A stretch of 64,000 bases of DNA from the IMG/VR virus record IMGVR_UViG_3300031772_002569, positions 1 to 64,000 of that record; one strand, written 5' to 3'. The stretch's first letter is position 1. Every line of letters begins with the position of its first letter. Position numbers and translations under genes: made by a program. The DNA comes from a virus. The notes under the pieces were generated by a model. That model was not told the DNA's origin. It did not search any database and saw nothing but the letters and a program-made list of their open reading frames with translations. This document shows, in pieces, positions 1 to 64,000 of this stretch.

Positions 1-228
1 TTCAGTGATGAACAATTAGATTTTGTTTTCTTGGATGCAAATCATGGAACACTAGCTCTGACCGACGATTTAAATGCTTGGTATCCCAAAGTAAAAACAG
101 GAGGATTAATTTGTGGTGATGATTGGGCTTGGGGTTCTGTGGTGGATGCTGTAAATCCTTTTTTTGAAAAATTAAAGAAACGTGTATATGTGGGGTGTTG
201 GCCGCCTCAGTGGTACGTATTCAAATAA
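1..228 (+). CDS. Class I SAM-dependent methyltransferase, C-terminal part
   Basis: The frame is open from the first base of the window, so the start lies outside it; the stop is TAA at 226-228. The visible 75 residues begin FSDEQLDFVFLDANHG, the acidic strand that in Methyltransf_24-type enzymes is followed by a D..W.P.+..GG loop, seen here as DLNAWYPKVKTGGLICGDDW. The SAM-binding half is not visible. It leads straight into a glycosyltransferase operon, so sugar or glycan methylation is the likely role. Family fairly sure, substrate unknown. Confidence 0.6.
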   Translation, partial: FSDEQLDFVFLDANHGTLALTDDLNAWYPKVKTGGLICGDDWAWGSVVDAVNPFFEKLKKRVYVGCWPPQWYVFK

Positions 229-232
229 ATCA

Positions 233-883
233 ATGATAATAACTAATGTATCCAGACTCGGTGATTTTTTGTTAACTCTTCCAGTTGCTTCTTGGATTCA
301 CAAGAATCGAGGAGAAAAGATACATTATGTTTTAAGTGACAATTTCCCAATTTACAAAAAAATAGAACCCCTTCTAAGACTCCAACCATTCGTTGAAAAA
401 GTATCTTATGTAAATGTTGGAACGAATGCTTTCGATCCTTCTCATTGGAATTTCAATCCAAAACAATTTGGTATTGAGGGAGAATATCTTAATATGGGAT
501 TTTGGGAATATCCTGGTAAATACCTTCCACAATTTTACGCAGAACACTATGGATTGGGTGTAGATAATGATTTCGTCTTTACGTTTGGTAATATGGCAGT
601 GAATAAGATTGAACCGTATTCGGTTTGGATTGAAGCATCACCATATCGTGAAGAATATGGAAAACTCAAATCTATTGTTCCTGAAGACTGTATAGAATTA
701 AAGTCCGACTTCGTGAGTGACGCATTGTATGCAAAATACGCGGATAGTGTGTATTCCACGATGGGTGGATTCATGATTATCTTGGATCTGATGAATGTTA
801 ATTGTAAGGTTTATGCTCCAATGAATCTTTTAGAAACAAAATATCTTTACTATCGCAATAATCACGAGTATTTTTGTATATGA
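233..883 (+). CDS. GT9-like (heptosyltransferase-type) glycosyltransferase, short
   Basis: I place the start at ATG 233, 4 bases after the upstream stop; an ATG at 182 would overlap the upstream gene and add residues unlike the family. The N-terminus MIITNVSRLGDFLLTLPVA is the nucleotide-sugar transferase start pattern of ADP-heptose:LPS heptosyltransferases (normally I-R-x-x-x-x-G-D), and a later segment (YADSVYSTMGGFMIILDLMNV) resembles the C-terminal donor-binding GG(x) region. At 216 residues it is much shorter than typical GT9 enzymes (about 320-350), so it may be a reduced or inactive form. It overlaps the next gene by ATGA. Confidence 0.5.
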   Translation: MIITNVSRLGDFLLTLPVASWIHKNRGEKIHYVLSDNFPIYKKIEPLLRLQPFVEKVSYVNVGTNAFDPSHWNFNPKQFGIEGEYLNMGFWEYPGKYLPQFYAEHYGLGVDNDFVFTFGNMAVNKIEPYSVWIEASPYREEYGKLKSIVPEDCIELKSDFVSDALYAKYADSVYSTMGGFMIILDLMNVNCKVYAPMNLLETKYLYYRNNHEYFCI

Positions 884-1674
884 CGATTTTGGTCTGTATT
901 CCCAACTATGGAACCAGCAATAGAGATTACTTGAAAAGAACTCTATCGGAGTATGCTTCGTTTACACACTATCAGTTAGATATTCATCTTCTTTTGACGG
1001 ATGAAATAGACGTTTCTGAATTCACTTCTCTTAAAATAACAAAACATTTCTATCCTAAAGAAATTGGCCATTTTTTGACGCACACCCATAAACAAATATT
1101 CACACAAAATATAGAAAAATTCGATTACTTTCTATACATTGAAGATGATATCCTTTTAAAAGAAGTGTCAATCGACGTATTTATGGAATGTTCAAAGATT
1201 TTACCAGAAAACATGGTTTGTGGATTCTTGAGATACGAATTCAAACCAAATTCTGAATACACTTATTTGATTGATTGCCATCCTGAACACTCTGTTCATC
1301 GAGGCGGAGGCAGACAAATCATCAGGACGAACTACAAAATCAATGATATTGATTACTTGGAACTACACAACGTTCATCAGGGTTGTTCTCTTCTATCACG
1401 TAATCAATTGTTAAAGGTGATAGGCAGCGGTTTTTACTTTCTTGACCACAGACACGGCGGTTATGCAGGAATATTGGAGTCAGCGGCATCGGATATTTAT
1501 TGGAGGGGTACTATTATAAAAGTCACTCCTAGAAATAAAATAAATGAACTTCTCATTCATCACCTTCCAAATAAATACGTAAATATGTTGCCAGATGTAT
1601 ATCGTGAGGATATAGTTCCTGATAATAATAAGCTAAAGGTTATAGAAAATGAATTCAATCGTATTGTATTGTAA
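880..1674 (+). CDS. Putative glycosyltransferase, GT-A type
   Basis: Start taken at ATG 880, which overlaps the upstream stop as ATGA; a TTG two codons earlier is less likely. The protein (264 residues) opens with TILVCIPNYGTSNRDYLKRT, a GT-A Rossmann start, and carries FDYFLYIEDDILL near residue 88-100, an acidic E-D-D that fits the metal-binding DxD of GT-A transferases. The middle HNVHQGCSLLSR resembles the acceptor-side segment of phage and bacterial glycosyltransferase-like proteins. Exact family and sugar are not recognisable. It sits in a tightly packed operon of similar enzymes. Confidence 0.5.
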   Translation: MTILVCIPNYGTSNRDYLKRTLSEYASFTHYQLDIHLLLTDEIDVSEFTSLKITKHFYPKEIGHFLTHTHKQIFTQNIEKFDYFLYIEDDILLKEVSIDVFMECSKILPENMVCGFLRYEFKPNSEYTYLIDCHPEHSVHRGGGRQIIRTNYKINDIDYLELHNVHQGCSLLSRNQLLKVIGSGFYFLDHRHGGYAGILESAASDIYWRGTIIKVTPRNKINELLIHHLPNKYVNMLPDVYREDIVPDNNKLKVIENEFNRIVL

Positions 1675-2452
1675 ATCCTATCACAATGATGTACATCGTG
1701 TAAAGATACTTCTTCAATCCATAGAAAAACACAATAAAGATAGAATACCTTTCTATATTTCTGTTCCTTCTTGTGATGTTCTTCTTTTTAAACAGGTCTT
1801 GGGAGAAGGAAATTACATTCTTATTACTGACGAGTTTATTCTATCTGATAATCTGGAACAATCTTGGACAAATCAACAGATTGTAAAATCATCATTCTGG
1901 AAAATAAAGGTATGTCACAATTACGTGATGATTGACTCCGACGGTTATTTTATTCGTGATTTCTATATCAAAGATTTCATCCATCATGATAATACTCCTT
2001 ATACGGTGATGCATGAACAAAAGGATTTGTTTCAGTGGACGGCTAGAGTTACACATCTTCTTGGATTTGACCCACAACAAAGTTTTGCGGAATGTCGGCA
2101 ACCCGTCATGGATATCTTTGGAAGAACCGGCCGCCTCTACGATTTTGGTCCGAGTCCTGTTATATGGTCTTGTGATGTTTGGAGAACTTTGGAAGAAGAA
2201 TATACCACACCAAACGAATTGACATTTAAACAACTTATAAACGAAGTTAAGAGTGAGTTTTCTTGGTATGGAGAGTGGTTGTTAGTTCGTAAACCTATTG
2301 AATTATGGCCCATTGAACCCATGTTCAAGGTATTTCATTATCTACCACAATATCAAGAATTCAAACAAATAGGATATACAATAGATAATTGGAGTAAGAA
2401 TTATCTGGGTGTGGTTATGCAATCAAGTTCACAATTACCAATGGTGTATTAA
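1649..2452 (+). CDS. DUF6492-like putative glycosyltransferase
   Basis: The 267-residue protein begins MNSIVLYCKSYHNDVHRVKILLQS and has QQIVKSSFWKIKVCHNYVMIDSDGYFIRDFY around residues 75-110, where D-S-D is the probable metal site of a GT-A fold; this layout matches the DUF6492 glycosyltransferase-like family as I know it. The start lies 26 bases inside the upstream gene, in another frame, consistent with translational coupling. Substrate unknown. Confidence 0.5.
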   Translation: MNSIVLYCKSYHNDVHRVKILLQSIEKHNKDRIPFYISVPSCDVLLFKQVLGEGNYILITDEFILSDNLEQSWTNQQIVKSSFWKIKVCHNYVMIDSDGYFIRDFYIKDFIHHDNTPYTVMHEQKDLFQWTARVTHLLGFDPQQSFAECRQPVMDIFGRTGRLYDFGPSPVIWSCDVWRTLEEEYTTPNELTFKQLINEVKSEFSWYGEWLLVRKPIELWPIEPMFKVFHYLPQYQEFKQIGYTIDNWSKNYLGVVMQSSSQLPMVY

Positions 2453-2453
2453 A

Positions 2454-3356
2454 ATGAATCGAAGTAATCCAGAAATGACATTTTGTATCGGTTGTTGCAA
2501 CAACTTGAATTATCTCAAGTTGGCTGTTCATTCTGTACGAACCTATTCCTATTCCAAAGACTCACCTTTTATTGTATTTGCTGAAAACTGTACAGATGGC
2601 ACATACGAGTGGTTGGAAGAAAACAAGGAAAAATACAATTTAACAGTTATCATAGAGAATAACGACGAAGAACACACTAAGGGTATTGGCGGGGCCATGA
2701 ATCTATTGGCAGAACATGTAACGACTAAATACATCATGTTCCTACATGCCGATTTCTTTGTGTCTAAAGATTGGGATTTGGGTGCTTTGCATATATTCGA
2801 TAAATATCAAAACATTCCAATGTGGGTTAGTTCACAGAGATTTCAACCAAACTTATTCAAGGAACAATCAAGACCCGGAACTTTGGTATTTCCTTATGAA
2901 GAGTTTGGTTACAAACACGATGATTTTAATGAACAGTATTTCATTGACTATGCCAGAGAGTTTTCTATTTTAAATCCGGATATGGAAGTTGAAAAGGGAG
3001 AGGGAGTTTCTGGATTGATTCGTAAAGAGGATTGGGATTTCATCGGAGGTAATGACCCTATCTTTGCTCCGGCGTATTGGGAAGACACCGACTTGTTCAT
3101 TCGTATGCAATTGGCGAACTTTAAGTTCGTCATGACTTCTAATTCGGTGGTGTATCATTTCGGAAGTCGTTCAGACAAGAGTAATTTCCCAACTGACGTA
3201 ATCGTTCGTTCCGAAAAGTCAAAGATGTATGAACAGAGAGGCACAGAAAGATTCTACAAAAAGTGGGGATTTATGCCCACTCATACAAAAAACCAGTTCG
3301 TAACTATTCCACCTATGGTTGATAGAAGTAAGTTACGACATTTAATTAAACTATGA
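2454..3356 (+). CDS. Family 2 glycosyltransferase
   Basis: Start chosen at ATG 2454, one base after the upstream stop. The 300-residue product has a GT2 N-terminus (FCIGCCNNLNYLKLAVHSV), a nucleotide-binding loop with ENCTDGTYEWLEE, an acidic metal site at FLHADFF, and a later acceptor/base region EGVSGLIRKEDWDFIGGNDP followed by YWEDTDLFIRM. The ED(T)D pattern is the usual catalytic-base segment of GT2 inverting enzymes. It shares this layout with the GT2 gene at 7308-8552, so the two may be related duplicates. It overlaps the next small gene by ATGA. Confidence 0.75.
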   Translation: MNRSNPEMTFCIGCCNNLNYLKLAVHSVRTYSYSKDSPFIVFAENCTDGTYEWLEENKEKYNLTVIIENNDEEHTKGIGGAMNLLAEHVTTKYIMFLHADFFVSKDWDLGALHIFDKYQNIPMWVSSQRFQPNLFKEQSRPGTLVFPYEEFGYKHDDFNEQYFIDYAREFSILNPDMEVEKGEGVSGLIRKEDWDFIGGNDPIFAPAYWEDTDLFIRMQLANFKFVMTSNSVVYHFGSRSDKSNFPTDVIVRSEKSKMYEQRGTERFYKKWGFMPTHTKNQFVTIPPMVDRSKLRHLIKL

Positions 3357-3541
3357 AAATCGTAAAAAATCACACAATATATAAATTGGTTAATGTCGGT
3401 CGTGGAGATGAATTTTACGTAAATTTCAAACCCAATAAACAGGAACAAAAAGATCTCTGTATGAAAGAATTTTGTTGGAATGAACATCAATTTGAAGAAG
3501 GTCAATTCATTGTCGAAAAGATAGACATTTACGAAAAATGA
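3353..3541 (+). CDS. Small hypothetical protein in glycosyltransferase operon
   Basis: A 62-residue protein starting in an ATGA overlap with the upstream glycosyltransferase and ending one base before the next gene. It is rich in charged and aromatic residues (LVNVGRGDEFYVNFKPNKQ) and has no membrane segment or signal peptide. I do not recognise a family. The exact fit between two genes and the coupled start support that it is translated. Confidence 0.55.
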   Translation: MKIVKNHTIYKLVNVGRGDEFYVNFKPNKQEQKDLCMKEFCWNEHQFEEGQFIVEKIDIYEK

Positions 3542-3542
3542 T

Positions 3543-4277
3543 ATGAAAGTTTTAGCATCCACATTAAATCACAATTTGCCTGAGTTAACAGATAACTTAG
3601 TCGAACAATTAAAACGTTCGAAGTTTGTTGACTATGAACTAATGGTGGTGGATAATGGGTCAAAGGAACCGTTGGCTAAGTCAACTACACACGTTTCTCC
3701 TGAGAATACGTTCTTTGGAGGCGGAGTAAACCTTATATTGGATTATTTTTTAAATGAAACACATCACGACTATCTTTATATATTTAATAATGACCTTATT
3801 TTTCATGGTCACGGGTTTCTTGATCAATCTCTACGCGAAGTGGTGTTGGCTAAGGCGGATGTTTACTCGCCTTCCGTGATTAATATGTCATTGGATCAAT
3901 GTGCATGGAAACAAATGCATTGTTGGGGAACCGGAGGAACTAGAGAAGTAAAGTGGATAGATTTTCAATGTCCATTACTGAGCAGAAGACTTTGTGAACA
4001 TATAAAAAGATATCCTGATGAATTGGTTATGGGGTGGGGATTGGATTTCTTAACTGGAATGATATGTCAAGAATTGGGATACAAGACCATTGTATCCGAT
4101 AGTAATTCAATAGGACATTTGAATTCTCAAACTTTGAAACTGAATAAGATTAACATCGGACTACATGATTTCTGTCAACGTGCAGATGCTGGTATGTTTG
4201 GTTTTTTTAACAACAACGAAAAATACAAGCCTATGTTCTATGAATATAGACATTGGGCACAAAATTATACAATATGA
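3543..4277 (+). CDS. Family 2 glycosyltransferase, short
   Basis: The 244-residue protein starts MKVLASTLNHNLPELTDNLV and has YELMVVDNGSKEPL (the VDNGS nucleotide loop of GT2), then YLYIFNNDLIF, where NND stands in the DxD metal position as in rhamnosyl- and N-glycosyltransferases of this family. The C-terminal half GWGLDFLTGMICQELGYKT carries a G(W)GxD pattern typical of the acceptor side. It belongs to the glycan operon and ends in an ATGA overlap with a methyltransferase gene, suggesting the product sugar may be methylated. Confidence 0.7.
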   Translation: MKVLASTLNHNLPELTDNLVEQLKRSKFVDYELMVVDNGSKEPLAKSTTHVSPENTFFGGGVNLILDYFLNETHHDYLYIFNNDLIFHGHGFLDQSLREVVLAKADVYSPSVINMSLDQCAWKQMHCWGTGGTREVKWIDFQCPLLSRRLCEHIKRYPDELVMGWGLDFLTGMICQELGYKTIVSDSNSIGHLNSQTLKLNKINIGLHDFCQRADAGMFGFFNNNEKYKPMFYEYRHWAQNYTI

Positions 4278-4906
4278 AATTATTAACTGAAATAGCTAAA
4301 AATCACAAGACGGACAAAGGCGAAGAAGGTCACATCTATACTGATGTATATGATGATTATCTATTACCAAGAAGAAATGAAGCAATGAATTTTTTCGAGA
4401 TAGGTATCTTCGATGGAGAATCAATGAGAATGTGGAGGGAATATCTTCCTAATGCAAACATCATTGGTTTGGATATTAATCCTGAATCCAAGAAACACGA
4501 CGGAGAAAGAAACAAGGTTTATATTGGTTCTCAAACCGATGAAATGGTTCTTTGGAAAATATTTAATGAGAATAAACCAATATCAGTTATAATAGACGAT
4601 GGAAGTCATCAATGGAATCATATCATTCAAACATTTGATCTTGCATTTCCTTTATTGGCTCCTGGTGGATTATATTTCATAGAAGATCTTCATACCTCCT
4701 ACGCCGGTGCTCCTTGGGCTGTTGGTTCCGAAACCGCAGTCAACTATCTTAAAAGTTTGGTTGATGACGTAAACATTCGTGGCAAGAGTTTCATGGGATT
4801 GAAGGAATTAGAGGGGAAACCTTTGGCCTACAATGAACACTATATTGAATGGGTTCATTTTTACAAAAGTCTTTGTGTTATTAAGAAGAGACAAAGCCCA
4901 TTATGA
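4274..4906 (+). CDS. Sugar O-methyltransferase-like (MycE/MycF type) SAM methyltransferase
   Basis: Start at ATG 4274 in an ATGA overlap; an upstream ATG at 4253 is inside the previous gene. The 210-residue protein shows NFFEIGIFDGESMRMW (SAM motif I), NIIGLDINPES (acidic end of strand 2), ISVIIDDGSHQWNHI (metal-binding D-D-x-S-H) and LAPGGLYFIEDLHTSY. This set is that of the macrolide-sugar O-methyltransferases and related hexose methyltransferases, in which the D-D and E-D pairs bind Mg2+. Neighbouring glycosyltransferases support a role in modifying a glycan. Confidence 0.7.
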   Translation: MKLLTEIAKNHKTDKGEEGHIYTDVYDDYLLPRRNEAMNFFEIGIFDGESMRMWREYLPNANIIGLDINPESKKHDGERNKVYIGSQTDEMVLWKIFNENKPISVIIDDGSHQWNHIIQTFDLAFPLLAPGGLYFIEDLHTSYAGAPWAVGSETAVNYLKSLVDDVNIRGKSFMGLKELEGKPLAYNEHYIEWVHFYKSLCVIKKRQSPL

Positions 4907-5709
4907 TAAGTTGTGAATTTCATGGTAGGTTGGGGAATAATATGTTTCAAATTGCTGTTGCTGCATCAATGGCAAAGAAACTTAATACCGACTTTTCTGT
5001 TCCAACATATACGTTAGCGGGACACAGGGGTTCAATGCCTTCCGATCTTTCTGGATTCGAATATCCATATAACTATAAAAGTGATAACGAAACTAAACAT
5101 CATAATAAAATCGGCGAGAAAGACAATCAATATACGGAATTGCCGTTACAAGACGAAATCAAATTATGTGGATTCTTTCAGTCTAGTAAATACTTTAATG
5201 ATGTTAGGGATGATTTAATCAACAAATACTTTAATCCTACAAATTGGGTGGTGAACGTAGCAAAGAAATACAACATAGGATCAAATAGTTTGGGTATTTG
5301 TGTTAGACGTGGAGACTACTTAATGCTTCAACACAATCATTGTGTATTATCTTCCGATTACTATCAAGCTGCCATTACCGATTTGTGTTTAAAACATACC
5401 ATTGATTCCATTTTTGTTTTTTCGGATGATTTAAATTGGTGTAAAGAAGTGTTTGATGATATAAATTCAACATTTGTGAATGAAGAAAAGTTCGTTCAGT
5501 TGTATATGATGACACAAATGAAACATATAATATTGGCAAATTCTACATTTTCTTGGTGGGGAGCATACTTAAATAATAAAGGAGGCGAAGTTTATTTTCC
5601 TGACCCTTGGTATGGAACTAACAATCAAAATATAGATGTTAGTGGATTGATTCTCCCTTCTTGGACTGTTATGAAACACAATATTGTATTTGACCCCACA
5701 CCAGCATGA
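4903..5709 (+). CDS. GT11 alpha-1,2-fucosyltransferase-like glycosyltransferase
   Basis: The 268-residue product has the three GT11 hallmarks: GRLGNNMFQIAVAASMA at the N-terminus (family G-[RG]-L-G-N-Q-[ML]-F-Q), LGICVRRGDYL near residue 148-158 (the H/R-x-R-x-D GDP-fucose motif) and ANSTFSWWGAYLN near residue 220. Length is close to bacterial enzymes such as WbsJ and FutC (about 290-300). The donor in that family is GDP-fucose; nothing for GDP-fucose synthesis is in this window, so it would depend on the host or act on another sugar. ATGA overlaps on both sides. Confidence 0.8.
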   Translation: MISCEFHGRLGNNMFQIAVAASMAKKLNTDFSVPTYTLAGHRGSMPSDLSGFEYPYNYKSDNETKHHNKIGEKDNQYTELPLQDEIKLCGFFQSSKYFNDVRDDLINKYFNPTNWVVNVAKKYNIGSNSLGICVRRGDYLMLQHNHCVLSSDYYQAAITDLCLKHTIDSIFVFSDDLNWCKEVFDDINSTFVNEEKFVQLYMMTQMKHIILANSTFSWWGAYLNNKGGEVYFPDPWYGTNNQNIDVSGLILPSWTVMKHNIVFDPTPA

Positions 5710-6416
5710 AAATAGCAATCTGTTTATCCGGACAACCAAGAAATTTCAATGTCTCATTCGATTCATTGAAAGAATTCTATTTTCCAAAATATGATTGTGA
5801 CGTATTCATTCATACGTGGAAAGATAAACAATACAATTCCCAATTTTCTGATAAAGTAGTAGAAAACAAATCAAATCTACACGGAGACTATATCAATCTG
5901 TTCAATCCAAAGAAAATAATGATAGAAGACCAGATTCTATTCGACCCACAAGGAGTAAAAGATCCTACGTGGGGATGTAAATTAGATTCGGTCATGTCTA
6001 TGTTTTATTCTATTCAAATATGTAATAGCTTACGACGAAGATATGAAGTTGAGAATAATTTTAAATATGATTTCGTGTTAAGAATTAGAACGGATGTCAG
6101 ATTGATTCGACATATTCCGGTGGAAGAAATTGTATCTAATAATATTGCATTATTCGATTGGACACAGAATGGAACATACAATGAACGAGGATATTCAGAC
6201 GTGTTTGCTATAGGAAATTCGGATGTAATGACGGTTTACTCCGAGGCTTTTAATTCTATACCTCATTATTTGTATGGGGATTCTACGTGGGTGTTTCCTG
6301 ACTCTAAATTAAGAAACGAATATCTTTTAAGAAGACATATAGATGTAAACAAAATACCCGTTCAGAGATTTCTCCATTTAGACCAAACCAATCCCAGTTT
6401 TGGAATAGTAAGATGA
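5706..6416 (+). CDS. Putative glycosyltransferase of the SGQPR type
   Basis: The 236-residue protein starts MKIAICLSGQPRNF, a beginning shared by a family of glycosyltransferase-like proteins found in capsule and LPS clusters. The segment YDFVLRIRTDVRL (about residue 120-132), with R-x-R-x-D, is the other conserved block of these proteins. No known substrate. ATGA overlaps at both ends place it firmly in the glycan operon. Confidence 0.55.
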   Translation: MKIAICLSGQPRNFNVSFDSLKEFYFPKYDCDVFIHTWKDKQYNSQFSDKVVENKSNLHGDYINLFNPKKIMIEDQILFDPQGVKDPTWGCKLDSVMSMFYSIQICNSLRRRYEVENNFKYDFVLRIRTDVRLIRHIPVEEIVSNNIALFDWTQNGTYNERGYSDVFAIGNSDVMTVYSEAFNSIPHYLYGDSTWVFPDSKLRNEYLLRRHIDVNKIPVQRFLHLDQTNPSFGIVR

Positions 6417-7336
6417 AAACACACATAATCATACATTTATTACCTTTTGAAATAGATAGATTTGAATATCAAATCTTAGAACTCAAAAAGTGTAGTCTAT
6501 TATTGGATGTGGATGATAAAGTAGTTATTGACGCTACACTTAATTTGAATGACCTATTAATTGATTGGAAAAATAGTTCAATACCAAAAGAATTCTTTAT
6601 AGACCGATTCCTTCATTTGAAAAATCTTTGTGATTGGACTCACGAAAATTTCTTTGAAATCGATACCGAAGAAAAGTGTTTGGGTATTAATGCAAAGAGA
6701 CGTAATAGTATTCGTCAACACGCCAATAGTTGTGATACTTTTTTGTATCTTGATTGTGACATGATATTCCCCGTTCATACATTGAAATACATGATAGATG
6801 CTGCCAAGCACATGACGCTTCCTTACTACATTATTTCTCCACAATCTACTCAATTGTGGGATGGTAGTTGGTGTAATTTGGTTAATGAATCTTACGCCCA
6901 TATACCTCATGATAAGATTACGGAAATAAATCCATTTGAAGTTTGTTCTAAACAGTATGGTGATGTAGAAATCGTTCCTGTAAATGATTTCAAATTCGGT
7001 GGGGGTTGGTTCAATCTATTCTCTTCCAAGTTACTTTCTTATACCGATATTCCTGATGAACTGGGTGGATATGGATTGGATGACTTATATGTGATGCAAT
7101 CTTGTCAAGTCATGAAAAATCTAACATTCCCAATTCAACAATACGTTTTAAAAAATCTTGTGGTAACACAAAATTATAGGTATGGTTATCACATGCAGGA
7201 TGTGTATAAAAAATTCATACCATTCATCAATAAAAAAGAAATGTTCATAACCAACGCAAAACAGAATTATGGTTTAATTATGAACAGATTTTTGGAAAAA
7301 TGTAAACATGATATCATTCATTCTACCAACTCGTAA
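6413..7336 (+). CDS. Putative GT-A glycosyltransferase
   Basis: A 307-residue protein. The most informative segment is CDTFLYLDCDMIFP near residue 107-120, where D-x-D after a hydrophobic strand is the usual metal site of GT-A transferases, followed by an acceptor-side FGGGWFNLFS and LGGYGLDDLYVM. The N-terminal 60 residues do not match a family I recognise. The start overlaps the upstream stop (ATGA) and its last 29 bases overlap the next gene. Confidence 0.5.
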   Translation: MKTHIIIHLLPFEIDRFEYQILELKKCSLLLDVDDKVVIDATLNLNDLLIDWKNSSIPKEFFIDRFLHLKNLCDWTHENFFEIDTEEKCLGINAKRRNSIRQHANSCDTFLYLDCDMIFPVHTLKYMIDAAKHMTLPYYIISPQSTQLWDGSWCNLVNESYAHIPHDKITEINPFEVCSKQYGDVEIVPVNDFKFGGGWFNLFSSKLLSYTDIPDELGGYGLDDLYVMQSCQVMKNLTFPIQQYVLKNLVVTQNYRYGYHMQDVYKKFIPFINKKEMFITNAKQNYGLIMNRFLEKCKHDIIHSTNS

Positions 7337-8552
7337 TAATTTGCCTTATGTAAAAACGGCAATCTCTAGCATCCGTAGGTTTTACTTGGATGCAGAAATA
7401 GTTCTATTGGATGATAGTTCAACTGATGGAACCGATGAATGGGTTGCTCAAACGTATGACCCCTACCTTACTTATTATAAACATGAAGGTAAACAAATCG
7501 GGCACACCGTTCTTTATGATATCGGAGTAAGAATGTGTAAACACGACATCTTTTCTATATTCCATGCTGATATGGTTTGTGGTCCGAAATATATAGAAAA
7601 TCTTCTGAAACATCTAAAACCTGGTATGGTGGTGAGTGCCACTCGAATCGAGCCCCCTCTTCATCCACCCGGAAAAGAAAAGATAGTGATGGATTTTGGT
7701 TTATACGCAGATGGGTTCAAAACCGAAGAGTTTTTATCGTATTGTTTGAAGGCTCAGGAAGAATTATCTAATAGAGATGTGGTCACGAAAGGCATATTCG
7801 CACCTTGGGCTATGTTTAAAGCGGACTTTATTAAAATGGGCGGACATGACGCGTATTTTTCTCCGTTCCCTTATGAAGATTCTGACATATTCCAACGATT
7901 TATTTTAAATGGTTACGAAATCAAACAAAGCAGAGATGCTTTCGCTTATCACTTTACATGTAGGGGACATCGTTGGACGGAACAAATTCAAAAAGATGAT
8001 TATTTTTATAAACTTTGTTGTGCAAAAAATCAAGCACATTTTATAAGAAAGTGGGGGTCGTGGATTAAAAACGATGAATACTCATATCCTAAAATCTCTC
8101 CTCTTTATGACATAGGTTTTATAGTAAAGAATTGTAGTCATGAAATTTTGGGTTTGATAGAACCTTGGTGTTCGACTATTTATAATGACTGCCCAAATAT
8201 AGAAGGGTTTATACAGCGTGTTCAGCCTGGTACTCCGTTTGATTTGACAAAAAGAATCAAGAATATAGAAGATGAAAAAACGAATCAAATCCTAATTTCC
8301 TTCGATGGACATACGTTAAATCAGACATCATTTCACTTTTTAACACAATTGCCTGACGTATTAAAAGACAGTGGAGAGATAGGTAATATGCAATTTGACA
8401 TTTTTGATTTTGAAATTAAAGGATTAGAAACGTTTGAAAGTAATTTAATTCAAAACGATAATGAGTGGCACACTAAACGATTGGTTACTCCATCAGAATC
8501 GGATAAGTTATGTACGGATGAATTGTTTAAAGTTTTTCAGTGTACCAAGTAA
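7308..8552 (+). CDS. Family 2 glycosyltransferase with C-terminal extension
   Basis: The 414-residue protein begins FILPTRNNLPYVKTAISSI and has EIVLLDDSSTDGTDEW, the classic GT2 nucleotide-binding segment, then FSIFHADMVCGP (metal site) and FSPFPYEDSDIFQRF (E-D-x-D catalytic-base region) near residue 185-200. The GT2 domain ends by about residue 270; the last 140 residues are a separate unknown part. It is the last gene of the + operon, its start is 29 bases inside the upstream gene, and its 3' end overlaps the convergent rmlB gene by 26 bases, so transcripts of the two operons collide here. Confidence 0.75.
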   Translation: MISFILPTRNNLPYVKTAISSIRRFYLDAEIVLLDDSSTDGTDEWVAQTYDPYLTYYKHEGKQIGHTVLYDIGVRMCKHDIFSIFHADMVCGPKYIENLLKHLKPGMVVSATRIEPPLHPPGKEKIVMDFGLYADGFKTEEFLSYCLKAQEELSNRDVVTKGIFAPWAMFKADFIKMGGHDAYFSPFPYEDSDIFQRFILNGYEIKQSRDAFAYHFTCRGHRWTEQIQKDDYFYKLCCAKNQAHFIRKWGSWIKNDEYSYPKISPLYDIGFIVKNCSHEILGLIEPWCSTIYNDCPNIEGFIQRVQPGTPFDLTKRIKNIEDEKTNQILISFDGHTLNQTSFHFLTQLPDVLKDSGEIGNMQFDIFDFEIKGLETFESNLIQNDNEWHTKRLVTPSESDKLCTDELFKVFQCTK

Positions 8553-9492
8553 CGGTATCCTTTAAAGCTTTGTCAAACGGAGTATATTCGGTTTTACCAA
8601 AATTACAATCAAAATCGTCTGTATTAATTGCATATCTAAAATCGTGACCTTTTCTATCTTCGACAAATTTGATTGATGTTTCGGGGTCTTTATTACATAA
8701 CAAACAAATTTTCTTTACAAGGTCGATATTTCTTATTTCATTGTTTCCACCGATAAGATATTGGTCGCCCACATATCCTCTCTTAAGAACCTTCCACAAA
8801 CATTTACAATGATCTTCGACGTAAATCCAATCACGTATATTATTTCCTGATCCATATACCGGAACCTGTTCTCCTTCTTTAAGTTTTTTTATTGTCAACG
8901 GAATCAATTTTTCTGTATATTGATTCGGACCAAAGTTATTAGAACAATTAGTTATTACCACAGGAAATTTATGTGTCTTGTGAAATGATCTACATAATAG
9001 ATCAGACGATGCTTTAGATGCAGCATAAGGAGAGTTCGGTTTATAGGGATGATTTTTAGTGAATGTATTATCCTTCAATTCTAAGTCACCAAAAACTTCA
9101 TCGGTAGAAACATGTAGAAATTTTACATCCGTTCTTCCTTTCCATAATTCCAAGAATGTATTAAGCAAAGAGAATGTTCCGTTGATATTGGTGGTGACGA
9201 ACTCGTGACCGGATTCTATTGACCTATCGACGTGGGATTCGGCAGCAAAGTGAACAATTGTATCTATGTTGTATCTTTCGTGAATATTCTTGAGTAACTT
9301 TACATCATTAATGTCGCCTCTATAAAAGTCGTAACGATTAGTCTGTATTATACGATCTGGTATATTTTTGAAATTGGCAGCATAAGTAACCAAATCAAGA
9401 TTGACGATTATTTCAACTTCATCATTATTGGTAATCAGATTTATAAAATTGCTTCCTATGAAACCTAATCCCCCTGTAACTAATATTCTCAT
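8527..9492 (-). CDS. rmlB: dTDP-glucose 4,6-dehydratase
   Basis: Converts dTDP-glucose to dTDP-4-keto-6-deoxyglucose. The 321-residue protein has the NAD-binding GGLGFIGS at residues 7-14, FAAESHVDRS, the active-site STDEVFG, YAASKASSD (catalytic Tyr and Lys), NCSNNFGPNQ, RDWIYVEDHC and GHDFRYA, all diagnostic of RmlB in the extended short-chain dehydrogenase family. Length is close to the usual 330-360. It works with the RmlA at 13419-14261. It is convergent with the glycosyltransferase operon. Confidence 0.93.
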   Translation of the reverse strand: MRILVTGGLGFIGSNFINLITNNDEVEIIVNLDLVTYAANFKNIPDRIIQTNRYDFYRGDINDVKLLKNIHERYNIDTIVHFAAESHVDRSIESGHEFVTTNINGTFSLLNTFLELWKGRTDVKFLHVSTDEVFGDLELKDNTFTKNHPYKPNSPYAASKASSDLLCRSFHKTHKFPVVITNCSNNFGPNQYTEKLIPLTIKKLKEGEQVPVYGSGNNIRDWIYVEDHCKCLWKVLKRGYVGDQYLIGGNNEIRNIDLVKKICLLCNKDPETSIKFVEDRKGHDFRYAINTDDFDCNFGKTEYTPFDKALKDTVTWYTEKL

Positions 9493-9534
9493 AAATAATC
9501 TTTCTTCAAATCGTCCTACATACTTATAAACATT

Positions 9535-9879
9535 ATGACATTGTTATTTATTTTATCAAGCCTTATTGCAACAATTTTTCTTATCTGGTTCAATTCCGAT
9601 TTTATTATAGAATACGGAAAGGTATTTGGATTAAGTAAGTTTTTCAAAATTCAAGAGTATAAAGAAAAACAAAGAGAAATTCCTATTCCTCTTGCATATC
9701 CACTATTCTTAAAGATGAAATATGACAATTTTTTTATTAAATTGATAACTTGTCCAATTTGTTTATCGGTATGGTTATCGGCAATTTTGGGTGCATATTT
9801 TCTCTCTTGGTCATTTATTCCAGTGATATGTATTTTGTCTTTGATTATTTACGGTCTTATCCGAAAACTCTTGATGTAA
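9535..9879 (+). CDS. Small integral membrane protein
   Basis: A 114-residue protein with a hydrophobic N-terminal helix (LLFILSSLIATIFLIWF), a central charged loop (EYKEKQREIPIP), then a C-P-x-C-containing second hydrophobic stretch (TCPICLSVWLSAILGAYF) and a third (FIPVICILSLIIYGLI). This predicts three membrane segments. I do not recognise the family; the C-P-I-C pair just before a helix is unusual. A -10-like TATAAA ends only 4 bases before the ATG and there is no Shine-Dalgarno sequence. Confidence 0.6.
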   Translation: MTLLFILSSLIATIFLIWFNSDFIIEYGKVFGLSKFFKIQEYKEKQREIPIPLAYPLFLKMKYDNFFIKLITCPICLSVWLSAILGAYFLSWSFIPVICILSLIIYGLIRKLLM

Positions 9880-9882
9880 AAT

Positions 9883-10173
9883 ATGGAAATCCACGGCGCT
9901 AGCGCTTTTCTACACTTTTTAAGGAATAGTGGATTGACCAATATAGATGGTCAGGCCACCGCATTAATGGTTTGTATGGATGAATTTGATAGACTCTGTG
10001 CGTGTGATACCATAGAATACAAAGCAGCCAAGATAAACAACTGTAGAGCAATTTACCAAAATTTTATATCTGGAGCCGATAGATTCAAACATGAATTTCT
10101 ATCTAAATCAGGAAACAGTAAGATTACGTTTTATTCGGATGACGGGAAACACCTTAAAACATTTTCACGTTAA
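9883..10173 (+). CDS. Hypothetical protein
   Basis: A 96-residue soluble protein that follows the membrane protein gene after 3 bases, so the two are probably co-transcribed. It is largely predicted helix in the first 60 residues (ALMVCMDEFDRLCACDTIEYKAAK) with three cysteines. No family recognised. Its 3' end overlaps the convergent gene at 10170 by 4 bases. Confidence 0.55.
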   Translation: MEIHGASAFLHFLRNSGLTNIDGQATALMVCMDEFDRLCACDTIEYKAAKINNCRAIYQNFISGADRFKHEFLSKSGNSKITFYSDDGKHLKTFSR

Positions 10174-10436
10174 ACTTCTTTGTCTCCATCATCGAAATCT
10201 TCCAAAGTTGGAGTAGTTCCGTCTCTAAATGCAAGTTTACCATTTTTGGTTTGTTCTTTAGCAGCCTCTAACGTACCCAAAACTACTGCGGCTGAATCAA
10301 CAGAAGGAATATATGCCAGAAATGTTAAACAGTCATAATCCACCTTTTCTCCGTTGTGGAACATAATTAACACTTCACAATCATCCATATCTCTTGGATA
10401 ACGTTCTAACGATTTTTTAAGGTATCCTAAGTTCAT
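10170..10436 (-). CDS. Hypothetical acidic protein
   Basis: An 88-residue protein starting MNLGYLKKSLERYPRDMDDCEVLIMF, a pattern (helix, then P.DM.D.EV.+..) that I associate with small phage proteins of unknown role. Its acidic tail LEDFDDGDKEV suggests a soluble protein. Its start lies 20 bases within the end of the FkbM methyltransferase gene, so translation is probably coupled. Confidence 0.55.
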   Translation of the reverse strand: MNLGYLKKSLERYPRDMDDCEVLIMFHNGEKVDYDCLTFLAYIPSVDSAAVVLGTLEAAKEQTKNGKLAFRDGTTPTLEDFDDGDKEV

Positions 10437-11088
10437 ATACGTAGTTGGTGATTGTGTTCAACTTTATTTCATATCCAAATTTACCTAAATATTCTGTATA
10501 TTGTGAGTCTTGTAATACATTTTCTATAATGATTATTCTTGGTTTGTATTTCTCTATATCAAGTCCTTTTAATACTGTTAATTCCCACCCTTCTACATCA
10601 ATACAGACGACATCTATTTTTACGTTTGGACAGTTTTCTTCTATTATAGTGTCTAGTTTTCTGGCTTTTACCTTTATGTTTTTGATGTCACCTATTCCAT
10701 TTGCGAATTCTTTCACCCTTCCTACAAATTCTTCACGAACTTTGAAAGAAGAGTTCCCTTCAAAGGTAAATGTCGTATTATCAGGAATATGTTCTCCTGT
10801 TCCGTAACAATTTACTGTTTGAAAATCTACGTTATCTTCATCTTTATCAGAACACGCACATTCTATAATTTCGTGGCCTAAATCCCGATGTTGTTTTGCA
10901 AAATAAGGAATAGGTTCAACTGATATACATCTCCATCCATTTTCTCGGAAGTGTTTGGATATACTAAATAATTCAGGTCCGGCTGCTCCGACTTCTATTA
11001 ATAGACCTTTATAAGAATAATCCGTATATACAGTTTCTCTTATAAATTTGTCGCATCCGTCTTCTCCATGATATTTTTCGTAATTCAT
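10417..11088 (-). CDS. FkbM-family methyltransferase
   Basis: The 223-residue protein shows KGLLIEVGAAGPELFSISKHF (SAM motif I), GWRCISVEPIPYF (motif II), a central KARKLDTIIEE and VKIDVVCIDVEGWELTVLKGL near residue 155-175, the D-x-E-G-x-E-x-x-V-L-x-G signature of FkbM methyltransferases. The family methylates hydroxyls on sugars and other small molecules. It lies in the dTDP-sugar cluster. The stop-start junction with the upstream 88-codon gene is a one-base overlap. Confidence 0.85.
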   Translation of the reverse strand: MNYEKYHGEDGCDKFIRETVYTDYSYKGLLIEVGAAGPELFSISKHFRENGWRCISVEPIPYFAKQHRDLGHEIIECACSDKDEDNVDFQTVNCYGTGEHIPDNTTFTFEGNSSFKVREEFVGRVKEFANGIGDIKNIKVKARKLDTIIEENCPNVKIDVVCIDVEGWELTVLKGLDIEKYKPRIIIIENVLQDSQYTEYLGKFGYEIKLNTITNYVYELRIP

Positions 11089-11336
11089 TATTCGTATTTC
11101 TTTGTATCACCCTGTTTGTAGTTTTTGAAAGTAACTTTACCTTCTGCTGCTAGAATTAACATTTCATCCAATTCTTGAATTAAGTCATTTCTCTGAGTAT
11201 TAAGAAGATTGGTTTTTCTAGTAGCGTCGGCAACGTCTTTGTCAGTTTTAGACTTGTCTCTTTTCAATTCTTCGAGATGCCAAATCTTTAGATTGACGAC
11301 GGTTAATTTATCTACAAGGTTTCCGAATGATTCCAT
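11088..11336 (-). CDS. Small helical protein resembling part of DUF4254
   Basis: I place the start at ATG 11336 because GGGAG lies 9 bases upstream on the coding strand; a longer form from 11354 would run into the upstream gene and has no ribosome site. The 82-residue product contains LVDKLTVVNLKIWHLEELKRDKS followed by LLNTQRNDLIQELDEML, a pattern seen in DUF4254 proteins of glycan gene clusters, though only a piece of that family. Mostly coiled helix. Function unknown. Confidence 0.55.
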   Translation of the reverse strand: MESFGNLVDKLTVVNLKIWHLEELKRDKSKTDKDVADATRKTNLLNTQRNDLIQELDEMLILAAEGKVTFKNYKQGDTKKYE

Positions 11337-11340
11337 ATTG

Positions 11341-12567
11341 TTATTCTCCCACAATTTTGAATTTTGGGCAAGGAACTATAAATTTACCTCCACCTTTTAA
11401 ATAGTCAGATTCACGACTTACGAACTCATTTATAAAATGCCAAGGCAATACAAGTAAATAATCTGGTTTAGCTTTTCTCATTTCATCTTCTGAGAAAATT
11501 GGTATGTTAGTTCCAACCGTTTTTAATCCCCACTTATAAGGACTTCTTTCAGCCATACCATCAATAAGAGTGTGATCAAGACCAAAATACTGTAATAGGG
11601 TATTTCCCTTCGTAGAGGCACCGTATCCCCAAATAGTCTTTCCTTTAGCTTTTTCTTCTTTTATGAATGAAACTATTTGTTTTTTTAATTGTTGAATCCT
11701 TGTATTAAAGAATGTCCATGTAGCTATTTGACTCTCTCCAAAGTGTCCTAGAGATTCTTCCAGACGTAATAAAGATATTACTCTGAATCCACACACATCT
11801 CTATAAGGTTGGGTGGAAAATTTTTCTTCTTTGAATTTATCTTTTACAACATACAATCTGAAAGATCCGCCGTTCACATCATTCAATTGACAATCCAATA
11901 CACGAAATCCATTTTTACCCAATAATCCTATCATGTTATATAGATTGTAATAATAAATGTGTTCATGACAGATGTTGTCGAATGCCACTTGATGAATCAT
12001 CAGTGGGGTATAACTTAATTGCAATACAAACAATCCATCATCATCCATTACTTTACAGACATCTTGTAGAAATGGATTTGGGTCATCAAGGTCATAAAAC
12101 ATAGCAATACACGTAACTACCTTCGGCTTCAAATTACCGTATTTTTGACTCTTGTATGCCTTCTCATTGAAATAATCTTGAACTATTACATTAGAATGTT
12201 GTTCTGACTCATTTTTGAATGAATCATCAGCTGGGTCTATACCTATTTTAATGAATGACTTTGGAACATAACTCAATAGAGTTCCATCATTACAAGCAAT
12301 ATCCAACCACACGTCATTCTCTTTAAATGACATTAAACCAGTGATCGAATCAACGATGGAGTTTAGTTCCTTCTTCATTGTGGAATTAATTCCAGAACGA
12401 TACCAATACTTTCCATACATCGTATTGCACGGCGCGGGCTTCTCCAATCTTACGGCTTGTATCGTTTCGTCGTAAACCAACTTTAATTCGTATTTTGAGT
12501 TTGCTTCTTGGTCATCTTTGATGAAATCAGAAACATGTAATTCCCCGAGTGTAAATAATTCTTTCAT
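11341..12567 (-). CDS. Sugar C-methyltransferase-type SAM methyltransferase
   Basis: The 408-residue protein has the three-part build of NDP-hexose C-methyltransferases (TylC3, EvaC, NovU type): an N-terminal part with PAPCNTMYGKYWYRSG, a central SAM domain (DVWLDIACNDGTLLSYVP near residue 85, then DNICHEHIYYYNLYNMIGLL), the DVNGGSFRLYV segment, and a C-terminal Rossmann part with GYGASTKGNTLLQYFGL. The four-cysteine N-terminal zinc site of the family looks incomplete, with only one cysteine visible. It would act on the 4-keto sugar made by RmlB. The downstream gene starts 4 bases after its stop. Confidence 0.75.
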   Translation of the reverse strand: MKELFTLGELHVSDFIKDDQEANSKYELKLVYDETIQAVRLEKPAPCNTMYGKYWYRSGINSTMKKELNSIVDSITGLMSFKENDVWLDIACNDGTLLSYVPKSFIKIGIDPADDSFKNESEQHSNVIVQDYFNEKAYKSQKYGNLKPKVVTCIAMFYDLDDPNPFLQDVCKVMDDDGLFVLQLSYTPLMIHQVAFDNICHEHIYYYNLYNMIGLLGKNGFRVLDCQLNDVNGGSFRLYVVKDKFKEEKFSTQPYRDVCGFRVISLLRLEESLGHFGESQIATWTFFNTRIQQLKKQIVSFIKEEKAKGKTIWGYGASTKGNTLLQYFGLDHTLIDGMAERSPYKWGLKTVGTNIPIFSEDEMRKAKPDYLLVLPWHFINEFVSRESDYLKGGGKFIVPCPKFKIVGE

Positions 12568-12570
12568 ATA

Positions 12571-13422
12571 TTACCAAATCCAATCTTTTAAACATTCTTC
12601 CAACGATTGATATGCGTCTTTCATTTCCAGTCCAACCGATTTTAATTTATCAGTATTCAATACCGTGTTGGATCTTGGAGCTTTAATTCCTAAATTAAAC
12701 GATTCCAAACTCTCAAAATATTTAAATTCTTTGTCCACCTTTAGATGTTTTTTTATCAATTCAACTACTTCTGTAGTCTCCACATGTCCTTTATTCGTTA
12801 CATTATATATTCCATAAGGAACACGTTTTTCTAAAGTATCTATACACACTTTAACATATTCTCTCTTATTTGACAAGGAATTTTTTGCGTTTAATAGAGT
12901 ATTGTAATTTATTAATTTAGAAATATAATTTCTATCATTGTGTTTTTCCTCGAAAGGAATTCTTAATCTCCAAATATATTTCTGTTCTAGTTCTTCTAAC
13001 ATCTCTTCGCCGAACGCTTTAGTTCCGCTATAAAAACTACAAGGAGGATTTTTAAAACTAAAATTCGGTTGGTCTAATTCCGTGAATCCGTTTTCTTTAT
13101 ATCCATTGTATATGCATCCAGACGATACATGACCCAATGTTATTTTCTTACGTTCACATATTATAGATAACATTCTTGGAAACACTACATTGCCTGACAT
13201 GGTTTCAGCTTTTTTGTCCTCGCAAGCATCTACATTTGGTTTTCCGGTATAACCAGCACAATTAATAATAGTATCGATATCACAATTGATCACCGTCTTT
13301 TGTATATCTTCCATGTCGGATTCTTGGGCAGACATACAGAATGGACCTATCTTTCTTTCGGTCAATTGTTTTAAGAATTCTTTTCCAATGTATCCCGTAG
13401 AACCAAATAATAATACTCTCAT
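12571..13422 (-). CDS. RmlD-like dTDP-4-keto-sugar reductase
   Basis: A 283-residue short-chain dehydrogenase of the sugar-nucleotide-binding type: LLFGSTGYIGKEFL (NAD(P) loop), INCAGYTGKPNVDACED, HVSSGCIYNG, and FYSGTKAFGEEML with the Y-x-x-x-K pair. The C-terminal PRSNTVLNTDKL matches the end of RmlD, where R-P-x-x-S-x-L-x-x-x-K/R binds the sugar. It could reduce dTDP-4-keto-6-deoxysugars; no RmlC epimerase is in the window, so the product need not be rhamnose. It overlaps the RmlA start by 4 bases. Confidence 0.78.
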   Translation of the reverse strand: MRVLLFGSTGYIGKEFLKQLTERKIGPFCMSAQESDMEDIQKTVINCDIDTIINCAGYTGKPNVDACEDKKAETMSGNVVFPRMLSIICERKKITLGHVSSGCIYNGYKENGFTELDQPNFSFKNPPCSFYSGTKAFGEEMLEELEQKYIWRLRIPFEEKHNDRNYISKLINYNTLLNAKNSLSNKREYVKVCIDTLEKRVPYGIYNVTNKGHVETTEVVELIKKHLKVDKEFKYFESLESFNLGIKAPRSNTVLNTDKLKSVGLEMKDAYQSLEECLKDWIW

Positions 13423-14261
13423 ATTAACCTTTCTAAGTAACTTCTGTATTCACCTTTTGGCAAAGTTCCAACAGATTCTTTGAATTTTTCTTTTGATATA
13501 AATCCTTTTTTCAAACAAGATTCTTCGTAACATCCCACCATTACTCCTTGTCTTTCCTGAATGGATTGAATATATGAAGATGCTTGAAATAATGTTTGTG
13601 GAGTTCCTGCATCCAACCATGCCATGCCTCTTTCCATCTTATAAGCATAAAGTTGTTGGTTGTAAAGATACACCTTCAATAAATCGACGATTTCCAATTC
13701 CCCTCTTATGGATGGTTTTAAACTCTTGGCATATTTCGGGGCATTACTATCAAACATGTATATTCCAGGTATAGAATAGTTACTTTTTGGATTCATGGGT
13801 TTTTCTTCCAAAGATTTAACCCTTCCATATTCATCAAATTCTACTACACCGTAAGCTCTGGGATCTTTAACTTCATATCCATAAATGACGGAACCACACA
13901 TGCAGTTTGCTTCATAAAATGAACCATGAAAAATATTGTCTCCTAAAATAAGACATGAACATTCTCCATTAAGAAATTCCTCTGCTAAAATCAACGCCTG
14001 TGCCAATCCTTCTGGCTTTTCTTGTATTTTATATTGGATATTCAATCCCCACTTACTTCCGTCTCCTAATAAGTTTTTATAACAATCGACGTATTGTGGA
14101 CTTGTAATTAATAGTATCTCATTCATCCCTCCATTAATGAGTGTGGTCAAAGGATAATACACCATAGGTTTATCATAGACAGGCAACAACTGTTTATTGA
14201 CCATTGTTGTCAATGGATATAAACGTGTTCCCGAACCACCTGATAATATTATCCCCTTCAT
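13419..14261 (-). CDS. rmlA: Glucose-1-phosphate thymidylyltransferase
   Basis: Makes dTDP-glucose from dTTP and glucose-1-phosphate. The 280-residue protein has the nucleotidyltransferase loop GIILSGGSGTRLYPLT, NKQLLPVYDKPMVYYPL, CLILGDNIFHG (metal Asp), YGYEVKDPRAYGVVEFD, SLEEKP, the sugar-binding GIYMFDS and RGELEIVDLL, and WLDAGTPQTLFQAS. It is a little shorter than usual (about 290), with a trimmed central loop. It is the first enzyme of the cluster and is followed by reductase and methyltransferase genes on the same strand. Confidence 0.93.
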   Translation of the reverse strand: MKGIILSGGSGTRLYPLTTMVNKQLLPVYDKPMVYYPLTTLINGGMNEILLITSPQYVDCYKNLLGDGSKWGLNIQYKIQEKPEGLAQALILAEEFLNGECSCLILGDNIFHGSFYEANCMCGSVIYGYEVKDPRAYGVVEFDEYGRVKSLEEKPMNPKSNYSIPGIYMFDSNAPKYAKSLKPSIRGELEIVDLLKVYLYNQQLYAYKMERGMAWLDAGTPQTLFQASSYIQSIQERQGVMVGCYEESCLKKGFISKEKFKESVGTLPKGEYRSYLERLI

Positions 14262-14262
14262 G

Positions 14263-14517
14263 TTATTTACTTTGTTCCGCCTGAGTCAAAAATTGTTGAA
14301 TTTCGTTGATGACTCGATCACATCCCTCTTCTGTTTCCAATACTTGTAAATCTCCATCGGTTATTCCGAACACAAAACATTTGTTTAATGCCCATATAGC
14401 CAATTCAAGATTTTCTCCATCCCTACAAGTTATAGAATGGCTTCCTGTGAATTTATCTCCCATTGTAGATAATGGGAATGATTCGTTCAGTTTTTTAAAT
14501 AGATGTTTTGTTTTCAT
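14263..14517 (-). CDS. Hypothetical protein
   Basis: An 84-residue protein starting MKTKHLFKKLNESFPLST, with a two-part build: a basic helix, then a beta-rich part ENLELAIWALNKCFVFGIT. No family recognised. Its start overlaps the end of the DruA-like gene by 23 bases and its stop is one base before rmlA, so it lies within one transcript. Confidence 0.55.
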   Translation of the reverse strand: MKTKHLFKKLNESFPLSTMGDKFTGSHSITCRDGENLELAIWALNKCFVFGITDGDLQVLETEEGCDRVINEIQQFLTQAEQSK

Positions 14518-15256
14518 TTTTTGTTAATATTTTTTTCCAATCCCACACCAATGTTTTTATAAACATTATTTTTTGTGGAGATTTTGTTATGATATATTCC
14601 TTACCGCCTTCGTAACCATACTTTTCCAAAGCAGCCTTTGGATTAGTTCTTGCTAATTCGCCTCTGGCTCCTTTTTCTTTTTTCCATAAACCCAATGGGC
14701 CTTTTCTTATAGAATTTCCTGATGTTCTTCCTATTTCAATCCAATTAGAAGCTTTATAAATTGACCCGTTCCTAAGTTTTTGTCCCTTGTAATCTTTATT
14801 TCTTTCTGGTTGAACATAAGTTTCCAGCATAATAAGTGGTTGATTGTATTTCTCTTTCCACCGTTTTGCTCCCACTTGACCGAGTTGTTTTAAAACCATA
14901 CTTCCTGTGTTTTTTATTGTTATGTTCTTTTGAATAAAACAACATCTGGAATTGTTCGCTAACATCCCCAGATTTTTAATTCTGGTGTCTTTATCCCATC
15001 CTATGAAAGAATCCCTACATGAGATAGCAATAGTCGCTGATGATAATCCTATTGCGCCTATATGGTTGCCTGATTCAGTCTCATATATTAACCAGCGAAT
15101 GTTTCGTGTTGGAGAGTCTGTATATTTAACGTAGGAGTGGTATGTATCGATTGTTTGTCGAAACAACTTATTCTGTTCGGGAGTAGCACATTCAACCAAA
15201 AAAATTGGCGATTGTATTGTATTAGAATAATCAATTATGGACAAGGAATTAGACAT
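14495..15256 (-). CDS. DruA-like (DUF4338) protein
   Basis: The 253-residue protein carries the block that defines DUF4338, the domain of DruA in the Druantia defence system: NIRWLIYETESGNHIGAIGL (residues about 52-71), CRDSFIGWDKDTRIKNLGML, ANNSRCCFI, and later MLETYVQPER and GSIYKASNWIEIGRTSG. DUF4338 proteins are also found alone in phages; no function is established for those forms that I know of. The start codon lies in one arm of an 11-bp inverted repeat (15255-15280). A second, more divergent member is at 17055-18278. Confidence 0.75.
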   Translation of the reverse strand: MSNSLSIIDYSNTIQSPIFLVECATPEQNKLFRQTIDTYHSYVKYTDSPTRNIRWLIYETESGNHIGAIGLSSATIAISCRDSFIGWDKDTRIKNLGMLANNSRCCFIQKNITIKNTGSMVLKQLGQVGAKRWKEKYNQPLIMLETYVQPERNKDYKGQKLRNGSIYKASNWIEIGRTSGNSIRKGPLGLWKKEKGARGELARTNPKAALEKYGYEGGKEYIITKSPQKIMFIKTLVWDWKKILTKNENKTSI

Positions 15257-15280
15257 AAGTATATAACCGTATATACTTAT
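15255..15280. promoter_or_regulatory. Perfect 11-bp inverted repeat at a start codon
   Basis: ATAAGTATATA, a four-base spacer ACCG, then TATATACTTAT, a perfect inverted repeat. The left arm overlaps the ATG of the DruA-like gene on the minus strand. It could be an operator for a dimeric repressor or, in RNA, a hairpin that hides the start codon. Nothing similar stands before neighbouring genes. Confidence 0.5.
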
Positions 15281-15305
15281 ATCCGTAAAGGAAAAGGTAA
15301 TTAAT

Positions 15306-15998
15306 TTATTTTGAAGTCAAGCAACTATTTTGAAGTTCAATGAGGGGACATTTTTCTAAACAAAGATGCACGGTGTTTTTAAGATAGTTATCTTTATGAA
15401 TATCTTCTAATAATATTGAAGGATCGGAACTTCTTACATCTTCCCACTCTAAACAAAAATCACATTTTTCTTTAACGAGAGGATCGTTTTTTCTTTCTTC
15501 TTCATTTGGGGCTTTGTCAAAGACTTGTTCTATTTCTCCCTGTAATCCTACAGTTTTATAAAATTTTGATAGATGTAATGACCAACCATCCCACTCATTT
15601 TGAACCCAATCTACTTCATTTGGGAATCGAACATCCGAAATTAAATAAACTCGTTTTTTGGATTTCTCTTCATCAGAAGCTAAGTGTTCTTCTTCCATTA
15701 ATGTCGCATTCACTTTGTTTATCCAAATATCATTGTCATAATGTTCTCGCATCCCACATCCTATCCAAACCAAACCAGGTCGAATGACCTTTTTTTCCTC
15801 TGTATCATCAGTAAAAGCAGAAATGTTGAAAAGAGTTTTGCACATGGGATCAGCCAACTTTTTAAGTTCATCCGCAAATGCCAATTTTTTTACTTCGTAT
15901 CCATTTTCTTTAAGAATGGATGCCGCGATCTTACAAAATGTATCTTTTCCACATCTGGCATAGCCAGCAATACCTATTACAATAATTTTTTTATTCAT
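15306..15998 (-). CDS. Deoxynucleoside monophosphate kinase (T4 gp1-like)
   Basis: Phosphorylates dNMPs to dNDPs for DNA synthesis. The 230-residue protein opens VIGIAGYARCGKDTFCKIA, a P-loop (G-x-x-x-x-G-K-D-T) typical of dNMP kinases, and has VYLISDVRFPNEVDW near residue 118-132, the conserved D-V-R-F-x-N-E block of the T4 gene 1 family. Length is close to T4 gp1 (241). Overlaps the clamp-loader gene by 8 bases. Confidence 0.85.
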   Translation of the reverse strand: MNKKIIVIGIAGYARCGKDTFCKIAASILKENGYEVKKLAFADELKKLADPMCKTLFNISAFTDDTEEKKVIRPGLVWIGCGMREHYDNDIWINKVNATLMEEEHLASDEEKSKKRVYLISDVRFPNEVDWVQNEWDGWSLHLSKFYKTVGLQGEIEQVFDKAPNEEERKNDPLVKEKCDFCLEWEDVRSSDPSILLEDIHKDNYLKNTVHLCLEKCPLIELQNSCLTSK

Positions 15999-16497
15999 TT
16001 GAAAAAATCCTCTCTACTTCTTTGTCATTCAATCCATAACCCTGACAAATTTTTACCAACTCTTCTACTCCACCCTCCATGTTCATCAACATTAATATGT
16101 ATTCGTTTGCTCGGTCTGTCGATATTTCATATTTTTTGGCAATCAATTCCAATAATTGACTATTCATTTTTTCTCTTTTGGATTTTACCCAAGGATAGAA
16201 TCTTCGGTCAGAAGGAATTAAGGAAATCAAAACTTTATAGAGTTGTTCAGATGGAATGGAATCAAAATATTGAAATATTTTTGATATGTCATCTACCAAT
16301 GTTGGGTTCATTGATAATGCCCTAAGTATCATAAAATGGTTAAAAGATTTTCTGTCTGATTCAGACAGATTCTTATAGTAATCTACATTTTGAACTTCTC
16401 GGATATGTTTAACGTGATCAAACAATCCTATCGGTTTGACGGATTCGTTCTGAACGTCGTTGGAATCTTCTTGGGGCTTTTTCGATTTCTTTTTCAT
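15991..16497 (-). CDS. Clamp-loader small subunit (T4 gp62-like)
   Basis: Start at 16497 is supported by GGAGG 10 bases upstream. After a charged 22-residue tail the 168-residue protein reads IGLFDHVKHIREVQNVDYYKNLSESDRKSF, then FMILRALSMNPTLVDDISKIFQYFDSIP, VLISLIPSDRRFYPWVKS and LLELIAKKYEISTDRANEYI. This order (L-F-x-H, D-K/R-K-S-F, M-x-x-R-x-L-S-M-N, L-L-P, Y-x-x-x-x-A) is what I know from gp62 of T4-like phages, which joins gp44 to load the sliding clamp. The gp44 and clamp genes are not in the window. The upstream small gene overlaps it by 80 bases. Confidence 0.7.
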   Translation of the reverse strand: MKKKSKKPQEDSNDVQNESVKPIGLFDHVKHIREVQNVDYYKNLSESDRKSFNHFMILRALSMNPTLVDDISKIFQYFDSIPSEQLYKVLISLIPSDRRFYPWVKSKREKMNSQLLELIAKKYEISTDRANEYILMLMNMEGGVEELVKICQGYGLNDKEVERIFSNE

Positions 16498-16690
16498 TTC
16501 TTAAAATCCTCCGAGATGTAGTATTGACTGAATTGTATAGAATGACTTGATTCCCATTTAGAATATTAATGTCAGCATCGATTCTTTTCAACCTTTTATC
16601 GACTCCTTTTAAGAGTGAGACATAATATATCGACGCCGCTATTGCTATCAATATAGATAAACTACTCAGTATTATCGATAATAGTTCCAT
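16418..16690 (-). CDS. Small membrane-anchored coiled protein
   Basis: A 90-residue protein with one N-terminal membrane helix (LLSIILSSLSILIAIAASIYYV), a helical stretch with heptad-like hydrophobics (VDKRLKRIDADINILNGNQ) and a very basic tail with RRFQRRSERIRQ. The last 80 bases overlap the clamp-loader gene in another frame. There is no clear ribosome site before the ATG, and a terminator-like hairpin stands just upstream, so this is probably the first gene of its transcript. Role unknown. Confidence 0.5.
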   Translation of the reverse strand: MELLSIILSSLSILIAIAASIYYVSLLKGVDKRLKRIDADINILNGNQVILYNSVNTTSRRILRNEKEIEKAPRRFQRRSERIRQTDRIV

Positions 16691-16704
16691 ACATTTTTAA
16701 AAGG

Positions 16705-16732
16705 TTTGAGGATGGTTCCTTCCATCCTCAAA
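16705..16732 (-). terminator. Rho-independent-like terminator
   Basis: TTTGAGGATGG, loop of six, CCATCCTCAAA: an 11-bp perfect stem, followed on the minus strand by a T-rich CCTTTT stretch. It lies just downstream of the small basic-protein gene that ends at 16751 and before the next gene. Confidence 0.65.
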
Positions 16733-16750
16733 TTGATTTTCGACAATTTC

Positions 16751-16969
16751 TTATCGGCGTGCTGCACGACGGCCTGCCGTCACAACTCGTAAGAGTGCGC
16801 GGACTTGACTGTTCGTAAAATTAACGGTTTGTCCGTCAACTGAAGTAACAGAGAGTTTTTGGGCGGTGCGATTTCCAGCCAACGGAACACGGTAACGGAT
16901 TTCGAGGCCAGACGGAGTGACATTAGCAACTGTGGCAACATCACGGGATTTATTAACGGTAGTAGTCAT
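16751..16969 (-). CDS. Small basic protein, possibly abundant
   Basis: I prefer the ATG at 16969, which has AAAGGA about 8 bases upstream, over one at 17005. The 72-residue product starts MTTTVNKSRDVATVANVTPSG and ends with a strongly basic helix (ALLRVVTAGRRAARR). Its codons are visibly more GC-rich than those of neighbours, and it has its own leader with a short hairpin and its own terminator, both of which suggest high expression. No family recognised; nucleic-acid binding is possible from the basic tail. Confidence 0.65.
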   Translation of the reverse strand: MTTTVNKSRDVATVANVTPSGLEIRYRVPLAGNRTAQKLSVTSVDGQTVNFTNSQVRALLRVVTAGRRAARR

Positions 16970-17054
16970 AACTGATTTTCCTTTTTTTGTAATTGTGTTT
17001 ATCACAATGATTATTATTTAACTATATATCGTAAATGAATATAATCAAATTATA

Positions 17055-18278
17055 TTATCTTCCAACATCATTAAAATAATGAAATTTGGCTTGTTCGTAG
17101 TTCATTTTATTCATGTTTGAGTAAAACAACTTTTCGGACTTTATATTATTCTCTTTCAAAAGTCTTTTGTATCTCTCTATGGCTTTCGGTTTCCACCATT
17201 CCATTATACCTTTAGTATCCTGATGAAATAATGGTTTCAATATCAAGTCTTTCTCTGATATCTTATTTGAAAGAAATTCTTTAGTATTTTCGTAAAAACA
17301 CGAATAATAAACGCCTCGTTCAAATCCATGAGTAAAATTGGATTGTTTCAAACCAGCCGATTCAAAGATCATATTTAAGACACGAAGTTTAGCTCCTGTT
17401 ACTGGTCCTGATACGCCTTCTTTCTGAGTCATTTTTTGTTCATATTCCTGACTTCTGGTTTTTTTAACCCAATCATGCCATTTCTTGTAAATTATTTCGT
17501 CTGGTTTGATTAAAATCTTTCCTGTTGAAGAACCACATTTATGCCACCACTTCAAACTATTGTACATTGAATAAGAACCATAAAGACTCGTGGTTGTCAT
17601 TCCAACCAAAACATTATCGTATAACTTTTTCCATGATTCTCTAACGGTATTGGATACAACCAATGCAGCCGTCAATTTACCACCTAAAAAATTATAACCG
17701 AAAGGCTGAGTCGAAACTATAGTGGTTCCTATTGCTGAATGTTCTAGGTTTTTATCCTTTAACCGATTGTCTAATGTCCACCCAATGTATTTATCTCTAT
17801 CTGAGATGGAGATTACATCACTAGCAATCGAAGACAATCCTAATATTCTGGGGTTCTCTAAATTTCCATCAGTTATCCAAAATTTCACGAATCTTCCAGG
17901 AGCTTGATTGAATTCTGCCGAACTACAAAAATATCGGAGTGTCGTCCACATTCTGTCGTCTTCGGGATTTTTAATTAACACTATGGTAGGATTAAGATTT
18001 TCTATCTCTTTTACCGTAAGTGCCTCGTCATTTACATCTATAGGCGACCAAATTTTAGCTTTGGCTTCACCTGCCATATTAAGATGACCTTTCATCGATG
18101 TCCAATCTGTTATTTCCTCCCATTTCTTTCTAAAAGTGAATTCCTCTACAGACAAAGATTTCAAATAATTCATATTATTGAGAAGTGTTTTAACTTCCTC
18201 GTTAATATCAAAGGCATTTTGTTTCACTGAAATATCAGCAATATCCGAAATGTCAAATGGTTTAGAATCGTTACTCAT
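17055..18278 (-). CDS. Divergent DUF4338 (DruA-like) protein, long form
   Basis: The 407-residue protein has WTTLRYFCSSAEF, then RILGLSSIASDVISISDRDKYIGWT, which aligns by eye with the G-x-x-x-x-x-S-A....RD-x-x-I-G-W block of DUF4338, and continues YNFLGGKLTAALVVS and LVGMTTTSLYGSYSMY. The ANNSR and LET segments of the shorter relative at 14495 are replaced. The last 170 residues are basic and unknown. A promoter-like TTGACT/TATATT pair ends 6 bases from the ATG. Assignment to the DUF4338 family is likely but less sure than for its shorter relative. Confidence 0.55.
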   Translation of the reverse strand: MSNDSKPFDISDIADISVKQNAFDINEEVKTLLNNMNYLKSLSVEEFTFRKKWEEITDWTSMKGHLNMAGEAKAKIWSPIDVNDEALTVKEIENLNPTIVLIKNPEDDRMWTTLRYFCSSAEFNQAPGRFVKFWITDGNLENPRILGLSSIASDVISISDRDKYIGWTLDNRLKDKNLEHSAIGTTIVSTQPFGYNFLGGKLTAALVVSNTVRESWKKLYDNVLVGMTTTSLYGSYSMYNSLKWWHKCGSSTGKILIKPDEIIYKKWHDWVKKTRSQEYEQKMTQKEGVSGPVTGAKLRVLNMIFESAGLKQSNFTHGFERGVYYSCFYENTKEFLSNKISEKDLILKPLFHQDTKGIMEWWKPKAIERYKRLLKENNIKSEKLFYSNMNKMNYEQAKFHYFNDVGR

Positions 18279-18284
18279 GTAATG

Positions 18285-18312
18285 AATATATTGTATAAAA
18301 AAAGAAAGTCAA
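18285..18312 (-). promoter_or_regulatory. Sigma-70-like promoter for the long DUF4338 gene
   Basis: On the minus strand TTGACT (18312-18307), a 16-base spacer and TATATT (18290-18285). The -10 ends 6 bases from ATG 18278, so transcription would start at or next to the start codon. No Shine-Dalgarno sequence is present. Confidence 0.5.
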
Positions 18313-18322
18313 CTTCTGATAC

Positions 18323-18330
18323 TATTTATT
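18323..18330 (+). promoter_or_regulatory. TATTTATT element 4 bases before ATG
   Basis: A TATTTATT octamer in the sense direction of the gene at 18335, 4 bases before its ATG; no Shine-Dalgarno sequence. One of a set of such elements in this window. Confidence 0.35.
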
Positions 18331-18334
18331 ATAT

Positions 18335-18592
18335 ATGCAGTTTAAAAAAATTGATAAAGACATGTCGGTGTTTCACTATTTTGAGAAATCGCCTACTCAA
18401 TTTGCTTTGTATGATGACGAATTAGACATGCCAATTATGTATGGAAGTAGAAATTTGGTGGATGCTATGGTTCGTAAATTGTCAAAGGATGTTATGGTTA
18501 TCTACTATAAAAGAGACTCCGATAAATTTTCTTTCAAGAAGAAAATAATCTATGAAGGATCGAAGGAAGATGCCAAAACAACAAAAGGTTAA
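18335..18592 (+). CDS. Hypothetical protein
   Basis: An 85-residue protein divergent from the long DUF4338 gene. Sequence MQFKKIDKDMSVFHYFEKSP, then a region with alternating hydrophobics (FALYDDELDMPIMYGS) and a basic C-terminal half. No family recognised. A TATTTATT element lies 4 bases before the ATG. It meets a small minus-strand gene tail to tail with a 4-base overlap. Confidence 0.55.
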   Translation: MQFKKIDKDMSVFHYFEKSPTQFALYDDELDMPIMYGSRNLVDAMVRKLSKDVMVIYYKRDSDKFSFKKKIIYEGSKEDAKTTKG

Positions 18593-18762
18593 TCCATTTC
18601 AAGTTCTATACGAAACCAACATTTGTTATATCTTGGTTCTTCCATGAAACTCAATTCGGTATCGATTTCTTCTTCTTCAAGACTTACTTTTACCAATTTC
18701 TTTTCAAGAAGATCAAAAATCCCACATACACATACCTCAAGTTTGTTTAACCTTTTTGGCAT
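18589..18762 (-). CDS. Possible 57-residue protein
   Basis: A short open frame that fills an otherwise empty gap: ATG 18762 to TAA 18589. The product starts MPKRLNKLEVCVCGIFDLLEKK, has an acidic run LEEEEID and ends FRIELEMD; it has three cysteines. No ribosome site is visible; the ATG sits in the loop of a long hairpin whose arms are 18720-18731 and 18764-18775. No family recognised. It could also be a regulatory RNA without coding role. Confidence 0.4.
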   Translation of the reverse strand: MPKRLNKLEVCVCGIFDLLEKKLVKVSLEEEEIDTELSFMEEPRYNKCWFRIELEMD

Positions 18763-18775
18763 AGTGTATGTGGGA
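18720..18775. repeat. 12-bp inverted repeat around a start codon
   Basis: TCCCACATACAC at 18720-18731 and its perfect complement GTGTATGTGGGA at 18764-18775, with 32 bases between. In minus-strand RNA the first arm lies just before the AUG of the 57-codon frame and the second arm is inside its codons 11-14. Confidence 0.55.
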
Positions 18776-18795
18776 AGAATTTTAGATTTCTCTTT

Positions 18796-19248
18796 TTAGC
18801 TTACAACGACGGTTTTTCCGGAAGAGACGTTTGAAGTGGATACCGAGGTTACATTCGTAGATGTTGCAACGCTCATGACGTTTACCAATTTGGTTTGGTC
18901 GTCTAACTGAATCGAGTCAGCTTTGGCAGAGTCGAGAACCGATTGTAGAACGGGGCGCATTGCTAAAACTAAACTTGGGCGGCCTTTGCCGGGATTCGTG
19001 GTTCCGATTACGCCGACAGACTTTTCTTCGTCGATGGCTTTCTTTAAACGAACTCGAAGAGTGATTTCTTTGAAATCAGGATTTAATCTAATCAAATCCT
19101 TTATCGTAAAATAGGTTGTATTGGCCGGCCAAACTAATACGAGATTAGTTTTATTTTTACGTTGAGTTTTCTTCGTAACAGAAGTTGTGATTATCGTGTT
19201 AGAAGGGGTTAGTTGTGTTGGTTGTGTTGTTGTTGTTGTGTTGTTCAT
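18796..19248 (-). CDS. Small protein with winged-helix-like core
   Basis: A 150-residue protein with a low-complexity N-terminus (runs of Thr, Gln, Pro, Lys), a core TTYFTIKDLIRLNPDFKEI-TLRVRLKKAIDEEK-VGVIGT-GKGRP, and a Ser/Thr/Val tail. F-T-x-x-D-L, T-L-R-x-R-L and a wing ending G-K-G-R-P fit a small winged-helix DNA-binding domain. Like the 72-residue protein at 16751 it uses more GC-rich codons than neighbours and has its own TTGACA promoter. It could be a DNA-binding regulator or an abundant DNA-coating protein. Confidence 0.55.
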   Translation of the reverse strand: MNNTTTTTQPTQLTPSNTIITTSVTKKTQRKNKTNLVLVWPANTTYFTIKDLIRLNPDFKEITLRVRLKKAIDEEKSVGVIGTTNPGKGRPSLVLAMRPVLQSVLDSAKADSIQLDDQTKLVNVMSVATSTNVTSVSTSNVSSGKTVVVS

Positions 19249-19297
19249 ATATAACGTGTTTTTTTACTTTCTGTATTCCTCCATTGGACTACATATT

Positions 19298-19326
19298 ACT
19301 TTAACGTGAAACTATAATTTTGTCAA
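19298..19326 (-). promoter_or_regulatory. Sigma-70-like promoter
   Basis: On the minus strand TTGACA (19326-19321), 17-base spacer, TAAAGT (19303-19298), upstream of the gene starting at 19248. The -35 is a perfect consensus; the -10 is weaker. A leader of about 40 bases would result. Confidence 0.5.
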
Positions 19327-19344
19327 ACGGTTTTTTCATTCTTT

Positions 19345-21585
19345 TTATTCTTTTTTTAGAAAAAGTCCATTCATGGTCTTTGAAATGGAACCTATCTCTG
19401 TGACATTGATGTTCTTAGCATCTTTTCCATACATTGTTTGAAATTGGCGTAATAGGTGTTCACCAGTGTTTAATCCTAATGGGTGAGGAGATGAATATTC
19501 ATGTTTGTCTTTAATAAAATAACTCAGAATCTTTATTCCGTATGACCTGATTATTTGCATCTGTCGTTTGGTATGGAGTGCCGCGGGTTGTTCTGTATAA
19601 GAAAATCCCAGACCATTTGCCGCAGCGAAGGTATAACAAGGTTCTCCATCCGAAAGATTAAGAAAGTAGTGATCTTCTCCAACGACTCTCTTATTCAAGA
19701 TACATTCATTCATTATGGCTTCGAAGGCTAATCCTTCTGGAGTTCCTCCATTCGGCCTAAGAAACGGAAATAGATTTCTAATTTTGCTAATGTTATCCTT
19801 TTCCGAGTCGTATGCGATAACAATATATGGTAAATCCACCGACCCTATTCGGTGTGTTGCACGTAATGATACCGAAACATGAACGTTTTGAATACGGGAT
19901 GCTGCTACACAGATAGCTGTCAAACAAGTCATTGTAGGCAACCATTTTGTATCGGACGACATAGATCCACTTGAATCTACTGTTATATGCAATCGTGCAA
20001 CTTCATAACTTTCTTTTTTTAATTTATAGAAAATGTTTTCTGTGCCGGTTGCTAGTTCCGATAGGATTCTTCTTTCTATTTTTCCTGATGATCGTCTTAT
20101 GTATTTTATAATATTCGTTTCGTTACGAATTTGAAGTCTCTTTCCTAATCTTTTTCCCAAAGCAATTCCGTCTAATACAGCGGATAACGTTTTTTTGTCT
20201 GGTTCAGGACTCGTCTGGAAATCATCATGGGAACAAAATGGGAATACATCTCGTCCGGAAAACATCAATTCTCTCGTAAGATTATTTACAACTACACAAT
20301 CTACAGTCCTAATTTGTCCCTGTTGTTCAGCTCCACTAAAATGAGAATGAGCGATGTGAATTCCTGAATTTTCAATAATATCCAACAAAGAACCTTGTTC
20401 TTTATTTATTTCCTTTTTAAGATGTTCAGAATCATGTTTTAATATTTCCTTGTTTCTATAAAATTGATCTGCGATCTTCTTTATTTGTGATTCTGTAAAT
20501 TCACTAGTATCTCCACGTGCGTCTTCTGTTTTTTCTGTTGTTAACTTTTCTGCTTCGGATTTATTACCCCCAATAATATCATCTACATTTTGATTATTAT
20601 TCTTGGATTCTTCTTTTTTATCCGATGATTCATCACCGTCGTTTTTATCTCCCTCACCGTCATCACCCTCGTCTTTTGGGGTTGGGGTTGGTGGAACCGA
20701 ACTATTTCCGCTTTGAGGCATAACATCATCATCGGATTTTTTTGAAATCATTTGTGATACCTTCTTGATTGTCTGGTCCATACCACTCGTAGATTGTTTA
20801 GATAAAACATCTATGTTATCCAACACGATTCCTACTAACTCAAATGACAAATCCATTCTAGCCTCAGTTGTTTTAAGACGAAGAATGGAAGATATATCAA
20901 ATTTTTCGGCTATCTCCAGTAAGGATGGAAGAGCATCCAAATCTGTGTCGGCATTGGTCAAGTAAACTATTCTATATTCATAACAAGTTAAATTTTTCTT
21001 TCTATACATCTTCGATTTCAATGCTGCGCCGATAGCTTTAGCATTCCAAAGTCGATTGTATAGAGCTTTATAATACCCTCTATATCCGGGAGCTTCATTA
21101 AAAATATAAGAATCAATGTATCTGTCTTCTACAACATTAAACATCATTTTACAAAACTCGGCCACTTCTTCTCTTCTAAGATTTTTTCTCTTTCCTTTCT
21201 CGTATAGCGAGGGAGGAATTTTTAACCACATGGATTTAAATACATCAAAATCAGATTTTACTATGTGTGCAGCCTCGTGTAATGCCAATCCAATTGACCA
21301 ATCAAAATCGGATTTCTTTAGAATTGATGCGGAGATGTAAACAATCTCCCCATCAGTTGCTCCAGATTCGCCACTATAATACTTTACAGGAATACTTTTA
21401 TTTGTTAAAATAGATACGAAGTTGGAAATAACTCTCCGATATCCAGCCAATTTAATCAAATCCATTGTAAATAATGGTCCTGTGGTAGCATCTTTTTCGT
21501 CTTGATCTATATAGGTTTCAAAATTGGTATCATCCAACCAATAGTCTGAATAACAGTCTTCGACTTTATTGATGTCATTAGACAT
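19345..21585 (-). CDS. Metallopeptidase-like / von Willebrand A protein, MoxR partner
   Basis: The 746-residue protein has an N-terminal domain with ALHEAAHIV at residues 101-109, an HExxH zinc site, then helices to about 280, an acidic low-complexity linker (about 285-345), and a C-terminal vWA domain from about 530 with a full MIDAS: D537-x-S539-x-S541, T615 in GGTPEG and D646 in LSDGEP. This build (DUF2201-type N-terminus plus vWA) is known next to MoxR ATPases, and the vWA half also resembles CobT. The AAA+ partner gene ends 4 bases upstream. The pair probably acts as a metal-dependent remodelling complex; its target is unknown. Confidence 0.8.
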   Translation of the reverse strand: MSNDINKVEDCYSDYWLDDTNFETYIDQDEKDATTGPLFTMDLIKLAGYRRVISNFVSILTNKSIPVKYYSGESGATDGEIVYISASILKKSDFDWSIGLALHEAAHIVKSDFDVFKSMWLKIPPSLYEKGKRKNLRREEVAEFCKMMFNVVEDRYIDSYIFNEAPGYRGYYKALYNRLWNAKAIGAALKSKMYRKKNLTCYEYRIVYLTNADTDLDALPSLLEIAEKFDISSILRLKTTEARMDLSFELVGIVLDNIDVLSKQSTSGMDQTIKKVSQMISKKSDDDVMPQSGNSSVPPTPTPKDEGDDGEGDKNDGDESSDKKEESKNNNQNVDDIIGGNKSEAEKLTTEKTEDARGDTSEFTESQIKKIADQFYRNKEILKHDSEHLKKEINKEQGSLLDIIENSGIHIAHSHFSGAEQQGQIRTVDCVVVNNLTRELMFSGRDVFPFCSHDDFQTSPEPDKKTLSAVLDGIALGKRLGKRLQIRNETNIIKYIRRSSGKIERRILSELATGTENIFYKLKKESYEVARLHITVDSSGSMSSDTKWLPTMTCLTAICVAASRIQNVHVSVSLRATHRIGSVDLPYIVIAYDSEKDNISKIRNLFPFLRPNGGTPEGLAFEAIMNECILNKRVVGEDHYFLNLSDGEPCYTFAAANGLGFSYTEQPAALHTKRQMQIIRSYGIKILSYFIKDKHEYSSPHPLGLNTGEHLLRQFQTMYGKDAKNINVTEIGSISKTMNGLFLKKE

Positions 21586-21589
21586 AATA

Positions 21590-22555
21590 TTAGAATGGTA
21601 ATCTGGTTTTCTTTCCGGTCTTAGTGGGGTCTGTGATTGGCGAAGCTACGCCGGCAGAGTCCACGTCAAGATACTTTTGAATGATTTGTTTTATATACAA
21701 TCTCTCCGAATCTGTTCCTCCTTCTTTATCATAGAGAGGTAAAATGACCAATTCAGCAATCTCCTTCAATAAAAATTCGTCTATCACCATCTGTGCCATT
21801 TCAATTACTGTACCTGTAGGAATGAAGGTAGAAATTTTGGCGTCATCCATCGCTGATTGTTTTTTGGTATCATCAGAAATCCTACAAATACACTCAAAGG
21901 GTTTCTTAAATTTATCAAAATCCCCCTCAAACGTTACTTTAAGTAAGTTCATTTCTTGTTCAAAATTCAAAGCATCTATTTCGATGATAACAGGGAATCT
22001 TCGTTGAAGGGCAGCATCGATTACTTTTGTTGCGGTGAATTCATTTCCGATGTTTGCTGTAGAAACAAACATCACTGATTCCTCCACTTTAATTATGGAA
22101 GAGTCTGAGGTTTCATCCAGTCGGAGATATCGTTGGGTGGAATCCAACACAGGCATTAGAATGTTCCACGCATCGTGATGACCACGGGAAAGTTCATCAA
22201 GAAGAATGATGGAATTTGGGGTTTGGATAGCCGTCACGAATTGTGAAGGATTGAACACCGTTCCTTGGTCTTTCTTGTATGTGGTATTTCCAATCAATGT
22301 GGCCCTGGCGTCTTGTGTGGAACCTAGATTGAAATAAAAGAATGGGCGATTTAATGCCTTGGCTAGACATTGTGCAGACTTGGTTTTACCACAACGAGAT
22401 GGACCAACTAAGAGAGCGTTTCTTCCTCTTAAGGCTGCCCAAATCAATCCCTTCCATTTCACAGAATCGATTATTAAATCTTTGGGAATCAAAGTTGAAC
22501 AAGTTGACAGCATTTCCGTTACATCTACGTTTGACATACTTTTTGTGAGTTTCAT
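21590..22555 (-). CDS. MoxR/CobS-type AAA+ ATPase
   Basis: A 321-residue AAA+ ATPase: Walker A GPSRCGKT at 51-58, Walker B SIILLDEL at 115-122, sensor-1 STAN at 165-168 and an arginine-finger segment ALQRRF at 182-187. These with the LIGNTTYKKDQGTVF loop are typical of MoxR and CobS. ATPases of this group work with a vWA protein, and such a gene follows after 4 bases. CobS-like genes occur in other T4-type phages, where a role in cobalt chelation for B12 has been suggested; the class II reductase here needs B12, but the link is only inference. Confidence 0.85.
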   Translation of the reverse strand: MKLTKSMSNVDVTEMLSTCSTLIPKDLIIDSVKWKGLIWAALRGRNALLVGPSRCGKTKSAQCLAKALNRPFFYFNLGSTQDARATLIGNTTYKKDQGTVFNPSQFVTAIQTPNSIILLDELSRGHHDAWNILMPVLDSTQRYLRLDETSDSSIIKVEESVMFVSTANIGNEFTATKVIDAALQRRFPVIIEIDALNFEQEMNLLKVTFEGDFDKFKKPFECICRISDDTKKQSAMDDAKISTFIPTGTVIEMAQMVIDEFLLKEIAELVILPLYDKEGGTDSERLYIKQIIQKYLDVDSAGVASPITDPTKTGKKTRLPF

Positions 22556-22599
22556 TGGTATAGTGTCTCACACTTTTTATACACAGTCAAGTAAATAAT

Positions 22600-22624
22600 A
22601 AAACGTGTTGATTTTCAACGTTTT
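22600..22624 (-). terminator. Terminator-like hairpin
   Basis: AAAACG(T)GTTGA, short loop, TTCAACGTTTT: an imperfect stem of about 10 bp with one bulged base, followed on the minus strand by TTTTATTATTT. It lies downstream of the gene ending at 22641 and before the MoxR gene. Confidence 0.5.
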
Positions 22625-22640
22625 ATAATGGCAGAAACGG

Positions 22641-23153
22641 TTAGACTGTTGGAGATTCCGGTTTTTCAGAAGATTGCCGTGGAGATTGAACAAATGGATT
22701 TGGAATTTCGTGTGCGTCAATAGTATCATTTTCATACACGCCAATTCTTTCAAGAATCAATTCCAACTTTTCATAATTCATGAATTCAGAAAATCTAATT
22801 TGTAAACCTTCATTGTTATTGGCATTCTTTACTTTTCTTACAAAAACAACAGGAAAAGGTCGAGACACAGAAAAATAAATATCTTCAACAATATCAATAT
22901 CTTCAACAATATAATGACGTTGATATCCTTGTGTATTTGGATTCCATTTAAATCCCCATAATTCTAATGAATCTAAATGAAGTTGTTCAGTAACTTGTTG
23001 TCCATCGACTATAGGAGGAACAGGAGCCTTCATTTTAGTGAATCCCATATTCTTTAAAGCATCCAATTGGTCAGGAGTAAATGCATTAACATTGGATTCC
23101 AATAGTTCTTGGACCACTTCCTTTATTAATTTTTTGAATTCTGATTTTTTCAT
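22641..23153 (-). CDS. Hypothetical protein with N-terminal targeting-like peptide
   Basis: A 170-residue protein starting MKKSEFKKLIKEVVQELLES, an amphipathic helix ending in L-L-E before Ser. This matches the general build of the T4 capsid-targeting peptide with its gp21 cleavage site (L/I-x-E before A/G/S), and similar peptides recur in other genes here. The rest (LHLDSLELWGFKWNPNTQG, then a beta-rich DIDIVEDIYFSVSRPFPVVFVRK) is an unknown domain. Two genes with similar starts follow upstream, spaced 1-2 bases apart. Possibly an internal virion protein, by inference only. Confidence 0.6.
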   Translation of the reverse strand: MKKSEFKKLIKEVVQELLESNVNAFTPDQLDALKNMGFTKMKAPVPPIVDGQQVTEQLHLDSLELWGFKWNPNTQGYQRHYIVEDIDIVEDIYFSVSRPFPVVFVRKVKNANNNEGLQIRFSEFMNYEKLELILERIGVYENDTIDAHEIPNPFVQSPRQSSEKPESPTV

Positions 23154-23154
23154 A

Positions 23155-23412
23155 TTATCTGCTTCCCAAAGTATTCCCTGTTGCAGCGGCCCAGCTAGTT
23201 ATCTTTTCATTCCACTTTTGCCATCTAGCAGAGGAATATCCTTTTTTGTATCCCTCTTTAAAGTCATTGTCGGTTTTGTTTATATCAGTTTTTTCTTTGT
23301 CGAAATAATTACTCATTCCCAATCTATATCCTAAAATATATTGATGTGATTTTCCTGATACGTCCGACTTAACACTTTCGGATACTATGGATTTTAAGTC
23401 TGATCGTTTCAT
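23155..23412 (-). CDS. Small hypothetical protein with N-terminal targeting-like peptide
   Basis: An 85-residue protein starting MKRSDLKSIVSESVKSDVSG, similar in pattern to the start of its downstream neighbour. The middle, HQYILGYRLGMSNYFDKEKTD then FKEGYKKGYSSARWQKW, contains two G-Y-x-x-G/A repeats often seen in small alanine/glycine helical phage proteins. It lies 1 base from both neighbours. Function unknown. Confidence 0.55.
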   Translation of the reverse strand: MKRSDLKSIVSESVKSDVSGKSHQYILGYRLGMSNYFDKEKTDINKTDNDFKEGYKKGYSSARWQKWNEKITSWAAATGNTLGSR

Positions 23413-24585
23413 TTAAGCTTTGAACTTCGGTGTTTTTTTATCCTTAACAATCAATTTCTTATCGTTCTTATGTTTAGGCGGTTTAACTTTGTTATCCTTG
23501 TCGGTGAAGTCTCTTAAACGTTTTAATTTATCAACCTCCACGCTTTTCATTGGTTGGTTTGGCTGGTCGTCGTCTTCCTCGACATCCTTTTTGTTGTAAT
23601 CCTTTTCATCGTTCTTTGTATCGCCTACTTCTTTTCTTTTGGGTTTATCGTGTTGAGGAAGATCTCCTTTGTCTGATTGATCCTTCAAATGTCCCATTGC
23701 TTTTGCTTTGGCCGAATCAACCTTAGTATCTTCGACATCTTTGAAGTTAGCTTTTACAAATGCCTTTACTTGGTCCCAGTTCAATGCGATAGCACGAATT
23801 CTGTCATCAAGATTCACCATCGCTTCAATATCAAACAGATTCTCGCATGTCTGAGAAATACGAACACGGAAAAGAGCCTTTGCATCTACGTTTAAATCGT
23901 TGTGGTCATCCCAATACACCAAGAAATCTTTGTTTATTTCATTGACAATTTTACTTAATTCCTGTTCAAGCTGTAATCTGGTTAAACCCAATCGTTGATT
24001 TCCATCTTTGGAGTATTGTTTGTCTATTGTTTCTTTTTCTTCTTTGTTTAGTTCGGGAGTTGGAACACTCATTACTTCCGTCAATACCTTACTTACAATC
24101 TTTCGCAGAGACTCTTTCAATTGATTTTTCTGTGCAGATTTTTTCTCAAGGCGGACTTCATTCAAAGTCACTCTTATTAAATTTTTAAGTGTTTGTTTAT
24201 TCATTTTTTTATTCTCCTGAAATCTATCTCTCGGTTCATATTGAGTGGGGTCAATTGGTTTTTGTATGGTTTCAATTCCTGGTTTTAAATGTTTAGCAAC
24301 ATCATAGACATTCACACCTACTTCGGTTTTGTCATACATTGGACCCTTAATGGATTCTCCTGTGTTCGAGTCGATGTATCGAACAACTTGGTCTAAATTT
24401 TTAGCGTGTTTTTTATATTTTTCGGCTGCTTCCTCAAAAGAATTGACTTTCAATTTCTTCCATTCGACTGCAAATATTTTTCGTTCAACTTTTTCAAGAA
24501 TGTGTAATTTAGCCGAACTAAAGCTCGAAGCTCCACTTGGCTGCACCCTAACTTGTCTATCTATAATCAAAACATTATCGTTCAT
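23413..24585 (-). CDS. Hypothetical protein with internal start and two targeting-like helices
   Basis: The 390-residue frame starts at ATG 24585, preceded by a TATTTATA element. Residues 1-127 form an unknown domain (VLIIDRQVRVQPSGASSF, then KPIDPTQYEPRDRF). At M128 (ATG 24204) a Shine-Dalgarno AGGAG stands 9 bases upstream, and the sequence there (MNKQTLKNLIRVTLNEV) matches the start pattern of neighbouring proteins; a second such helix (QLKESLRKIVSKVLTEV) lies at about 155-171. The C-terminal third is highly charged Lys/Asp-rich. Full-length and 263-residue products are both plausible. Confidence 0.55.
   Translation of the reverse strand: MNDNVLIIDRQVRVQPSGASSFSSAKLHILEKVERKIFAVEWKKLKVNSFEEAAEKYKKHAKNLDQVVRYIDSNTGESIKGPMYDKTEVGVNVYDVAKHLKPGIETIQKPIDPTQYEPRDRFQENKKMNKQTLKNLIRVTLNEVRLEKKSAQKNQLKESLRKIVSKVLTEVMSVPTPELNKEEKETIDKQYSKDGNQRLGLTRLQLEQELSKIVNEINKDFLVYWDDHNDLNVDAKALFRVRISQTCENLFDIEAMVNLDDRIRAIALNWDQVKAFVKANFKDVEDTKVDSAKAKAMGHLKDQSDKGDLPQHDKPKRKEVGDTKNDEKDYNKKDVEEDDDQPNQPMKSVEVDKLKRLRDFTDKDNKVKPPKHKNDKKLIVKDKKTPKFKA
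24214..24218 (-). promoter_or_regulatory. Internal Shine-Dalgarno for a nested start
   Basis: AGGAG on the minus strand, 9 bases before the in-frame ATG at 24204-24202 inside the 390-codon gene. It is a better ribosome site than that of the full-length start, which has none. Confidence 0.5.
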
Positions 24586-24590
24586 ATTGT

Positions 24591-24598
24591 TATAAATA
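24591..24598 (-). promoter_or_regulatory. TATTTATA element 5 bases before ATG
   Basis: Sense-direction TATTTATA, ending 5 bases before ATG 24585, with no Shine-Dalgarno sequence between. Confidence 0.35.
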
Positions 24599-24607
24599 TT
24601 GATAACT

Positions 24608-25399
24608 TCAACTAAAAAACATATTTTCGGTCTTATTATCCACTCGAATTTCCTCTATTTCTTCTTTATATACAGTATTCTTTGGATATGATTGAAATGG
24701 GTGTTTTAGATTATTTAAAATATTCTTCTTTTTTATCTTATTCCCCAACAAATAGACGTATCTATGTTTGGTGGATTCTTTTTTCCTCCAAAACGTCTTT
24801 CCTATCGTTTTCTTTAAATGTTCTATATTATGTGACCCAAATGTTGAGAATGCTGTTCTTGAGTGCATCCATTTATAATTCGGTGGTCCTGATAATGATA
24901 TGGAGAAGTTAGGCATAAGGGCTAACGACGAATTACCCTGATAATAAAAGCCAGACGCTTGGTAGATGATTCCCCTGTGACCTTGTTCATTATCCGCGTA
25001 ACTTATGACGGCTTTGATTTTGGTCATGTCTCTTTTTAACAAAGATAGGGTATTCGATATACAATAACTTTCTATATTTCTTCCGTATCCGTCGTGAATA
25101 AACAAACGAGTAAGTTCTGTACATTCATTTATTTTAATTAGGGGAGATATTGATTCTGCTGCGCTTCTTCCTACAGGACCACCATAAATCACTGCACCAA
25201 TGAGTTTCACGGGTTTACAATCAAAAAATTCAGAAACATCTTCGGTATGATAATATATTCCGTAAGCTACATCACATAACGTCCATTTATGACTGTAATG
25301 ATATTTTTCTATTAATTCTCTAGCGGAAGACTTATCAATGGATTGTATAACAATCTTTGATGTATCTGTGTAACTTTCTTTTTCTTCGGATATAACCAT
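24608..25399 (-). CDS. Mom-like DNA-modification / acyltransferase-fold protein
   Basis: The 263-residue protein has AREYL-like ARELIEKYHYSHKW at about 25-38, then KLIGAVIYGGPVGRSAAESI, ELTRLFIHDGYGRNIESYCIS, KAVISYADNEQGHRGIIYQASGFYYQG. This order (YHYS, G-A-x-x-x-G-x-P, E-L-x-R-x-x-x-x-D, N-x-x-S, S-Y-A-D-x-x-x-G-H-x-G-x-x-Y-Q-A) is that of phage Mom proteins, a GNAT-like fold that in Mu adds a carbamoylmethyl group to adenine to block restriction. Length is close to Mu Mom (about 240). No com-like regulator is seen nearby. Confidence 0.7.
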   Translation of the reverse strand: MVISEEKESYTDTSKIVIQSIDKSSARELIEKYHYSHKWTLCDVAYGIYYHTEDVSEFFDCKPVKLIGAVIYGGPVGRSAAESISPLIKINECTELTRLFIHDGYGRNIESYCISNTLSLLKRDMTKIKAVISYADNEQGHRGIIYQASGFYYQGNSSLALMPNFSISLSGPPNYKWMHSRTAFSTFGSHNIEHLKKTIGKTFWRKKESTKHRYVYLLGNKIKKKNILNNLKHPFQSYPKNTVYKEEIEEIRVDNKTENMFFS

Positions 25400-25408
25400 G
25401 TATCTACA

Positions 25409-25708
25409 TTACACCAACCGTTCTAATTTCAACATATTTTTTAGTTCCGATTCGTTTTTATATACCATCAATTTTATATCAGGTTGCATACCATGAAGAT
25501 AATTTTTTAGAAATGTGGCTAATGATACAGAACCGTTTTGATGAATGAATCCAATTTTGTGTTTTTTAATCTTACCAAGATTTACATCTAATAATAGATT
25601 TTTGTAATCGGTGTAAGTTTTCATTACACAGTTATCGAAATTACCCACGTTTTTTACGGTATCTATATCTTCATCAACAATGAATACATGTGGTTTGGAG
25701 TTTTTCAT
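25409..25708 (-). CDS. Hypothetical protein with receiver-like fold
   Basis: A 99-residue protein whose start, KPHVFIVDEDIDTVKNV, looks like the first strand and acidic pocket of a response-regulator receiver, followed by alternating strands and helices (KIGFIHQNGSVSLATFLKNYL, DIKLMVYKNESEL). No phosphate-acceptor Asp or conserved Lys is evident, so any similarity is structural at best. It sits between the Mom-like and coiled-coil membrane genes, with gaps of 6-9 bases. Confidence 0.5.
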   Translation of the reverse strand: MKNSKPHVFIVDEDIDTVKNVGNFDNCVMKTYTDYKNLLLDVNLGKIKKHKIGFIHQNGSVSLATFLKNYLHGMQPDIKLMVYKNESELKNMLKLERLV

Positions 25709-25714
25709 AATTTC

Positions 25715-26083
25715 TTACTTATTTTCTAATTCATCTATTCGATGATTTTTTCTTGTTAATTCTTCTTGATAATTTTCTATAGTATTCTTCATCAAGACGG
25801 ATTCTTCCTTTAATCGTGTTAACAACTCTTCATTGTGTTCCAACTCAATCTTTAAGGCGTCGTTTTCCTTTTTGATTTTATCCGAGTCGGAGTGACATTT
25901 ATCGAGTTCTCCCCAAATGTGTTCTCTCATTTCTGATTCTGCTTTAGTCACTGCCTCTATGGCCTTTACCTGCATATCAGTCATTAATTTTGTTTGTTGA
26001 AGTCTCACTCGGCGGTTGGCAACCGCGTATGTCAAAACCAATGTTACCAGTGGTGGTAATAGTATTGTCAATAATTCCAACAT
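25715..26083 (-). CDS. Membrane-anchored coiled-coil protein
   Basis: The 122-residue protein has an N-terminal membrane helix (LLTILLPPLVTLVLTYAVA), then a long coiled coil to the end (residues about 30-120, rich in E, K, L, N). Single N-terminal anchor plus long periplasmic-type coil is the build of inner-membrane spanins, which help disrupt the outer membrane at lysis; no adjacent outer-membrane spanin or endolysin gene is visible, so this is only one possibility. A TATTTATA element lies 27 bases upstream. Confidence 0.5.
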   Translation of the reverse strand: MLELLTILLPPLVTLVLTYAVANRRVRLQQTKLMTDMQVKAIEAVTKAESEMREHIWGELDKCHSDSDKIKKENDALKIELEHNEELLTRLKEESVLMKNTIENYQEELTRKNHRIDELENK

Positions 26084-26147
26084 AAAAAATCCCCAGTCAT
26101 GCCCGTTTTTTATAAATATAATGGAATTATTCTAAAATCAAATGAGT

Positions 26148-28124
26148 TTAACTTTTAGTAATCAATTGACATGAATCATTATTACAAAACCGTTCGACAT
26201 CTGCTTCTTCGTGTTTTATTCCACGGAATTTAACGTGTTTTATCTTAGCAGACATTTTTTCATATTCTTCACGGGTAATAGTCTCATAAGGCATCTGTTT
26301 ATAGGCACCACCCTTTTCGAGTATTGGTAGAAACGATATTCCTTTGAGTTGATACTGATAGAAATTTAATACATGTTGGATTTGGTCTGCTTCATCCTTA
26401 CGGAATGATATAGTGCAAGAAACTTGATTGTCTGCCCAATATCTCTGTAAAAATGCTGCCAAAGCCGCCTGTTCCCAAATACTTACACTTTTTACAGGTC
26501 GCAATTTATCTCCTACATTAACAGGAATTTCTACAACAACCGTAGTGTCTTCGGAACCGTAACACGGTTCAATGTGATAACCAGCTTCTTTAAGGGGAGC
26601 AATCAAATCACTGTATTTAGAAAGTCTCATACGTCGTATATAGCATACGTTTTCAGGAAAGTGAACTCCGGGAGTTGCTCCAGCAACCAAACTTACGGTT
26701 CCACTTGGTTTAATGGAAGTCTTCTTAATGCTTTTTGGTATAGCCAACCAGTCAGAATAAACTTCGTCGTAGTATTCAATCTTCTTGTATCCAGTTTCAC
26801 ACCACGTTTTGAATTCATCAATTCCTCTATTGGATAAGAATTGAACTATTCCACTCATGCTGCATCCGATTCTTCTATTTCTTAACATGACTCGATTCGT
26901 TTCAGGCCAATGCGTTTGTCCGAGTGTAACCGTCTTAGCATACAAGTAAGCATATTTCAAGGTAATCATGTAGTCTTCTATACTTTCGTGATTATTAGGA
27001 AATGTTTCAACCAAGCAACATAATTCGTAAGATTCCAAACTTTGTTCAAGACATGGATTCCCTCCTTCAACTCTATGGTCTTTGTGATCTTTCCCGTTAT
27101 TCATACGGGAATATCCTTTCATATTCTCCAACCATGCATATCCAGGTTCTCCGTTTATTTTTGTTCTTTCGGAAGCATTGGCATAATCCATTCCCAATTC
27201 ACAAAAAATGGAATTGTTAGATGTCCATCCATATTCTTCTCGTTGTGGGTTCTTTTTATAATTCTTTAAGTCAAGATATTCGTCGGAGTTATAATCACCA
27301 AATACAATTTCTGCTGTTCTACGAACGTTTCCTGCAACTACACACTTTCCAATCAAATTCATTGTATCTACAATTGTTGTGATTGTAATTGGTTGTCCAA
27401 CATTTTTTTCAAACACTAAACGTAAACTATCGTGAAGGTCTATTAGAGGTTGTGGACCGGATGAAACACCACCAAATCCTTTGATTGGTTTTCCGGCTTC
27501 TCGAATCAAAGAATAATCAAAATAAACTTCTTTTGTCTCAAGAAGATATGATTCTATCAACGATTTCGTAGATTCTACCCAACCTTCTCTTGTGTCAGCA
27601 ATTTTATAAATATGTTCTTGACATAAAGTTGGTTTTCCTACTTTTATTTTTCCTGCACCACGTATATCAAATCCTACACCGACGCCTAACATTGACATAT
27701 CCATCAAAAAACAAAATGATTTAGATACATCCTCTTTTATTGTTGATGTAGAAACGAATGCACAGTTATTTAACGCAGCATACAAATGTCTCTCTTCGGT
27801 GATTGGACTTCCCATAGCCCACAAACCTCTTCCGGGAGGAAGAAATTTCATATTGAACATTCTATCATACATCTCCTGTGCCGACTTCTGAGCTTTTATA
27901 GAATTCCATCCGAGTTTGTGTTGTTCTATCCAAGTCTTTTGCATGTTGAACGTGCCTTCTACGACACGTTGAACTGTTTCCCACCACTTTTCATTATCTC
28001 CATTTATTTTAATTCTTGAGTATGTTCTTAGATAAACCAATTCTCCTAATCCATTAAATCCAAAGGGAGGTTTCTGTCTTTTATACTTTTCGAGGAATGC
28101 GTCGGTTAGCCTAAATTTATCCAT
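26148..28124 (-). CDS. nrdJ: Adenosylcobalamin-dependent ribonucleoside-triphosphate reductase (class II)
   Basis: Reduces ribonucleotides to deoxyribonucleotides using coenzyme B12. The 658-residue protein matches the monomeric Lactobacillus leichmannii type: FLPPGRGLWAMGS, C121 in NNCAF (first redox Cys), NPCLE at 356-360 (C358 thiyl radical site and E360), C369 in the position of the second redox Cys, and a C-terminal C647-x4-C652 pair that passes electrons. It is shorter than the leichmannii enzyme (739). No NrdB, NrdA or NrdG is in the window. A B12 supply from the host would be needed. Confidence 0.88.
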   Translation of the reverse strand: MDKFRLTDAFLEKYKRQKPPFGFNGLGELVYLRTYSRIKINGDNEKWWETVQRVVEGTFNMQKTWIEQHKLGWNSIKAQKSAQEMYDRMFNMKFLPPGRGLWAMGSPITEERHLYAALNNCAFVSTSTIKEDVSKSFCFLMDMSMLGVGVGFDIRGAGKIKVGKPTLCQEHIYKIADTREGWVESTKSLIESYLLETKEVYFDYSLIREAGKPIKGFGGVSSGPQPLIDLHDSLRLVFEKNVGQPITITTIVDTMNLIGKCVVAGNVRRTAEIVFGDYNSDEYLDLKNYKKNPQREEYGWTSNNSIFCELGMDYANASERTKINGEPGYAWLENMKGYSRMNNGKDHKDHRVEGGNPCLEQSLESYELCCLVETFPNNHESIEDYMITLKYAYLYAKTVTLGQTHWPETNRVMLRNRRIGCSMSGIVQFLSNRGIDEFKTWCETGYKKIEYYDEVYSDWLAIPKSIKKTSIKPSGTVSLVAGATPGVHFPENVCYIRRMRLSKYSDLIAPLKEAGYHIEPCYGSEDTTVVVEIPVNVGDKLRPVKSVSIWEQAALAAFLQRYWADNQVSCTISFRKDEADQIQHVLNFYQYQLKGISFLPILEKGGAYKQMPYETITREEYEKMSAKIKHVKFRGIKHEEADVERFCNNDSCQLITKS

Positions 28125-28243
28125 ATTCTTTAATTCGTTCTTGCTTTATTTTCTAATAATTATGATTATATATTCAATTACTTTAATAAATCACAAATTG
28201 AACAGAAATTTATTTTTGCGTTTACTTTTTTTTCAAAGTACTA

Positions 28244-29656
28244 TCAATTGAAATCCTTATCGTCTGGAATTTCTCTTTCATCCAATGCTTTGTTTTTCTT
28301 TACTTTATTCCAATTATCTCGGAGAATATTTTTGGTGGTATCTTCAGCGCTGCTCATTTTTTGTTGAACCTCAATTCCCTCTCTGGTAGATGGGTCAAAT
28401 ACTTGAATGTTTCCATTCGACGAATCGAAAAAGGTTGGAAACGTTATTCCATCGGCACCGAAACGGTTTTTCATAACATGAATTCTAGCAGTAGATGCTG
28501 CTTTGTCTTCCATCTTTCTTGATAATGAAAGAATAAAATCTCCCGTCATAATTTTTCTATAAGAATCAGCAACGTTATGTGCTTGGATTACTTCTTCTTC
28601 GTGGGAAGAACGATTTGATTGTGATGCTGTCCATATTGGAATTTGTAATTCTCCGGCTACCGTTCTTAATTCTTCATATACACTTCCTGCTTCGGAATAA
28701 GAATTGGAATTCTTTTCGGCTGTCATTGGTCGTAACAAATCGGCGTAATCTACCACCATCATATCAATTTTTTTACCGGTTAACATCTGAATTCTTTCCG
28801 CGTGAGTTTTTAAATTATGTGGGGCAATAGTCTTGATGGGGAAATATTTAATGAATAGTCTTCCGGGAATATCCGATATTTTCTTTTTGACTATCTCAAC
28901 ATTTTGACGAATTGATTGGAAATCGATTCCTGTGAAACAGGCATCATATCTAAGTCCTACATAGTTTTCATTTAATTCCAATGTAAAGTGTGCCACATTT
29001 TTTCCACGTTTCATGGCTTCAGCACCTAACCTTGCCAATAACCATGATTTACCGGAACCAGCAGGGGCAACAATAAATCCCAATTCTCCTTTTGCTAATC
29101 CACCGTCACAAATTTGGTCAATGATTTCCCATCCTGTAGGTATGGTTTCTCTTGCCATCTCACTCATTCTTTTCTCAATATCTTCAGTATAATCATGACC
29201 CAAATTTCGTTCGCTTCCAGCCTTTAATGCATCATCTACAACGTTCTTGATGCTATCATATTGACCTTGTTTTAAATAGTCAACCGATTCCATAATAGCA
29301 TTCTTGAGCTTTTGATTCCTACAAAATTCCAAGAACTGTTCCTTAACGAATTTCAAATCCGTGTCGTTCATTTTTGTATATACCAATCTTAATTGATCTA
29401 TCACCGATCTTTTTAAGACTTCATTTTCTATATTGTCTGATTTGATTTTGAATACGTTCAAGGTTGGAAGGTCTTTGTAGTGAATGAAGTATTCCTTTGT
29501 AGTTTCTACAACCCATTTGTTTGCATCTGTTTCCCAGTATTCTACACTGAGAATGTCATATATTCGTTCAAGAAACAATTTATCCGATATCAATGCTGAT
29601 ACACACTTTGTTTGAAACTCTTGTCCGAATTTTTTTAGATTGTCTATTTCCGTCAT
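28244..29656 (-). CDS. 41: Replicative DNA helicase (T4 gp41 / DnaB-like)
   Basis: Unwinds DNA at the replication fork. The 470-residue protein has an N-terminal helical domain to about 150, then the RecA-like core: GWEIIDQICDGGLAKGELGF, Walker A APAGSGKS at 197-204, a FTLELNENYVGLRYDA segment (H1a), Walker B DMMVVDYADLL at 298-308, PIWTASQSNRSS (H3) and VMKNRFGADG (H4 arginine finger region). Length matches T4 gp41 (475). A clear GAGGA ribosome site precedes the ATG. Confidence 0.9.
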   Translation of the reverse strand: MTEIDNLKKFGQEFQTKCVSALISDKLFLERIYDILSVEYWETDANKWVVETTKEYFIHYKDLPTLNVFKIKSDNIENEVLKRSVIDQLRLVYTKMNDTDLKFVKEQFLEFCRNQKLKNAIMESVDYLKQGQYDSIKNVVDDALKAGSERNLGHDYTEDIEKRMSEMARETIPTGWEIIDQICDGGLAKGELGFIVAPAGSGKSWLLARLGAEAMKRGKNVAHFTLELNENYVGLRYDACFTGIDFQSIRQNVEIVKKKISDIPGRLFIKYFPIKTIAPHNLKTHAERIQMLTGKKIDMMVVDYADLLRPMTAEKNSNSYSEAGSVYEELRTVAGELQIPIWTASQSNRSSHEEEVIQAHNVADSYRKIMTGDFILSLSRKMEDKAASTARIHVMKNRFGADGITFPTFFDSSNGNIQVFDPSTREGIEVQQKMSSAEDTTKNILRDNWNKVKKNKALDEREIPDDKDFN

Positions 29657-29889
29657 AATGTAATTCCTCTTTTTTAATCGTTATGTACTTTATCATTCAT
29701 ATCTTAAGTGTAAACTTAAAATATCGGAAGATAGTATGTGAACGTTTTTTGTTGTTTAATTAGATTGTACATAATTTTTATACTACTGTCTTAGTATTTT
29801 TATTTTGATTTTCATTTGTTACGCGATACTTATAAATTGAAATCGCCTGTAGGGGCGCTCAACAATCAAAAAGAAAGAGATAAGAAAGT
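29657..29889. other. Divergent intergenic region
   Basis: 233 bases between the helicase gene and the + gene at 29890, very AT-rich. It holds a 6-bp inverted repeat TTAAGT(GTAA)ACTTAA, a TATAAA at 29831-29836 with a weak TTGATT 20 bases before it, and a small CGCC/GGCG hairpin just before the + gene. No coding frame seen. It probably carries promoters in both directions. Confidence 0.4.
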
Positions 29890-30747
29890 ATGAACAAGCC
29901 AGACATTAATATTCTAGTCAACAACAATCGTTGCAAATTCTATTACCACGAAGGAAAAACTTACGTGGAAGCAAAACAGGGTTCGGAATACACCATCGAA
30001 ATAAAGAACAATCAATATGGCCGTGTCGAAGCCGTTTGTTCTGTTGACGGTCTTTCCGTATTAACAGGAAAAACAGCCGGAGAAAATGATACGGGTTATG
30101 TAGTTGATGGATATCATCCATTGAAGATCGAAGGATTCAGACATTCCAAAGATGCGGTAGGAGCTTTCAAGTTTGAATTGAAGGATAATTCGTATGCTGC
30201 TGAAAAAGGTAAAAAATCCAAAAGAAATTGTGGTGTGATTGGAATAAGACTTTTTTCTGAAAAAGAAAAGCCTATAAATTTACCTCCAATTTGGATACAC
30301 GACCATACTAAATCTAATCTTTGTCCGTCTATCACTCCATATTGGGGAGATTGGGCAACAATCACCTGTAAAGGAATGAGTAATCAAACATTTACTTCCG
30401 GATTGATGTCTAAAAATTTATCATTCGATGGCAATGCCGGCGTGAACCCCCCAGCGAATTTTTGTAATTCTGTTCCTTCATCAGAAAACTCCATTCTTCG
30501 TTCTATTAATACCGAAAAGAAAGAAAAAGGATTTGATATGGGAACTGCTTGGGGGTCTAACAAGGAGAGTAAAGTCATTACAGTTTCTTTTGACCGGGGT
30601 TCTTTGGAGTTCGAAATGGATATCTATTACGCCAGTCGTGAATCGTTGATTGAGATGGGAGTTCCTATTCAAAATCAAACAAAGGTCAACTTTCCTAACA
30701 GTTTTCCGAATGGATTTGCTCAACCACCTAAGAATTGGAAGAAGTAA
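29890..30747 (+). CDS. Conserved hypothetical protein
   Basis: The 285-residue protein has a beta-rich first half (FYYHEGKTYVEAKQGSEYTIE, KNNQYGRVEAVCSVDGLSV, GYVVDGYHPLKIEGFR), a pattern I have seen in proteins of unknown role in phages and bacteria, where an N-terminal H-E-G-x-x-Y-V-E-A and S-V-D-G-L-S-V recur. The second half is Ser/Pro/Asn-rich. No signal peptide. It is one of few + strand genes amid minus-strand replication genes, with an A/G-rich ribosome site. Confidence 0.6.
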   Translation: MNKPDINILVNNNRCKFYYHEGKTYVEAKQGSEYTIEIKNNQYGRVEAVCSVDGLSVLTGKTAGENDTGYVVDGYHPLKIEGFRHSKDAVGAFKFELKDNSYAAEKGKKSKRNCGVIGIRLFSEKEKPINLPPIWIHDHTKSNLCPSITPYWGDWATITCKGMSNQTFTSGLMSKNLSFDGNAGVNPPANFCNSVPSSENSILRSINTEKKEKGFDMGTAWGSNKESKVITVSFDRGSLEFEMDIYYASRESLIEMGVPIQNQTKVNFPNSFPNGFAQPPKNWKK

Positions 30748-30760
30748 TTAGTTGAGATAG

Positions 30761-30782
30761 GGAGTCGAAAGGATTTGACTCC
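30761..30782 (+). terminator. Terminator-like hairpin between convergent genes
   Basis: GGAGTCGAA, loop AGGA, TTTGACTCC: a 9-bp stem (one G-U pair) followed on the + strand by TTATT. It lies 13 bases after the stop of the + gene ending at 30747 and ends one base before the stop of the converging minus gene. Confidence 0.5.
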
Positions 30783-30965
30783 TTATTCATCCGAATACAT
30801 AGGATTCCAGTCTCCATCATCCTTTTTCTGATAACCAATAATACGTTTTGGTATTTTACTGACTTCTTTTTTCTCTATCTTCTTTTCCTGACTCTTTTCG
30901 TATTGTTCAATTCTGGACTTACCTTTGCGACTGGCTGCTTTTTTATTTTCTGTATTCTTTTTCAT
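30783..30965 (-). CDS. Small basic hypothetical protein
   Basis: A 60-residue, very lysine-rich protein (NTENKKAASRKGKSRIEQYEK, then KKIEKKEVSKIPKRIIGYQ) ending in an acidic GDWNPMYSDE. It overlaps the exonuclease gene by 4 bases as ATGA. The composition suggests a disordered nucleic-acid-binding peptide. No family recognised. Confidence 0.55.
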   Translation of the reverse strand: MKKNTENKKAASRKGKSRIEQYEKSQEKKIEKKEVSKIPKRIIGYQKKDDGDWNPMYSDE

Positions 30966-32044
30966 TCTTTGATATATCCATCCAATTTAGTGAAACACTC
31001 TCCTATCCATGTTTGGTAGTTAGGAATGTTATTCCACAGTTTATCTTCTGTTACGAGTTTTGAAAACTCAAATCTGTTTAATTTAGTTATGGGATTGTCT
31101 AATGAATCTTTGACGTGCAACTGAGCAAACGTTTGTAGTTGTGTATTGTGCAATTGCATCAACTCGTAATTTCTTTCGACTCCGTTTTTATCGTTCAAGA
31201 TATTTTCATATATCTTCCAATCATTTTCTGCCTTCTCACATAACACAAATAAATCCACAGGCAAAAGAGTTTTCCCTTCCCTTAATTCAGGAAACGCTTT
31301 AAGTAATGTTTTTAATCCACATCCTTTGATGCCAGGAATATTATCCGACACATCTCCATCCAATGCTCTATAGAGAGTAAAGTTATTCGAGTGTATTCCG
31401 TATTCATTAATAACCTCGGACGGGCCGTATAGTTTTTTCTTTGTTGGACTCCATACCGATATTCTTTCTGTAACCAATTGTAAAAAGTCTTTGTCCGATG
31501 ACATTATACAAATATCCCATTCCTTGAAATGATCCGTCGCACAGTATGCGATTGTATCGTCTGCTTCTACGTTATCCAAAGATAACATGTTTACAGGAAT
31601 ATTTTGAAGGTATTCTACTGTTCTTTGTAATTGTTTCTTGAGGTTTCTATCTTCGTCATTTAAACCGTCGTCGTCATTAGCATAAGCACGATTGAGACGA
31701 ATCTTTGTTTTTCTTCTTTGTTTGTAGTCTGGAAAGATTTTTCTTCGTTTTAGAGAACCACCGGGGCCGTCAAATATAACCACACATCTGTCTGGTTTGC
31801 ACATTTTGATAGCATACCCCATACTCTTCAAAAATCCTGAAATGCCTCCTGTGTGCAATCCATCTTCGTTCATGGATGGAATGGCTGCAAAACAACGGAG
31901 GAAGGTGTTGTATCCATCTACTAACAACACCTTCCTCCGTGTAGAATTACTTAATCCATTTTTATCGACTTGAGTTTTTGCTTCCTTCAGATTTTCCCAA
32001 ATTGAGAACAACTTACTCTTGTCATTTGTGTCCATATTATTCAT
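30962..32044 (-). CDS. 5'-3' exonuclease / flap endonuclease (T4 RNase H-like)
   Basis: Removes RNA primers and flaps on the lagging strand. The 360-residue protein has KVLLVDGYNTFLR (metal Asp43), VVIFDGPGGSLKRRKIFPDYKQRR, VEADDTIAYCA (E160, D162, D163), MSSDKDFLQLV (Asp pair near 184-186) and GDVSDNIPGIKGCGLKT, the helix-hairpin-helix DNA-binding segment. These are the ordered motifs of the FEN family. It overlaps recA by 8 bases and follows it in one transcript. Confidence 0.9.
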   Translation of the reverse strand: MNNMDTNDKSKLFSIWENLKEAKTQVDKNGLSNSTRRKVLLVDGYNTFLRCFAAIPSMNEDGLHTGGISGFLKSMGYAIKMCKPDRCVVIFDGPGGSLKRRKIFPDYKQRRKTKIRLNRAYANDDDGLNDEDRNLKKQLQRTVEYLQNIPVNMLSLDNVEADDTIAYCATDHFKEWDICIMSSDKDFLQLVTERISVWSPTKKKLYGPSEVINEYGIHSNNFTLYRALDGDVSDNIPGIKGCGLKTLLKAFPELREGKTLLPVDLFVLCEKAENDWKIYENILNDKNGVERNYELMQLHNTQLQTFAQLHVKDSLDNPITKLNRFEFSKLVTEDKLWNNIPNYQTWIGECFTKLDGYIKE

Positions 32045-33188
32045 CTGAAACTGACTTACCTAATTCAGCGTCCTCATCATCGGTAACAACAATATCTTCA
32101 TCTATTTTGCTGTTTGGATCACGATATGTCATTACATATTGATTACAAATTGAATTATAGACTAATTGTTTGAATGCTGTGTCGGTGTTTACCCTTTCAA
32201 CGAATTCTCTAGCTGATAGCCTGAATTTTTCTTCGCCTAAAGTCATATCATACGCTCCTTTGGAGGATGTTGCTATTCCTTTTGCTTTTAAGAAATCCAA
32301 CCAACTAGCTAAGTCTTGAACTCCGGAATCGAAGAAGATGTCGAATTCAGCAACCCTTTGTGGAGGGCCCATGCGATTCTTTACGACTTGGGCTTTACAT
32401 TTGTTTCCAACTACATCGTCGCCCTTTTTAATCTTACCTGTGGAACTAAGTCGAACACGAACTGAACAGTGATAAGCTAGGGATTTACCTCCACTCACGA
32501 CGTATTTATCTCCAAACGCCATGGCGTTCATGTTCATACGGAGTTGATTGGTGAATACGATTAATACTCGTTGTTTACCTATGAGACTTGTTATCTTTCT
32601 CATGGCTTTTGATATAATGATTGACTTAGATGTATTATATCCGTCCTTACCGTGTTCGGCTTCCATTTCGGTGTCACAACTCGCGGCAGCAACAGAATCA
32701 ACAACAATGGTCAATAACCTATCACTGTTGGCTTTTCTAATGGTTCCAATGATGTGTTCCATGTAAGAGAATATTTCTTCTACCGTGGTTAATGGAACAT
32801 AAGCACATTTTGAAAGGTCAACTCCTACAGCCTTCCAGAAATCTGGAGCGGCAGCAGTTTCAGTATCAATGAATACTCCTATTCCGCCTTTCTTTTGAGT
32901 GTTAGCTATAATATGCGCAGCTAGAAGCGATTTTCCTGAACCTTCTAATCCATTTAATTCGACCATTCTTCCGACAGGCAATCCGCCATCCGGACGATTT
33001 GAAATGGCTAAATCCAAAAGGGTTGAGCCTGTTGAAATCCAGTCTGTAATAACCGATGGGTCTTCTTGGTCATCTAAGAAGAAGGCAACTTTACCTCCTT
33101 CTTTGTTAAGTTTGTTCATCGAATTTACCAACAATTCCGTGAGTTCGTCTCTTTTTTGAGGGTTCTCTTGTAAATTTTTCTTTTTCAT
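32037..33188 (-). CDS. RecA/UvsX recombinase
   Basis: Strand-exchange protein for recombination-dependent replication and repair. The 383-residue protein has Walker A GLEGSGKS at 80-87, the catalytic FIDTETAA (Glu110), Walker B LLTIVVDSVAA at 158-168, VLIVFTNQLRMNM (the L2-like allosteric Q-L-R), and GGKSLAYHCSVRVRL. The order and spacing resemble bacterial RecA more than T4 UvsX. It sits between the single-strand binding protein and the 5'-3' exonuclease genes. Confidence 0.9.
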   Translation of the reverse strand: MKKKNLQENPQKRDELTELLVNSMNKLNKEGGKVAFFLDDQEDPSVITDWISTGSTLLDLAISNRPDGGLPVGRMVELNGLEGSGKSLLAAHIIANTQKKGGIGVFIDTETAAAPDFWKAVGVDLSKCAYVPLTTVEEIFSYMEHIIGTIRKANSDRLLTIVVDSVAAASCDTEMEAEHGKDGYNTSKSIIISKAMRKITSLIGKQRVLIVFTNQLRMNMNAMAFGDKYVVSGGKSLAYHCSVRVRLSSTGKIKKGDDVVGNKCKAQVVKNRMGPPQRVAEFDIFFDSGVQDLASWLDFLKAKGIATSSKGAYDMTLGEEKFRLSAREFVERVNTDTAFKQLVYNSICNQYVMTYRDPNSKIDEDIVVTDDEDAELGKSVSDE

Positions 33189-33212
33189 AAATTATTCTTT
33201 CAATTATATACA

Positions 33213-33242
33213 GAAATAGTACACCTCTCGATGTACTATTTC
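33213..33242 (-). other. AT-rich stem-loop between gp32-like and recA genes
   Basis: GAAATAGTACA and TGTACTATTTC form a perfect 11-bp stem with an 8-base loop. It occupies half of the 67-base gap. There is no uridine tract, so an RNA processing or partial termination signal is more likely than a full terminator. It could set the higher level of the single-strand binding protein relative to recA. Confidence 0.45.
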
Positions 33243-33255
33243 AATATATTTTATT

Positions 33256-34224
33256 TTATGAATTAAACAAATTGTCGAACACTTTGGTAAAGTCGTTGAC
33301 ACTCGTTTTCACGCCTGCGGCAGCTGCCGAGGGTGACGTTGGTGACGTTGGTGCTGGTGTGTATGTTACTTTGGTTACGGCCTTAGCTGCAACCGCTGGA
33401 TCGCCAATTGGTGGAGTGACTTCAACTGCTACAACAACTTCTGGTTCGAGCAGGGGGTCGAAAGCCGCGACTTGTTCGGCTGTAGTTACTACGGTAGGTT
33501 CGACAACTTGAGGTTCGTTGTCAGAAGGATTGGAATCACCGTCTTTCTTTGCTAGATATTGTTCGAGATTGTTTTTCAAATCTTCATAGGAAGCAACTTC
33601 ATAGACTTCAAGGATATTAGCTTGTTTTTGAGTAATGAGTTCCATCAATTCCTTTGCCTTTGGATGCTTTGGGTCAATGACTGGGCATGGGCGGGGCTTT
33701 GGAAGAATAGACGTATCTGGATATTGTTTTCCTGCAACTTCTTTACATTCTACAGTGAAATCGAATCCGCTGTTTAAGTCAGAAACATCACCGTAATCAG
33801 GGTCGGCCATGATTCCAAGTAATGCTTTATATACTGTTTGACCGAATCCCCAAAAACGTACTCCCTTTTCTTCTTCACCACGAACGATGATAGGCACATA
33901 GGTACGAAGTTTTGGTTCAAGACTGCGGCCTAATCTCCATTGGTCTTTATCACCAGACTTTTTAAGATGTTCTGATAATTCAAGAACGGGATCAGGACGG
34001 TTAAATGTAGAAGGACTTAAGAAAGTCTTGTTATTTAAACCGTAATGAAATTTTAATTCAAAGAACGGATTCTCTGGTTGATGTTGTGAAGGAACAATTC
34101 GGATTATGAATTTTCCCTTATCTTTTTCAGGCTTCCAAATGAAGGCTTTAGTTTTTTGGGATTTGGAATCTTTTTTGTCGAGGGATTGGAGACGGGCTTT
34201 AATTGCGGATAGGTCTATAGGCAT
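33256..34224 (-). CDS. 32: Single-stranded DNA-binding protein (T4 gp32-like)
   Basis: The 322-residue protein starts with a basic self-association-type region (AIKARLQSLDKKDSK), then a core: KGKFIIRIVPSQHQPENPFF, KTFLSPSTFNRPDPVLELSEHL, LRTYVPIIVRGEEEKGVRFWGFGQTVYKALLGI, ADPDYGDVSDLNSGFDF. These match gp32 of T4-type phages. Residues about 225-310 form a long acidic then Pro/Val/Thr/Ala-rich linker, and the end has FDNLFNS. The zinc cysteines of T4 gp32 are absent. It has a leader of about 110 bases that could hold autoregulatory sites. Confidence 0.85.
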   Translation of the reverse strand: MPIDLSAIKARLQSLDKKDSKSQKTKAFIWKPEKDKGKFIIRIVPSQHQPENPFFELKFHYGLNNKTFLSPSTFNRPDPVLELSEHLKKSGDKDQWRLGRSLEPKLRTYVPIIVRGEEEKGVRFWGFGQTVYKALLGIMADPDYGDVSDLNSGFDFTVECKEVAGKQYPDTSILPKPRPCPVIDPKHPKAKELMELITQKQANILEVYEVASYEDLKNNLEQYLAKKDGDSNPSDNEPQVVEPTVVTTAEQVAAFDPLLEPEVVVAVEVTPPIGDPAVAAKAVTKVTYTPAPTSPTSPSAAAAGVKTSVNDFTKVFDNLFNS

Positions 34225-34333
34225 AGTGTTATTAAGTGTTTAAGTTTTTAATTAGTAATTCAATAATTAACTCCTCGTTAAATCTTGATTTATTACTAAT
34301 ACATATAAACACTACCGCCTGTACACCAAATAA

Positions 34334-34735
34334 TCAATTTAAAATAACATGAATTTTAAGTGGGATTATTCTAATAGAAATTTCTCCAGTCAATATCAGT
34401 GAGTTCTTATACAGTTCCCAATCGACTGCATATTTATTGTCGAACACTCCACCGTTTTCGTCTTGGATTAAACGATTCATAGCATTCAAAGTATAAAGAG
34501 TATTAGTTAGTTTCTTTCTGTGGATGCCTATCGTATTTTTGAATCTGTTTTTAGAATTATCCTCTGTAGATATGATGTTGTATGTAACGAACATTTCTTT
34601 TGGGTTCTTTTCATTAGAAAAAACGAAGAATTTGCTGTTATCAAAAACTTTGTAGAAGTTTTTTATTTCATCGGTGGTTTTTTCAAATGACGTGGGCGTG
34701 GAAAACGTACATAACAATTGTCTCTTATCATTCAT
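34334..34735 (-). CDS. Conserved T4-type hypothetical protein
   Basis: The 133-residue protein starts MNDKRQLLCTFSTPTSF and has IGIHRKKLTNTLYTLNAMNRLI and FDNKYAVDWELYKNSLIL. I recall this combination (K-R-Q-L-L, H-R-K-K-x-T-N-T-L-Y-T-x-N-A-x-N, V-D-W-x-x-Y) from small proteins next to replication genes in T4-like genomes; their function is unknown to me. It follows the gene at 34741 by 5 bases. Confidence 0.6.
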   Translation of the reverse strand: MNDKRQLLCTFSTPTSFEKTTDEIKNFYKVFDNSKFFVFSNEKNPKEMFVTYNIISTEDNSKNRFKNTIGIHRKKLTNTLYTLNAMNRLIQDENGGVFDNKYAVDWELYKNSLILTGEISIRIIPLKIHVILN

Positions 34736-34740
34736 AGAAA

Positions 34741-35427
34741 TTAATCCTTGGATTTTCTCTTTTCGGATAACAATTCCAGAATATATTTTGGTCCGTTATT
34801 TTCTACCCACAAAGATACTTCTTGTAATAGTGAAGAATCTGATTGAAGGATGTTTTTTATTGCGATTGCATCTAAATATTTTTCTTGTGAAGACTTTGGT
34901 TCTGGTTCAGGCAATTCCGTTGGCTCTTTTACTGGTTCCGCAGGAACCTCTGGAGAGGGAGAAGATTGTGGAGCAGCGGCAGTCGTTGGTGTAGCAGTCG
35001 CAGGAGGTTGTTCGGTAGATGGTGCTGCAGCAGAAAGAGGCAATGAAGTTTTATTGTCTTCTGGTTTACTATCGACAGCCGCAGGTGCAGATGCTGTATC
35101 AGATTTAGGGGCATCAGGGTCAGTGAATAAGTTATTTTGTGTTGCCGGCTTCTTTTCAAAATGTGTTCCTCTTTGTATGGCACGTTGTTTATATTCCGGC
35201 GTAGGAAATGTCACCAATATACCATTTTTATTGTATGCCTGTCTTTCTGGATGTTTTCCTTCTACTACTCTATTACAAAAATCTACGGCTTCATCGACAG
35301 GAATTCCTCTATTGATAAGATGATCCCTTAAGGCATCCATGTGGTCAACATTTGAAATCTCGAATATTCCATCTTTGACTCGTGGATCGATACTTACACT
35401 ATTTATGATTCTTTCTATAATACTCAT
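34741..35427 (-). CDS. Two-domain hypothetical protein with Pro/Ala linker
   Basis: The 228-residue protein has a folded N-terminal part (SIDPRVKDGIFEISNVDHMD, RDHLINRGIPVDEAVDFCNRV, GILVTFPTPEYKQRAIQRG), a disordered Ala/Pro/Thr/Ser linker from about 100 to 175, and a C-terminal helical part (AIAIKNILQSDSSLLQEVSL). The N-terminus resembles small proteins in replication regions of large phages. A TATTTATA element lies 27 bases upstream. Function unknown. Confidence 0.55.
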   Translation of the reverse strand: MSIIERIINSVSIDPRVKDGIFEISNVDHMDALRDHLINRGIPVDEAVDFCNRVVEGKHPERQAYNKNGILVTFPTPEYKQRAIQRGTHFEKKPATQNNLFTDPDAPKSDTASAPAAVDSKPEDNKTSLPLSAAAPSTEQPPATATPTTAAAPQSSPSPEVPAEPVKEPTELPEPEPKSSQEKYLDAIAIKNILQSDSSLLQEVSLWVENNGPKYILELLSEKRKSKD

Positions 35428-35482
35428 ATAACTGATTATGGTTCAGCGTATATGTATAAATATTTAAGAAATTATCAAACAA

Positions 35483-36832
35483 TTATAATTGTATTTGTTG
35501 TAAGTCATTATAAGAATCACCTACATACATTTTTATAGGAAATCTATCACCCATCTTCATAATAGATACGATGTCGTTCAGTGTTTGTATGCCATCCTTC
35601 TTAGAAAAATCGAATAAAATAGAATCGTAGGTATATAAGACTGGCTTGGTTTCTTTATCCGACACATATCTGTTAATTTCTTTTAACGATGTCATCGATA
35701 TCTCCGTCTCTGTGGCCTGAAGAATATAATTAAACAACTTGTTTGGGTTGGGATCCAATATGTGTTCTTTTGTTATTCTCCGTTTAAATATGGGAGTCAA
35801 AACATACCCATTCTCTCGAAAGAATTTCCATGAATTATTTATAAAATCCTTCAAATGAACTAAGTATTTGATGTTGGAGTATTTTTCTTCCACCCCCCCG
35901 TAAAGTTGTTTAAAAGTAAGTTTTTTAGACTCGTCTATATCAAAGTCAGAAAGTTCTTCTCTTTTGAAATAGAGTTCTCCGAGGTATCTATAAATATCTA
36001 TATTTGATGGTAAATCAAATTGGGTTAAATGACAAATAATTCTGGGATGAAAAGCAGAATAATCTATCAATATCATCTTACCGTCTTTTTTGAATCGAGA
36101 TGTGAAGCACGAACGAACTCCGTTTTCTTTGTTCAATGCTGCATAATTTACACTTTGAAATCTGTTACTTGGTCTTCCTGTAGATGTATAAATGTTATAC
36201 TGACTATAAACTAAATTGTTTTCATATATGTCAGCTTTTTCATGAAATCTACGGAAACAATTTTCATTGACATAAATTCCATTTTTTTCGATTTCCGAAA
36301 GTGTTTCTATTATGATAGAATTCTCTTTTATGTATCCTTCATCTCTAATACAATATGGAATAGTTTCAAAAAATACATCACACATTTTCTCAAATGTTTC
36401 TTGATGTTTTAATATTGGAATACAATTATTAATTTTTGTTTCTCCTATCGACCTTATGAATTTATGTGCGGTGGTGTGATACACTTCTTCTTCGATTATT
36501 AAGTTCTTTCCTAAAAAGGTTAGAAGATTTATATCATTTACATTATCAACCGGAAACGATTGCATCGTTGATTTTTTATCAAAAGCCCACTTAGATCCGG
36601 TTTGTAGATTTATGTCTTGATTTACTTTTTCTAAAGTCACAACTTGTTTTACGTCAGGATGTGAGAACGAAATAATGTAAGTCTTTTTTGTGTTTACATC
36701 CTTGATTAAAACCGAACTGGGAATTCTTTTAACTGAATGGACATACGGATCAACAGGAATAACATGAATTATAATTCCATGATTTTCTATCTCTTTGAGA
36801 AATGAATTGTAAATTTCAACCGATTCTATCAT
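35483..36832 (-). CDS. Divergent family A DNA polymerase
   Basis: The 449-residue protein has TSTGRPSNRFQSVNYAALNK (T-G-R template contact, 216-235), motif A MILIDYSAFHPRIICHL with metal Asp257, motif B KKLTFKQLYGG (K304 to Y311), and motif C LYTYDSILFD with Asp403. The 3'-5' exonuclease motifs are not visible in the 200-residue N-terminus, so proofreading may be absent or in another protein. Unusual changes: the steric-gate Glu of motif A is His262, and the motif C H-D-E is Y-D-S. Both catalytic Asp are kept. Confidence 0.8.
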   Translation of the reverse strand: MIESVEIYNSFLKEIENHGIIIHVIPVDPYVHSVKRIPSSVLIKDVNTKKTYIISFSHPDVKQVVTLEKVNQDINLQTGSKWAFDKKSTMQSFPVDNVNDINLLTFLGKNLIIEEEVYHTTAHKFIRSIGETKINNCIPILKHQETFEKMCDVFFETIPYCIRDEGYIKENSIIIETLSEIEKNGIYVNENCFRRFHEKADIYENNLVYSQYNIYTSTGRPSNRFQSVNYAALNKENGVRSCFTSRFKKDGKMILIDYSAFHPRIICHLTQFDLPSNIDIYRYLGELYFKREELSDFDIDESKKLTFKQLYGGVEEKYSNIKYLVHLKDFINNSWKFFRENGYVLTPIFKRRITKEHILDPNPNKLFNYILQATETEISMTSLKEINRYVSDKETKPVLYTYDSILFDFSKKDGIQTLNDIVSIMKMGDRFPIKMYVGDSYNDLQQIQL

Positions 36833-36839
36833 TCACTGT

Positions 36840-36867
36840 ACCTTAAGTAGTTATCAGCAAATGTCAA
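36840..36867 (-). promoter_or_regulatory. Sigma-70-like promoter for the polymerase gene
   Basis: On the minus strand TTGACA (36867-36862), 16-base spacer, TAAGGT (36845-36840). The -10 ends 7 bases before ATG 36832, and there is no Shine-Dalgarno sequence, so the message may be nearly leaderless. Confidence 0.4.
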
Positions 36868-36879
36868 TCTTTATTATCG

Positions 36880-39495
36880 TTAAAATATACGAGATTTTAT
36901 GTATTTTGTTAGAGGTAGTAGTCCCGCTTGAATGGTTGTCTCCCATTCTCCTGATTCAACACTGTGTGCGACGTTTACTATTCTAAATATGACGTTATTA
37001 GAACTATATGGAGCCGGCAGATTTTTCAAAAGAAAGTATTGAAAGGTTCTTACTCCACCAATTCCTTGTATAGTCAATTCAAGTGTTATTCCTGGTTGAA
37101 CACCACAATATCTTTGATTCTTTTCTTCGTTTCCGTCTTCAAACGTTGCTCTTAATAATTTCTGTTGGCCTGAGGGCAACACGAGTTTTATGATTTCTCC
37201 ATTTGATAGAGTCATCTGTAGAGTGTCGGTACTATTATCATTGATCGTATGTAATCCCCTAATTATTTCTCTCATTTGTTCTTTTGCTCTTACTTGGTCG
37301 GTATCTGTTGCACTTTTTTTAGGGTCCAAATCTTGCACATTAATCAAATCCTTAAATTGATAATTTAACAAATCCCCTTGATCTGTTAACTTGGTTTGTG
37401 ACTGTGCATTGTTGGCGGTTCCATAAATTGCTCTCGTAGCCTGAGCATCTGATAATTGGGGTCTGAATTTTAAACCTTTGATTATACTATCGGCCTCATA
37501 ATAAGTAAATGTACACACCTTGTTTTCTGATTGTTTATTATTTAAATTTATGTAGTTTCTATCGATTATGGTTAAGGTTCCCTCTGCTTCCACGAAAGCT
37601 AAATCCCAAAATCCGTCGGTGGATTTCATTAACAAGTCAAGGATCTTTAAATATATGTCTTGATATGTCTTTACTTCTTCCGAATCTATGATTTCTTTGA
37701 ATGATTTGAAACTGATGTAGATATTTGACAAAAGACCTGAGAAGTCTTTTTCAATTACTTTGGTATCAAATAACCGTCTTTCTGTTTGGGATGGAAAACT
37801 ATAAGAACGATTTCTATCATCCTCGTTTCCGCTTGTTCCACCAAATACATAACGATTGATATTTATGACTCTATCTAAATTCATTCTAAAACATTTATTC
37901 TCTGTTGTTTGATAATAGACTTGTCTAACCTTTTCATCTGCTGAAGATAAATTAGATGACGCGGCATCTCTAGTTCTTTGATATTGAGTATAGTATTCAT
38001 TATTGGTGTTTTGATTTCTGCTCTTATCATTACCACTGTATTTTATTAATCCTTGTGTACCTATATGATATTTTGGTGCCTGATAATTTGGTAACAATAC
38101 ATTGGGATCGCATGATATCATGTTTGGATGTGCGCCTATGACCGATGTATCGATATCTACTTTGAATTGTGGTCTGTTTTTGGAGCCTGGAAGAAACGAG
38201 AAATAATTCAATATATCCACTATTAATCCCATGTTAATCCACAATCTGCCTATATCCTTATTTTCAGACGCGTCAAAATCATATTTCTGTGGGTCGCCCA
38301 TTTCTCTTGCTTGAACACTCTTAAATTTAGAAAATTCGCCTTTTTCTCTTCCTGAGAATATACCCTTAATATAAGATGCCTTGGAATCCTTTAAAAATTT
38401 AATTTTCTCTTTCAATCTCTCTTTCTTCTCTTGTTCTGTTTCTCCCGGAAATGTAGAGAATAAAGTTAGGTCTTCTTTTTGTAATGATACTAAATCCAAT
38501 AGAATTGATCTAAATGGTTCCTTGGATGGACCTGAATAGTTTTTTATGAAATTTTCTATGGCTGAAGTATCATTGGTATTCAATGTCTTTAATTGTTTAA
38601 AGTTGGTGAATAGACTTGCTTGTTTTTCATCGAGATTAACAAACGTTTTTATTCCTTGTAGTATTCCTGGACCCTCTTTATCATTTGGATTCGATGAATT
38701 GACTATCAAAGAACTGTTCTTTGCCAATCCAGCATAGAGTTTGTCCTTTGACGTTATTTCTGTGGTGCATATAATTTTGTTACCTTCTATCGTCCACGTA
38801 AAATTAGTTACAAGACCATAGATTACTTCATAATTACCCTTTGACAAAACAGTGTGTTTGTATAAGTTTGAGGAATCTTCCCAATGACGTTGCATTTCGT
38901 CTATGTCTTTTATGTTAACCAAAGAAATGGGATTGAAGTGATTCCATCCGAATTCTATCATCACAGTTATTCCAGGAACTAAAAAATATGGAGTAAGATA
39001 TTCCAATTGAGCCGGAGAAAAACACACCCACTCAATTGTGGCCCGTCTCAACAATTCTTTTTGAACAGTTACTTCTAGCTTTGATATCGACGGAACTCCA
39101 TTATGAATTACATGTTTACTATTAAGTAAATCCTGGTCTATCGTGTGTGGTGACCCGTTAGGTTGATATCCTATTATTTGTTTATATTTACTATCTGAAC
39201 CATTTGGTGTGAATCCGTATGTATTGTCAAATCCTTGTCCGCCAAATAATACAAATCTTGGTTTGTTTATTCCTTTACTTGTGGGGCTGTTATTTCCGGC
39301 TCCATTGGAGCACGCTCGTATCCATGATACCATCGGACCTTTGTAACGTGACCAATCTCCGGTAGATTTATCCCATCCTCCAGCTTTATCATTTTGTATA
39401 TACTGAAATCCACGATTTAATTTTCTTCTATTAAGTTCTTCTTGTACCTCGGAAGGTATATTGTGTGGGAGCCAAGGAATAAATGGTACAGGCAT
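36880..39495 (-). CDS. Baseplate hub-type virion protein
   Basis: The 871-residue protein includes SKLEVTVQKELLRRATIEWVC, ITVMIEFGWNHFNP and a late segment LTIQGIGGVRTFQYFLLKNLP then FRIVNVAHSVESGEWETTIQ, which has the feel of gp27/gpD hub proteins (membrane-tail hub with I-x-x-V-x-H at the end). It follows tape measure, the 794-residue protein and LysM protein, the usual order for tail hub genes. It is larger than T4 gp27 (391), with inserts. The assignment rests mainly on position. Confidence 0.5.
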   Translation of the reverse strand: MPVPFIPWLPHNIPSEVQEELNRRKLNRGFQYIQNDKAGGWDKSTGDWSRYKGPMVSWIRACSNGAGNNSPTSKGINKPRFVLFGGQGFDNTYGFTPNGSDSKYKQIIGYQPNGSPHTIDQDLLNSKHVIHNGVPSISKLEVTVQKELLRRATIEWVCFSPAQLEYLTPYFLVPGITVMIEFGWNHFNPISLVNIKDIDEMQRHWEDSSNLYKHTVLSKGNYEVIYGLVTNFTWTIEGNKIICTTEITSKDKLYAGLAKNSSLIVNSSNPNDKEGPGILQGIKTFVNLDEKQASLFTNFKQLKTLNTNDTSAIENFIKNYSGPSKEPFRSILLDLVSLQKEDLTLFSTFPGETEQEKKERLKEKIKFLKDSKASYIKGIFSGREKGEFSKFKSVQAREMGDPQKYDFDASENKDIGRLWINMGLIVDILNYFSFLPGSKNRPQFKVDIDTSVIGAHPNMISCDPNVLLPNYQAPKYHIGTQGLIKYSGNDKSRNQNTNNEYYTQYQRTRDAASSNLSSADEKVRQVYYQTTENKCFRMNLDRVININRYVFGGTSGNEDDRNRSYSFPSQTERRLFDTKVIEKDFSGLLSNIYISFKSFKEIIDSEEVKTYQDIYLKILDLLMKSTDGFWDLAFVEAEGTLTIIDRNYINLNNKQSENKVCTFTYYEADSIIKGLKFRPQLSDAQATRAIYGTANNAQSQTKLTDQGDLLNYQFKDLINVQDLDPKKSATDTDQVRAKEQMREIIRGLHTINDNSTDTLQMTLSNGEIIKLVLPSGQQKLLRATFEDGNEEKNQRYCGVQPGITLELTIQGIGGVRTFQYFLLKNLPAPYSSNNVIFRIVNVAHSVESGEWETTIQAGLLPLTKYIKSRIF

Positions 39496-39499
39496 AACT

Positions 39500-39802
39500 T
39501 TATATTATTTTATTTAAATCGTGAAATTCTGTGATTATAGATGTTACATTGGATGGAACTCTTAACTGAAGTCCTGGTTCTACACTCAGTTTTCCTTTAC
39601 CTAAGTTGTTTGATAGAGCAATTATCCACCATAAGGTAGGATCATTATAGAATTTAAATGCAAGATTGTCTAATGTGTCTCCATCATTGGATATTAGAAT
39701 CACATCCGAGTCTTTGGCTGAAATTACTGGATATCTGGTTGTCTTATAAACCTTTTTCCCGTCAAACCTTCTATCTACCGGAGTTGATTCGTATCTTCTC
39801 AT
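39500..39802 (-). CDS. LysM baseplate protein (T4 gp53-like)
   Basis: The 100-residue protein has a LysM domain at about 40-90: ILISNDGDTLDNLAFKFYNDPTLWWIIALSNNL then LSVEPGLQLRVPS. LysM domains of this kind, with D-T-L-x-x-L-A and Y-x-x-x-x-x-W-x-I-x-x-x-N, occur in baseplate proteins such as T4 gp53 and in tail proteins between tape measure and hub. It lies 4 bases from both neighbours. Confidence 0.75.
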   Translation of the reverse strand: MRRYESTPVDRRFDGKKVYKTTRYPVISAKDSDVILISNDGDTLDNLAFKFYNDPTLWWIIALSNNLGKGKLSVEPGLQLRVPSNVTSIITEFHDLNKII

Positions 39803-39806
39803 AACT

Positions 39807-42191
39807 TTATACTATTGATTTTGCTGCTTTTATTCCACTGGTAGTGGGTAATTTAGTAGGGTCAGAAGTGGTTTGTTGTGGAACAGCCGATTCACTTCCT
39901 GCAATAAGAAAGGATTGTTTAGTCTGTGCATCAATTTGTGAATCAATTCTACCCCTTAAATTTAGAGATGGATTCGTTTCACCATTATACTCCACCATAT
40001 TCTTGTGGAATTCTGTTGGTTCAGGCAAGAACGGGGTGTTGTTAGATGAAATAAATACTCCCTCTGTGTAATCATCTGTGTGTGGAGCATGCCCAAAGTT
40101 GGAGTTACCAACGATAGCTCTTTCTTTTTCCAATACATCACACGTAATAGCTATTTCAACTTCTCTAGGGAGTTGAGCGTAGTTTTTTCCGATTATATTG
40201 GAACTTATTATTTTCTTTAAATAGTTCCAGTCTTCGGTTGGATTATTTAACTCGTTTAATGTTTCCCACGAAGCATCATCAGGTATATTGATTGTTATAC
40301 TTTTGATGACTATGGGTTGGAATTTATACAAGTCACCTATAGTAAGCATGAACATAGGTGGCACCATAAATCTATCAAATGCTACTCCCCCTGAGTTTGT
40401 GTAGTTTGATGGTTTTACGCAGCCTGCCATATAATTGATTTTTCTCCACGTAGGAAGTAGTTCTTTTATGCTGCTTACTACTATGTTGAATGTGAATGAT
40501 AACGTTCTGCTAAATCCGCTGTAGCTGTAAACTTGGTCGGCTCGTCCTATGAATCTCAATTCATCCCAAAATGCCGTACCACCTTCTGATATTCCCTTTA
40601 CTGTAGCTCTGAATGGGATATATTTTTCGTTTACTATATCATAAAAATAAAATGCTATGATATCATCTTCATAGGGTTTCCATTCTTCCCACCCAGTAAA
40701 GTCATCTAATGGAATTTTTTCTGCTGACGAACCGTTGTTGATTAGTTTTCTGTCTTTTCCTATTATTGATATTCTGTTTATTCCATCCGACCTGTTGGTC
40801 GTAGAAAGTTTTTTACTTGATCTTGGTTGATGTGTATCCAATGTCTGTGTATTGTTCGAGTATTCGTTTAAATACTTTCCTCTTCCTATTGCATTATAAC
40901 CCATCAATACAGGATCGGTTTGTGGAGCTGATAATGCTCTCGAACCAGGTTCGGTTTTTACTGAATACCCTGCTGTTTCTATGCCGTTTATTAACCTCTT
41001 TAAACTAGAATTGATTGTTTCTACTCCTATCGATTTAGGATTATCAAACTTTGTTTTCCAAAATGATTGGTTGTTTGCTGGAGCCTCACTCGTATAATTG
41101 GCATAGTTTACTAATACTTCTGAATTGGTAAATTCTCCTTCATTTGCAATTTTAACATAATCTCCATATTTGGTTTTTGTGTCGGTTATTTCGTATCCTG
41201 TGGGGCTGTTTATTACAGAGAATCCTTTTCTAATAAAAAGGTCTTTTCCTTTTAATCCTCCGTTAGCTAATAAATCAGTGATTGAAAACGTTCCTCCTGC
41301 TGCTGGTATAAACTTTTTTCTATTATTTACATTCGATCCTCTTGATGTAAACCAAGACTGAACTAAGTCAAATCTGTTAGAGGATATCATTAGTTCATAA
41401 GCTTTTTCATCCGGGCGTGTCTTGTAACTTGTGTTGATGAGATTTGTGCTTAGGAATAATGACTTCATCGAATTCTTTATAGATTCAATAAAACTTGGTA
41501 TTCCTGTTGACGTTGTTGATTTGGCCCACTTTGTTTGTAAATTGTAATATGCTTTTCCAGCGTTTGGACTTCTAATTAATCCATGTCCTCCATCGGAGGA
41601 TTCTTTAGGCAATGAGACTGCCCCTGGAGCGGTTAATGCTGCTGTATTGAATCCAAATGCCGAACCTATGGCTGCTGTGATTCCGTTTTGGATGTTTATG
41701 TGTCTTGCAACTCTCGGTAACAATCCTAAAGTAGCCGGTCGGCCAACAGAAAGCATCACAGAAAGAGGATTGTATAATCTTGTTTCTGGATAGGGATTCA
41801 TTGTTTGTAATACTCCCTGTTTTATATAGAAAAGAACTCCGGCTGAAGAAATAGAAAATTTTCCAATTCTTACTAAGTCATCCAGCGTGTCTTTTATTGG
41901 AAACGCTTGGGATTCCAGTAGTTTAAATTTAGATGGCAACGAACCTATTGCTGGTCCGTCATCTCCTGGATATTTGTAAACGAATGGTTGTTTATTTGGT
42001 AAAAAATTCAATATCGAATCATAGTTTGTATAAGGAGAAAGTGTCCTATACAACTGTCGTTCATTGGATTTAAATAACAAACTTATTTTTCCTGGTACGG
42101 GTCTTGTAGGATAGTTAGGTGGAACACGCCTTAAGTTTGCAGGAAATCCTTGTAGGGGCCGTATCGCGTCAATTCTGTTATCGTTTGGCAT
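39807..42191 (-). CDS. Large baseplate or tube-initiator virion protein
   Basis: A 794-residue protein between tape measure and LysM genes. The C-terminal third reads FYFYDIVNEKYIPFRATVKGIS, FIGRADQVYSYSGFSRTLSFTFNIVVSS, MLTIGDLYKFQPIVIKSITINI, a tube-like beta fold with a long strand pattern. In Mu- and T4-type tails a tube-initiator or DNA-circularisation-type protein holds this place. The N-terminal two thirds are Ser/Asn-rich and unknown. Exact homologue uncertain. Confidence 0.5.
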   Translation of the reverse strand: MPNDNRIDAIRPLQGFPANLRRVPPNYPTRPVPGKISLLFKSNERQLYRTLSPYTNYDSILNFLPNKQPFVYKYPGDDGPAIGSLPSKFKLLESQAFPIKDTLDDLVRIGKFSISSAGVLFYIKQGVLQTMNPYPETRLYNPLSVMLSVGRPATLGLLPRVARHINIQNGITAAIGSAFGFNTAALTAPGAVSLPKESSDGGHGLIRSPNAGKAYYNLQTKWAKSTTSTGIPSFIESIKNSMKSLFLSTNLINTSYKTRPDEKAYELMISSNRFDLVQSWFTSRGSNVNNRKKFIPAAGGTFSITDLLANGGLKGKDLFIRKGFSVINSPTGYEITDTKTKYGDYVKIANEGEFTNSEVLVNYANYTSEAPANNQSFWKTKFDNPKSIGVETINSSLKRLINGIETAGYSVKTEPGSRALSAPQTDPVLMGYNAIGRGKYLNEYSNNTQTLDTHQPRSSKKLSTTNRSDGINRISIIGKDRKLINNGSSAEKIPLDDFTGWEEWKPYEDDIIAFYFYDIVNEKYIPFRATVKGISEGGTAFWDELRFIGRADQVYSYSGFSRTLSFTFNIVVSSIKELLPTWRKINYMAGCVKPSNYTNSGGVAFDRFMVPPMFMLTIGDLYKFQPIVIKSITINIPDDASWETLNELNNPTEDWNYLKKIISSNIIGKNYAQLPREVEIAITCDVLEKERAIVGNSNFGHAPHTDDYTEGVFISSNNTPFLPEPTEFHKNMVEYNGETNPSLNLRGRIDSQIDAQTKQSFLIAGSESAVPQQTTSDPTKLPTTSGIKAAKSIV

Positions 42192-42201
42192 AATTTCTTA
42201 T

Positions 42202-44568
42202 TTATACAGTTCTTGGCGAATTGGTTCCATATCCATTTGTGAATCTTGTTGTTCTATCTGTTTGAGATGAAAGTAATTGAGAATCTATATATACATTTGC
42301 CATTATTCCTCCTGATGCTAAATCTTTTCTCATTGCACAAATTTCATCTTTGATTGCTTGTAAGGCTGAATTGGTTCCGGATTCTTTTTCTTGTTTGCCG
42401 GTCAATTTAGTTCCTGCAGTTTCAAATCCCACCGACAAATCATTTAGTTTGTCGAATTCCATTTTAGGTATAGAATTTATCGCTACTGCCAAATCCTTTA
42501 ATGCTGATGTAAGGCTTAATACTTGTGATACCGTTTTTATTAAACTAAGAGTCTGTAGGTCTTTAAATCCCTGAACTATTACTTGGAATCCACTTGCAAA
42601 ATTTTGTATAGCTTTGGACGCTATCCACATGGCAGCCGAAAATGGTATCAACGAGGCACCTAATAAAGCTATTGCTAGGGAGCCGGCAGCTATAAGTGGT
42701 AAAATAGGCCCCAATATTGCTGCGCCTATTGCTAACGCTGTTATACCAGCGGCAGCGATAAAGAACGTTTTCCAATTAACTCCATCCATCAATTTCATAG
42801 CAAATGCTAGTGGTATCAAAGAAGCACTCAATGCTAGGATGTTTATTACACCCCTTAATATAGATGGTGATGCCATTGCTCTTATTCCTGATGCTGTTCC
42901 TTTAAAGAATGCCCCTACACCTTTTCCTAACCCGGCTCCTATTCCACTAAAAAATTTCGACAAACCAAAGAATACAGCAGCTAATGCACCAGCACCAACT
43001 ACTGCCGCTGCCAATCCTGCACCCCATCCGTAAGTGTGTTTATTGATGAATGATAGGGTATTTGCGATTGCACCTAAAACGTTATCTATTATAGGCAAAA
43101 ATGACTCCGCAATTCTTTGGGTAAGGGCTTTCCAGGACTGTTGAATGGATTCTATTCGTGCGCTGTTATTCTTTATTGACAATATTTGTCTTTCACTTTG
43201 AGCTTCGTCTTTGACTCTTTGTGCGGTTGCTTTAGTTAGACTGTTATACGATTTTAATTGATTTCGAATACCCGCATCCGTAGAACGGTTCAATCTATCC
43301 ATTTCTCTGTCTGCTTGCAACATTTTACCCAATTCGTCTGCTGATTTTCCTAATGCTGTAGCTATGGCTTTTTGTGTAATAGGATCACGTTCTTCAAAAC
43401 TTGATTCCTTTGCTATTTTTAAAATTTCTTCATTCAATCCTTTTAAGTCTCTAGCAAATGATAAATCTCTTGCTTTTTGTAAATTCATGGATTTACCCAT
43501 TAATACGCTTGCTTCCATTTCATCTCTAACCGAAGAAGTGAAATCAATTAGTTTTTCTGCGGAACTGGCAGCGGATGTTAATGAAGTTCCCAATCTTTTT
43601 GCTTCCACGGCAGCCTTTGTTATGGCTATGGGAGAACGAGACATAAAAGTGTAATGAGATTTTGTTGCATTAGCGACATCCTTCATTACTTCGTCTAAGT
43701 TGGTATCGGCGGCCTGAGATAATTTAGCAGCAAACAAAGCAACGTCGAGTTGTGACTCAGCTGTTGTTCCAGCAACGGATGCCATGGTTCTTAAAAATTC
43801 TGCTGACGTAGAGGCTGATATACCGAGTTGTTGAGACATTAAGGCCATGTCTATTTTCATTCTCTTGGTAGAAGATAGTGCTGTTCCAAAAGACTCGGCT
43901 ATGGCTTTTACTGATTCATATACATGTTTGGCAGTCACTCCTACGGCCCCATACTCAAATTGAATACTTCTTGCATCGTCATCTATGCTCTTAGTAAACT
44001 CTCTGGTTATTCCCAAAGATTTTCTGAAATCTGCGGCAGCCTTATCAATTTCATTAAACGTATCAAGTATAAATTTAAATAATTTTACAGCTAAAACTAT
44101 TCCGATTAACATTGGTCCACCTGAAGACCATAGTTCCGAGAGTTCTGATGTTATCTTCTTTACTCCGTTTATTCCCAATGATTCACTTACCAATTCTCCA
44201 CTTCTTTGTTTATGGAGTTTTGCATATTCTTCTTGCATCCCCCTAATATGATCCTCTTGATTCATTAATTGATTAGTGAGTTCTTGTGATTTAGCAATAT
44301 CAGTTGTTCCTAGATCTGAAATATCTTTACGAAGACTGCTTATTTTAACTAACCTAGCATGCATGTTTGCTTCCAATGCATTAATTTTTGATTGGGTGCT
44401 TAGTTGTGAACTCTGAACAGATTCTATTATTCTGTGATGTGCGCCGATGTCTTTTAAGAAACTCATGTGAAGTTCATACTCCGCGGCGGAGCTTTTTAAA
44501 CTTTCGAGTACATCGCGGCTAGCGTCTGCGTAGTCTTTTAACGTATCTTTATCTATTCGGTCAGGCAT
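42202..44568 (-). CDS. Tail tape measure protein
   Basis: The 788-residue protein sets tail length and threads the tube. Coiled-coil N-terminus (SRDVLESLKSSAAEYELHM onward), a membrane-like stretch PMLIGIVLAVKLFKFIL near 160, a conserved middle with long helices, then hydrophobic, Gly/Ala-rich segments (LAAAVVGAGALAAVFFGLS; FIAAAGITALAIGAAILGP; LIAAGSLAIALLGASLIPF). This build and its place after the chaperone genes are typical. By the rule of about 1.5 angstroms per residue the tail would be near 118 nm. Confidence 0.8.
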   Translation of the reverse strand: MPDRIDKDTLKDYADASRDVLESLKSSAAEYELHMSFLKDIGAHHRIIESVQSSQLSTQSKINALEANMHARLVKISSLRKDISDLGTTDIAKSQELTNQLMNQEDHIRGMQEEYAKLHKQRSGELVSESLGINGVKKITSELSELWSSGGPMLIGIVLAVKLFKFILDTFNEIDKAAADFRKSLGITREFTKSIDDDARSIQFEYGAVGVTAKHVYESVKAIAESFGTALSSTKRMKIDMALMSQQLGISASTSAEFLRTMASVAGTTAESQLDVALFAAKLSQAADTNLDEVMKDVANATKSHYTFMSRSPIAITKAAVEAKRLGTSLTSAASSAEKLIDFTSSVRDEMEASVLMGKSMNLQKARDLSFARDLKGLNEEILKIAKESSFEERDPITQKAIATALGKSADELGKMLQADREMDRLNRSTDAGIRNQLKSYNSLTKATAQRVKDEAQSERQILSIKNNSARIESIQQSWKALTQRIAESFLPIIDNVLGAIANTLSFINKHTYGWGAGLAAAVVGAGALAAVFFGLSKFFSGIGAGLGKGVGAFFKGTASGIRAMASPSILRGVINILALSASLIPLAFAMKLMDGVNWKTFFIAAAGITALAIGAAILGPILPLIAAGSLAIALLGASLIPFSAAMWIASKAIQNFASGFQVIVQGFKDLQTLSLIKTVSQVLSLTSALKDLAVAINSIPKMEFDKLNDLSVGFETAGTKLTGKQEKESGTNSALQAIKDEICAMRKDLASGGIMANVYIDSQLLSSQTDRTTRFTNGYGTNSPRTV

Positions 44569-44585
44569 AAATCACTTTGTATGAT

Positions 44586-44593
44586 TATAAATA
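44586..44593 (-). promoter_or_regulatory. TATTTATA element before tape measure gene
   Basis: Sense-direction TATTTATA, 17 bases before ATG 44568. Candidate late-promoter element. Confidence 0.35.
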
Positions 44594-44610
44594 TTGTCCA
44601 ACTTGCTTAT

Positions 44611-44919
44611 TTAAAGAGTTTTCTGTATAACTTTTTTGTTTCCTGTTTGATTCTTTGAATCTTCCGATTGGGATTTCTCCTTCTTCATCTGTTCTATTAG
44701 CCATTTTGTATAAAAATACCTCAAGGATATAGGCATAGTATATACTTCATCGTGGGTAAATGCACCGTTGGAGTGATATGCTAAGGATACTATATCAGAA
44801 TGAATTCTGAGTTTATCTTCAGGTAGTAGCGTCAGGCCATAGAAAGGATGCTCCCATTGGGATGTCCATCCTCCTTTCAGTTTCACATTTTTCACAATGG
44901 AAATCAAAAGATAAGTCAA
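44611..44919 (-). CDS. Tail assembly chaperone, downstream frame
   Basis: Open frame ending just before the tape measure gene and overlapping the gp26-like gene by 101 bases in the +1 frame. It has no ATG or ribosome site near its beginning (the only early start is TTG at 44919). The part beyond the overlap (PEDKLRIHSDIVSLAYHS then GAFTHDEVYTMPISLRYFYTKWLIEQM) resembles small helical proteins in the same place in other phages, with the M-P-x-x-x-R-x-F/Y-Y segment of tail chaperone T-parts. Probably read by +1 frameshift as a fusion of about 344 residues. Confidence 0.6.
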   Translation of the reverse strand: MTYLLISIVKNVKLKGGWTSQWEHPFYGLTLLPEDKLRIHSDIVSLAYHSNGAFTHDEVYTMPISLRYFYTKWLIEQMKKEKSQSEDSKNQTGNKKVIQKTL

Positions 44920-45646
44920 TGTTTGGAATGACTTCTTTCATGTGTTGTCTTAAGGCTAGACTGTCTTTTGCTAATAGTCCCGTGTCAATAAATTTTCGAA
45001 TTACACCTTGGTCGGAATTACCATCAACGGAAGTAATTATATATTTTAATCTAGTTGTTAACTCGCTGGAGGATTCTTTTGATACCTTTTTTAAATTTTT
45101 CAATTCTTGTTCAATCGAATTATCGTCTGTTTGATTGAGTAATTTAAATGTTATTTCTTTTCCACAACTAGGAAGTTTGAAACTTATTCTATTTTGTCCC
45201 CTTGTCATTCCTGACCAATTTACTTCCTTGTTTTTTATACTGTTAAGATCTATCACAAGTTTATTTTGTGTGGAACATCTCGAACATTCTACAGATATTG
45301 GATATCCATCTCCATAGGCCAACCTTCTCACTGCTATTAATATAGCATTTTTATCCTGAGTAAAGATGTCTTCGACTCTTACTGACTTATCAACTATTAG
45401 GGATTCGATAAGTTTATCAACTACAGTTCCTTTTTTAATAAGGTCTTGGTTGGCTAGGATGTCTTCTTCCCTAGCGGTCATTTGTTTTAACTCTATAACA
45501 CCCGAAGCAAGTGGATTTCCTTCAACATAAAAAAATCCTTCGGTTGGTAAAGGAATATTTTCTGTTGGATATTTACTTTCTTCTTTTATTTGGGTCGATA
45601 CAGGAATTCCACCTGGCCTACGTAACGGAATTATTTCATCGGTCAT
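44819..45646 (-). CDS. 26: T4 gp26-like tail / baseplate assembly protein
   Basis: The 275-residue protein has PTENIPLPTEGFFYVEGNPLA, LKQMTAREEDILANQDLIKKG, DKLIESLIVDKSVRVEDIF, AILIAVRRLAYGDGYPISVECSRC and later CEKCETERRMDIPMG. This is the order of the T4_baseplate family (gp26 type): L-P-x-x-G-x-F/Y, T-A-x-E-E/D-I-L, L-x-x-G, D-R-Y-G, plus two C-x-x-C pairs that may bind zinc. It precedes the tape measure gene, the place of tail chaperone G in other phages. Confidence 0.75.
   Translation of the reverse strand: MTDEIIPLRRPGGIPVSTQIKEESKYPTENIPLPTEGFFYVEGNPLASGVIELKQMTAREEDILANQDLIKKGTVVDKLIESLIVDKSVRVEDIFTQDKNAILIAVRRLAYGDGYPISVECSRCSTQNKLVIDLNSIKNKEVNWSGMTRGQNRISFKLPSCGKEITFKLLNQTDDNSIEQELKNLKKVSKESSSELTTRLKYIITSVDGNSDQGVIRKFIDTGLLAKDSLALRQHMKEVIPNIDLSFDFHCEKCETERRMDIPMGASFLWPDATT
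44842..44845 (-). other. Candidate +1 frameshift site
   Basis: On the coding strand the gp26-like frame reads UCC UUU CUA UGG. A +1 slip of Phe-tRNA from UUU to UUC followed by the possibly rare CUA would enter the downstream chaperone frame. An AGGAGG lies about 24 bases upstream (44870-44875). Joining gives 268 + 76 residues. Confidence 0.4.
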
Positions 45647-45702
45647 AAAATATTAATCTCTTCTTTGACTAATATATAGGAGGGGATGTATTTTTTTGAT
45701 TA

Positions 45703-46647
45703 TTATATTTGACCCGCGATCTTCTTGTTTAGGTCTTGACGTTGTTTTTCTAAATCAGGAATTTTATCTTTTCTCAAATTATCAACGTTTTTCTTCTGAA
45801 AAGTGAGTTCTTTTTTCTTGGAGTCCAAGTCTCTATCTACTTGTTTTTTTGATTTTTCTGCATCTATCTTTGCTTTCATTAAATCTTGCTCTGTATTTTG
45901 GCTGCTAAGATCAGTTGGAGTGACATCCCCTGCTGGCGTAGAAGAAACTGGAGGGGTGCCCATTAATTCTAATATACATTCTTTGATTAATGATTCAATA
46001 TATTCTTTTGTAATAGACGGTTCTTTTGTTGGGAATTCTACATCTCTAGCAGAAAATTTATCAACAAGAAGTTTGAATAAACTAGCATCAAACCAACCAA
46101 ATGCCCATTGAAAGAATTTTCTTTTATTGTCTTCGGATTGTGTGTTGGATCCTAATGCGTTTCTTACATCGGTTCCATTGATGTTTTTTCCATCTATTTT
46201 TACATCGTTAACAATGATGACGTATCCTCTTTTATCAGCCGTCTCCATGTTGTTTCTATTTGATTCATAAGGTTGATAATAGGCCAATGCACCCTTACGT
46301 GTGACCCATATTTCTTTTCCTTGTTTATCTAATTGTGTTCCACCTATCAATCTTTGTTTGTCTTTTTCTCCTAAAGCAAAAATTGCAGCCGCACCTGGAA
46401 ATTTACTAATTACTTCTACGGGAGTGTATCCGTTTTTTACCTGAACAACGTGACTGGAAGGGATTCCGTGTTTTACTAAAATCATTTCTTTTTCTGCAAA
46501 AGATAATGGAGAGTCGGGGAGTTCTACTTTATTTGATGTTACAACAAATGTATCAATTCCAACTAACTGTTTTAGTTGTTTATAAACCTCTAAATGTCCT
46601 CGGTGGGGAGGTTGAAATCTTCCTGTATAGATGCCTATGGTTTTCAT
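45703..46647 (-). CDS. Nucleotidyltransferase, NMN adenylyltransferase/cytidylyltransferase type
   Basis: The 314-residue protein starts TIGIYTGRFQPPHRGHLEVY with the H-x-G-H of the family, has LPDSPLSFAEKEMIL and NINGTDVRNALG near 155-165, the I-S-x-T-x-x-R equivalent. The first 200 residues are a complete HIGH-type domain, as in NadM and phage cytidylyltransferases. Then come a targeting-like helix (ITKEYIESLIKECILELMG, 212-230), a Pro/Ser linker and a coiled coil. Possible NAD synthesis, or activation of a small phosphoester; substrate not decidable. Confidence 0.7.
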   Translation of the reverse strand: MKTIGIYTGRFQPPHRGHLEVYKQLKQLVGIDTFVVTSNKVELPDSPLSFAEKEMILVKHGIPSSHVVQVKNGYTPVEVISKFPGAAAIFALGEKDKQRLIGGTQLDKQGKEIWVTRKGALAYYQPYESNRNNMETADKRGYVIIVNDVKIDGKNINGTDVRNALGSNTQSEDNKRKFFQWAFGWFDASLFKLLVDKFSARDVEFPTKEPSITKEYIESLIKECILELMGTPPVSSTPAGDVTPTDLSSQNTEQDLMKAKIDAEKSKKQVDRDLDSKKKELTFQKKNVDNLRKDKIPDLEKQRQDLNKKIAGQI

Positions 46648-47321
46648 TATGCTACATAGTTAGTTACTTCATAACTTCCTGTGGGCATTCTGTAGATACT
46701 TACATGAAGGTATTTTCTTGTTGGTTTGCCCTTATATTGTAAGAGTTTATAGTGTGCATCTTTGTGTTGTTCGTAATTAATTCCCCCATACATATAAGGT
46801 CCACGAACACCGTGTCTGTCATTATCTGTAGGTTCGTTTTCTTTTGGGTCAACCATGATTCTATTTTTGTCAACGAAATCTTCAACCGAACTCAGAGCGT
46901 CACTTAGAGTTCTTTGGAATTTAAATAAGTTTGTGGTTTCATCTATACCAGCGTTCTTATTTGTATATTTTAAAAATTTTCCTCCAGCTATATCATTCCA
47001 CACATTTCCTATTGGGTATGTAGAATTTTCGCCAACTAAATAAGTCTCATAATCGTTCAATGAAAATTGATCTTGAATGGCCAAAATTATTTGTCCAAAA
47101 TTTGGGTCATTCGATTTTCTTAATTCTAATTCCAATGTCTTATACGCTTGGTTCATGTTGGAAGTCCAATGATTTGTTTCATTGACAGGATCTTTGGCCG
47201 GCTGCGGTTCAATCATTGCGTGACTGTATCCAAGATTTTCTCTGATTATGGATTTAATTATCTCCTTTAATTCAACCCTTGATAATCTTGATGGTAGCGA
47301 TTTCATTTCTTTGTTCTTCAT
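46647..47321 (-). CDS. Hypothetical protein with N-terminal targeting-like peptide
   Basis: The 224-residue protein has LSRVELKEIIKSIIRENLG at residues 13-31, matching the amphipathic helix pattern seen in several other proteins here. The rest is a helical domain (TYPIGNVWNDIAGG and LSDALSSVEDFVDKNRIM) and a beta end (TRKYLHVSIYRMPTGSYEVT). No family recognised. A TATTTATA lies 7 bases upstream of its ATG, and it overlaps the next gene as TAATG. Confidence 0.6.
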   Translation of the reverse strand: MKNKEMKSLPSRLSRVELKEIIKSIIRENLGYSHAMIEPQPAKDPVNETNHWTSNMNQAYKTLELELRKSNDPNFGQIILAIQDQFSLNDYETYLVGENSTYPIGNVWNDIAGGKFLKYTNKNAGIDETTNLFKFQRTLSDALSSVEDFVDKNRIMVDPKENEPTDNDRHGVRGPYMYGGINYEQHKDAHYKLLQYKGKPTRKYLHVSIYRMPTGSYEVTNYVA

Positions 47322-47328
47322 GTTACCA

Positions 47329-47336
47329 TATAAATA
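47329..47336 (-). promoter_or_regulatory. TATTTATA element 7 bases before ATG
   Basis: Sense-direction TATTTATA, ending 7 bases before ATG 47321; only a weak GGTAA between. Confidence 0.35.
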
Positions 47337-47363
47337 TACATCATTAAAATGAAAAACAAAAAA

Positions 47364-47381
47364 CCCGGCGTTTCGGCCGGG
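47364..47381 (-). terminator. Rho-independent terminator after tail tube gene
   Basis: CCCGGC, six-base loop, GCCGGG, followed on the minus strand by TTTTTTGTTTTT. It lies 36 bases after the stop of the tail tube gene. A typical strong terminator that could uncouple tube expression from downstream genes. Confidence 0.85.
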
Positions 47382-47416
47382 CTTTCATTGTTGTTAACTG
47401 TGTAATGATATAAATA

Positions 47417-47908
47417 CTAAAACTGAAGTATGGCGTAATCGTAACTGATTGTAGCCACCACCATAAGTGCGTCACCTGTGTTTGACCAATCTAAGGTTCC
47501 GAAATCTGTATTGGTAACGAAGGCGCCTTTGTAGGTCCACTCTTCTACTTTGTCACCAACCGGTCCTAATACATTGATTGTGATGTCTTTCTTATAAAAA
47601 TCTTGATATCCATCACGGCCCGTGACAGATTCATGGCCCAAACGAATCCATTCCATTACTGCTTGTGCGGCTGAAGGAACGATTGGGTCGTAAAGTTCTA
47701 ACGTTACTTCCTGCCAAATCGTCTTACCTTTATAGTAACGTTGAAGGTTGATGTGGTCTAAGGCTTTTCTTTCGCTTACGGGTTTTGGGCGGTCAACCTT
47801 TTTGATTACAAACGAAGCAATTCCATCAACATACATGATGAAACGATGTTGTGTTTTTGGTTCAAACGCTGTCCAAAATATCTCATTAGAATTTAGCAAG
47901 TCAGCCAT
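47417..47908 (-). CDS. 19: Tail tube protein (T4 gp19-like)
   Basis: The 163-residue protein forms the inner tail tube. It reads FEPKTQHRFIMYVDGIASFVIKKVDRPK, WQEVTLELYDPIVPSAAQAVMEWI, KKDITINVLGPVGDKVEEWTYKGAFV, NTDFGTLDWSNTGDALMVVATISYDYAILQF. The order and size match gp19 (163 in T4). It is followed by a strong terminator, and a TATTTATA lies 41 bases before the start, with AAAGAAAG as ribosome site. The sheath gene, adjacent in T4, is here about 8 kb away. Confidence 0.92.
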   Translation of the reverse strand: MADLLNSNEIFWTAFEPKTQHRFIMYVDGIASFVIKKVDRPKPVSERKALDHINLQRYYKGKTIWQEVTLELYDPIVPSAAQAVMEWIRLGHESVTGRDGYQDFYKKDITINVLGPVGDKVEEWTYKGAFVTNTDFGTLDWSNTGDALMVVATISYDYAILQF

Positions 47909-47949
47909 AAAATTAGTCTTTCTTTAATGTTGTGTTGTTTATCACACTG

Positions 47950-47957
47950 TATAAATA
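47950..47957 (-). promoter_or_regulatory. TATTTATA element before tail tube gene
   Basis: Sense-direction TATTTATA, 41 bases before ATG 47908. Candidate late-promoter element. Confidence 0.35.
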
Positions 47958-48035
47958 TTTGTTGACATAATAAATTGATTCTTTTTGAATACAATTCATA
48001 ATTATCATCGACGTTCGAACCAATAGTTTAATGAC

Positions 48036-49535
48036 ATGAAAAAAGACCCTATTATAAAAACTTGTAACTTCTGTGAAAAAGAATACGAGATACCTCATAG
48101 AAAAAGAAGTATGGCTTCCACACGTCGGTTTTGTTCTAAGTCTTGTTCCAATAAAAGCCCTGATGTGATTGAAAAGATAAAACAGAAACAGTTGGAAACA
48201 TATCAGGAAAAATACGGTGTTAGTCATCCCATGAAAACTAAGGAAGTTGTTTCTAAGTTCAAATCATCGATGAAGGAAAAATATGGAGTAGAACATGCTT
48301 TATGTTCTTCTGAGTTTTTAGAAAAATCACATGCCACAAAACTAAAAAAATATGGTGATGTTAATTTTAATAACGTCGAAAAAATGAAACAAACTTGTCT
48401 GAAGCTTTATGGTGTAGATAATATAAGAAAATCCAAGGATGTTGTTGATATGATAAACACGACTGTAATGGATAAACATTTTGATTATCTTATTAAGGTG
48501 TGTAAAGAATGTAATATCGCTCTTCTTTTTAATCGAAAAGAATACGTTGGGTATCATTTTACAAATTCATACAAGTTTAAGTGTGAAGTTTGTGATAATG
48601 AATTTTCTAATTCTGTATATCATCTTTCAAATTTGTATTGTAACAAATGTCATCCGGATAAACGTTTAAAATTGGAGGGATCGTTTTTTGAATTTTTGAA
48701 ATTGATTGTTCCATCTAACATAGAAATTAAAAGAAGAGATAGGGCTATCTTGTATGGAAAGGAATTAGACTTTTTTATTCCATACAAAAAGATATCATTT
48801 GAAATTAATGGTCTTTACTGGCACAGTGAATGTTCAGGTAATATATCAAAAAACTACCATCTCAACAAGACTAAGAATTGTTTGTTTCACGGAATAAAGT
48901 TAATGCATATTTTTGAAAATGAGTGGATAGAAAAATCGGATATAGTAAAATCCATAATAAGATCAACACTGGGTTATCAATCCAATAGGATTTATGCGAG
49001 GGAATGTGTGGTGGGAGAAGTTTCCATAGTTGATAAGAATAAATTTCTCAATAACAATCATCTTCAAGGAGAAGACAAATCAACCATAAAGTTGGGTCTG
49101 TATAAAGATGATGAATTGATGTCAATCATGACCTTTAGAAGAACGTCCAGGTTTGACAAGGATGTAGAATGGGAGTTATCTAGGTTTTGTAATAAGTTAG
49201 AATATTCCATCGTCGGTGGAGCTAGTAAGTTGTTTTCTCACTTTGTTGAAAATCATCATCCAAAATCTATAGTTAGTTATAGCGACCGACGATATTTTAG
49301 CGGAGAAATTTATTCCATTCTTGGGTTTAATTTTATACACAATACTCCACCAAACTATCACTATGTAACAGATGGATATAAAGGGATAAAAAATAGGATG
49401 TCATTTCAAAAACACAAATTAAAAAACATATTACCTATTTTTGATGATGGTCTGTCGGAGTGGGAAAATATGAAAAAGAATGGATTCGATAGAATCTGGG
49501 ATTGTGGACACTCTAAATGGATATTTAAATCTTAG
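48036..49535 (+). CDS. Free-standing homing-type endonuclease with Vsr-like nuclease domain
   Basis: The 499-residue protein on the strand opposite to its neighbours has an N-terminal C-x-x-C region, three or more K-Y-G-V/D repeats (TYQEKYGVSHPMKTKEVV, KEKYGVEHALCSSE, KKYGDVN, LYGVDNI) that probably read DNA, a C-x-x-C zinc site, then a Vsr/EDxHD-like nuclease: GKELDFFIPYKKISFEINGLYWHSE (D244, E256), IKLMHIFENEWIEKSDIV, IYARECVV, NHLQGEDKSTIKLGLY, YSDRRYFSGEIYSILGF. Such genes are mobile by homing. It overlaps the next minus gene by 11 bases. Confidence 0.8.
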   Translation: MKKDPIIKTCNFCEKEYEIPHRKRSMASTRRFCSKSCSNKSPDVIEKIKQKQLETYQEKYGVSHPMKTKEVVSKFKSSMKEKYGVEHALCSSEFLEKSHATKLKKYGDVNFNNVEKMKQTCLKLYGVDNIRKSKDVVDMINTTVMDKHFDYLIKVCKECNIALLFNRKEYVGYHFTNSYKFKCEVCDNEFSNSVYHLSNLYCNKCHPDKRLKLEGSFFEFLKLIVPSNIEIKRRDRAILYGKELDFFIPYKKISFEINGLYWHSECSGNISKNYHLNKTKNCLFHGIKLMHIFENEWIEKSDIVKSIIRSTLGYQSNRIYARECVVGEVSIVDKNKFLNNNHLQGEDKSTIKLGLYKDDELMSIMTFRRTSRFDKDVEWELSRFCNKLEYSIVGGASKLFSHFVENHHPKSIVSYSDRRYFSGEIYSILGFNFIHNTPPNYHYVTDGYKGIKNRMSFQKHKLKNILPIFDDGLSEWENMKKNGFDRIWDCGHSKWIFKS

Positions 49536-51864
49536 AGTCAATAAATACTTCCAAGTGGTCACATACATATCCTTTGGTTAGACTCTTGGATTTATCTCCG
49601 AATTCACCGTTTTTTGAAGTCGTGGACATTCTGTGTAATTCTTTTCGTAAAGCGTCCCTATATGGGCCTGAATCGGTTTTTACCCACCATCCTTTTTTAT
49701 CCAGTATGTTTTCTTCCTTTACATGTTCACCTAGATGGTGCCACAATGGTCCCTCGTATGTGAATTTCTTACGTGATGAATTGGTGTATAAAAACGTATC
49801 GTATTTTTCTTCCCACGACTTATCATCATCCGCATCTACATCCACGCCTTTTTTCGCTCTTTGAAAAGACCAAGGAGATCCTTCTTCTTTGTCTGTTAAT
49901 TTTTTATAATCAGGATGTTGATTAGTTATTTTGTTTCCTTCTTTGTCTTTGACGTATTGTGTTCTTTGTCTCTGTCCTTTTCCTCTACTCTTCGGATCTG
50001 TGAATTCGCTTCCTCCTAACAGAAATTTTTCTATGTAAGGCCACACAAATGCGTAAATACCTTTTTTGGATGGAGGTTGATGGAATGTGGAATCTTCTTC
50101 TCTTCCTCCTTTATATCCTTTTTGCTTTGTTAAACTTAATCCACCGTAAGTTACAAACGTTAACTTTTTATCTTTAAATGGATTATGTTTTTCCTCTTTT
50201 ATTCCTGTTTTTAATTTGAATGATGGACAGTGCATAGAATGTTTTAACGTATCCGATGAATCGATACTGCTTTTGTGTTTTTTAATGATTCTTCCTGTTT
50301 TGTTTTTTATCCAAATAGATGCTGATTGTTTAATTTCATCATCTGGATTACCCCACCAAAAAATGAAATCTGAATCCTCTCTCCATCTCCACCTGTCATC
50401 GTTTCTGTTATATCCAGGTACTTGAAAATGAGTCAAAACTTCGTCTGACGAATTTATTGCTTTAACGTTATAGTCATTATCCACGGTTCCTACCCATATT
50501 CGAGTTTTGTTTTCTTTATTTTCTTTCAGTGAAGCTTTTTTGTCATACAACTGATTAATTCCGTCTCTCAATTTTTTAAGTTGGCCAAATTGTCTCAATG
50601 ACTTGAAAACTATATTTTCATTACTAAATTCTCCCTTGGAACTAAGCCCCACTTCTCGGTATGCAGTGATAGATTTCATTAATTCTTTAAGGTTTTCTAA
50701 GTCTTCTGACTCTAATGAGGATTTTATCTTGTGACAAATTTGGTGGTATTTTTTCTTTATTAATCCTCTATCGAGTTGTATGTTTTGTTTTTCTGGTTCT
50801 TTAACCCATTCATCAGTCAATACTGAATAGACTCCTATTGAACGATTGTTGTCGCCTAAATCTTGTATATAAACTTCTACATTATGACCCTTTATTCTTA
50901 TCGATTCGTGTTCTGTGTTCCATCTGAATCCATAATTATTCATTATTTTTCTTACATATTCCGGATCAATTTTTTCCTTAGATATGTCAACGACTATATG
51001 AAGATCTATGTCGCTGGAGGGAGTCCAGTTGTAGTTTGCTGAAGAACCTAAAAATAGTATGTCCTCTATTCCTTGTTTTAAATCTGTGTTTTTATAGAAA
51101 TCACTGGCTACACTTAACAAGCTTTTTCTTACTTCTGGTCTAAGTTTATTTTCATCATTCCAAAGATTTTTATCTAAACTTTTATTTACCACTCTCATTT
51201 TGGATTCTGCAATAGAACCTTTCATGTAATTGGCTTGAGCTATGCTTTTATAGTCTCCTTGTGCTTGTATTTTTTTTGCGTATGAATTTTTAATATTACT
51301 CTCTAATTCATCGTCAGTCATTCCTACACTTTGTTGTAACGATTTTATCTTTTTTCTTAGAATTATTTTTTCGTCTGGAGTAGCAGTGTGTAATTGTATG
51401 ATTAATGATATTAACTCTTTTCTGATATCCTGACTCATTTCCTTTGAATTTGTAGTAATTTTTGGTTTCCATTTTTCTAGGTATCTACTATTCGAAAATT
51501 CCCAATCAAATTCTTTTATGTTTAATCGTAATTTTTTAAACATATCCTCTATTACTTGATGATATTTATAGGTAGTTTCTCGGCTATCATATACCGATGC
51601 TATATAATTTTCCGGCCACATGCGACCACATACTAATTCTTTAGAGTAGTCTGAGGGGTCTATTGAATCTCTTAACGATTCGTGCCATCCATGAATGTAA
51701 TCAGTACTGGTATGGATACATTTTATTTGTGTATCAGAACCATTACGTGATTGATATACCAAGAAAGCAACATTCGGCTTTTGGTCTGAACAACTTATTA
51801 TTTCTTCTCCATTGAACGAGACTGTATCCGGATCTTCTTTTAAGATGGGGACTTTTGTATGCAT
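49525..51864 (-). CDS. Large protein with nucleotidyltransferase domain
   Basis: The 779-residue protein has a central MNT-type nucleotidyltransferase: LFLGSSANYNWTPSSDIDLHIVV with G273-S274 and metal Asp285 and Asp287; E330 in HNVEVYIQD may be the third acidic residue. Before it lies a 250-residue part with a possible acidic helix pair; after it comes a long part with tryptophan-rich segments (VPGYNRNDDRWRWREDS) and a Lys-rich end. No partner HEPN gene is next to it. It may modify a host RNA, protein or small molecule. Confidence 0.6.
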   Translation of the reverse strand: MHTKVPILKEDPDTVSFNGEEIISCSDQKPNVAFLVYQSRNGSDTQIKCIHTSTDYIHGWHESLRDSIDPSDYSKELVCGRMWPENYIASVYDSRETTYKYHQVIEDMFKKLRLNIKEFDWEFSNSRYLEKWKPKITTNSKEMSQDIRKELISLIIQLHTATPDEKIILRKKIKSLQQSVGMTDDELESNIKNSYAKKIQAQGDYKSIAQANYMKGSIAESKMRVVNKSLDKNLWNDENKLRPEVRKSLLSVASDFYKNTDLKQGIEDILFLGSSANYNWTPSSDIDLHIVVDISKEKIDPEYVRKIMNNYGFRWNTEHESIRIKGHNVEVYIQDLGDNNRSIGVYSVLTDEWVKEPEKQNIQLDRGLIKKKYHQICHKIKSSLESEDLENLKELMKSITAYREVGLSSKGEFSNENIVFKSLRQFGQLKKLRDGINQLYDKKASLKENKENKTRIWVGTVDNDYNVKAINSSDEVLTHFQVPGYNRNDDRWRWREDSDFIFWWGNPDDEIKQSASIWIKNKTGRIIKKHKSSIDSSDTLKHSMHCPSFKLKTGIKEEKHNPFKDKKLTFVTYGGLSLTKQKGYKGGREEDSTFHQPPSKKGIYAFVWPYIEKFLLGGSEFTDPKSRGKGQRQRTQYVKDKEGNKITNQHPDYKKLTDKEEGSPWSFQRAKKGVDVDADDDKSWEEKYDTFLYTNSSRKKFTYEGPLWHHLGEHVKEENILDKKGWWVKTDSGPYRDALRKELHRMSTTSKNGEFGDKSKSLTKGYVCDHLEVFIDSKI

Positions 51865-52664
51865 TACTTACGGGATTTTATTCCCTTGATTTTCTTGGAT
51901 TTTACAGACTCTCCCATTCCATTATTGGCATAATATTTTTCTGCATGGGATAGACTGTCTTCGTGACACGATGGGCATAATGTGGATGATGTTCCTGGAT
52001 GTATTTTCTTTCCACATTTTTTACATTTTCCACTCTTTATAGCTTGTTGTGTTCTATCTTTTTCTGATTGATTTGAATCCTCGCCTAATCTGTTCCCTTC
52101 AATTAATTCATCAATCCGACTCTGTATTAATCTTGAAGCGTGGTCAATGTCATAAGTAGAAGCGGTTTTTGAATTTTTTACCAACCAATATGCAGCACTT
52201 TGAATCTGCATCATTAAGTTTAGTTTTTTACCCTTCTCGTGATCGTCGTTTTCTTCTTGAATTACCTCTTGAACCAATTGTGTTATTACCTCTTTTAATG
52301 TGGTAGTTGCATCACCTGGTTTGCTGCTAACTTTGTATTCTTCAGAATTTGGTTGTTCACCCCAATAATGAACGTCACCGTGTTCTTCAGCTAACGATAA
52401 ATCTTTCTTTCCATACATTTCTTCGTATGCAGTCTTTAAATCTACAGCGGGAGATTTTGGATCACGGACATGAAATATCTTATTGGTTAATGGAACATTT
52501 CTTTGAATTTCGGTTTTACCGGCCGGCAACTCAACCTCTACGGCAGCCGTCCTATTGTCTGGGTTCATTTCTATCTTTTTAATAGAAAATGTTTGTGGTC
52601 TTAATCCAGTGGTAACTATGAAAATCTTATTATACTGTTGTGAGGATGGTCTTATTGGTATCAT
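51864..52664 (-). CDS. Hypothetical protein with zinc ribbon and targeting-like helix
   Basis: The 266-residue protein has a small beta-rich N-terminus (KIFIVTTGLRPQTFSIKKIEM), a targeting-like helix TTTLKEVITQLVQEVIQEEN at 120-139, a helical part, and a zinc ribbon CKKCGKKIHPGTSSTLCPSC near 220-240. It ends in a basic SVKSKKIKGIKSRK. It overlaps the nucleotidyltransferase gene by 1 base (TAATG). Function unknown. Confidence 0.6.
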   Translation of the reverse strand: MIPIRPSSQQYNKIFIVTTGLRPQTFSIKKIEMNPDNRTAAVEVELPAGKTEIQRNVPLTNKIFHVRDPKSPAVDLKTAYEEMYGKKDLSLAEEHGDVHYWGEQPNSEEYKVSSKPGDATTTLKEVITQLVQEVIQEENDDHEKGKKLNLMMQIQSAAYWLVKNSKTASTYDIDHASRLIQSRIDELIEGNRLGEDSNQSEKDRTQQAIKSGKCKKCGKKIHPGTSSTLCPSCHEDSLSHAEKYYANNGMGESVKSKKIKGIKSRK

Positions 52665-52762
52665 ACGTATTCTTTTAAAATGTTTATTGTATCTCTTTAT
52701 AAATATAGACAGTTAGTTTACTAATGATAATTTTTACATACTTACATTGTATAAAATATGTC

Positions 52763-53263
52763 TTACACATATTGTTCTAATGTTTTTATTGTATTACGTG
52801 TATTGGTATGCAATATTCCTATTCCTCCTTTACTTATCCATTCATCTATTACAATTTTTGTATCATCTATCATAATATCATTAGGTTTCGAATACTCTTG
52901 TTTTTTATGTTTATTAACAACTAAAATAATGTCACTCTCACGCAAGGATGGGATGTGTCTTCGTAACCAAGTCATTTTACCTTTATAGACTACATTATCA
53001 ACTTCATTACGTTTGCCCATAGCACTTAGTATTTTAACTCTCAAGAAATTGGATGTCACGTAAGACCATAATTCTTTACCGTCATCAAGCCACTCCAGAT
53101 CAATAAAGAATCGTTCCACACCGTAATTTTCAGCGACAGACCAAGCACTATCATCACTACCAAAATAATCCCTTGGTTTTCCACTGATCCTTTCTATACC
53201 ACCATTAAAATTTACAATTACTCCATCCATATCCACATACACCGTTCTGTTTATTTCGTTCAT
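52763..53263 (-). CDS. HAD-type 5'(3')-deoxyribonucleotidase-like protein
   Basis: The 166-residue protein starts TVYVDMDGVIVNFNGGIE (motif I D-x-D-G, catalytic Asp pair), has motif III-like Lys in VVNKHKKQEYSKPND and motif IV MIDDTKIVIDEW. Size and motifs match the 5' nucleotidase deoxy family that removes phosphate from dNMPs, known from phages such as T4-types. A TATTTATA lies 19 bases upstream. Could work with the dNMP kinase in balancing pools. Confidence 0.7.
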   Translation of the reverse strand: MNEINRTVYVDMDGVIVNFNGGIERISGKPRDYFGSDDSAWSVAENYGVERFFIDLEWLDDGKELWSYVTSNFLRVKILSAMGKRNEVDNVVYKGKMTWLRRHIPSLRESDIILVVNKHKKQEYSKPNDIMIDDTKIVIDEWISKGGIGILHTNTRNTIKTLEQYV

Positions 53264-53341
53264 ATATTTGTTTGTTTATGTCTATAAATAGTTTATCATC
53301 ATTATAACAAATTGACAACTTATTTTTTACTTGTACTTTAG

Positions 53342-53380
53342 AGCGAGAGCGAAACAATGAGCGATAGCGAGGTGTAGCGA
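53342..53380. repeat. Five AGCGA copies in a short cluster
   Basis: AGCGA at 53342, 53348, 53360, 53366 and 53376, i.e. two AGCGA-n-AGCGA pairs plus one. Noncoding, more GC-rich than its surroundings, and just before the heptamer array. Iteron-like, function unknown. Confidence 0.5.
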
Positions 53381-53453
53381 CTGGCTCGATTGAATAAAGT
53401 AGAAAGTTATGATCAAATATAACTGGTTTAAAAGTACAAAGTAAATACTAGGT

Positions 53454-53516
53454 ACTGAGTACTGAGTACTGAGTACTGAGTACTGAGTACTGAGTACTGA
53501 GTACTGAGTACTGAGT
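53454..53516. repeat. Nine tandem copies of a 7-bp repeat
   Basis: ACTGAGT repeated nine times without change, then a decayed stretch (ACACTGGAGTACTGG). Each unit junction makes an AGTACT palindrome. It lies in a 272-base gap between two minus-strand genes that has no coding frame. Confidence 0.9.
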
Positions 53517-53535
53517 ACACTGGAGTACTGGAAAT

Positions 53536-53730
53536 TTATTTAGGAAGGAATCTAGTTTTTAAAATTTTAGATTTTATCTCTCTTACAAACTTAGGATATT
53601 CTACTGATCCGGTTTCGTGCCAGGCATTTGACCCACAACGTTGTCCGTAGTCAGGCCCAGGTAAAACATGAGATAAATTTTCGTCATCGTATTCAACGAA
53701 AATCGGCTTCACTCTTGATGATTTTTTCAT
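53536..53730 (-). CDS. Small hypothetical protein
   Basis: A 64-residue protein: MKKSSRVKPIFVEYDDENLSHV then GPDYGQRCGSNAWHETGSVEYP and a basic end. No family recognised; the G-P-D-Y-G and W-H segments suggest a folded domain. A TATTTATT lies 15 bases upstream. It stands alone between the repeat region and the Nudix gene. Confidence 0.5.
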   Translation of the reverse strand: MKKSSRVKPIFVEYDDENLSHVLPGPDYGQRCGSNAWHETGSVEYPKFVREIKSKILKTRFLPK

Positions 53731-53798
53731 ACCAACTCCACTGGTAATAAATATAAAAATCTATTACAAATAGTGAAAGTTAATATGTAAATTTTCTA

Positions 53799-54548
53799 TT
53801 AAAAACCTTCTCCTTTATTACTTGCATCAACGATTCTCTTTATTTCATTTCCGGAATGTTGAATCAGTGATTTTAATCCAAAATGTAAAGGAGATGGCCA
53901 CCGTCCATATTCTACCCACTTATATTTATCTGTTTCCCAATTTAATTTTGGGTCAAATTCGTCATCTACAACGGCTAAGAAATTGTGATATTGGAATCCG
54001 GATTTTTGGTCTTTGTAAACATACAACGGAATAAGTTTTTCAATTATTCCCCTAAACCCTACTTCTTCGGATGCTTCTCTTGATACAGCCTGTGATGGAT
54101 TTTCACCCGAGTCAATTGCACCACCCCACACACCCCAAGTTTCAGGTTGTAAAACCATAGCTGATCTCAACGGCAAAAGAAGTCGTCCGGTGGTTTTTGC
54201 CATAAAAATACAACCAGCTCCCTGTTTTCCCCAAAAGCCCGTTTTGACCAAAGCATCTCCGTGTTCTGAATCGGATTCTTTTAGGACTCCTGAAATCTTA
54301 TCAACCAACGCATCATATTCAGTATCCTCAGGTTCTTCTTGGTATTCTTTTTCTAACACATCTCTAGCTTTTTGTAATGCACGAAATACATCCAATCGGT
54401 CATTTGTCTTCAACGCACGGTCGATAAACTGAACAGCGACCTGCATATCCAAAATAAAGTCTGCCACGGAATCATCCGCCACCGATATCATATCCATTAG
54501 TTGTTCCTTAGCCTCGGCAAGTAATTCTATCAATTCATCGTTTGTCAT
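53799..54548 (-). CDS. Nudix hydrolase-domain protein
   Basis: Start taken at ATG 54548, in an ATGA overlap with the upstream gene and with GGAAAGG before it; an ATG five codons earlier is less likely. The 249-residue protein has a helical N-terminus (MTNDELIELLAEAKEQLMDM, again of targeting-like pattern) and a Nudix domain from about 100 with GCIFMAKTTGRLLLPLRS, WGVWGGAIDSGENPS and the Nudix box G-x5-E-x7-R-E-A-S-E-E-V-G-F at 143-165. Nudix enzymes cleave nucleoside diphosphates linked to another group; the substrate here is unknown. Confidence 0.8.
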   Translation of the reverse strand: MTNDELIELLAEAKEQLMDMISVADDSVADFILDMQVAVQFIDRALKTNDRLDVFRALQKARDVLEKEYQEEPEDTEYDALVDKISGVLKESDSEHGDALVKTGFWGKQGAGCIFMAKTTGRLLLPLRSAMVLQPETWGVWGGAIDSGENPSQAVSREASEEVGFRGIIEKLIPLYVYKDQKSGFQYHNFLAVVDDEFDPKLNWETDKYKWVEYGRWPSPLHFGLKSLIQHSGNEIKRIVDASNKGEGF

Positions 54549-55639
54549 GTCAACCCTTTCCAATCTCCAACTATTTTTTCATCCCAATACAGAATGTTTA
54601 CAATTTGTTTGTTTCTGAAAAACGGATGTGATTTAATATAATCATCAACTTTAGGGTTATGATGCCAAGAAGAATGTTTTGTATCGTCGGAAATCATAAC
54701 CTCAATCTCCTTACCCCTAACTACGTAAATTAATATAGAAACGTAATCCGCGTCAATACGTTTTCCAAGAAAATTTCTAACTTGATAATGATATGCGACC
54801 ATTCGATTCCACACATAGGCATTTTTGCCTGAAATAATCAATCCATACTGGTCATGTGCTACACATTCTTTTACCTCCCTATCGGTTGGGTCTATAAAAA
54901 CTTCTACATAATCTGACTTGCCGGCGATGTTTGTCGTGAAAGAACTCAAAAACGATTCCCCTATGGTTCCCAGATTATGGATTCCCTTCGCCTGATAATC
55001 TCTTATGTCATTTAAAGTGGAATCCCCACCTTCTACGAACCAACGAGACATAGAACCCAGGCCATGAATAAAATTCAAAAGTTGGTCCATTTTTATAATT
55101 TTCTTTTCTGGCTCCCGTTCAGACTCAACACCAACAGCTATTTTATACAAAGTCCTACTCCTATCGCTATACCTACCATTTCCTCCGGATTCCATCTCTC
55201 CAGTGTTTCTAAACCTGTTGGAACCCGACTTATCAGATATAAAAACGAACCACCTATCCCATTCCTCTTCTGTTATATCTTTGTATTCATCCTTTTCAAA
55301 AAAGCTAGCAGCCGCATTACCATCTTTTATATCACTGTTGATTAAAATTTTAATGATTGTAGTTCTAAGAATTGACCAAATCTTTTCTAATAACTTATCA
55401 TCAACCCTACTATATTTTACAAATTTTGCCCAAACCAATTTCAAATCCCTCGCCGGAACCAACTTCCAAGATTGATGTTTTTGACCAGATTGAAATTCTT
55501 GCCTAACATCTTCCTCGACATCCGTGAAATCCCTCACTAACTCACGTGCATGGGGGTTATGACCACCGATATTAAGATGAAGTTGATCAGATTCACCAAT
55601 ACACTGGTCAACCATCTTTTGTAATTCAGATTTTTTCAT
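54545..55639 (-). CDS. Hypothetical protein with N-terminal targeting-like peptide
   Basis: The 364-residue protein starts MKKSELQKMVDQCIGESDQ, with I-G-E before Ser as possible cleavage site, like the T4 capsid-targeting peptide. The rest has ELVRDFTDVEEDVRQEF, WKLVPARDLKLVWAKFVKYS, TTNIAGKSDYVEVFIDPTDRE and KNAYVWNRMVAYHYQ. No family recognised. A TATTTATT lies 5 bases upstream of the ATG, with no ribosome site. Confidence 0.55.
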   Translation of the reverse strand: MKKSELQKMVDQCIGESDQLHLNIGGHNPHARELVRDFTDVEEDVRQEFQSGQKHQSWKLVPARDLKLVWAKFVKYSRVDDKLLEKIWSILRTTIIKILINSDIKDGNAAASFFEKDEYKDITEEEWDRWFVFISDKSGSNRFRNTGEMESGGNGRYSDRSRTLYKIAVGVESEREPEKKIIKMDQLLNFIHGLGSMSRWFVEGGDSTLNDIRDYQAKGIHNLGTIGESFLSSFTTNIAGKSDYVEVFIDPTDREVKECVAHDQYGLIISGKNAYVWNRMVAYHYQVRNFLGKRIDADYVSILIYVVRGKEIEVMISDDTKHSSWHHNPKVDDYIKSHPFFRNKQIVNILYWDEKIVGDWKGLT

Positions 55640-55644
55640 CTTTT

Positions 55645-55652
55645 AATAAATA
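55645..55652 (-). promoter_or_regulatory. TATTTATT element 5 bases before ATG
   Basis: Sense-direction TATTTATT, ending 5 bases before ATG 55639; only AAAAG between, so transcripts could start at or near the codon. Confidence 0.35.
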
Positions 55653-55670
55653 TCAACCAATCAAACAAAA

Positions 55671-55692
55671 AGGGTTCCCTTTCGGGAACCCT
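55671..55692 (-). terminator. Rho-independent terminator after sheath gene
   Basis: AGGGTTCCC, four-base loop, GGGAACCCT, with a GAAA tetraloop on the minus strand and then TTTTGTTTGATT. It lies 28 bases after the sheath stop. A strong terminator that separates the sheath transcript from the accessory genes. Confidence 0.88.
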
Positions 55693-55720
55693 CTTCTAGC
55701 TTGCGCGGAACTGTAGGAGA

Positions 55721-58700
55721 TTAAGCGTTTGGAAAGCTAGCACCCGTAGGGAGCACGTTGAAATCCAACACTATGAATTCTGATGTTCTTGTTGGCTTAA
55801 TATAGATTTGACCATACAAGACGTTTCTATCGATGATATCAGGAGTATTGTTTTCTTCATCCATTTTAACGAAGAAGGCATACAATCCGGACCTTTGTTG
55901 AACAGATTCCATATAAGGATTTACAACGCTCAAGAACTTGTTTCTTGTGGCAGATGTGTTTTGTTCAAATGTCAAGAACTTCGATGTTGAAGCAACGAAC
56001 TTCTTTAGATTGATTAACAACCTACGAACACTGATACGATCCAAAGCCGTAGAGTCATTTTGAAGAGTCTTTTGACCCCAAACAACAACTCCCTGACCAG
56101 GGAACGAAGCGATAGGATTAACCTTACCCTCATACAACGTATCACGTTCTTCGTGAGTAGTTCTATCAGTTACTTGAACAGCGATAGCGATTCCACCACG
56201 ATTCAATCCAGCAGGAGCATACCATTCGGCAGCAACCTTATCGTTAGCAGCGAACACAGATGGTAACACAACCGAAGGAGGAACTGTTACAATTTTATTT
56301 GTATTAGTGTCAAGAATCTTGACCCAAGGATAATAAGCACCAGCATAGTTGGTGTCATATTCGGCTGCATCAGCAACGACTTCATCAATTTGACCGCTGG
56401 TTGGATTACCGTCATCCACATACAAATCCATGATAAAGAAACAATCTCCACGAGCCTCACACATATCAACTACCAAGTTGGTAACATAAGGATGATGTTG
56501 ATGAACAATACCGGGAACAACAATCAAGTTGATATCAAATTCGTCTGCATTTCCCAAAGCGGTTATTGCTTGATTATAAGCAATCGAACCGGCTGAAGAA
56601 ATACTTGTACAATTTAATCCTTGTGTGTTTCCAGGAGATATATCACCACCAACGTTGATTGGAGTAGCAGGAGATTGACCGTCAAATCCTCCTTGGAATC
56701 CAACCACGAACTTACGCATTTTAACGTAAGTGGATTCGTTAGCTGAATCATACTCAGAAGGAACAATGTTACTTCCCGTAACCAATGAACCAGTTCCGAC
56801 TCCGTATAATCTGTAGTCATCATCAAGCGAGAATAGGATATTTCTTCCAATCGAACCGTAAGAACCAAATTCAGGAAGTGGGCTTAGGTATTGAATGTTA
56901 TCGTCAGCCGCTCCAATTCCAAGAGAGGAAGTTGGATACAAAGATGACAATTCCGCGTCAGCTCCGGTAGGAGCATCGTCGAAAACTATACCTGATGGAT
57001 ACTTTCCAGGATTCAAACCATAGACAGAGGCCTTAGAATACTTGAGTGTAGGAATCCAATTTCCAGCGCTGCTGTTCACAGGAACAGACAAAGCCTCAAA
57101 TCCGTAAGGAACCACAGACTCAGGAACAACAGAGTCAATCATTTCGATACGAACATTTTTGCTGTTATTCGTATAGGTTCCAAACTCAATGATCTTGCCT
57201 TGGAAATTAATGTAATTATATCTATCACCCACTCTACGAGCAATGAAGTTAGAAGAGTCAGGATTAAGATTAACGTTATTGAACTGTTCCATTATTTGTG
57301 GTCGTTTGTCACTATCACTGTATTTACGAACAGTTAATGTGAACGAACCCCAATCGCTTCCTGCGACAGTACCTGCCAATTTAACATTGCTTATTTCAAT
57401 TTTAAATTGTTTGTTAGTGATAGTTCCATCCGACAACGTATGAACCTTAAACAAGCGGAACCTTGTTGGGTTTTGGCCACTCTGCCAAGGAGCTATCTTT
57501 TGGGATACTATCCAAGGAGTAGAAGCGTGGGTTATAGAGAACTCACTATCACCGTTGGTCAAATCACGGCTGAATTCATCTGTGAAATCAAGCGGATTTC
57601 CAATAAAGTTTACTCCATCAGGAAGAACACTTCCGGTAATGGCCCAAACAGTATTGTTAGCATACACATCAGCAATGGCGTTATTAAACACCTTGTAAAG
57701 ATAAGAAGCTTCAATTTTCTGACCAGAAACTTGCGTAGCAGGGTCACCTGCGGTAGCAGAAAGTCCGAATACATTGGTGATATACTTGGTGCTAGAAGGA
57801 TTCAACGAGAACTGATAAGTTCCGATAGCAGTCGAACTATTAGTGCTTTTCAACGTCAGATTAAAATCTGAAGTAATCGAAGAAGCATTAACATTCGAGC
57901 TAGCGGAAATCAACGATGAATTGACGAATCCAGGAGCCACTAAATCAGAGATGCCTCCGTAAAGGGTATCACCCAATACTGCCAAAACCTTTAATTCAGC
58001 AGTAGATGCCGAAGCCCAAGTGTTTGTGCAAGGATCAAAGGTTGGTTGACCATTCGATGTAAATGTTCCATCATACTTACCAAACGAACCAGATAGAACA
58101 CCACGCAATTGAATTGTTGGCACTCCACAAGAACCTGTGGATGTATAGAACGAACCACTTATAAGATGGACTGATAAGAATGGGGCTGCGCCGCCGTTGT
58201 TGAAGTTCAATGTTACATCGCTAGAGAATGAACCACTGAATGTTCCAGCAACGATAGAGGCAGAAAGATTCGAACCAGTAGAAAACAAAGTTGACGTAAT
58301 CGTTGTATTGCCGAGAGAAACTGTTTGACCCGAATACAACACGGAACCACTCAAAGATGTTATGCTCAAAGCAGTGTCATCTGCTGCTACAGATTGGAAG
58401 GTCACGGTTACGGAAGCGGAATTCAATGTAAGAGTTCCAGAAGAAATAGATACACTTTGGCTATAATTTGCTGCAATTGAACCAGACAAGGTAATATAAG
58501 AACTACCAGAAACTAATGCACCGGCAGAACCATTACGATTCCACGTTCCCTTTACACCCCAAATTACGAAAGGATAATTTTGTTTGTATCCGGTCAATCC
58601 ACCAACACGAACGACGGTAACAAGACCACGTTCCTTTAAGTATTCTCCAGCAGTATATGGACCGTAGTAAACACCATCTGGAACACCGAACTGAGATTGA

Positions 58701-58885
58701 AGATCATTGATATCTGTTATGAGTTTTGGTGAAAATGCTGGACCTTTAGCGAAAGGTGCCACAACTGCAGCACCAATGTCAGCCACCCCTTGAGCGACCC
58801 CAGACAGGTCATTCTCACGCGTGAATACACCGGGACTCACAATTCTATCTTCTGGACTGAAACGTCCTCCTTCTTGGATTGGCAT
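55721..58885 (-). CDS. 18: Tail sheath protein (T4 gp18-like) with large insert
   Basis: The 1054-residue protein starts RIVSPGVFTRENDLSGVAQGV and has VAPFAKGPAFSPKLITD, GPYTAGEYLKERGLVTVVRVGG, and at the C-terminus WYAPAGLNRGGIAIAVQVT, ERDTLYEGKVNPIASFPGQGVVVWGQKTL-type, RISVRRLLINLKKFV, GQIYIKPTRTSEFIVLDFNV. These match gp18. T4 gp18 has 659 residues; here a Ser/Gly/Thr-rich beta region (about 115-450) is inserted, probably an outward-facing domain. A strong AAAGGAG ribosome site precedes it. The sheath contracts at infection. Confidence 0.92.
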   Translation of the reverse strand: MPIQEGGRFSPEDRIVSPGVFTRENDLSGVAQGVADIGAAVVAPFAKGPAFSPKLITDINDLQSQFGVPDGVYYGPYTAGEYLKERGLVTVVRVGGLTGYKQNYPFVIWGVKGTWNRNGSAGALVSGSSYITLSGSIAANYSQSVSISSGTLTLNSASVTVTFQSVAADDTALSITSLSGSVLYSGQTVSLGNTTITSTLFSTGSNLSASIVAGTFSGSFSSDVTLNFNNGGAAPFLSVHLISGSFYTSTGSCGVPTIQLRGVLSGSFGKYDGTFTSNGQPTFDPCTNTWASASTAELKVLAVLGDTLYGGISDLVAPGFVNSSLISASSNVNASSITSDFNLTLKSTNSSTAIGTYQFSLNPSSTKYITNVFGLSATAGDPATQVSGQKIEASYLYKVFNNAIADVYANNTVWAITGSVLPDGVNFIGNPLDFTDEFSRDLTNGDSEFSITHASTPWIVSQKIAPWQSGQNPTRFRLFKVHTLSDGTITNKQFKIEISNVKLAGTVAGSDWGSFTLTVRKYSDSDKRPQIMEQFNNVNLNPDSSNFIARRVGDRYNYINFQGKIIEFGTYTNNSKNVRIEMIDSVVPESVVPYGFEALSVPVNSSAGNWIPTLKYSKASVYGLNPGKYPSGIVFDDAPTGADAELSSLYPTSSLGIGAADDNIQYLSPLPEFGSYGSIGRNILFSLDDDYRLYGVGTGSLVTGSNIVPSEYDSANESTYVKMRKFVVGFQGGFDGQSPATPINVGGDISPGNTQGLNCTSISSAGSIAYNQAITALGNADEFDINLIVVPGIVHQHHPYVTNLVVDMCEARGDCFFIMDLYVDDGNPTSGQIDEVVADAAEYDTNYAGAYYPWVKILDTNTNKIVTVPPSVVLPSVFAANDKVAAEWYAPAGLNRGGIAIAVQVTDRTTHEERDTLYEGKVNPIASFPGQGVVVWGQKTLQNDSTALDRISVRRLLINLKKFVASTSKFLTFEQNTSATRNKFLSVVNPYMESVQQRSGLYAFFVKMDEENNTPDIIDRNVLYGQIYIKPTRTSEFIVLDFNVLPTGASFPNA

Positions 58886-59112
58886 GGCTTAGTCTTTCTC
58901 CTTTATATCAACCGATATAATGTGGTTATTAAAATTAGATTTCATATTACGAACTAAATATAAATATATTGTACTTTTTCAAAAGATAAATGAAAATAAA
59001 TTATTAAACAACATTTTAACGGTATTAGTTATAGAATCACGTTCTCCAAATTTTTCAGGAGAAAGAAACTTTATAATTAATTCTGTTTAGTATCAACCAA
59101 CTTGTAACATTT
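58886..59112. other. Leader region of the sheath gene
   Basis: 227 bases without a coding frame. It holds the AAGGAG site at 58898-58903, a 6-bp TATATC/GATATA hairpin just upstream (58904-58919), a sense TATTTATA at 58959-58966 and a TTCTCC/GGAGAA inverted repeat near 59042-59061. It is very AT-rich; a late promoter for the sheath gene is likely here. Confidence 0.4.
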
Positions 59113-59391
59113 TCATTTCTTTTCAGGAACAAAAAGACCTTTATTTAAATCTAAATATCCCTCACCATAAACCTTTATCAACTTGTCTATTAATCCATTT
59201 TCCATGTTTTTCAGATTATTCCATTCATCCTGAAGGTCTTGTTCTTTTTTGGTTAGATTTTTTATAATTTCATCCACCTGCATTTTTTCAAGATATAAAA
59301 GACCCATCGAAAAAGTTTTCTCTTGAAACTTGTCTTGTAACATCTTAATTTCTGCCAATTCATTCTCTGATATTTTTATTGGTTCACTCAT
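59113..59391 (-). CDS. Small coiled-coil protein near tail genes
   Basis: Start taken at ATG 59391 (MSEPIKISENELAEIKMLQ); a longer frame begins at 59415. The 92-residue protein is a helical hairpin (ELAEIKMLQDKFQEKTFSM, KKEQDLQDEWNNLKNMENG) ending YGEGYLDLNKGLFVP. Small proteins ending in Y-G-x-G-x-x-x-x-x-G are common in this place of T4-like marine phages; role unknown. It lies in the neck-tail operon. Confidence 0.6.
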   Translation of the reverse strand: MSEPIKISENELAEIKMLQDKFQEKTFSMGLLYLEKMQVDEIIKNLTKKEQDLQDEWNNLKNMENGLIDKLIKVYGEGYLDLNKGLFVPEKK

Positions 59392-59441
59392 AATACATTG
59401 TTGTTTTAGATACATACAACGTCCACCCGTATTTAGATTTA

Positions 59442-60383
59442 TTATTTTAAATCTACGTTAGGATCAAGAACTATCGGAGGAGAAGGAATCACTTCATCCT
59501 TTGGAAGATTTGGATAATTCTGATTACGAATCTTCTCTGAGTTAGTATCTGCAATATCAGAAAAATTAAAATCAGACAAAACCACTTCGGTTCCCATAAC
59601 GATTTTCTTTGGAGTAAAGTGTTTCTGTGTAGTAGGATGATGTCCACTCATATTATCTATGGTATCAGGCAACAAATATCCATAGACTATTAAATCAAAT
59701 TCGGTCTTTACAATCCTATCTTGGTCAACCTGTAATTCCACCGTATGAGAAAACGAATCTATCTTCGTTCTGAACCTAAGACCATTTGCAACTCCCCAAT
59801 AATCTTCGGTTTGAAAATTAATCTTCTCCATAATGGAATTGATTTGTTCTATGTATTCCGTCCATATAATAAAATGATAAGTAAATATCATGTGGTCGGG
59901 CATAATCACATCATATACTTCATTTACAGGAACATTCTTACCTATCAATACATTAAAAGGAGTATATCGATTTTTTGTAGAATATTTCTTCAAAACAGGA
60001 TAATGAAGATAACGATTGAACGTCATTAGATTCTGATTTTTTTCAGAATTAGTTCTCTTAAACACCAAAGCAGGTAAAATCATTTTACCATTGTAATCTC
60101 GTATGATTCCATCCTTTTGTATTGATTTCCACTTTTCAGGAGAAGCGTAATATAGAGGAACTTTTATCTTCTTACCATCATCAGTAACTTGAATCTCAAA
60201 CGTTTCAAGTTGTTTCATTACTGTAGTATCAATATCTATTAACCTTACAGTAAAATCTTTTTGTATGTCTGTATCCCTGCGGACCTGTTCCGCACGATTT
60301 ACATCCTTGCGTTCCTCGCCACGATTTACTCCTTCATTGGAATAATTCGGTGCTGGATTATTTGGATTTCCCTGCCAAGCCAT
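59442..60383 (-). CDS. Tail terminator / sheath stabiliser (T4 gp15-like)
   Basis: The 313-residue protein has a charged N-terminus, then TTVMKQLETFEIQVTDDGKKIKVPLYYASPEKW, LPALVFKR, IFTYHFIIWTEYIEQINSIMEKI and RIVKTEFDLIVYGYLLPD. In T4 gp15 the same order appears (K-R-Q-L, V-P-I-T-Y-A-S-K-E, L-P-R-I, Y-E-L-S-I-F-T-R-Y, W-x-L-x-F-E-V-N-G-W-M-Y-P). It caps the finished tail. Position between neck and sheath genes fits. Confidence 0.65.
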   Translation of the reverse strand: MAWQGNPNNPAPNYSNEGVNRGEERKDVNRAEQVRRDTDIQKDFTVRLIDIDTTVMKQLETFEIQVTDDGKKIKVPLYYASPEKWKSIQKDGIIRDYNGKMILPALVFKRTNSEKNQNLMTFNRYLHYPVLKKYSTKNRYTPFNVLIGKNVPVNEVYDVIMPDHMIFTYHFIIWTEYIEQINSIMEKINFQTEDYWGVANGLRFRTKIDSFSHTVELQVDQDRIVKTEFDLIVYGYLLPDTIDNMSGHHPTTQKHFTPKKIVMGTEVVLSDFNFSDIADTNSEKIRNQNYPNLPKDEVIPSPPIVLDPNVDLK

Positions 60384-60387
60384 AATA

Positions 60388-60861
60388 TTATTTCTGTCTT
60401 TCCACTAATGACAACTTAGACAATCTCGAATAATGAGTATTAACAATAATTGAATGGGATTTTTCTGCAATTCCACCCAAAAACTGTTCTTGAACAACAT
60501 TATCAATTTCATGATATCTATTGTTAAATTGAATTATATCTCCATTTTCTGGATAAATATTTACAAGTTGCAACATTTTTTCACGAAGCTTAAATACTAC
60601 TGTTTGGTTTCTATCAGAACCAAAATCGTCGAACGAAGTATCAATATCAGCCCTATCAACTAACGCCGTAATTTCTACTCCGGGATAATACATTTTTCCG
60701 GATTCAGGAGACGACTCTCCATACACATTCACTTTAATTTGTTGTGCACAGATTTTGAACAACAATACTTCAGTTTGAATAATTTCCCCCATCAATTCTC
60801 CATTAAAAGAATTGATTAAGTTTATATCCCTATCACTGAAAAATCTCCCTAATAATCCCAT
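60388..60861 (-). CDS. Neck / head-closure protein (T4 gp14 position)
   Basis: The 157-residue protein reads DINLINSFNGELMGEIIQTEVLL, KVNVYGESSPESGKMYYPG, DDFGSDRNQTVVFKLREKML, ENGDIIQFNNRYHEIDNVVQEQFLGG. This order occurs in small head-to-tail proteins of T4-like marine phages and fits a head-closure role, but it is much shorter than T4 gp14 (256). It stands between the neck adaptor and the tail terminator genes, one transcript, with 3-4 base gaps. Confidence 0.55.
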   Translation of the reverse strand: MGLLGRFFSDRDINLINSFNGELMGEIIQTEVLLFKICAQQIKVNVYGESSPESGKMYYPGVEITALVDRADIDTSFDDFGSDRNQTVVFKLREKMLQLVNIYPENGDIIQFNNRYHEIDNVVQEQFLGGIAEKSHSIIVNTHYSRLSKLSLVERQK

Positions 60862-60864
60862 ATA

Positions 60865-61380
60865 TTACTTAGGTAAACTTACTGTTCCGTCATGCATATC
60901 AATGAGTTCTTCTGCTAATTTTTTAATCCTCGCATAAGTCTTATCATTACTATTCCCCCAAGCAATCCTATCACTCATAACCTCTAAAATCTCTTTTCCA
61001 ATTTGGAGTTCACGGCTTTCCTCCGGATTTGACATGTCGGTTTCATCATGATGAACTGATTGAACTGCTTCAACCGCTTCAACTGATTCGCTGTTACCTT
61101 CTGACTTAACGAACATCTCATTCAATTCATTATCAGAGTAATTAAATTCCTTAGCAATCTTCTTAGCTTCTTGTAAAGCGTGTCTTCGTGCTCCAGCAAT
61201 GTCTTTGATGAAACCCAAACCAACACCAACACACTCTATTTGACTATAGGAGACACTTTTTTCGCCGTTGGAAAACACTCGTTTAATTCCTGAACAAACG
61301 GTAGATTCATCCACTCCTTCAGTTAATAACACAAATCGGTTTCCATTTACGTTTTCGAACAATCTTTCTTTATTTTTCAT
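60865..61380 (-). CDS. Hypothetical protein in neck operon
   Basis: The 171-residue protein has a double-stranded RNA-binding-like segment: SYSQIECVGVGLGFIKDIAGARRHALQEAKKIAKEF, where G-x-G-x-S/x-x-x-x-A...A-x-x-x-A is the late part of that fold, then an acidic linker and a helical end (QIGKEILEVMSDRIAW, RIKKLAEELIDM). No homologue recognised. It lies 3 bases from the neck gene and 7 from the next small gene. Confidence 0.55.
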   Translation of the reverse strand: MKNKERLFENVNGNRFVLLTEGVDESTVCSGIKRVFSNGEKSVSYSQIECVGVGLGFIKDIAGARRHALQEAKKIAKEFNYSDNELNEMFVKSEGNSESVEAVEAVQSVHHDETDMSNPEESRELQIGKEILEVMSDRIAWGNSNDKTYARIKKLAEELIDMHDGTVSLPK

Positions 61381-61387
61381 AATTACT

Positions 61388-61618
61388 TTATTTTCTTTTG
61401 TTTTGTTGTTTTAATATTGTTAAAGCTTCTTTACAAGCTTGGTTAAACATATCCCTACTTGGGGAGTCCGCTCTAAAATTTGTCTTCAATAAATCGTAAG
61501 CCCTGCCGATATCGCCACTCACAAAATCGGATTCTTCTTCTACGTTTTGGACCATACTATTGACCCAATTTATCCAATTCTGGTCCTTTATCTCTTTTAC
61601 GATAGGTAATAGTTTCAT
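61388..61618 (-). CDS. Small helical hypothetical protein
   Basis: A 76-residue protein, mostly helical: LPIVKEIKDQNWINWVNSM, GDIGRAYDLLKTNFR, CKEALTILKQQNKRK. No family recognised. A TATTTATA lies 9 bases before the ATG, within the end of the neck adaptor gene, which stops one base before. It probably belongs to the neck operon. Confidence 0.55.
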   Translation of the reverse strand: MKLLPIVKEIKDQNWINWVNSMVQNVEEESDFVSGDIGRAYDLLKTNFRADSPSRDMFNQACKEALTILKQQNKRK

Positions 61619-61619
61619 A

Positions 61620-62789
61620 TTATCCTATATAAATAAGCAATGGAACTCTCTTTAATGTATCTTGAACGAATTCAGCCTCCCTAGCGCGATCTTCCATTTG
61701 TTGTTTCTTGCCAGTGGCCTCAAGACTTTCCCTCAACTCGGTTATATATTTTTCTTTTTCCTGTTGTGCTTCATTTCTAAGTTCCGCACCATCGAGAGTA
61801 ACCTCTCCTCCAGGAATAGGAATGGTTTGGTATTTTTGTCTAATTGAACCAAGTAGTTCCTTACATAGAGCAAGAAAATACTTCCTAATCCATTGCTTAC
61901 TAACATCGTTGATAGATCCATACACGATGTTATTATATGGAATATTTGAGAAATCGGATACAAATTGTCCAGCAGAACCAGATTGGAAAGACCCGCTAAA
62001 TCGTTCATTCTTTACGACATAATCGAAATATATACGAAACTGACTCTGAGGTATAGGAAACAATCTTAATTTATTGTTGACTATTTCAAAGGAAAAAGCA
62101 GACTTACGAACCATATCATTGAATTCAATAGCTTGACCACGAAGCAAATCTTCGAAAATAGGAGTCATAAGAAACTGAACAGCGGGAGAATATGCACCAA
62201 ATCCCAACTCATTCAAAACATTAGAATAACTCATACCAGTCATGGAGAATGGATCGTAAATACGAGCCATAGCAGGAGTTCTTTCATTAAAAACCCTCAT
62301 CACATCGATTTTATTAAAACTTTCAGATACGTTACCCCACAAGGATTGAATGTCGTATGTTTGTTGATATGGAACAGTTGTAATAGATCCGCGTTTCCAA
62401 TCGGTATTTCCACCAACACCAACTTCTGTTCCGTATCCCTTTGCCAACTCCACGATAACAGACATTGGGGTTCCGGTTACGTTTTGTCCGGACAAATTAC
62501 CTATTTGATTAATATTCTGTCCTTGAAATACCTGAATGTAATTACGAATATTGAACTGATTTAACTGAGCACCAAACTCATTGACAGCTTCTTCAAAACA
62601 CGCATAGAAATTTTTATCCAACATTTCTATATCAACAACGGGATATCCCAACCTCAAAGCTGCCCATACAGCCGCGCCCATCGCGTCTGATTGAAATTCT
62701 ATATCAGAATCATAAATTCCGAATGGTGTGCTGCTAGAGACTGCCGAACCGGACCCGGGCCACCTCACCCTATCTTGGTCAATTAACAT
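61620..62789 (-). CDS. Neck protein (T4 gp13-like)
   Basis: The 389-residue protein joins head and tail. It has LDKNFYACFEEAVNEFGAQL, NIRNYIQVFQGQNI, NKLRLFPIPQSQFRIYFDYVV, VSKQWIRKYFLALCKELLGSIRQKY and PIPGGEVTLDGAELRNEAQQEKEKYITELRE. The last block (P-x-P-G-G-x-x-x-L-D/N-G-x-x-L) is typical of gp13-type neck proteins and T4-like relatives. Length is close to T4 gp13 (309), with extensions. An upstream homing-type endonuclease gene overlaps its start by 7 bases. Confidence 0.7.
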   Translation of the reverse strand: MLIDQDRVRWPGSGSAVSSSTPFGIYDSDIEFQSDAMGAAVWAALRLGYPVVDIEMLDKNFYACFEEAVNEFGAQLNQFNIRNYIQVFQGQNINQIGNLSGQNVTGTPMSVIVELAKGYGTEVGVGGNTDWKRGSITTVPYQQTYDIQSLWGNVSESFNKIDVMRVFNERTPAMARIYDPFSMTGMSYSNVLNELGFGAYSPAVQFLMTPIFEDLLRGQAIEFNDMVRKSAFSFEIVNNKLRLFPIPQSQFRIYFDYVVKNERFSGSFQSGSAGQFVSDFSNIPYNNIVYGSINDVSKQWIRKYFLALCKELLGSIRQKYQTIPIPGGEVTLDGAELRNEAQQEKEKYITELRESLEATGKKQQMEDRAREAEFVQDTLKRVPLLIYIG

Positions 62790-63760
62790 ACAACCCCCTT
62801 ATTATCAGATACATACATCATATTATGATTGAATTTTTTGATAGGAAAAACTTTGGTTTTATCTTTATTCCAATCATACCAATCTTTTTCCCACATATAA
62901 TAAATATGATAACCTAATTCGTTTAATCTATTAAACTTTTTGATTGTGTTATCATATAATTCTCCAAAAGTTTTATGACATTTTTTATTAAATTTAGAAT
63001 GTTCATATCGTATGGGATTTCCATGATAGTAATCTCCTAAGAATTCATAAATCTTTTTTCCTTTTATTCCATCTACTTTAAACGGATGAATTACCTTTTG
63101 TCGATTTTCTATCAAATCAGGTATTCTAATATAGTTTAAAAATTCAATTTCTGGTTTAGATATTTGTGTGACACATTTTAAACATCCCTTTCCTTCCATG
63201 TGTCCCCTCGCTCTCTGATAAAACCATCCATGAATAGGACATTTTATTTTGACTTTAGTTCTATTATTGATATAATTTACTTGGGAATAGTCATACTTGT
63301 TTTTGTGAATAATGTATGATTGTTTTATAAATTCATCTTTAGTCAATCTTACAGTTCCACCACACAACGGACATCCATCTTCATTTAAATGATCATTTGG
63401 AGATTGTGAAAATTTTCCGTGTAATTTACATATAATTACCACCTTTTCCCTATTATTATCACCATATTTAACAAATGAATAATCATACTTATTTGTATGA
63501 CATTTAACTGCTTTTTTTATAAATGATTCTGTAGTATCTCTAAATTTAATAGATAATTTTTGATTCTTACACTTTGGGCAACCACTTTTTTTACCAATAT
63601 GATTATCAGAAGAAACCATAAAAGTTCCGTGAATTTTACAACAAACTTGTAACTTCAATCTAGCAGAAACATAGATTGTATTAGAATAGTCATATTTTTT
63701 GTTGTGAACTTCTTTAGATCTCTTTATAAATTCCTCTGTAGTTATTCTTGATTTCATCAT
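62783..63760 (-). CDS. Homing-type endonuclease with three zinc-finger repeats
   Basis: The 325-residue protein has three repeats of about 60-65 residues, each with HNKKYDYS (or HTNKYDYS, HKNKYDYS), a C-x-x-H-G pair and a late C-P-x-C (or C-L-K-C) pair, the DUF723-like DNA-binding module of phage endonucleases. The C-terminal part (about 205-325) starts SKPEIEFLNYI and has GIKGKKIYEFLGDYYHGNP and NELGYHIYYMWEKDW, a Vsr/PD-(D/E)xK-like nuclease. It overlaps the neck gene start by 7 bases, as if inserted just before it. Confidence 0.75.
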   Translation of the reverse strand: MMKSRITTEEFIKRSKEVHNKKYDYSNTIYVSARLKLQVCCKIHGTFMVSSDNHIGKKSGCPKCKNQKLSIKFRDTTESFIKKAVKCHTNKYDYSFVKYGDNNREKVVIICKLHGKFSQSPNDHLNEDGCPLCGGTVRLTKDEFIKQSYIIHKNKYDYSQVNYINNRTKVKIKCPIHGWFYQRARGHMEGKGCLKCVTQISKPEIEFLNYIRIPDLIENRQKVIHPFKVDGIKGKKIYEFLGDYYHGNPIRYEHSKFNKKCHKTFGELYDNTIKKFNRLNELGYHIYYMWEKDWYDWNKDKTKVFPIKKFNHNMMYVSDNKGVVC

Positions 63761-63790
63761 AAATAAGTAGTCATTAGGGTTATCTCAACG

Positions 63791-63798
63791 TATTTATA
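63791..63798 (+). promoter_or_regulatory. TATTTATA element before the last + gene
   Basis: Sense-direction TATTTATA, 20 bases before ATG 63819. Being on the + strand with its + gene, it supports that the element is directional. It would also read as TATAAATA toward the endonuclease gene. Confidence 0.35.
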
Positions 63799-63818
63799 GA
63801 TGATGAATTATATTATCA

Positions 63819-64000
63819 ATGAAAATTATATTATACAATTTAATAAATGAGATTTTGTTAGAAACATCCGACGCAAAATCCACCTTCATTCTCGGTAGAG
63901 TTTCCGATGATGGAGAGGTTGACAAATGGGAATTTGATGATACGGTAACTGCCACACATCCTTCGACTTGGTATTCAAGTCACTATGAACGTTGGAGATA
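63819..64000 (+). CDS. Hypothetical protein, N-terminal part
   Basis: An open frame from ATG 63819 that runs out of the window. The visible 60 residues start MKIILYNLINEILLETSDAK, an amphipathic helix ending in L-L-E like the targeting-type peptides here, then a beta-rich FILGRVSDDGEVDKWEFDDT with an aromatic TWYSSHYERW. No family recognised. It diverges from the endonuclease gene. Confidence 0.5.
   Translation, partial: MKIILYNLINEILLETSDAKSTFILGRVSDDGEVDKWEFDDTVTATHPSTWYSSHYERWR

Follow-up and report, generated by a model that had tools for sequence, protein, structure and literature searches.

Only a handful of cargo proteins bearing a capsid-targeting sequence (CTS) are known in phage T4. 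The CTS, a short N-terminal propeptide (10-19 residues in this class) that is processed by gp21, is found on IPI, IPII and IPIII and in the propeptide of Alt, as a 10-mer with hydrophobic or aromatic residues at positions 4 and 7, a hydrophobic residue at position 8 and Glu at position 10. Mutagenesis of IPIII assigned residues 4 and 7 to targeting and residues 8 and 10 to processing, which is blocked by Asp at position 10 (PMC9026906). The T4 protein gp24 also loses its first 10 residues (PMC9958956), and the core proteins gp67 and gp68 are chopped by gp21 (PMC9026906). In phiKZ and SPN3US, the head propeptides are likewise located at the N-termini of ejected head proteins and are cut after Glu.

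The DNA analyzed here (the window) comprises positions 1 to 64,000 of the IMG/VR virus record IMGVR_UViG_3300031772_002569, which is 74,030 bases long. The first-pass annotation of the window described an amphipathic peptide ending in (L/I)xE on at least eight unrelated proteins and likened it to the T4 CTS.

The repeated peptide in the window

The literal consensus given in that annotation is too narrow, and its only full match is in the protein encoded at 23413. A grouped pattern of seven positions is matched at 7 of 7 positions by the proteins at 22641, 23413, 45703, 46647, 51864 and 54545 and by no others in the window. Local shuffles, in which each protein is permuted in 20-residue blocks, match in 0.3 ± 0.6 proteins (maximum 2 in 60 trials), which places the six observed proteins above chance for residue groups that were picked with the peptides already seen. 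An equal frequency in shuffled sequences had been proposed as a refutation of the peptide. In a proteome-wide ranking by a weight matrix derived solely from relatives, with orthologues of 22641 and 23413 alone among its seeds, these proteins again come first, with E values below 0.03 for 22641 and 46647, 0.08 for 51864, 0.19 for 23413, 0.21 for 45703 and 0.7 for 54545. The peptide is thus retained for these six proteins and for 63819, and is weak (E approximately 5) in 23155 and in the Nudix protein at 53799. With the consensus (K/R)xxL-K-x-L-I-K-E-x-I-x-E-V-L-x-E (for example, KSEFKKLIKEVVQELLE), this peptide is an extended and frequently tandem version of a simpler tag, the clearest examples of which lie immediately past the window end.

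All of the instances except that of 63819 are encoded on the minus strand. The long form FKKLIKEVVQELLES (MKKSE-FKKLIKE...; 23094-23138) occupies residues 6-20 at the N-terminus of the protein at 22641-23153, as found with both the weight matrix and the grouped pattern, and the orthologue in the relative G001 (83% sheath identity) carries MKKHEIKALIKETIREVLKG. The adjacent protein (23155-23412) begins with the weak LKSIVSESVKS (23365-23397), and its G001 orthologue has the stronger MKRDELKQVIKEIITTDL. The gene at 23413-24585 contains two copies, LKNLIRVTLNEV (residues 133-144; 24154-24189), which fits the literal pattern, and LRKIVSKVLTEV (residues 160-171; 24073-24108), which contains VSKVLTE and is recovered by the weight matrix and the grouped pattern. 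These copies are probably N-terminal, because an AGGAG site lies at Met128 (24202-24204, preceded by CAGGAGAATAAAAAA) and the G001 orthologue (gene 26) begins there.

In the protein at 45703-46647, the internal peptide IESLIKECILELM (residues 217-229; 45961-45999) lies C-terminal to a cytidylyltransferase-like domain. The peptide LKEIIKSIIRENL (residues 18-30; 47232-47270) is near the N-terminus of the protein at 46647-47321, and the corresponding G001 peptide (ELKEIIKSLIRENLGYSH) sits between two domains. Another internal copy, LKEVITQLVQEVIQE (residues 123-137; 52254-52298), is present in the protein at 51864-52664, which has a C-terminal zinc-ribbon (a weak Pfam match). The weaker form noted on the Nudix protein (53799-54548) corresponds to LIELLAEA (54510-54533), and the G001 relative of this protein starts without a tag.

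The protein at 54545-55639 carries the long form LQKMVDQCIGES at its N-terminus (residues 6-17; 55589-55624), and its homologue L003_8 bears the short tag MIKLADIIYE instead, so that the two forms interchange on homologous bodies. An internal site in the same protein, TIGE/S (residues 225-228; 54956-54967; slash after the Glu), coincides with a domain border at which a separate homologue, L009_15, begins with MIKLKSLIPE/S. No further homologues of this protein were found by alignment or single-protein search, and its AlphaFold model (mean pLDDT 43) was left out of the analysis. Additionally, a candidate tag, LLPIVKE (61592-61612), is located at the N-terminus of the protein at 61388-61618; in the homologue G001_71, MKIYKLKDLIVE precedes a longer body. 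The gene at 63819, annotated as partial, is complete in the full record (63819-65588, past the window end) and encodes a CCA-type nucleotidyltransferase plus HD protein with LYNLINEILLE at its N-terminus (63831-63863, plus strand; tag MKIILYNLINEILLE/T). This gene heads a run of genes that lay beyond the view of the first-pass annotation.

The short tag and its register

Just past the window, 6 of 8 consecutive unrelated genes begin with MIKLKxLLxE or a near variant. This 10-mer, with hydrophobic residues at positions 4, 7 and 8 and Glu at position 10, occupies residues 1-10 in the run and in relatives, and the long form is found at residues 6-20 or internally. In five phage proteomes, the core φ-xx-φ-φ-x-E starts at position 4 in 27 proteins and at position 6 (the long form) in 15, versus 2.3 per position further in, and versions of the core with Asp, Lys, Asn or Gln show no positional peak. 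For loci picked by gp23 homology only, the corresponding counts are 64 and 40 versus 3.3, and the Asp count is 1. Among 102 proteins chosen on an MI-polar-hydrophobic start alone, and not on positions 7 and 8, position 7 is Leu or Ile in 89 and position 8 is Leu, Ile or Val in 88; Glu is present at position 10 in 55 of these starts and at position 9 in 24. Some tags near the N-terminus lack a perfect (L/I)xE, and the P1' residue of tagged proteins is not limited to small residues.

The Glu and Asp versions were also compared in IMG/VR by copies per locus and by open frames rather than by totals. Among the matches listed, MIKLKx-φ-φ-xE occurs in 2-5 copies in 26 of 119 loci and in long open frames in 150 of 156 cases, versus 2 of 120 loci and 63 of 122 for the Asp control. 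The tagged proteins comprise at least 84 body families; their genes map to the structural gene region and are tightly packed into runs in which stop and start codons overlap.

Applied to T4, the core picks out IPII, IPIII, gp24 and gp68. The core is short and degenerate, and it also fits the conserved helices at the N-termini of the large terminase subunit and of a baseplate-region gene product, which are implausible as cargo. The N-termini of terminase, baseplate-cluster and capsid proteins were rejected as tags since they belong to conserved bodies.

Head genes and inner junctions

No gp21 gene was found in the window's own 74-kb record, an incomplete piece, and the evidence on gp21 and gp23 is therefore drawn from G001, which encodes both (Peptidase S77, E 2e-23, for gp21). 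At the presumed cleavage site of the major capsid protein, Glu is invariant in 37 of 37 aligned sequences and follows two aliphatic residues and one variable residue, which fits φ-φ-x-Glu. The capsid protein in this group mostly starts with M-(S/E)-(D/N)-(I/V)-K-x-L-L-T, with the tag register at positions 4, 7 and 8; its position 10 is usually Asn, so this first peptide is probably bound and not cut there. The scaffold protein and gp21 themselves bear similar sites, and the tag is associated with T4-like head genes. In the cultured Flavobacterium phage vB_FspM_immuto (immuto; host Flavobacterium sp. LMO8), whose tagged proteins include 3, 40, 41, 176, 178, 179, 187, 191, 194 and 195, protein 200, which adjoins gp21, contains the long peptide internally.

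Tagged bodies also occur as parts of larger fusion proteins, and many of the junctions there retain φ-x-Glu and not the targeting residues. In 29 of 55 family pairs, Glu stands opposite the tag Glu (background 7%, p 6e-19), and it is missing from approximately half of the fused junctions. In a second junction test, from which several terminase-, baseplate-cluster- and capsid-protein-type families (conserved bodies matching the core) were left out, Glu accounts for 50% of the aligned residues and hydrophobic residues for 54% at position -2, and positions -3 and -6 are not raised. This pattern is that expected of polyproteins cut by gp21.

The earlier analogy to T4 is supported by the shared 4, 7, 8, 10 register, by the preference for Glu over Asp, Lys or Asn in five phages, and by the head-gene association, the gp21 and gp23 genes of the relative, the capsid-protein site and the junctions. 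The peptides are, with good confidence, T4-type capsid-targeting propeptides. Because the N-terminal peptide matches the T4 tag position for position, these phages probably pack dozens of different enzymes and inject them with the DNA. From the sequences, we infer scaffold binding, cleavage, packaging, injection and action of the cargo in the host. The hydrophobic residues at positions 4 and 7 of the basic unit, M-I-K-L-K-x-L-L-x-E, would bind the prohead scaffold core, and the phage gp21 prohead protease would cut at its (L/I)-x-E end. The long peptide may represent a two-unit version placed a few residues further in, sometimes at an internal domain border. Tagged enzymes would be built into the core, released by gp21 during scaffold digestion and retained alongside the DNA in the head until injection. 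In fused cargo, a single front targeting tag may suffice, with inner borders retaining only the residues for gp21 cutting, and the fused protein would be split into separate enzymes within the head.

Cargo, alternatives and known systems

The tagged bodies include ADP-ribosyltransferase-like proteins, lysozyme, 2H phosphoesterases, CCA-type nucleotidyltransferase, GNAT, Zeta-toxin/AAA and Nudix proteins. G001_124 matches Pfam PARP above the cut-off, two tagged IMG/VR proteins match ADPrib_exo_Tox, and the model of L378_6 (mean pLDDT 73) resembles Tpt1/KptA (E 2.7e-5). These proteins are predicted to adopt an ADP-ribosyltransferase fold, a prediction made from fold alone that does not imply orthology to Alt. 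Such signatures, defined by a loose regular expression, occur in 9 of 99 tagged families versus 11 of 819 untagged families (p 8e-5). For one 2H phosphoesterase, the match behind a possible link to the anti-CBASS protein Acb1 falls below the Pfam cut-off.

The tags might instead target proteins that are cut but serve as core fillers, to be degraded or retained in the head and not injected, as suggested by the fate of T4 gp67 and gp68 and by the long peptide in immuto protein 200; this is unlikely given that the bodies are catalytic domains without a known structural role and that the cargo set differs among phages, like the T-even internal proteins. More doubtful still is a docking role, in which the peptides would stay uncut as amphipathic helices and anchor accessory proteins to the tail, baseplate or neck, with the final Glu simply a helix residue. 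Tail genes (45.7-61.6 kb) do surround most of the window instances, and G001, immuto and Mel-JY01 have a gene in the baseplate cluster that begins with a similar helix; however, the Glu versus Asp contrast is strong at one fixed position, the register is identical to that of the T4 CTS and gp24, and the fused junctions preserve φ-x-Glu but not the remainder of the helix. The shared start might also be a linker for recombination or translation initiation, propagated between genes as DNA and with no role in the protein. This would suit the compact, overlapping and shuffling genes, but is highly improbable, as GAR and not GAY codons at position 10 give the multi-copy and open-frame signal, which indicates selection on the amino acid, and the inner junctions retain residues and not gene-start DNA.

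For capsid-targeting propeptides, a broader proposal is modestly favored: a modular cargo system may operate across a large environmental group of T4-like phages, in which each genome attaches one interchangeable address tag to tens of unrelated enzymes, fused cargo consists of polyproteins with a front targeting tag and gp21 sites at each inner border, and a single proteolytic step both matures the head and arms the injected enzyme mix. If the tag works as in T4, sequence alone would reveal which proteins many uncultured T4-like phages inject, and a large set of small phage proteins without a function could be placed inside the head and assigned to the first minutes of infection as their time of action. 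The open issue of phage delivery beyond DNA would become a catalogue of proteins for testing, among them ADP-ribosyltransferase-like folds and phosphoesterases with possible roles in host takeover or against defence, and several new targeting peptides would be available for loading proteins into phage heads.

A comparison with the phiKZ and SPN3US propeptides reveals that these are usually much longer, end in S-x-E or A-x-E and are cut by an S80 protease; a propeptide of this type was rejected here, as P3 is Leu, Ile or Val and the protease matches S77. The T4 CTS shares with the tag its N-terminal 10-residue register, a last position at which Asp is disfavored, and the co-occurrence of gp23 with an S77 prohead protease in the phage (seen here in G001), and the ADP-ribosyltransferase-like fold of Alt recurs among the tagged cargo. 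The N-terminus of T4 gp24, MAKINELLRE/S, has an identical register, whereas gp24 and gp23 are shell proteins, unlike the tagged cargo. The T4 CTS reads MKTYQEFIAE and the tag MIKLKxLLxE, with P1' less restricted in the latter. T4 has approximately 4 tagged genes, whereas these phages have tens per genome, and the system described here differs from that of T4 also in its enzymatic cargo, the long two-unit form and the putative inner cut sites in fused cargo.

Forms of the peptide and their interchange

A grouped form of the pattern (K/T)-x-x-L-K-x-L-I-x-x-x-L-x-E, with residue groups fixed after the peptides had been seen, matches fully in six proteins of the window (22641, 23413, 45703, 46647, 51864 and 54545), compared with 0.3 ± 0.6 proteins after every sequence is shuffled within blocks of 20 residues to preserve its local composition. 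A weight matrix built from relatives only places the same six among the first ranks of the proteome. The excess over shuffled sequences, a check set by the first-pass annotation, is present, and most of the places named there stand; the instances at 23155 and on the Nudix protein at 53799, each taken alone, are indistinguishable from chance. The tag of 23413 is probably N-terminal, because an AGGAG site precedes the tagged Met128 and the orthologue in the relative G001 (IMGVR_UViG_3300019458_000020) starts at that Met. Directly next to the tagged genes 22641-24585 lies what sequence reading suggests is a MoxR/chelatase-like pair (19345-22555), in which the gene of a large VWA-type protein comes after that of an AAA ATPase.

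Reading the record on to 74 kb reveals a short N-terminal form, MIKLKxLLxE or close to it, in most of a run of eight consecutive genes on the plus strand (63819 to 69689). The N-terminus of one is MKIILYNLINEILLE, six begin with MIKLKNLIDEN, MIKLKTLVTEN, MIKLKSLLTEN, MIKLKDILLES, MISLSKILSEE and MIKLRDLILEG, and gene 66435 is without a tag. The tagged bodies include a CCA-type nucleotidyltransferase that also has an HD domain, a lysozyme of the T4 type and two proteins resembling 2H phosphoesterases; a further one combines GNAT with an ADP-ribosyltransferase-like domain. A related cassette adjoins the sheath gene of locus L378 (IMGVR_UViG_3300029985_000074), carries the full tag on 6 of 9 consecutive genes and encodes in split form some proteins that the window's record has as fusions.

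The core common to both forms is phi-x-x-phi-phi-x-Glu (phi, hydrophobic), and the long form is often two cores in tandem, such as FKKIIKE-C-IKEVLAE in G001. The window peptide is treated as the same kind of signal as the short tag mainly because the forms swap on homologues. Protein 54545 begins with the long form MKKSELQKMVDQCIGES, and its 45% identical homologue L003_8 begins with MIKLADIIYES. Likewise, short-tagged L065_9 (MIKLKHLITE), L069_17 and L115_4, and L221_7 (MIKLLDILAE) correspond to proteins 191 (MKKSQLRQIIKE), 187 (GKVNKAYIENIIKE) and 3 (MENFDLKKFLVE) of Flavobacterium phage vB_FspM_immuto.

Position and residue specificity of the core

In T4 IPIII (MKTYQEFIAE↓A; the arrow marks a cut point), residues 4 and 7 emerge from mutagenesis as the main determinants of targeting, and residues 8 and 10 as those of processing; a protein with Asp at residue 10 is still targeted but no longer cut, and gp21 cuts after L/I-x-E (PMC9026906). 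The first ten residues of T4 gp24 are removed (PMC9958956), and its N-terminus reads MAKINELLRE↓S. The hydrophobic residues 4, 7 and 8 and Glu 10 of MIKLKxLLxE have the register of both proteins.

Across five proteomes (the window record, G001, immuto, Microcystis phage Mel-JY01 and T4), 27 proteins have a core that starts at residue 4 and 15 have one at residue 6, as in the long form, compared with 2.3 per position further in; no positional peak appears there when Glu is replaced by Asp, Lys, Asn or Gln. The 16 hits in T4 include IPII, IPIII, gp24 and gp68, so the method finds known substrates. In 79 loci picked by gp23 homology only, the counts are 64 and 40 against a background of 3.3, with 1 for the Asp version. 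For the Asn version the count at residue 4 is elevated (37), in keeping with the capsid protein's own N-terminus: most copies start with M-(S/E)-(D/N)-(I/V)-K-x-L-L-T-N, in the same 4-7-8 register as the tag.

Of 102 proteins chosen only for an MI-polar-hydrophobic start, 89 have Leu/Ile at residue 7 and 88 have Leu/Ile/Val at residue 8; Glu occupies residue 10 in 55 and residue 9 in 24. Among the IMG/VR matches listed, MIKLKx-phi-phi-x-Glu occurs in at least 119 loci, with two to five copies in 26, and 150 of 156 matches are open frames of at least 50 residues, spanning at least 84 body families; the Asp version is multi-copy in 2 of 120 loci and open in 63 of 122, both counts being lower bounds whose totals are not comparable. 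The core is short, and terminase and baseplate-cluster N-termini also match it; residue P1' after the tag Glu is not restricted. The shared position-specific peptide signal is real.

Split and fused candidate cargo

The single chain 54545 corresponds to separate tagged proteins elsewhere, L003_8 (first part) and L009_15 (second part, MIKLKSLIPE↓S). G001_58 has an extra ADP-ribosyltransferase-like domain, which is a separate tagged gene in L003 (MMIKLKNLIGE↓N), and the borders inside this group of fused proteins read TIGE↓S, TISE↓K and KDLVAE↓N. The lysozyme has its own tagged gene in the window's record and is fused to GNAT in G001.

Across all data, 29 of 55 family pairs have Glu in the fused protein at the position aligned with the final Glu of the tag (background 7%, p 6e-19), as do 17 of 36 when each tagged family contributes one pair (p 1e-10); the tag was left out of the BLAST queries, so its Glu played no part in finding these matches. 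In the 52 pairs that remain once doubtful families are set aside, Glu reaches 50% at the junction and 0-23% at other offsets, and position -2 is hydrophobic in 54%, compared with 13-38% elsewhere; no rise is seen at -3 and -6, the counterparts of T4 targeting residues 7 and 4. The residues retained at inner borders are thus those that gp21 requires and not those required for targeting, with Glu absent from about half of these borders. The core lies within the first 22 residues in 42 of 108 fused proteins, against 14% of all proteins. Additionally, a module of ~70 residues (...W(V/I)G-V-D-D-D...), for which no family was found, directly follows tags or short stretches ending in Glu on proteins with no other relationship (window 49525-51864, internal; L001 1819-3588; G001_74; G001_76; L087:1857).

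Pfam assigns Zeta-toxin/AAA (4), ADP-ribosyltransferase exoenzyme (2), RNase T (2), cell-wall hydrolase (2) and single Nudix, HD, NT5C, Mom, SprT and other domains among 121 tagged IMG/VR proteins, the majority of which have no Pfam family. G001_124 (MIRLKSLLQE), which adjoins the terminase gene, has a PARP match above the Pfam cut-off. The predicted model of tagged domain L378_6 (mean pLDDT 73) resembles Tpt1/KptA RNA 2'-phosphotransferases (E 2.7e-5); its likeness to DarT and PARP is weaker. T4 injects the ADP-ribosyltransferase Alt, in function the obvious parallel to the ADP-ribosyltransferase-like candidate cargo. A tagged 2H-phosphoesterase-like protein (L001 6368-6910) matches anti-CBASS Acb1 at E 7e-4, below the Pfam cut-off; if the likeness is true, it would be a candidate head-delivered counter-defence enzyme.

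Head genes and comparison with T4

The window, bases 1-64000 of a 74,030-base record, encodes, among other T4-like tail and replication genes, what we take to be the sheath (55721), the tube (47417) and the tape measure (42202) and, by homology search, a UvsX-like RecA at 32037. G001 (250,813 bases) shares its gene order and a sheath of 83% identity, and also has gp23 and a prohead protease of the gp21 type (Peptidase S77, E 2e-23), which are not seen in the window's own, incomplete record. By capsid protein, the nearest cultured relatives are Mel-JY01 and the vB_FspM_immuto phages (54-55% identity). The G001 portal gene (G001_122, L036) and ribonucleotide reductase (G001_30, 1099 aa) each have an extra internal segment and look intein-interrupted; the window's reductase is shorter (658 aa) and looks uninterrupted. 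By sequence reading, free-standing endonuclease-like genes lie amid structural genes at 48036-49535 (+), opposite in strand to its neighbours, and at 62783-63760 (-).

In the capsid protein, the Glu at the presumed end of the propeptide is invariant (37/37 sequences); two aliphatics and one variable residue stand before it, and the next residue is mostly Ala or Ser. Predicted sites also occur near the N-termini of gp21 in immuto and Mel-JY01 (FKGLLTE↓S and VQKIIKE↓S) and at the ends of scaffold-like proteins (KEILSE↓G, KEIISE↓V or KKILNE↓S), before a conserved KLAGI peptide. The common 4-7-8 register suggests that the tag and the capsid protein would bind one core surface. Immuto proteins 41 and 188 (L046 25061-25456, L045 11675-12139) have a tag-like N-terminus, RMQ(F/K)LAGIITE, resembling R-x-x-KLAGI-x-K, the conserved C-terminal peptide of the scaffold-like protein upstream of gp23 in G001, immuto and Mel-JY01; this cargo may imitate the scaffold's own tail.

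The likeness to the T4 capsid-targeting sequence proposed in the first-pass annotation is upheld by the same register, the Glu-specific positional peak, and gp21 and gp23 in the relative. It is quite likely, judging from these sequence features, that the tag targets proteins to the head and is cleaved by gp21. The signal is like that of T4 in every feature testable by sequence, and the system is larger and more modular than described for T4.
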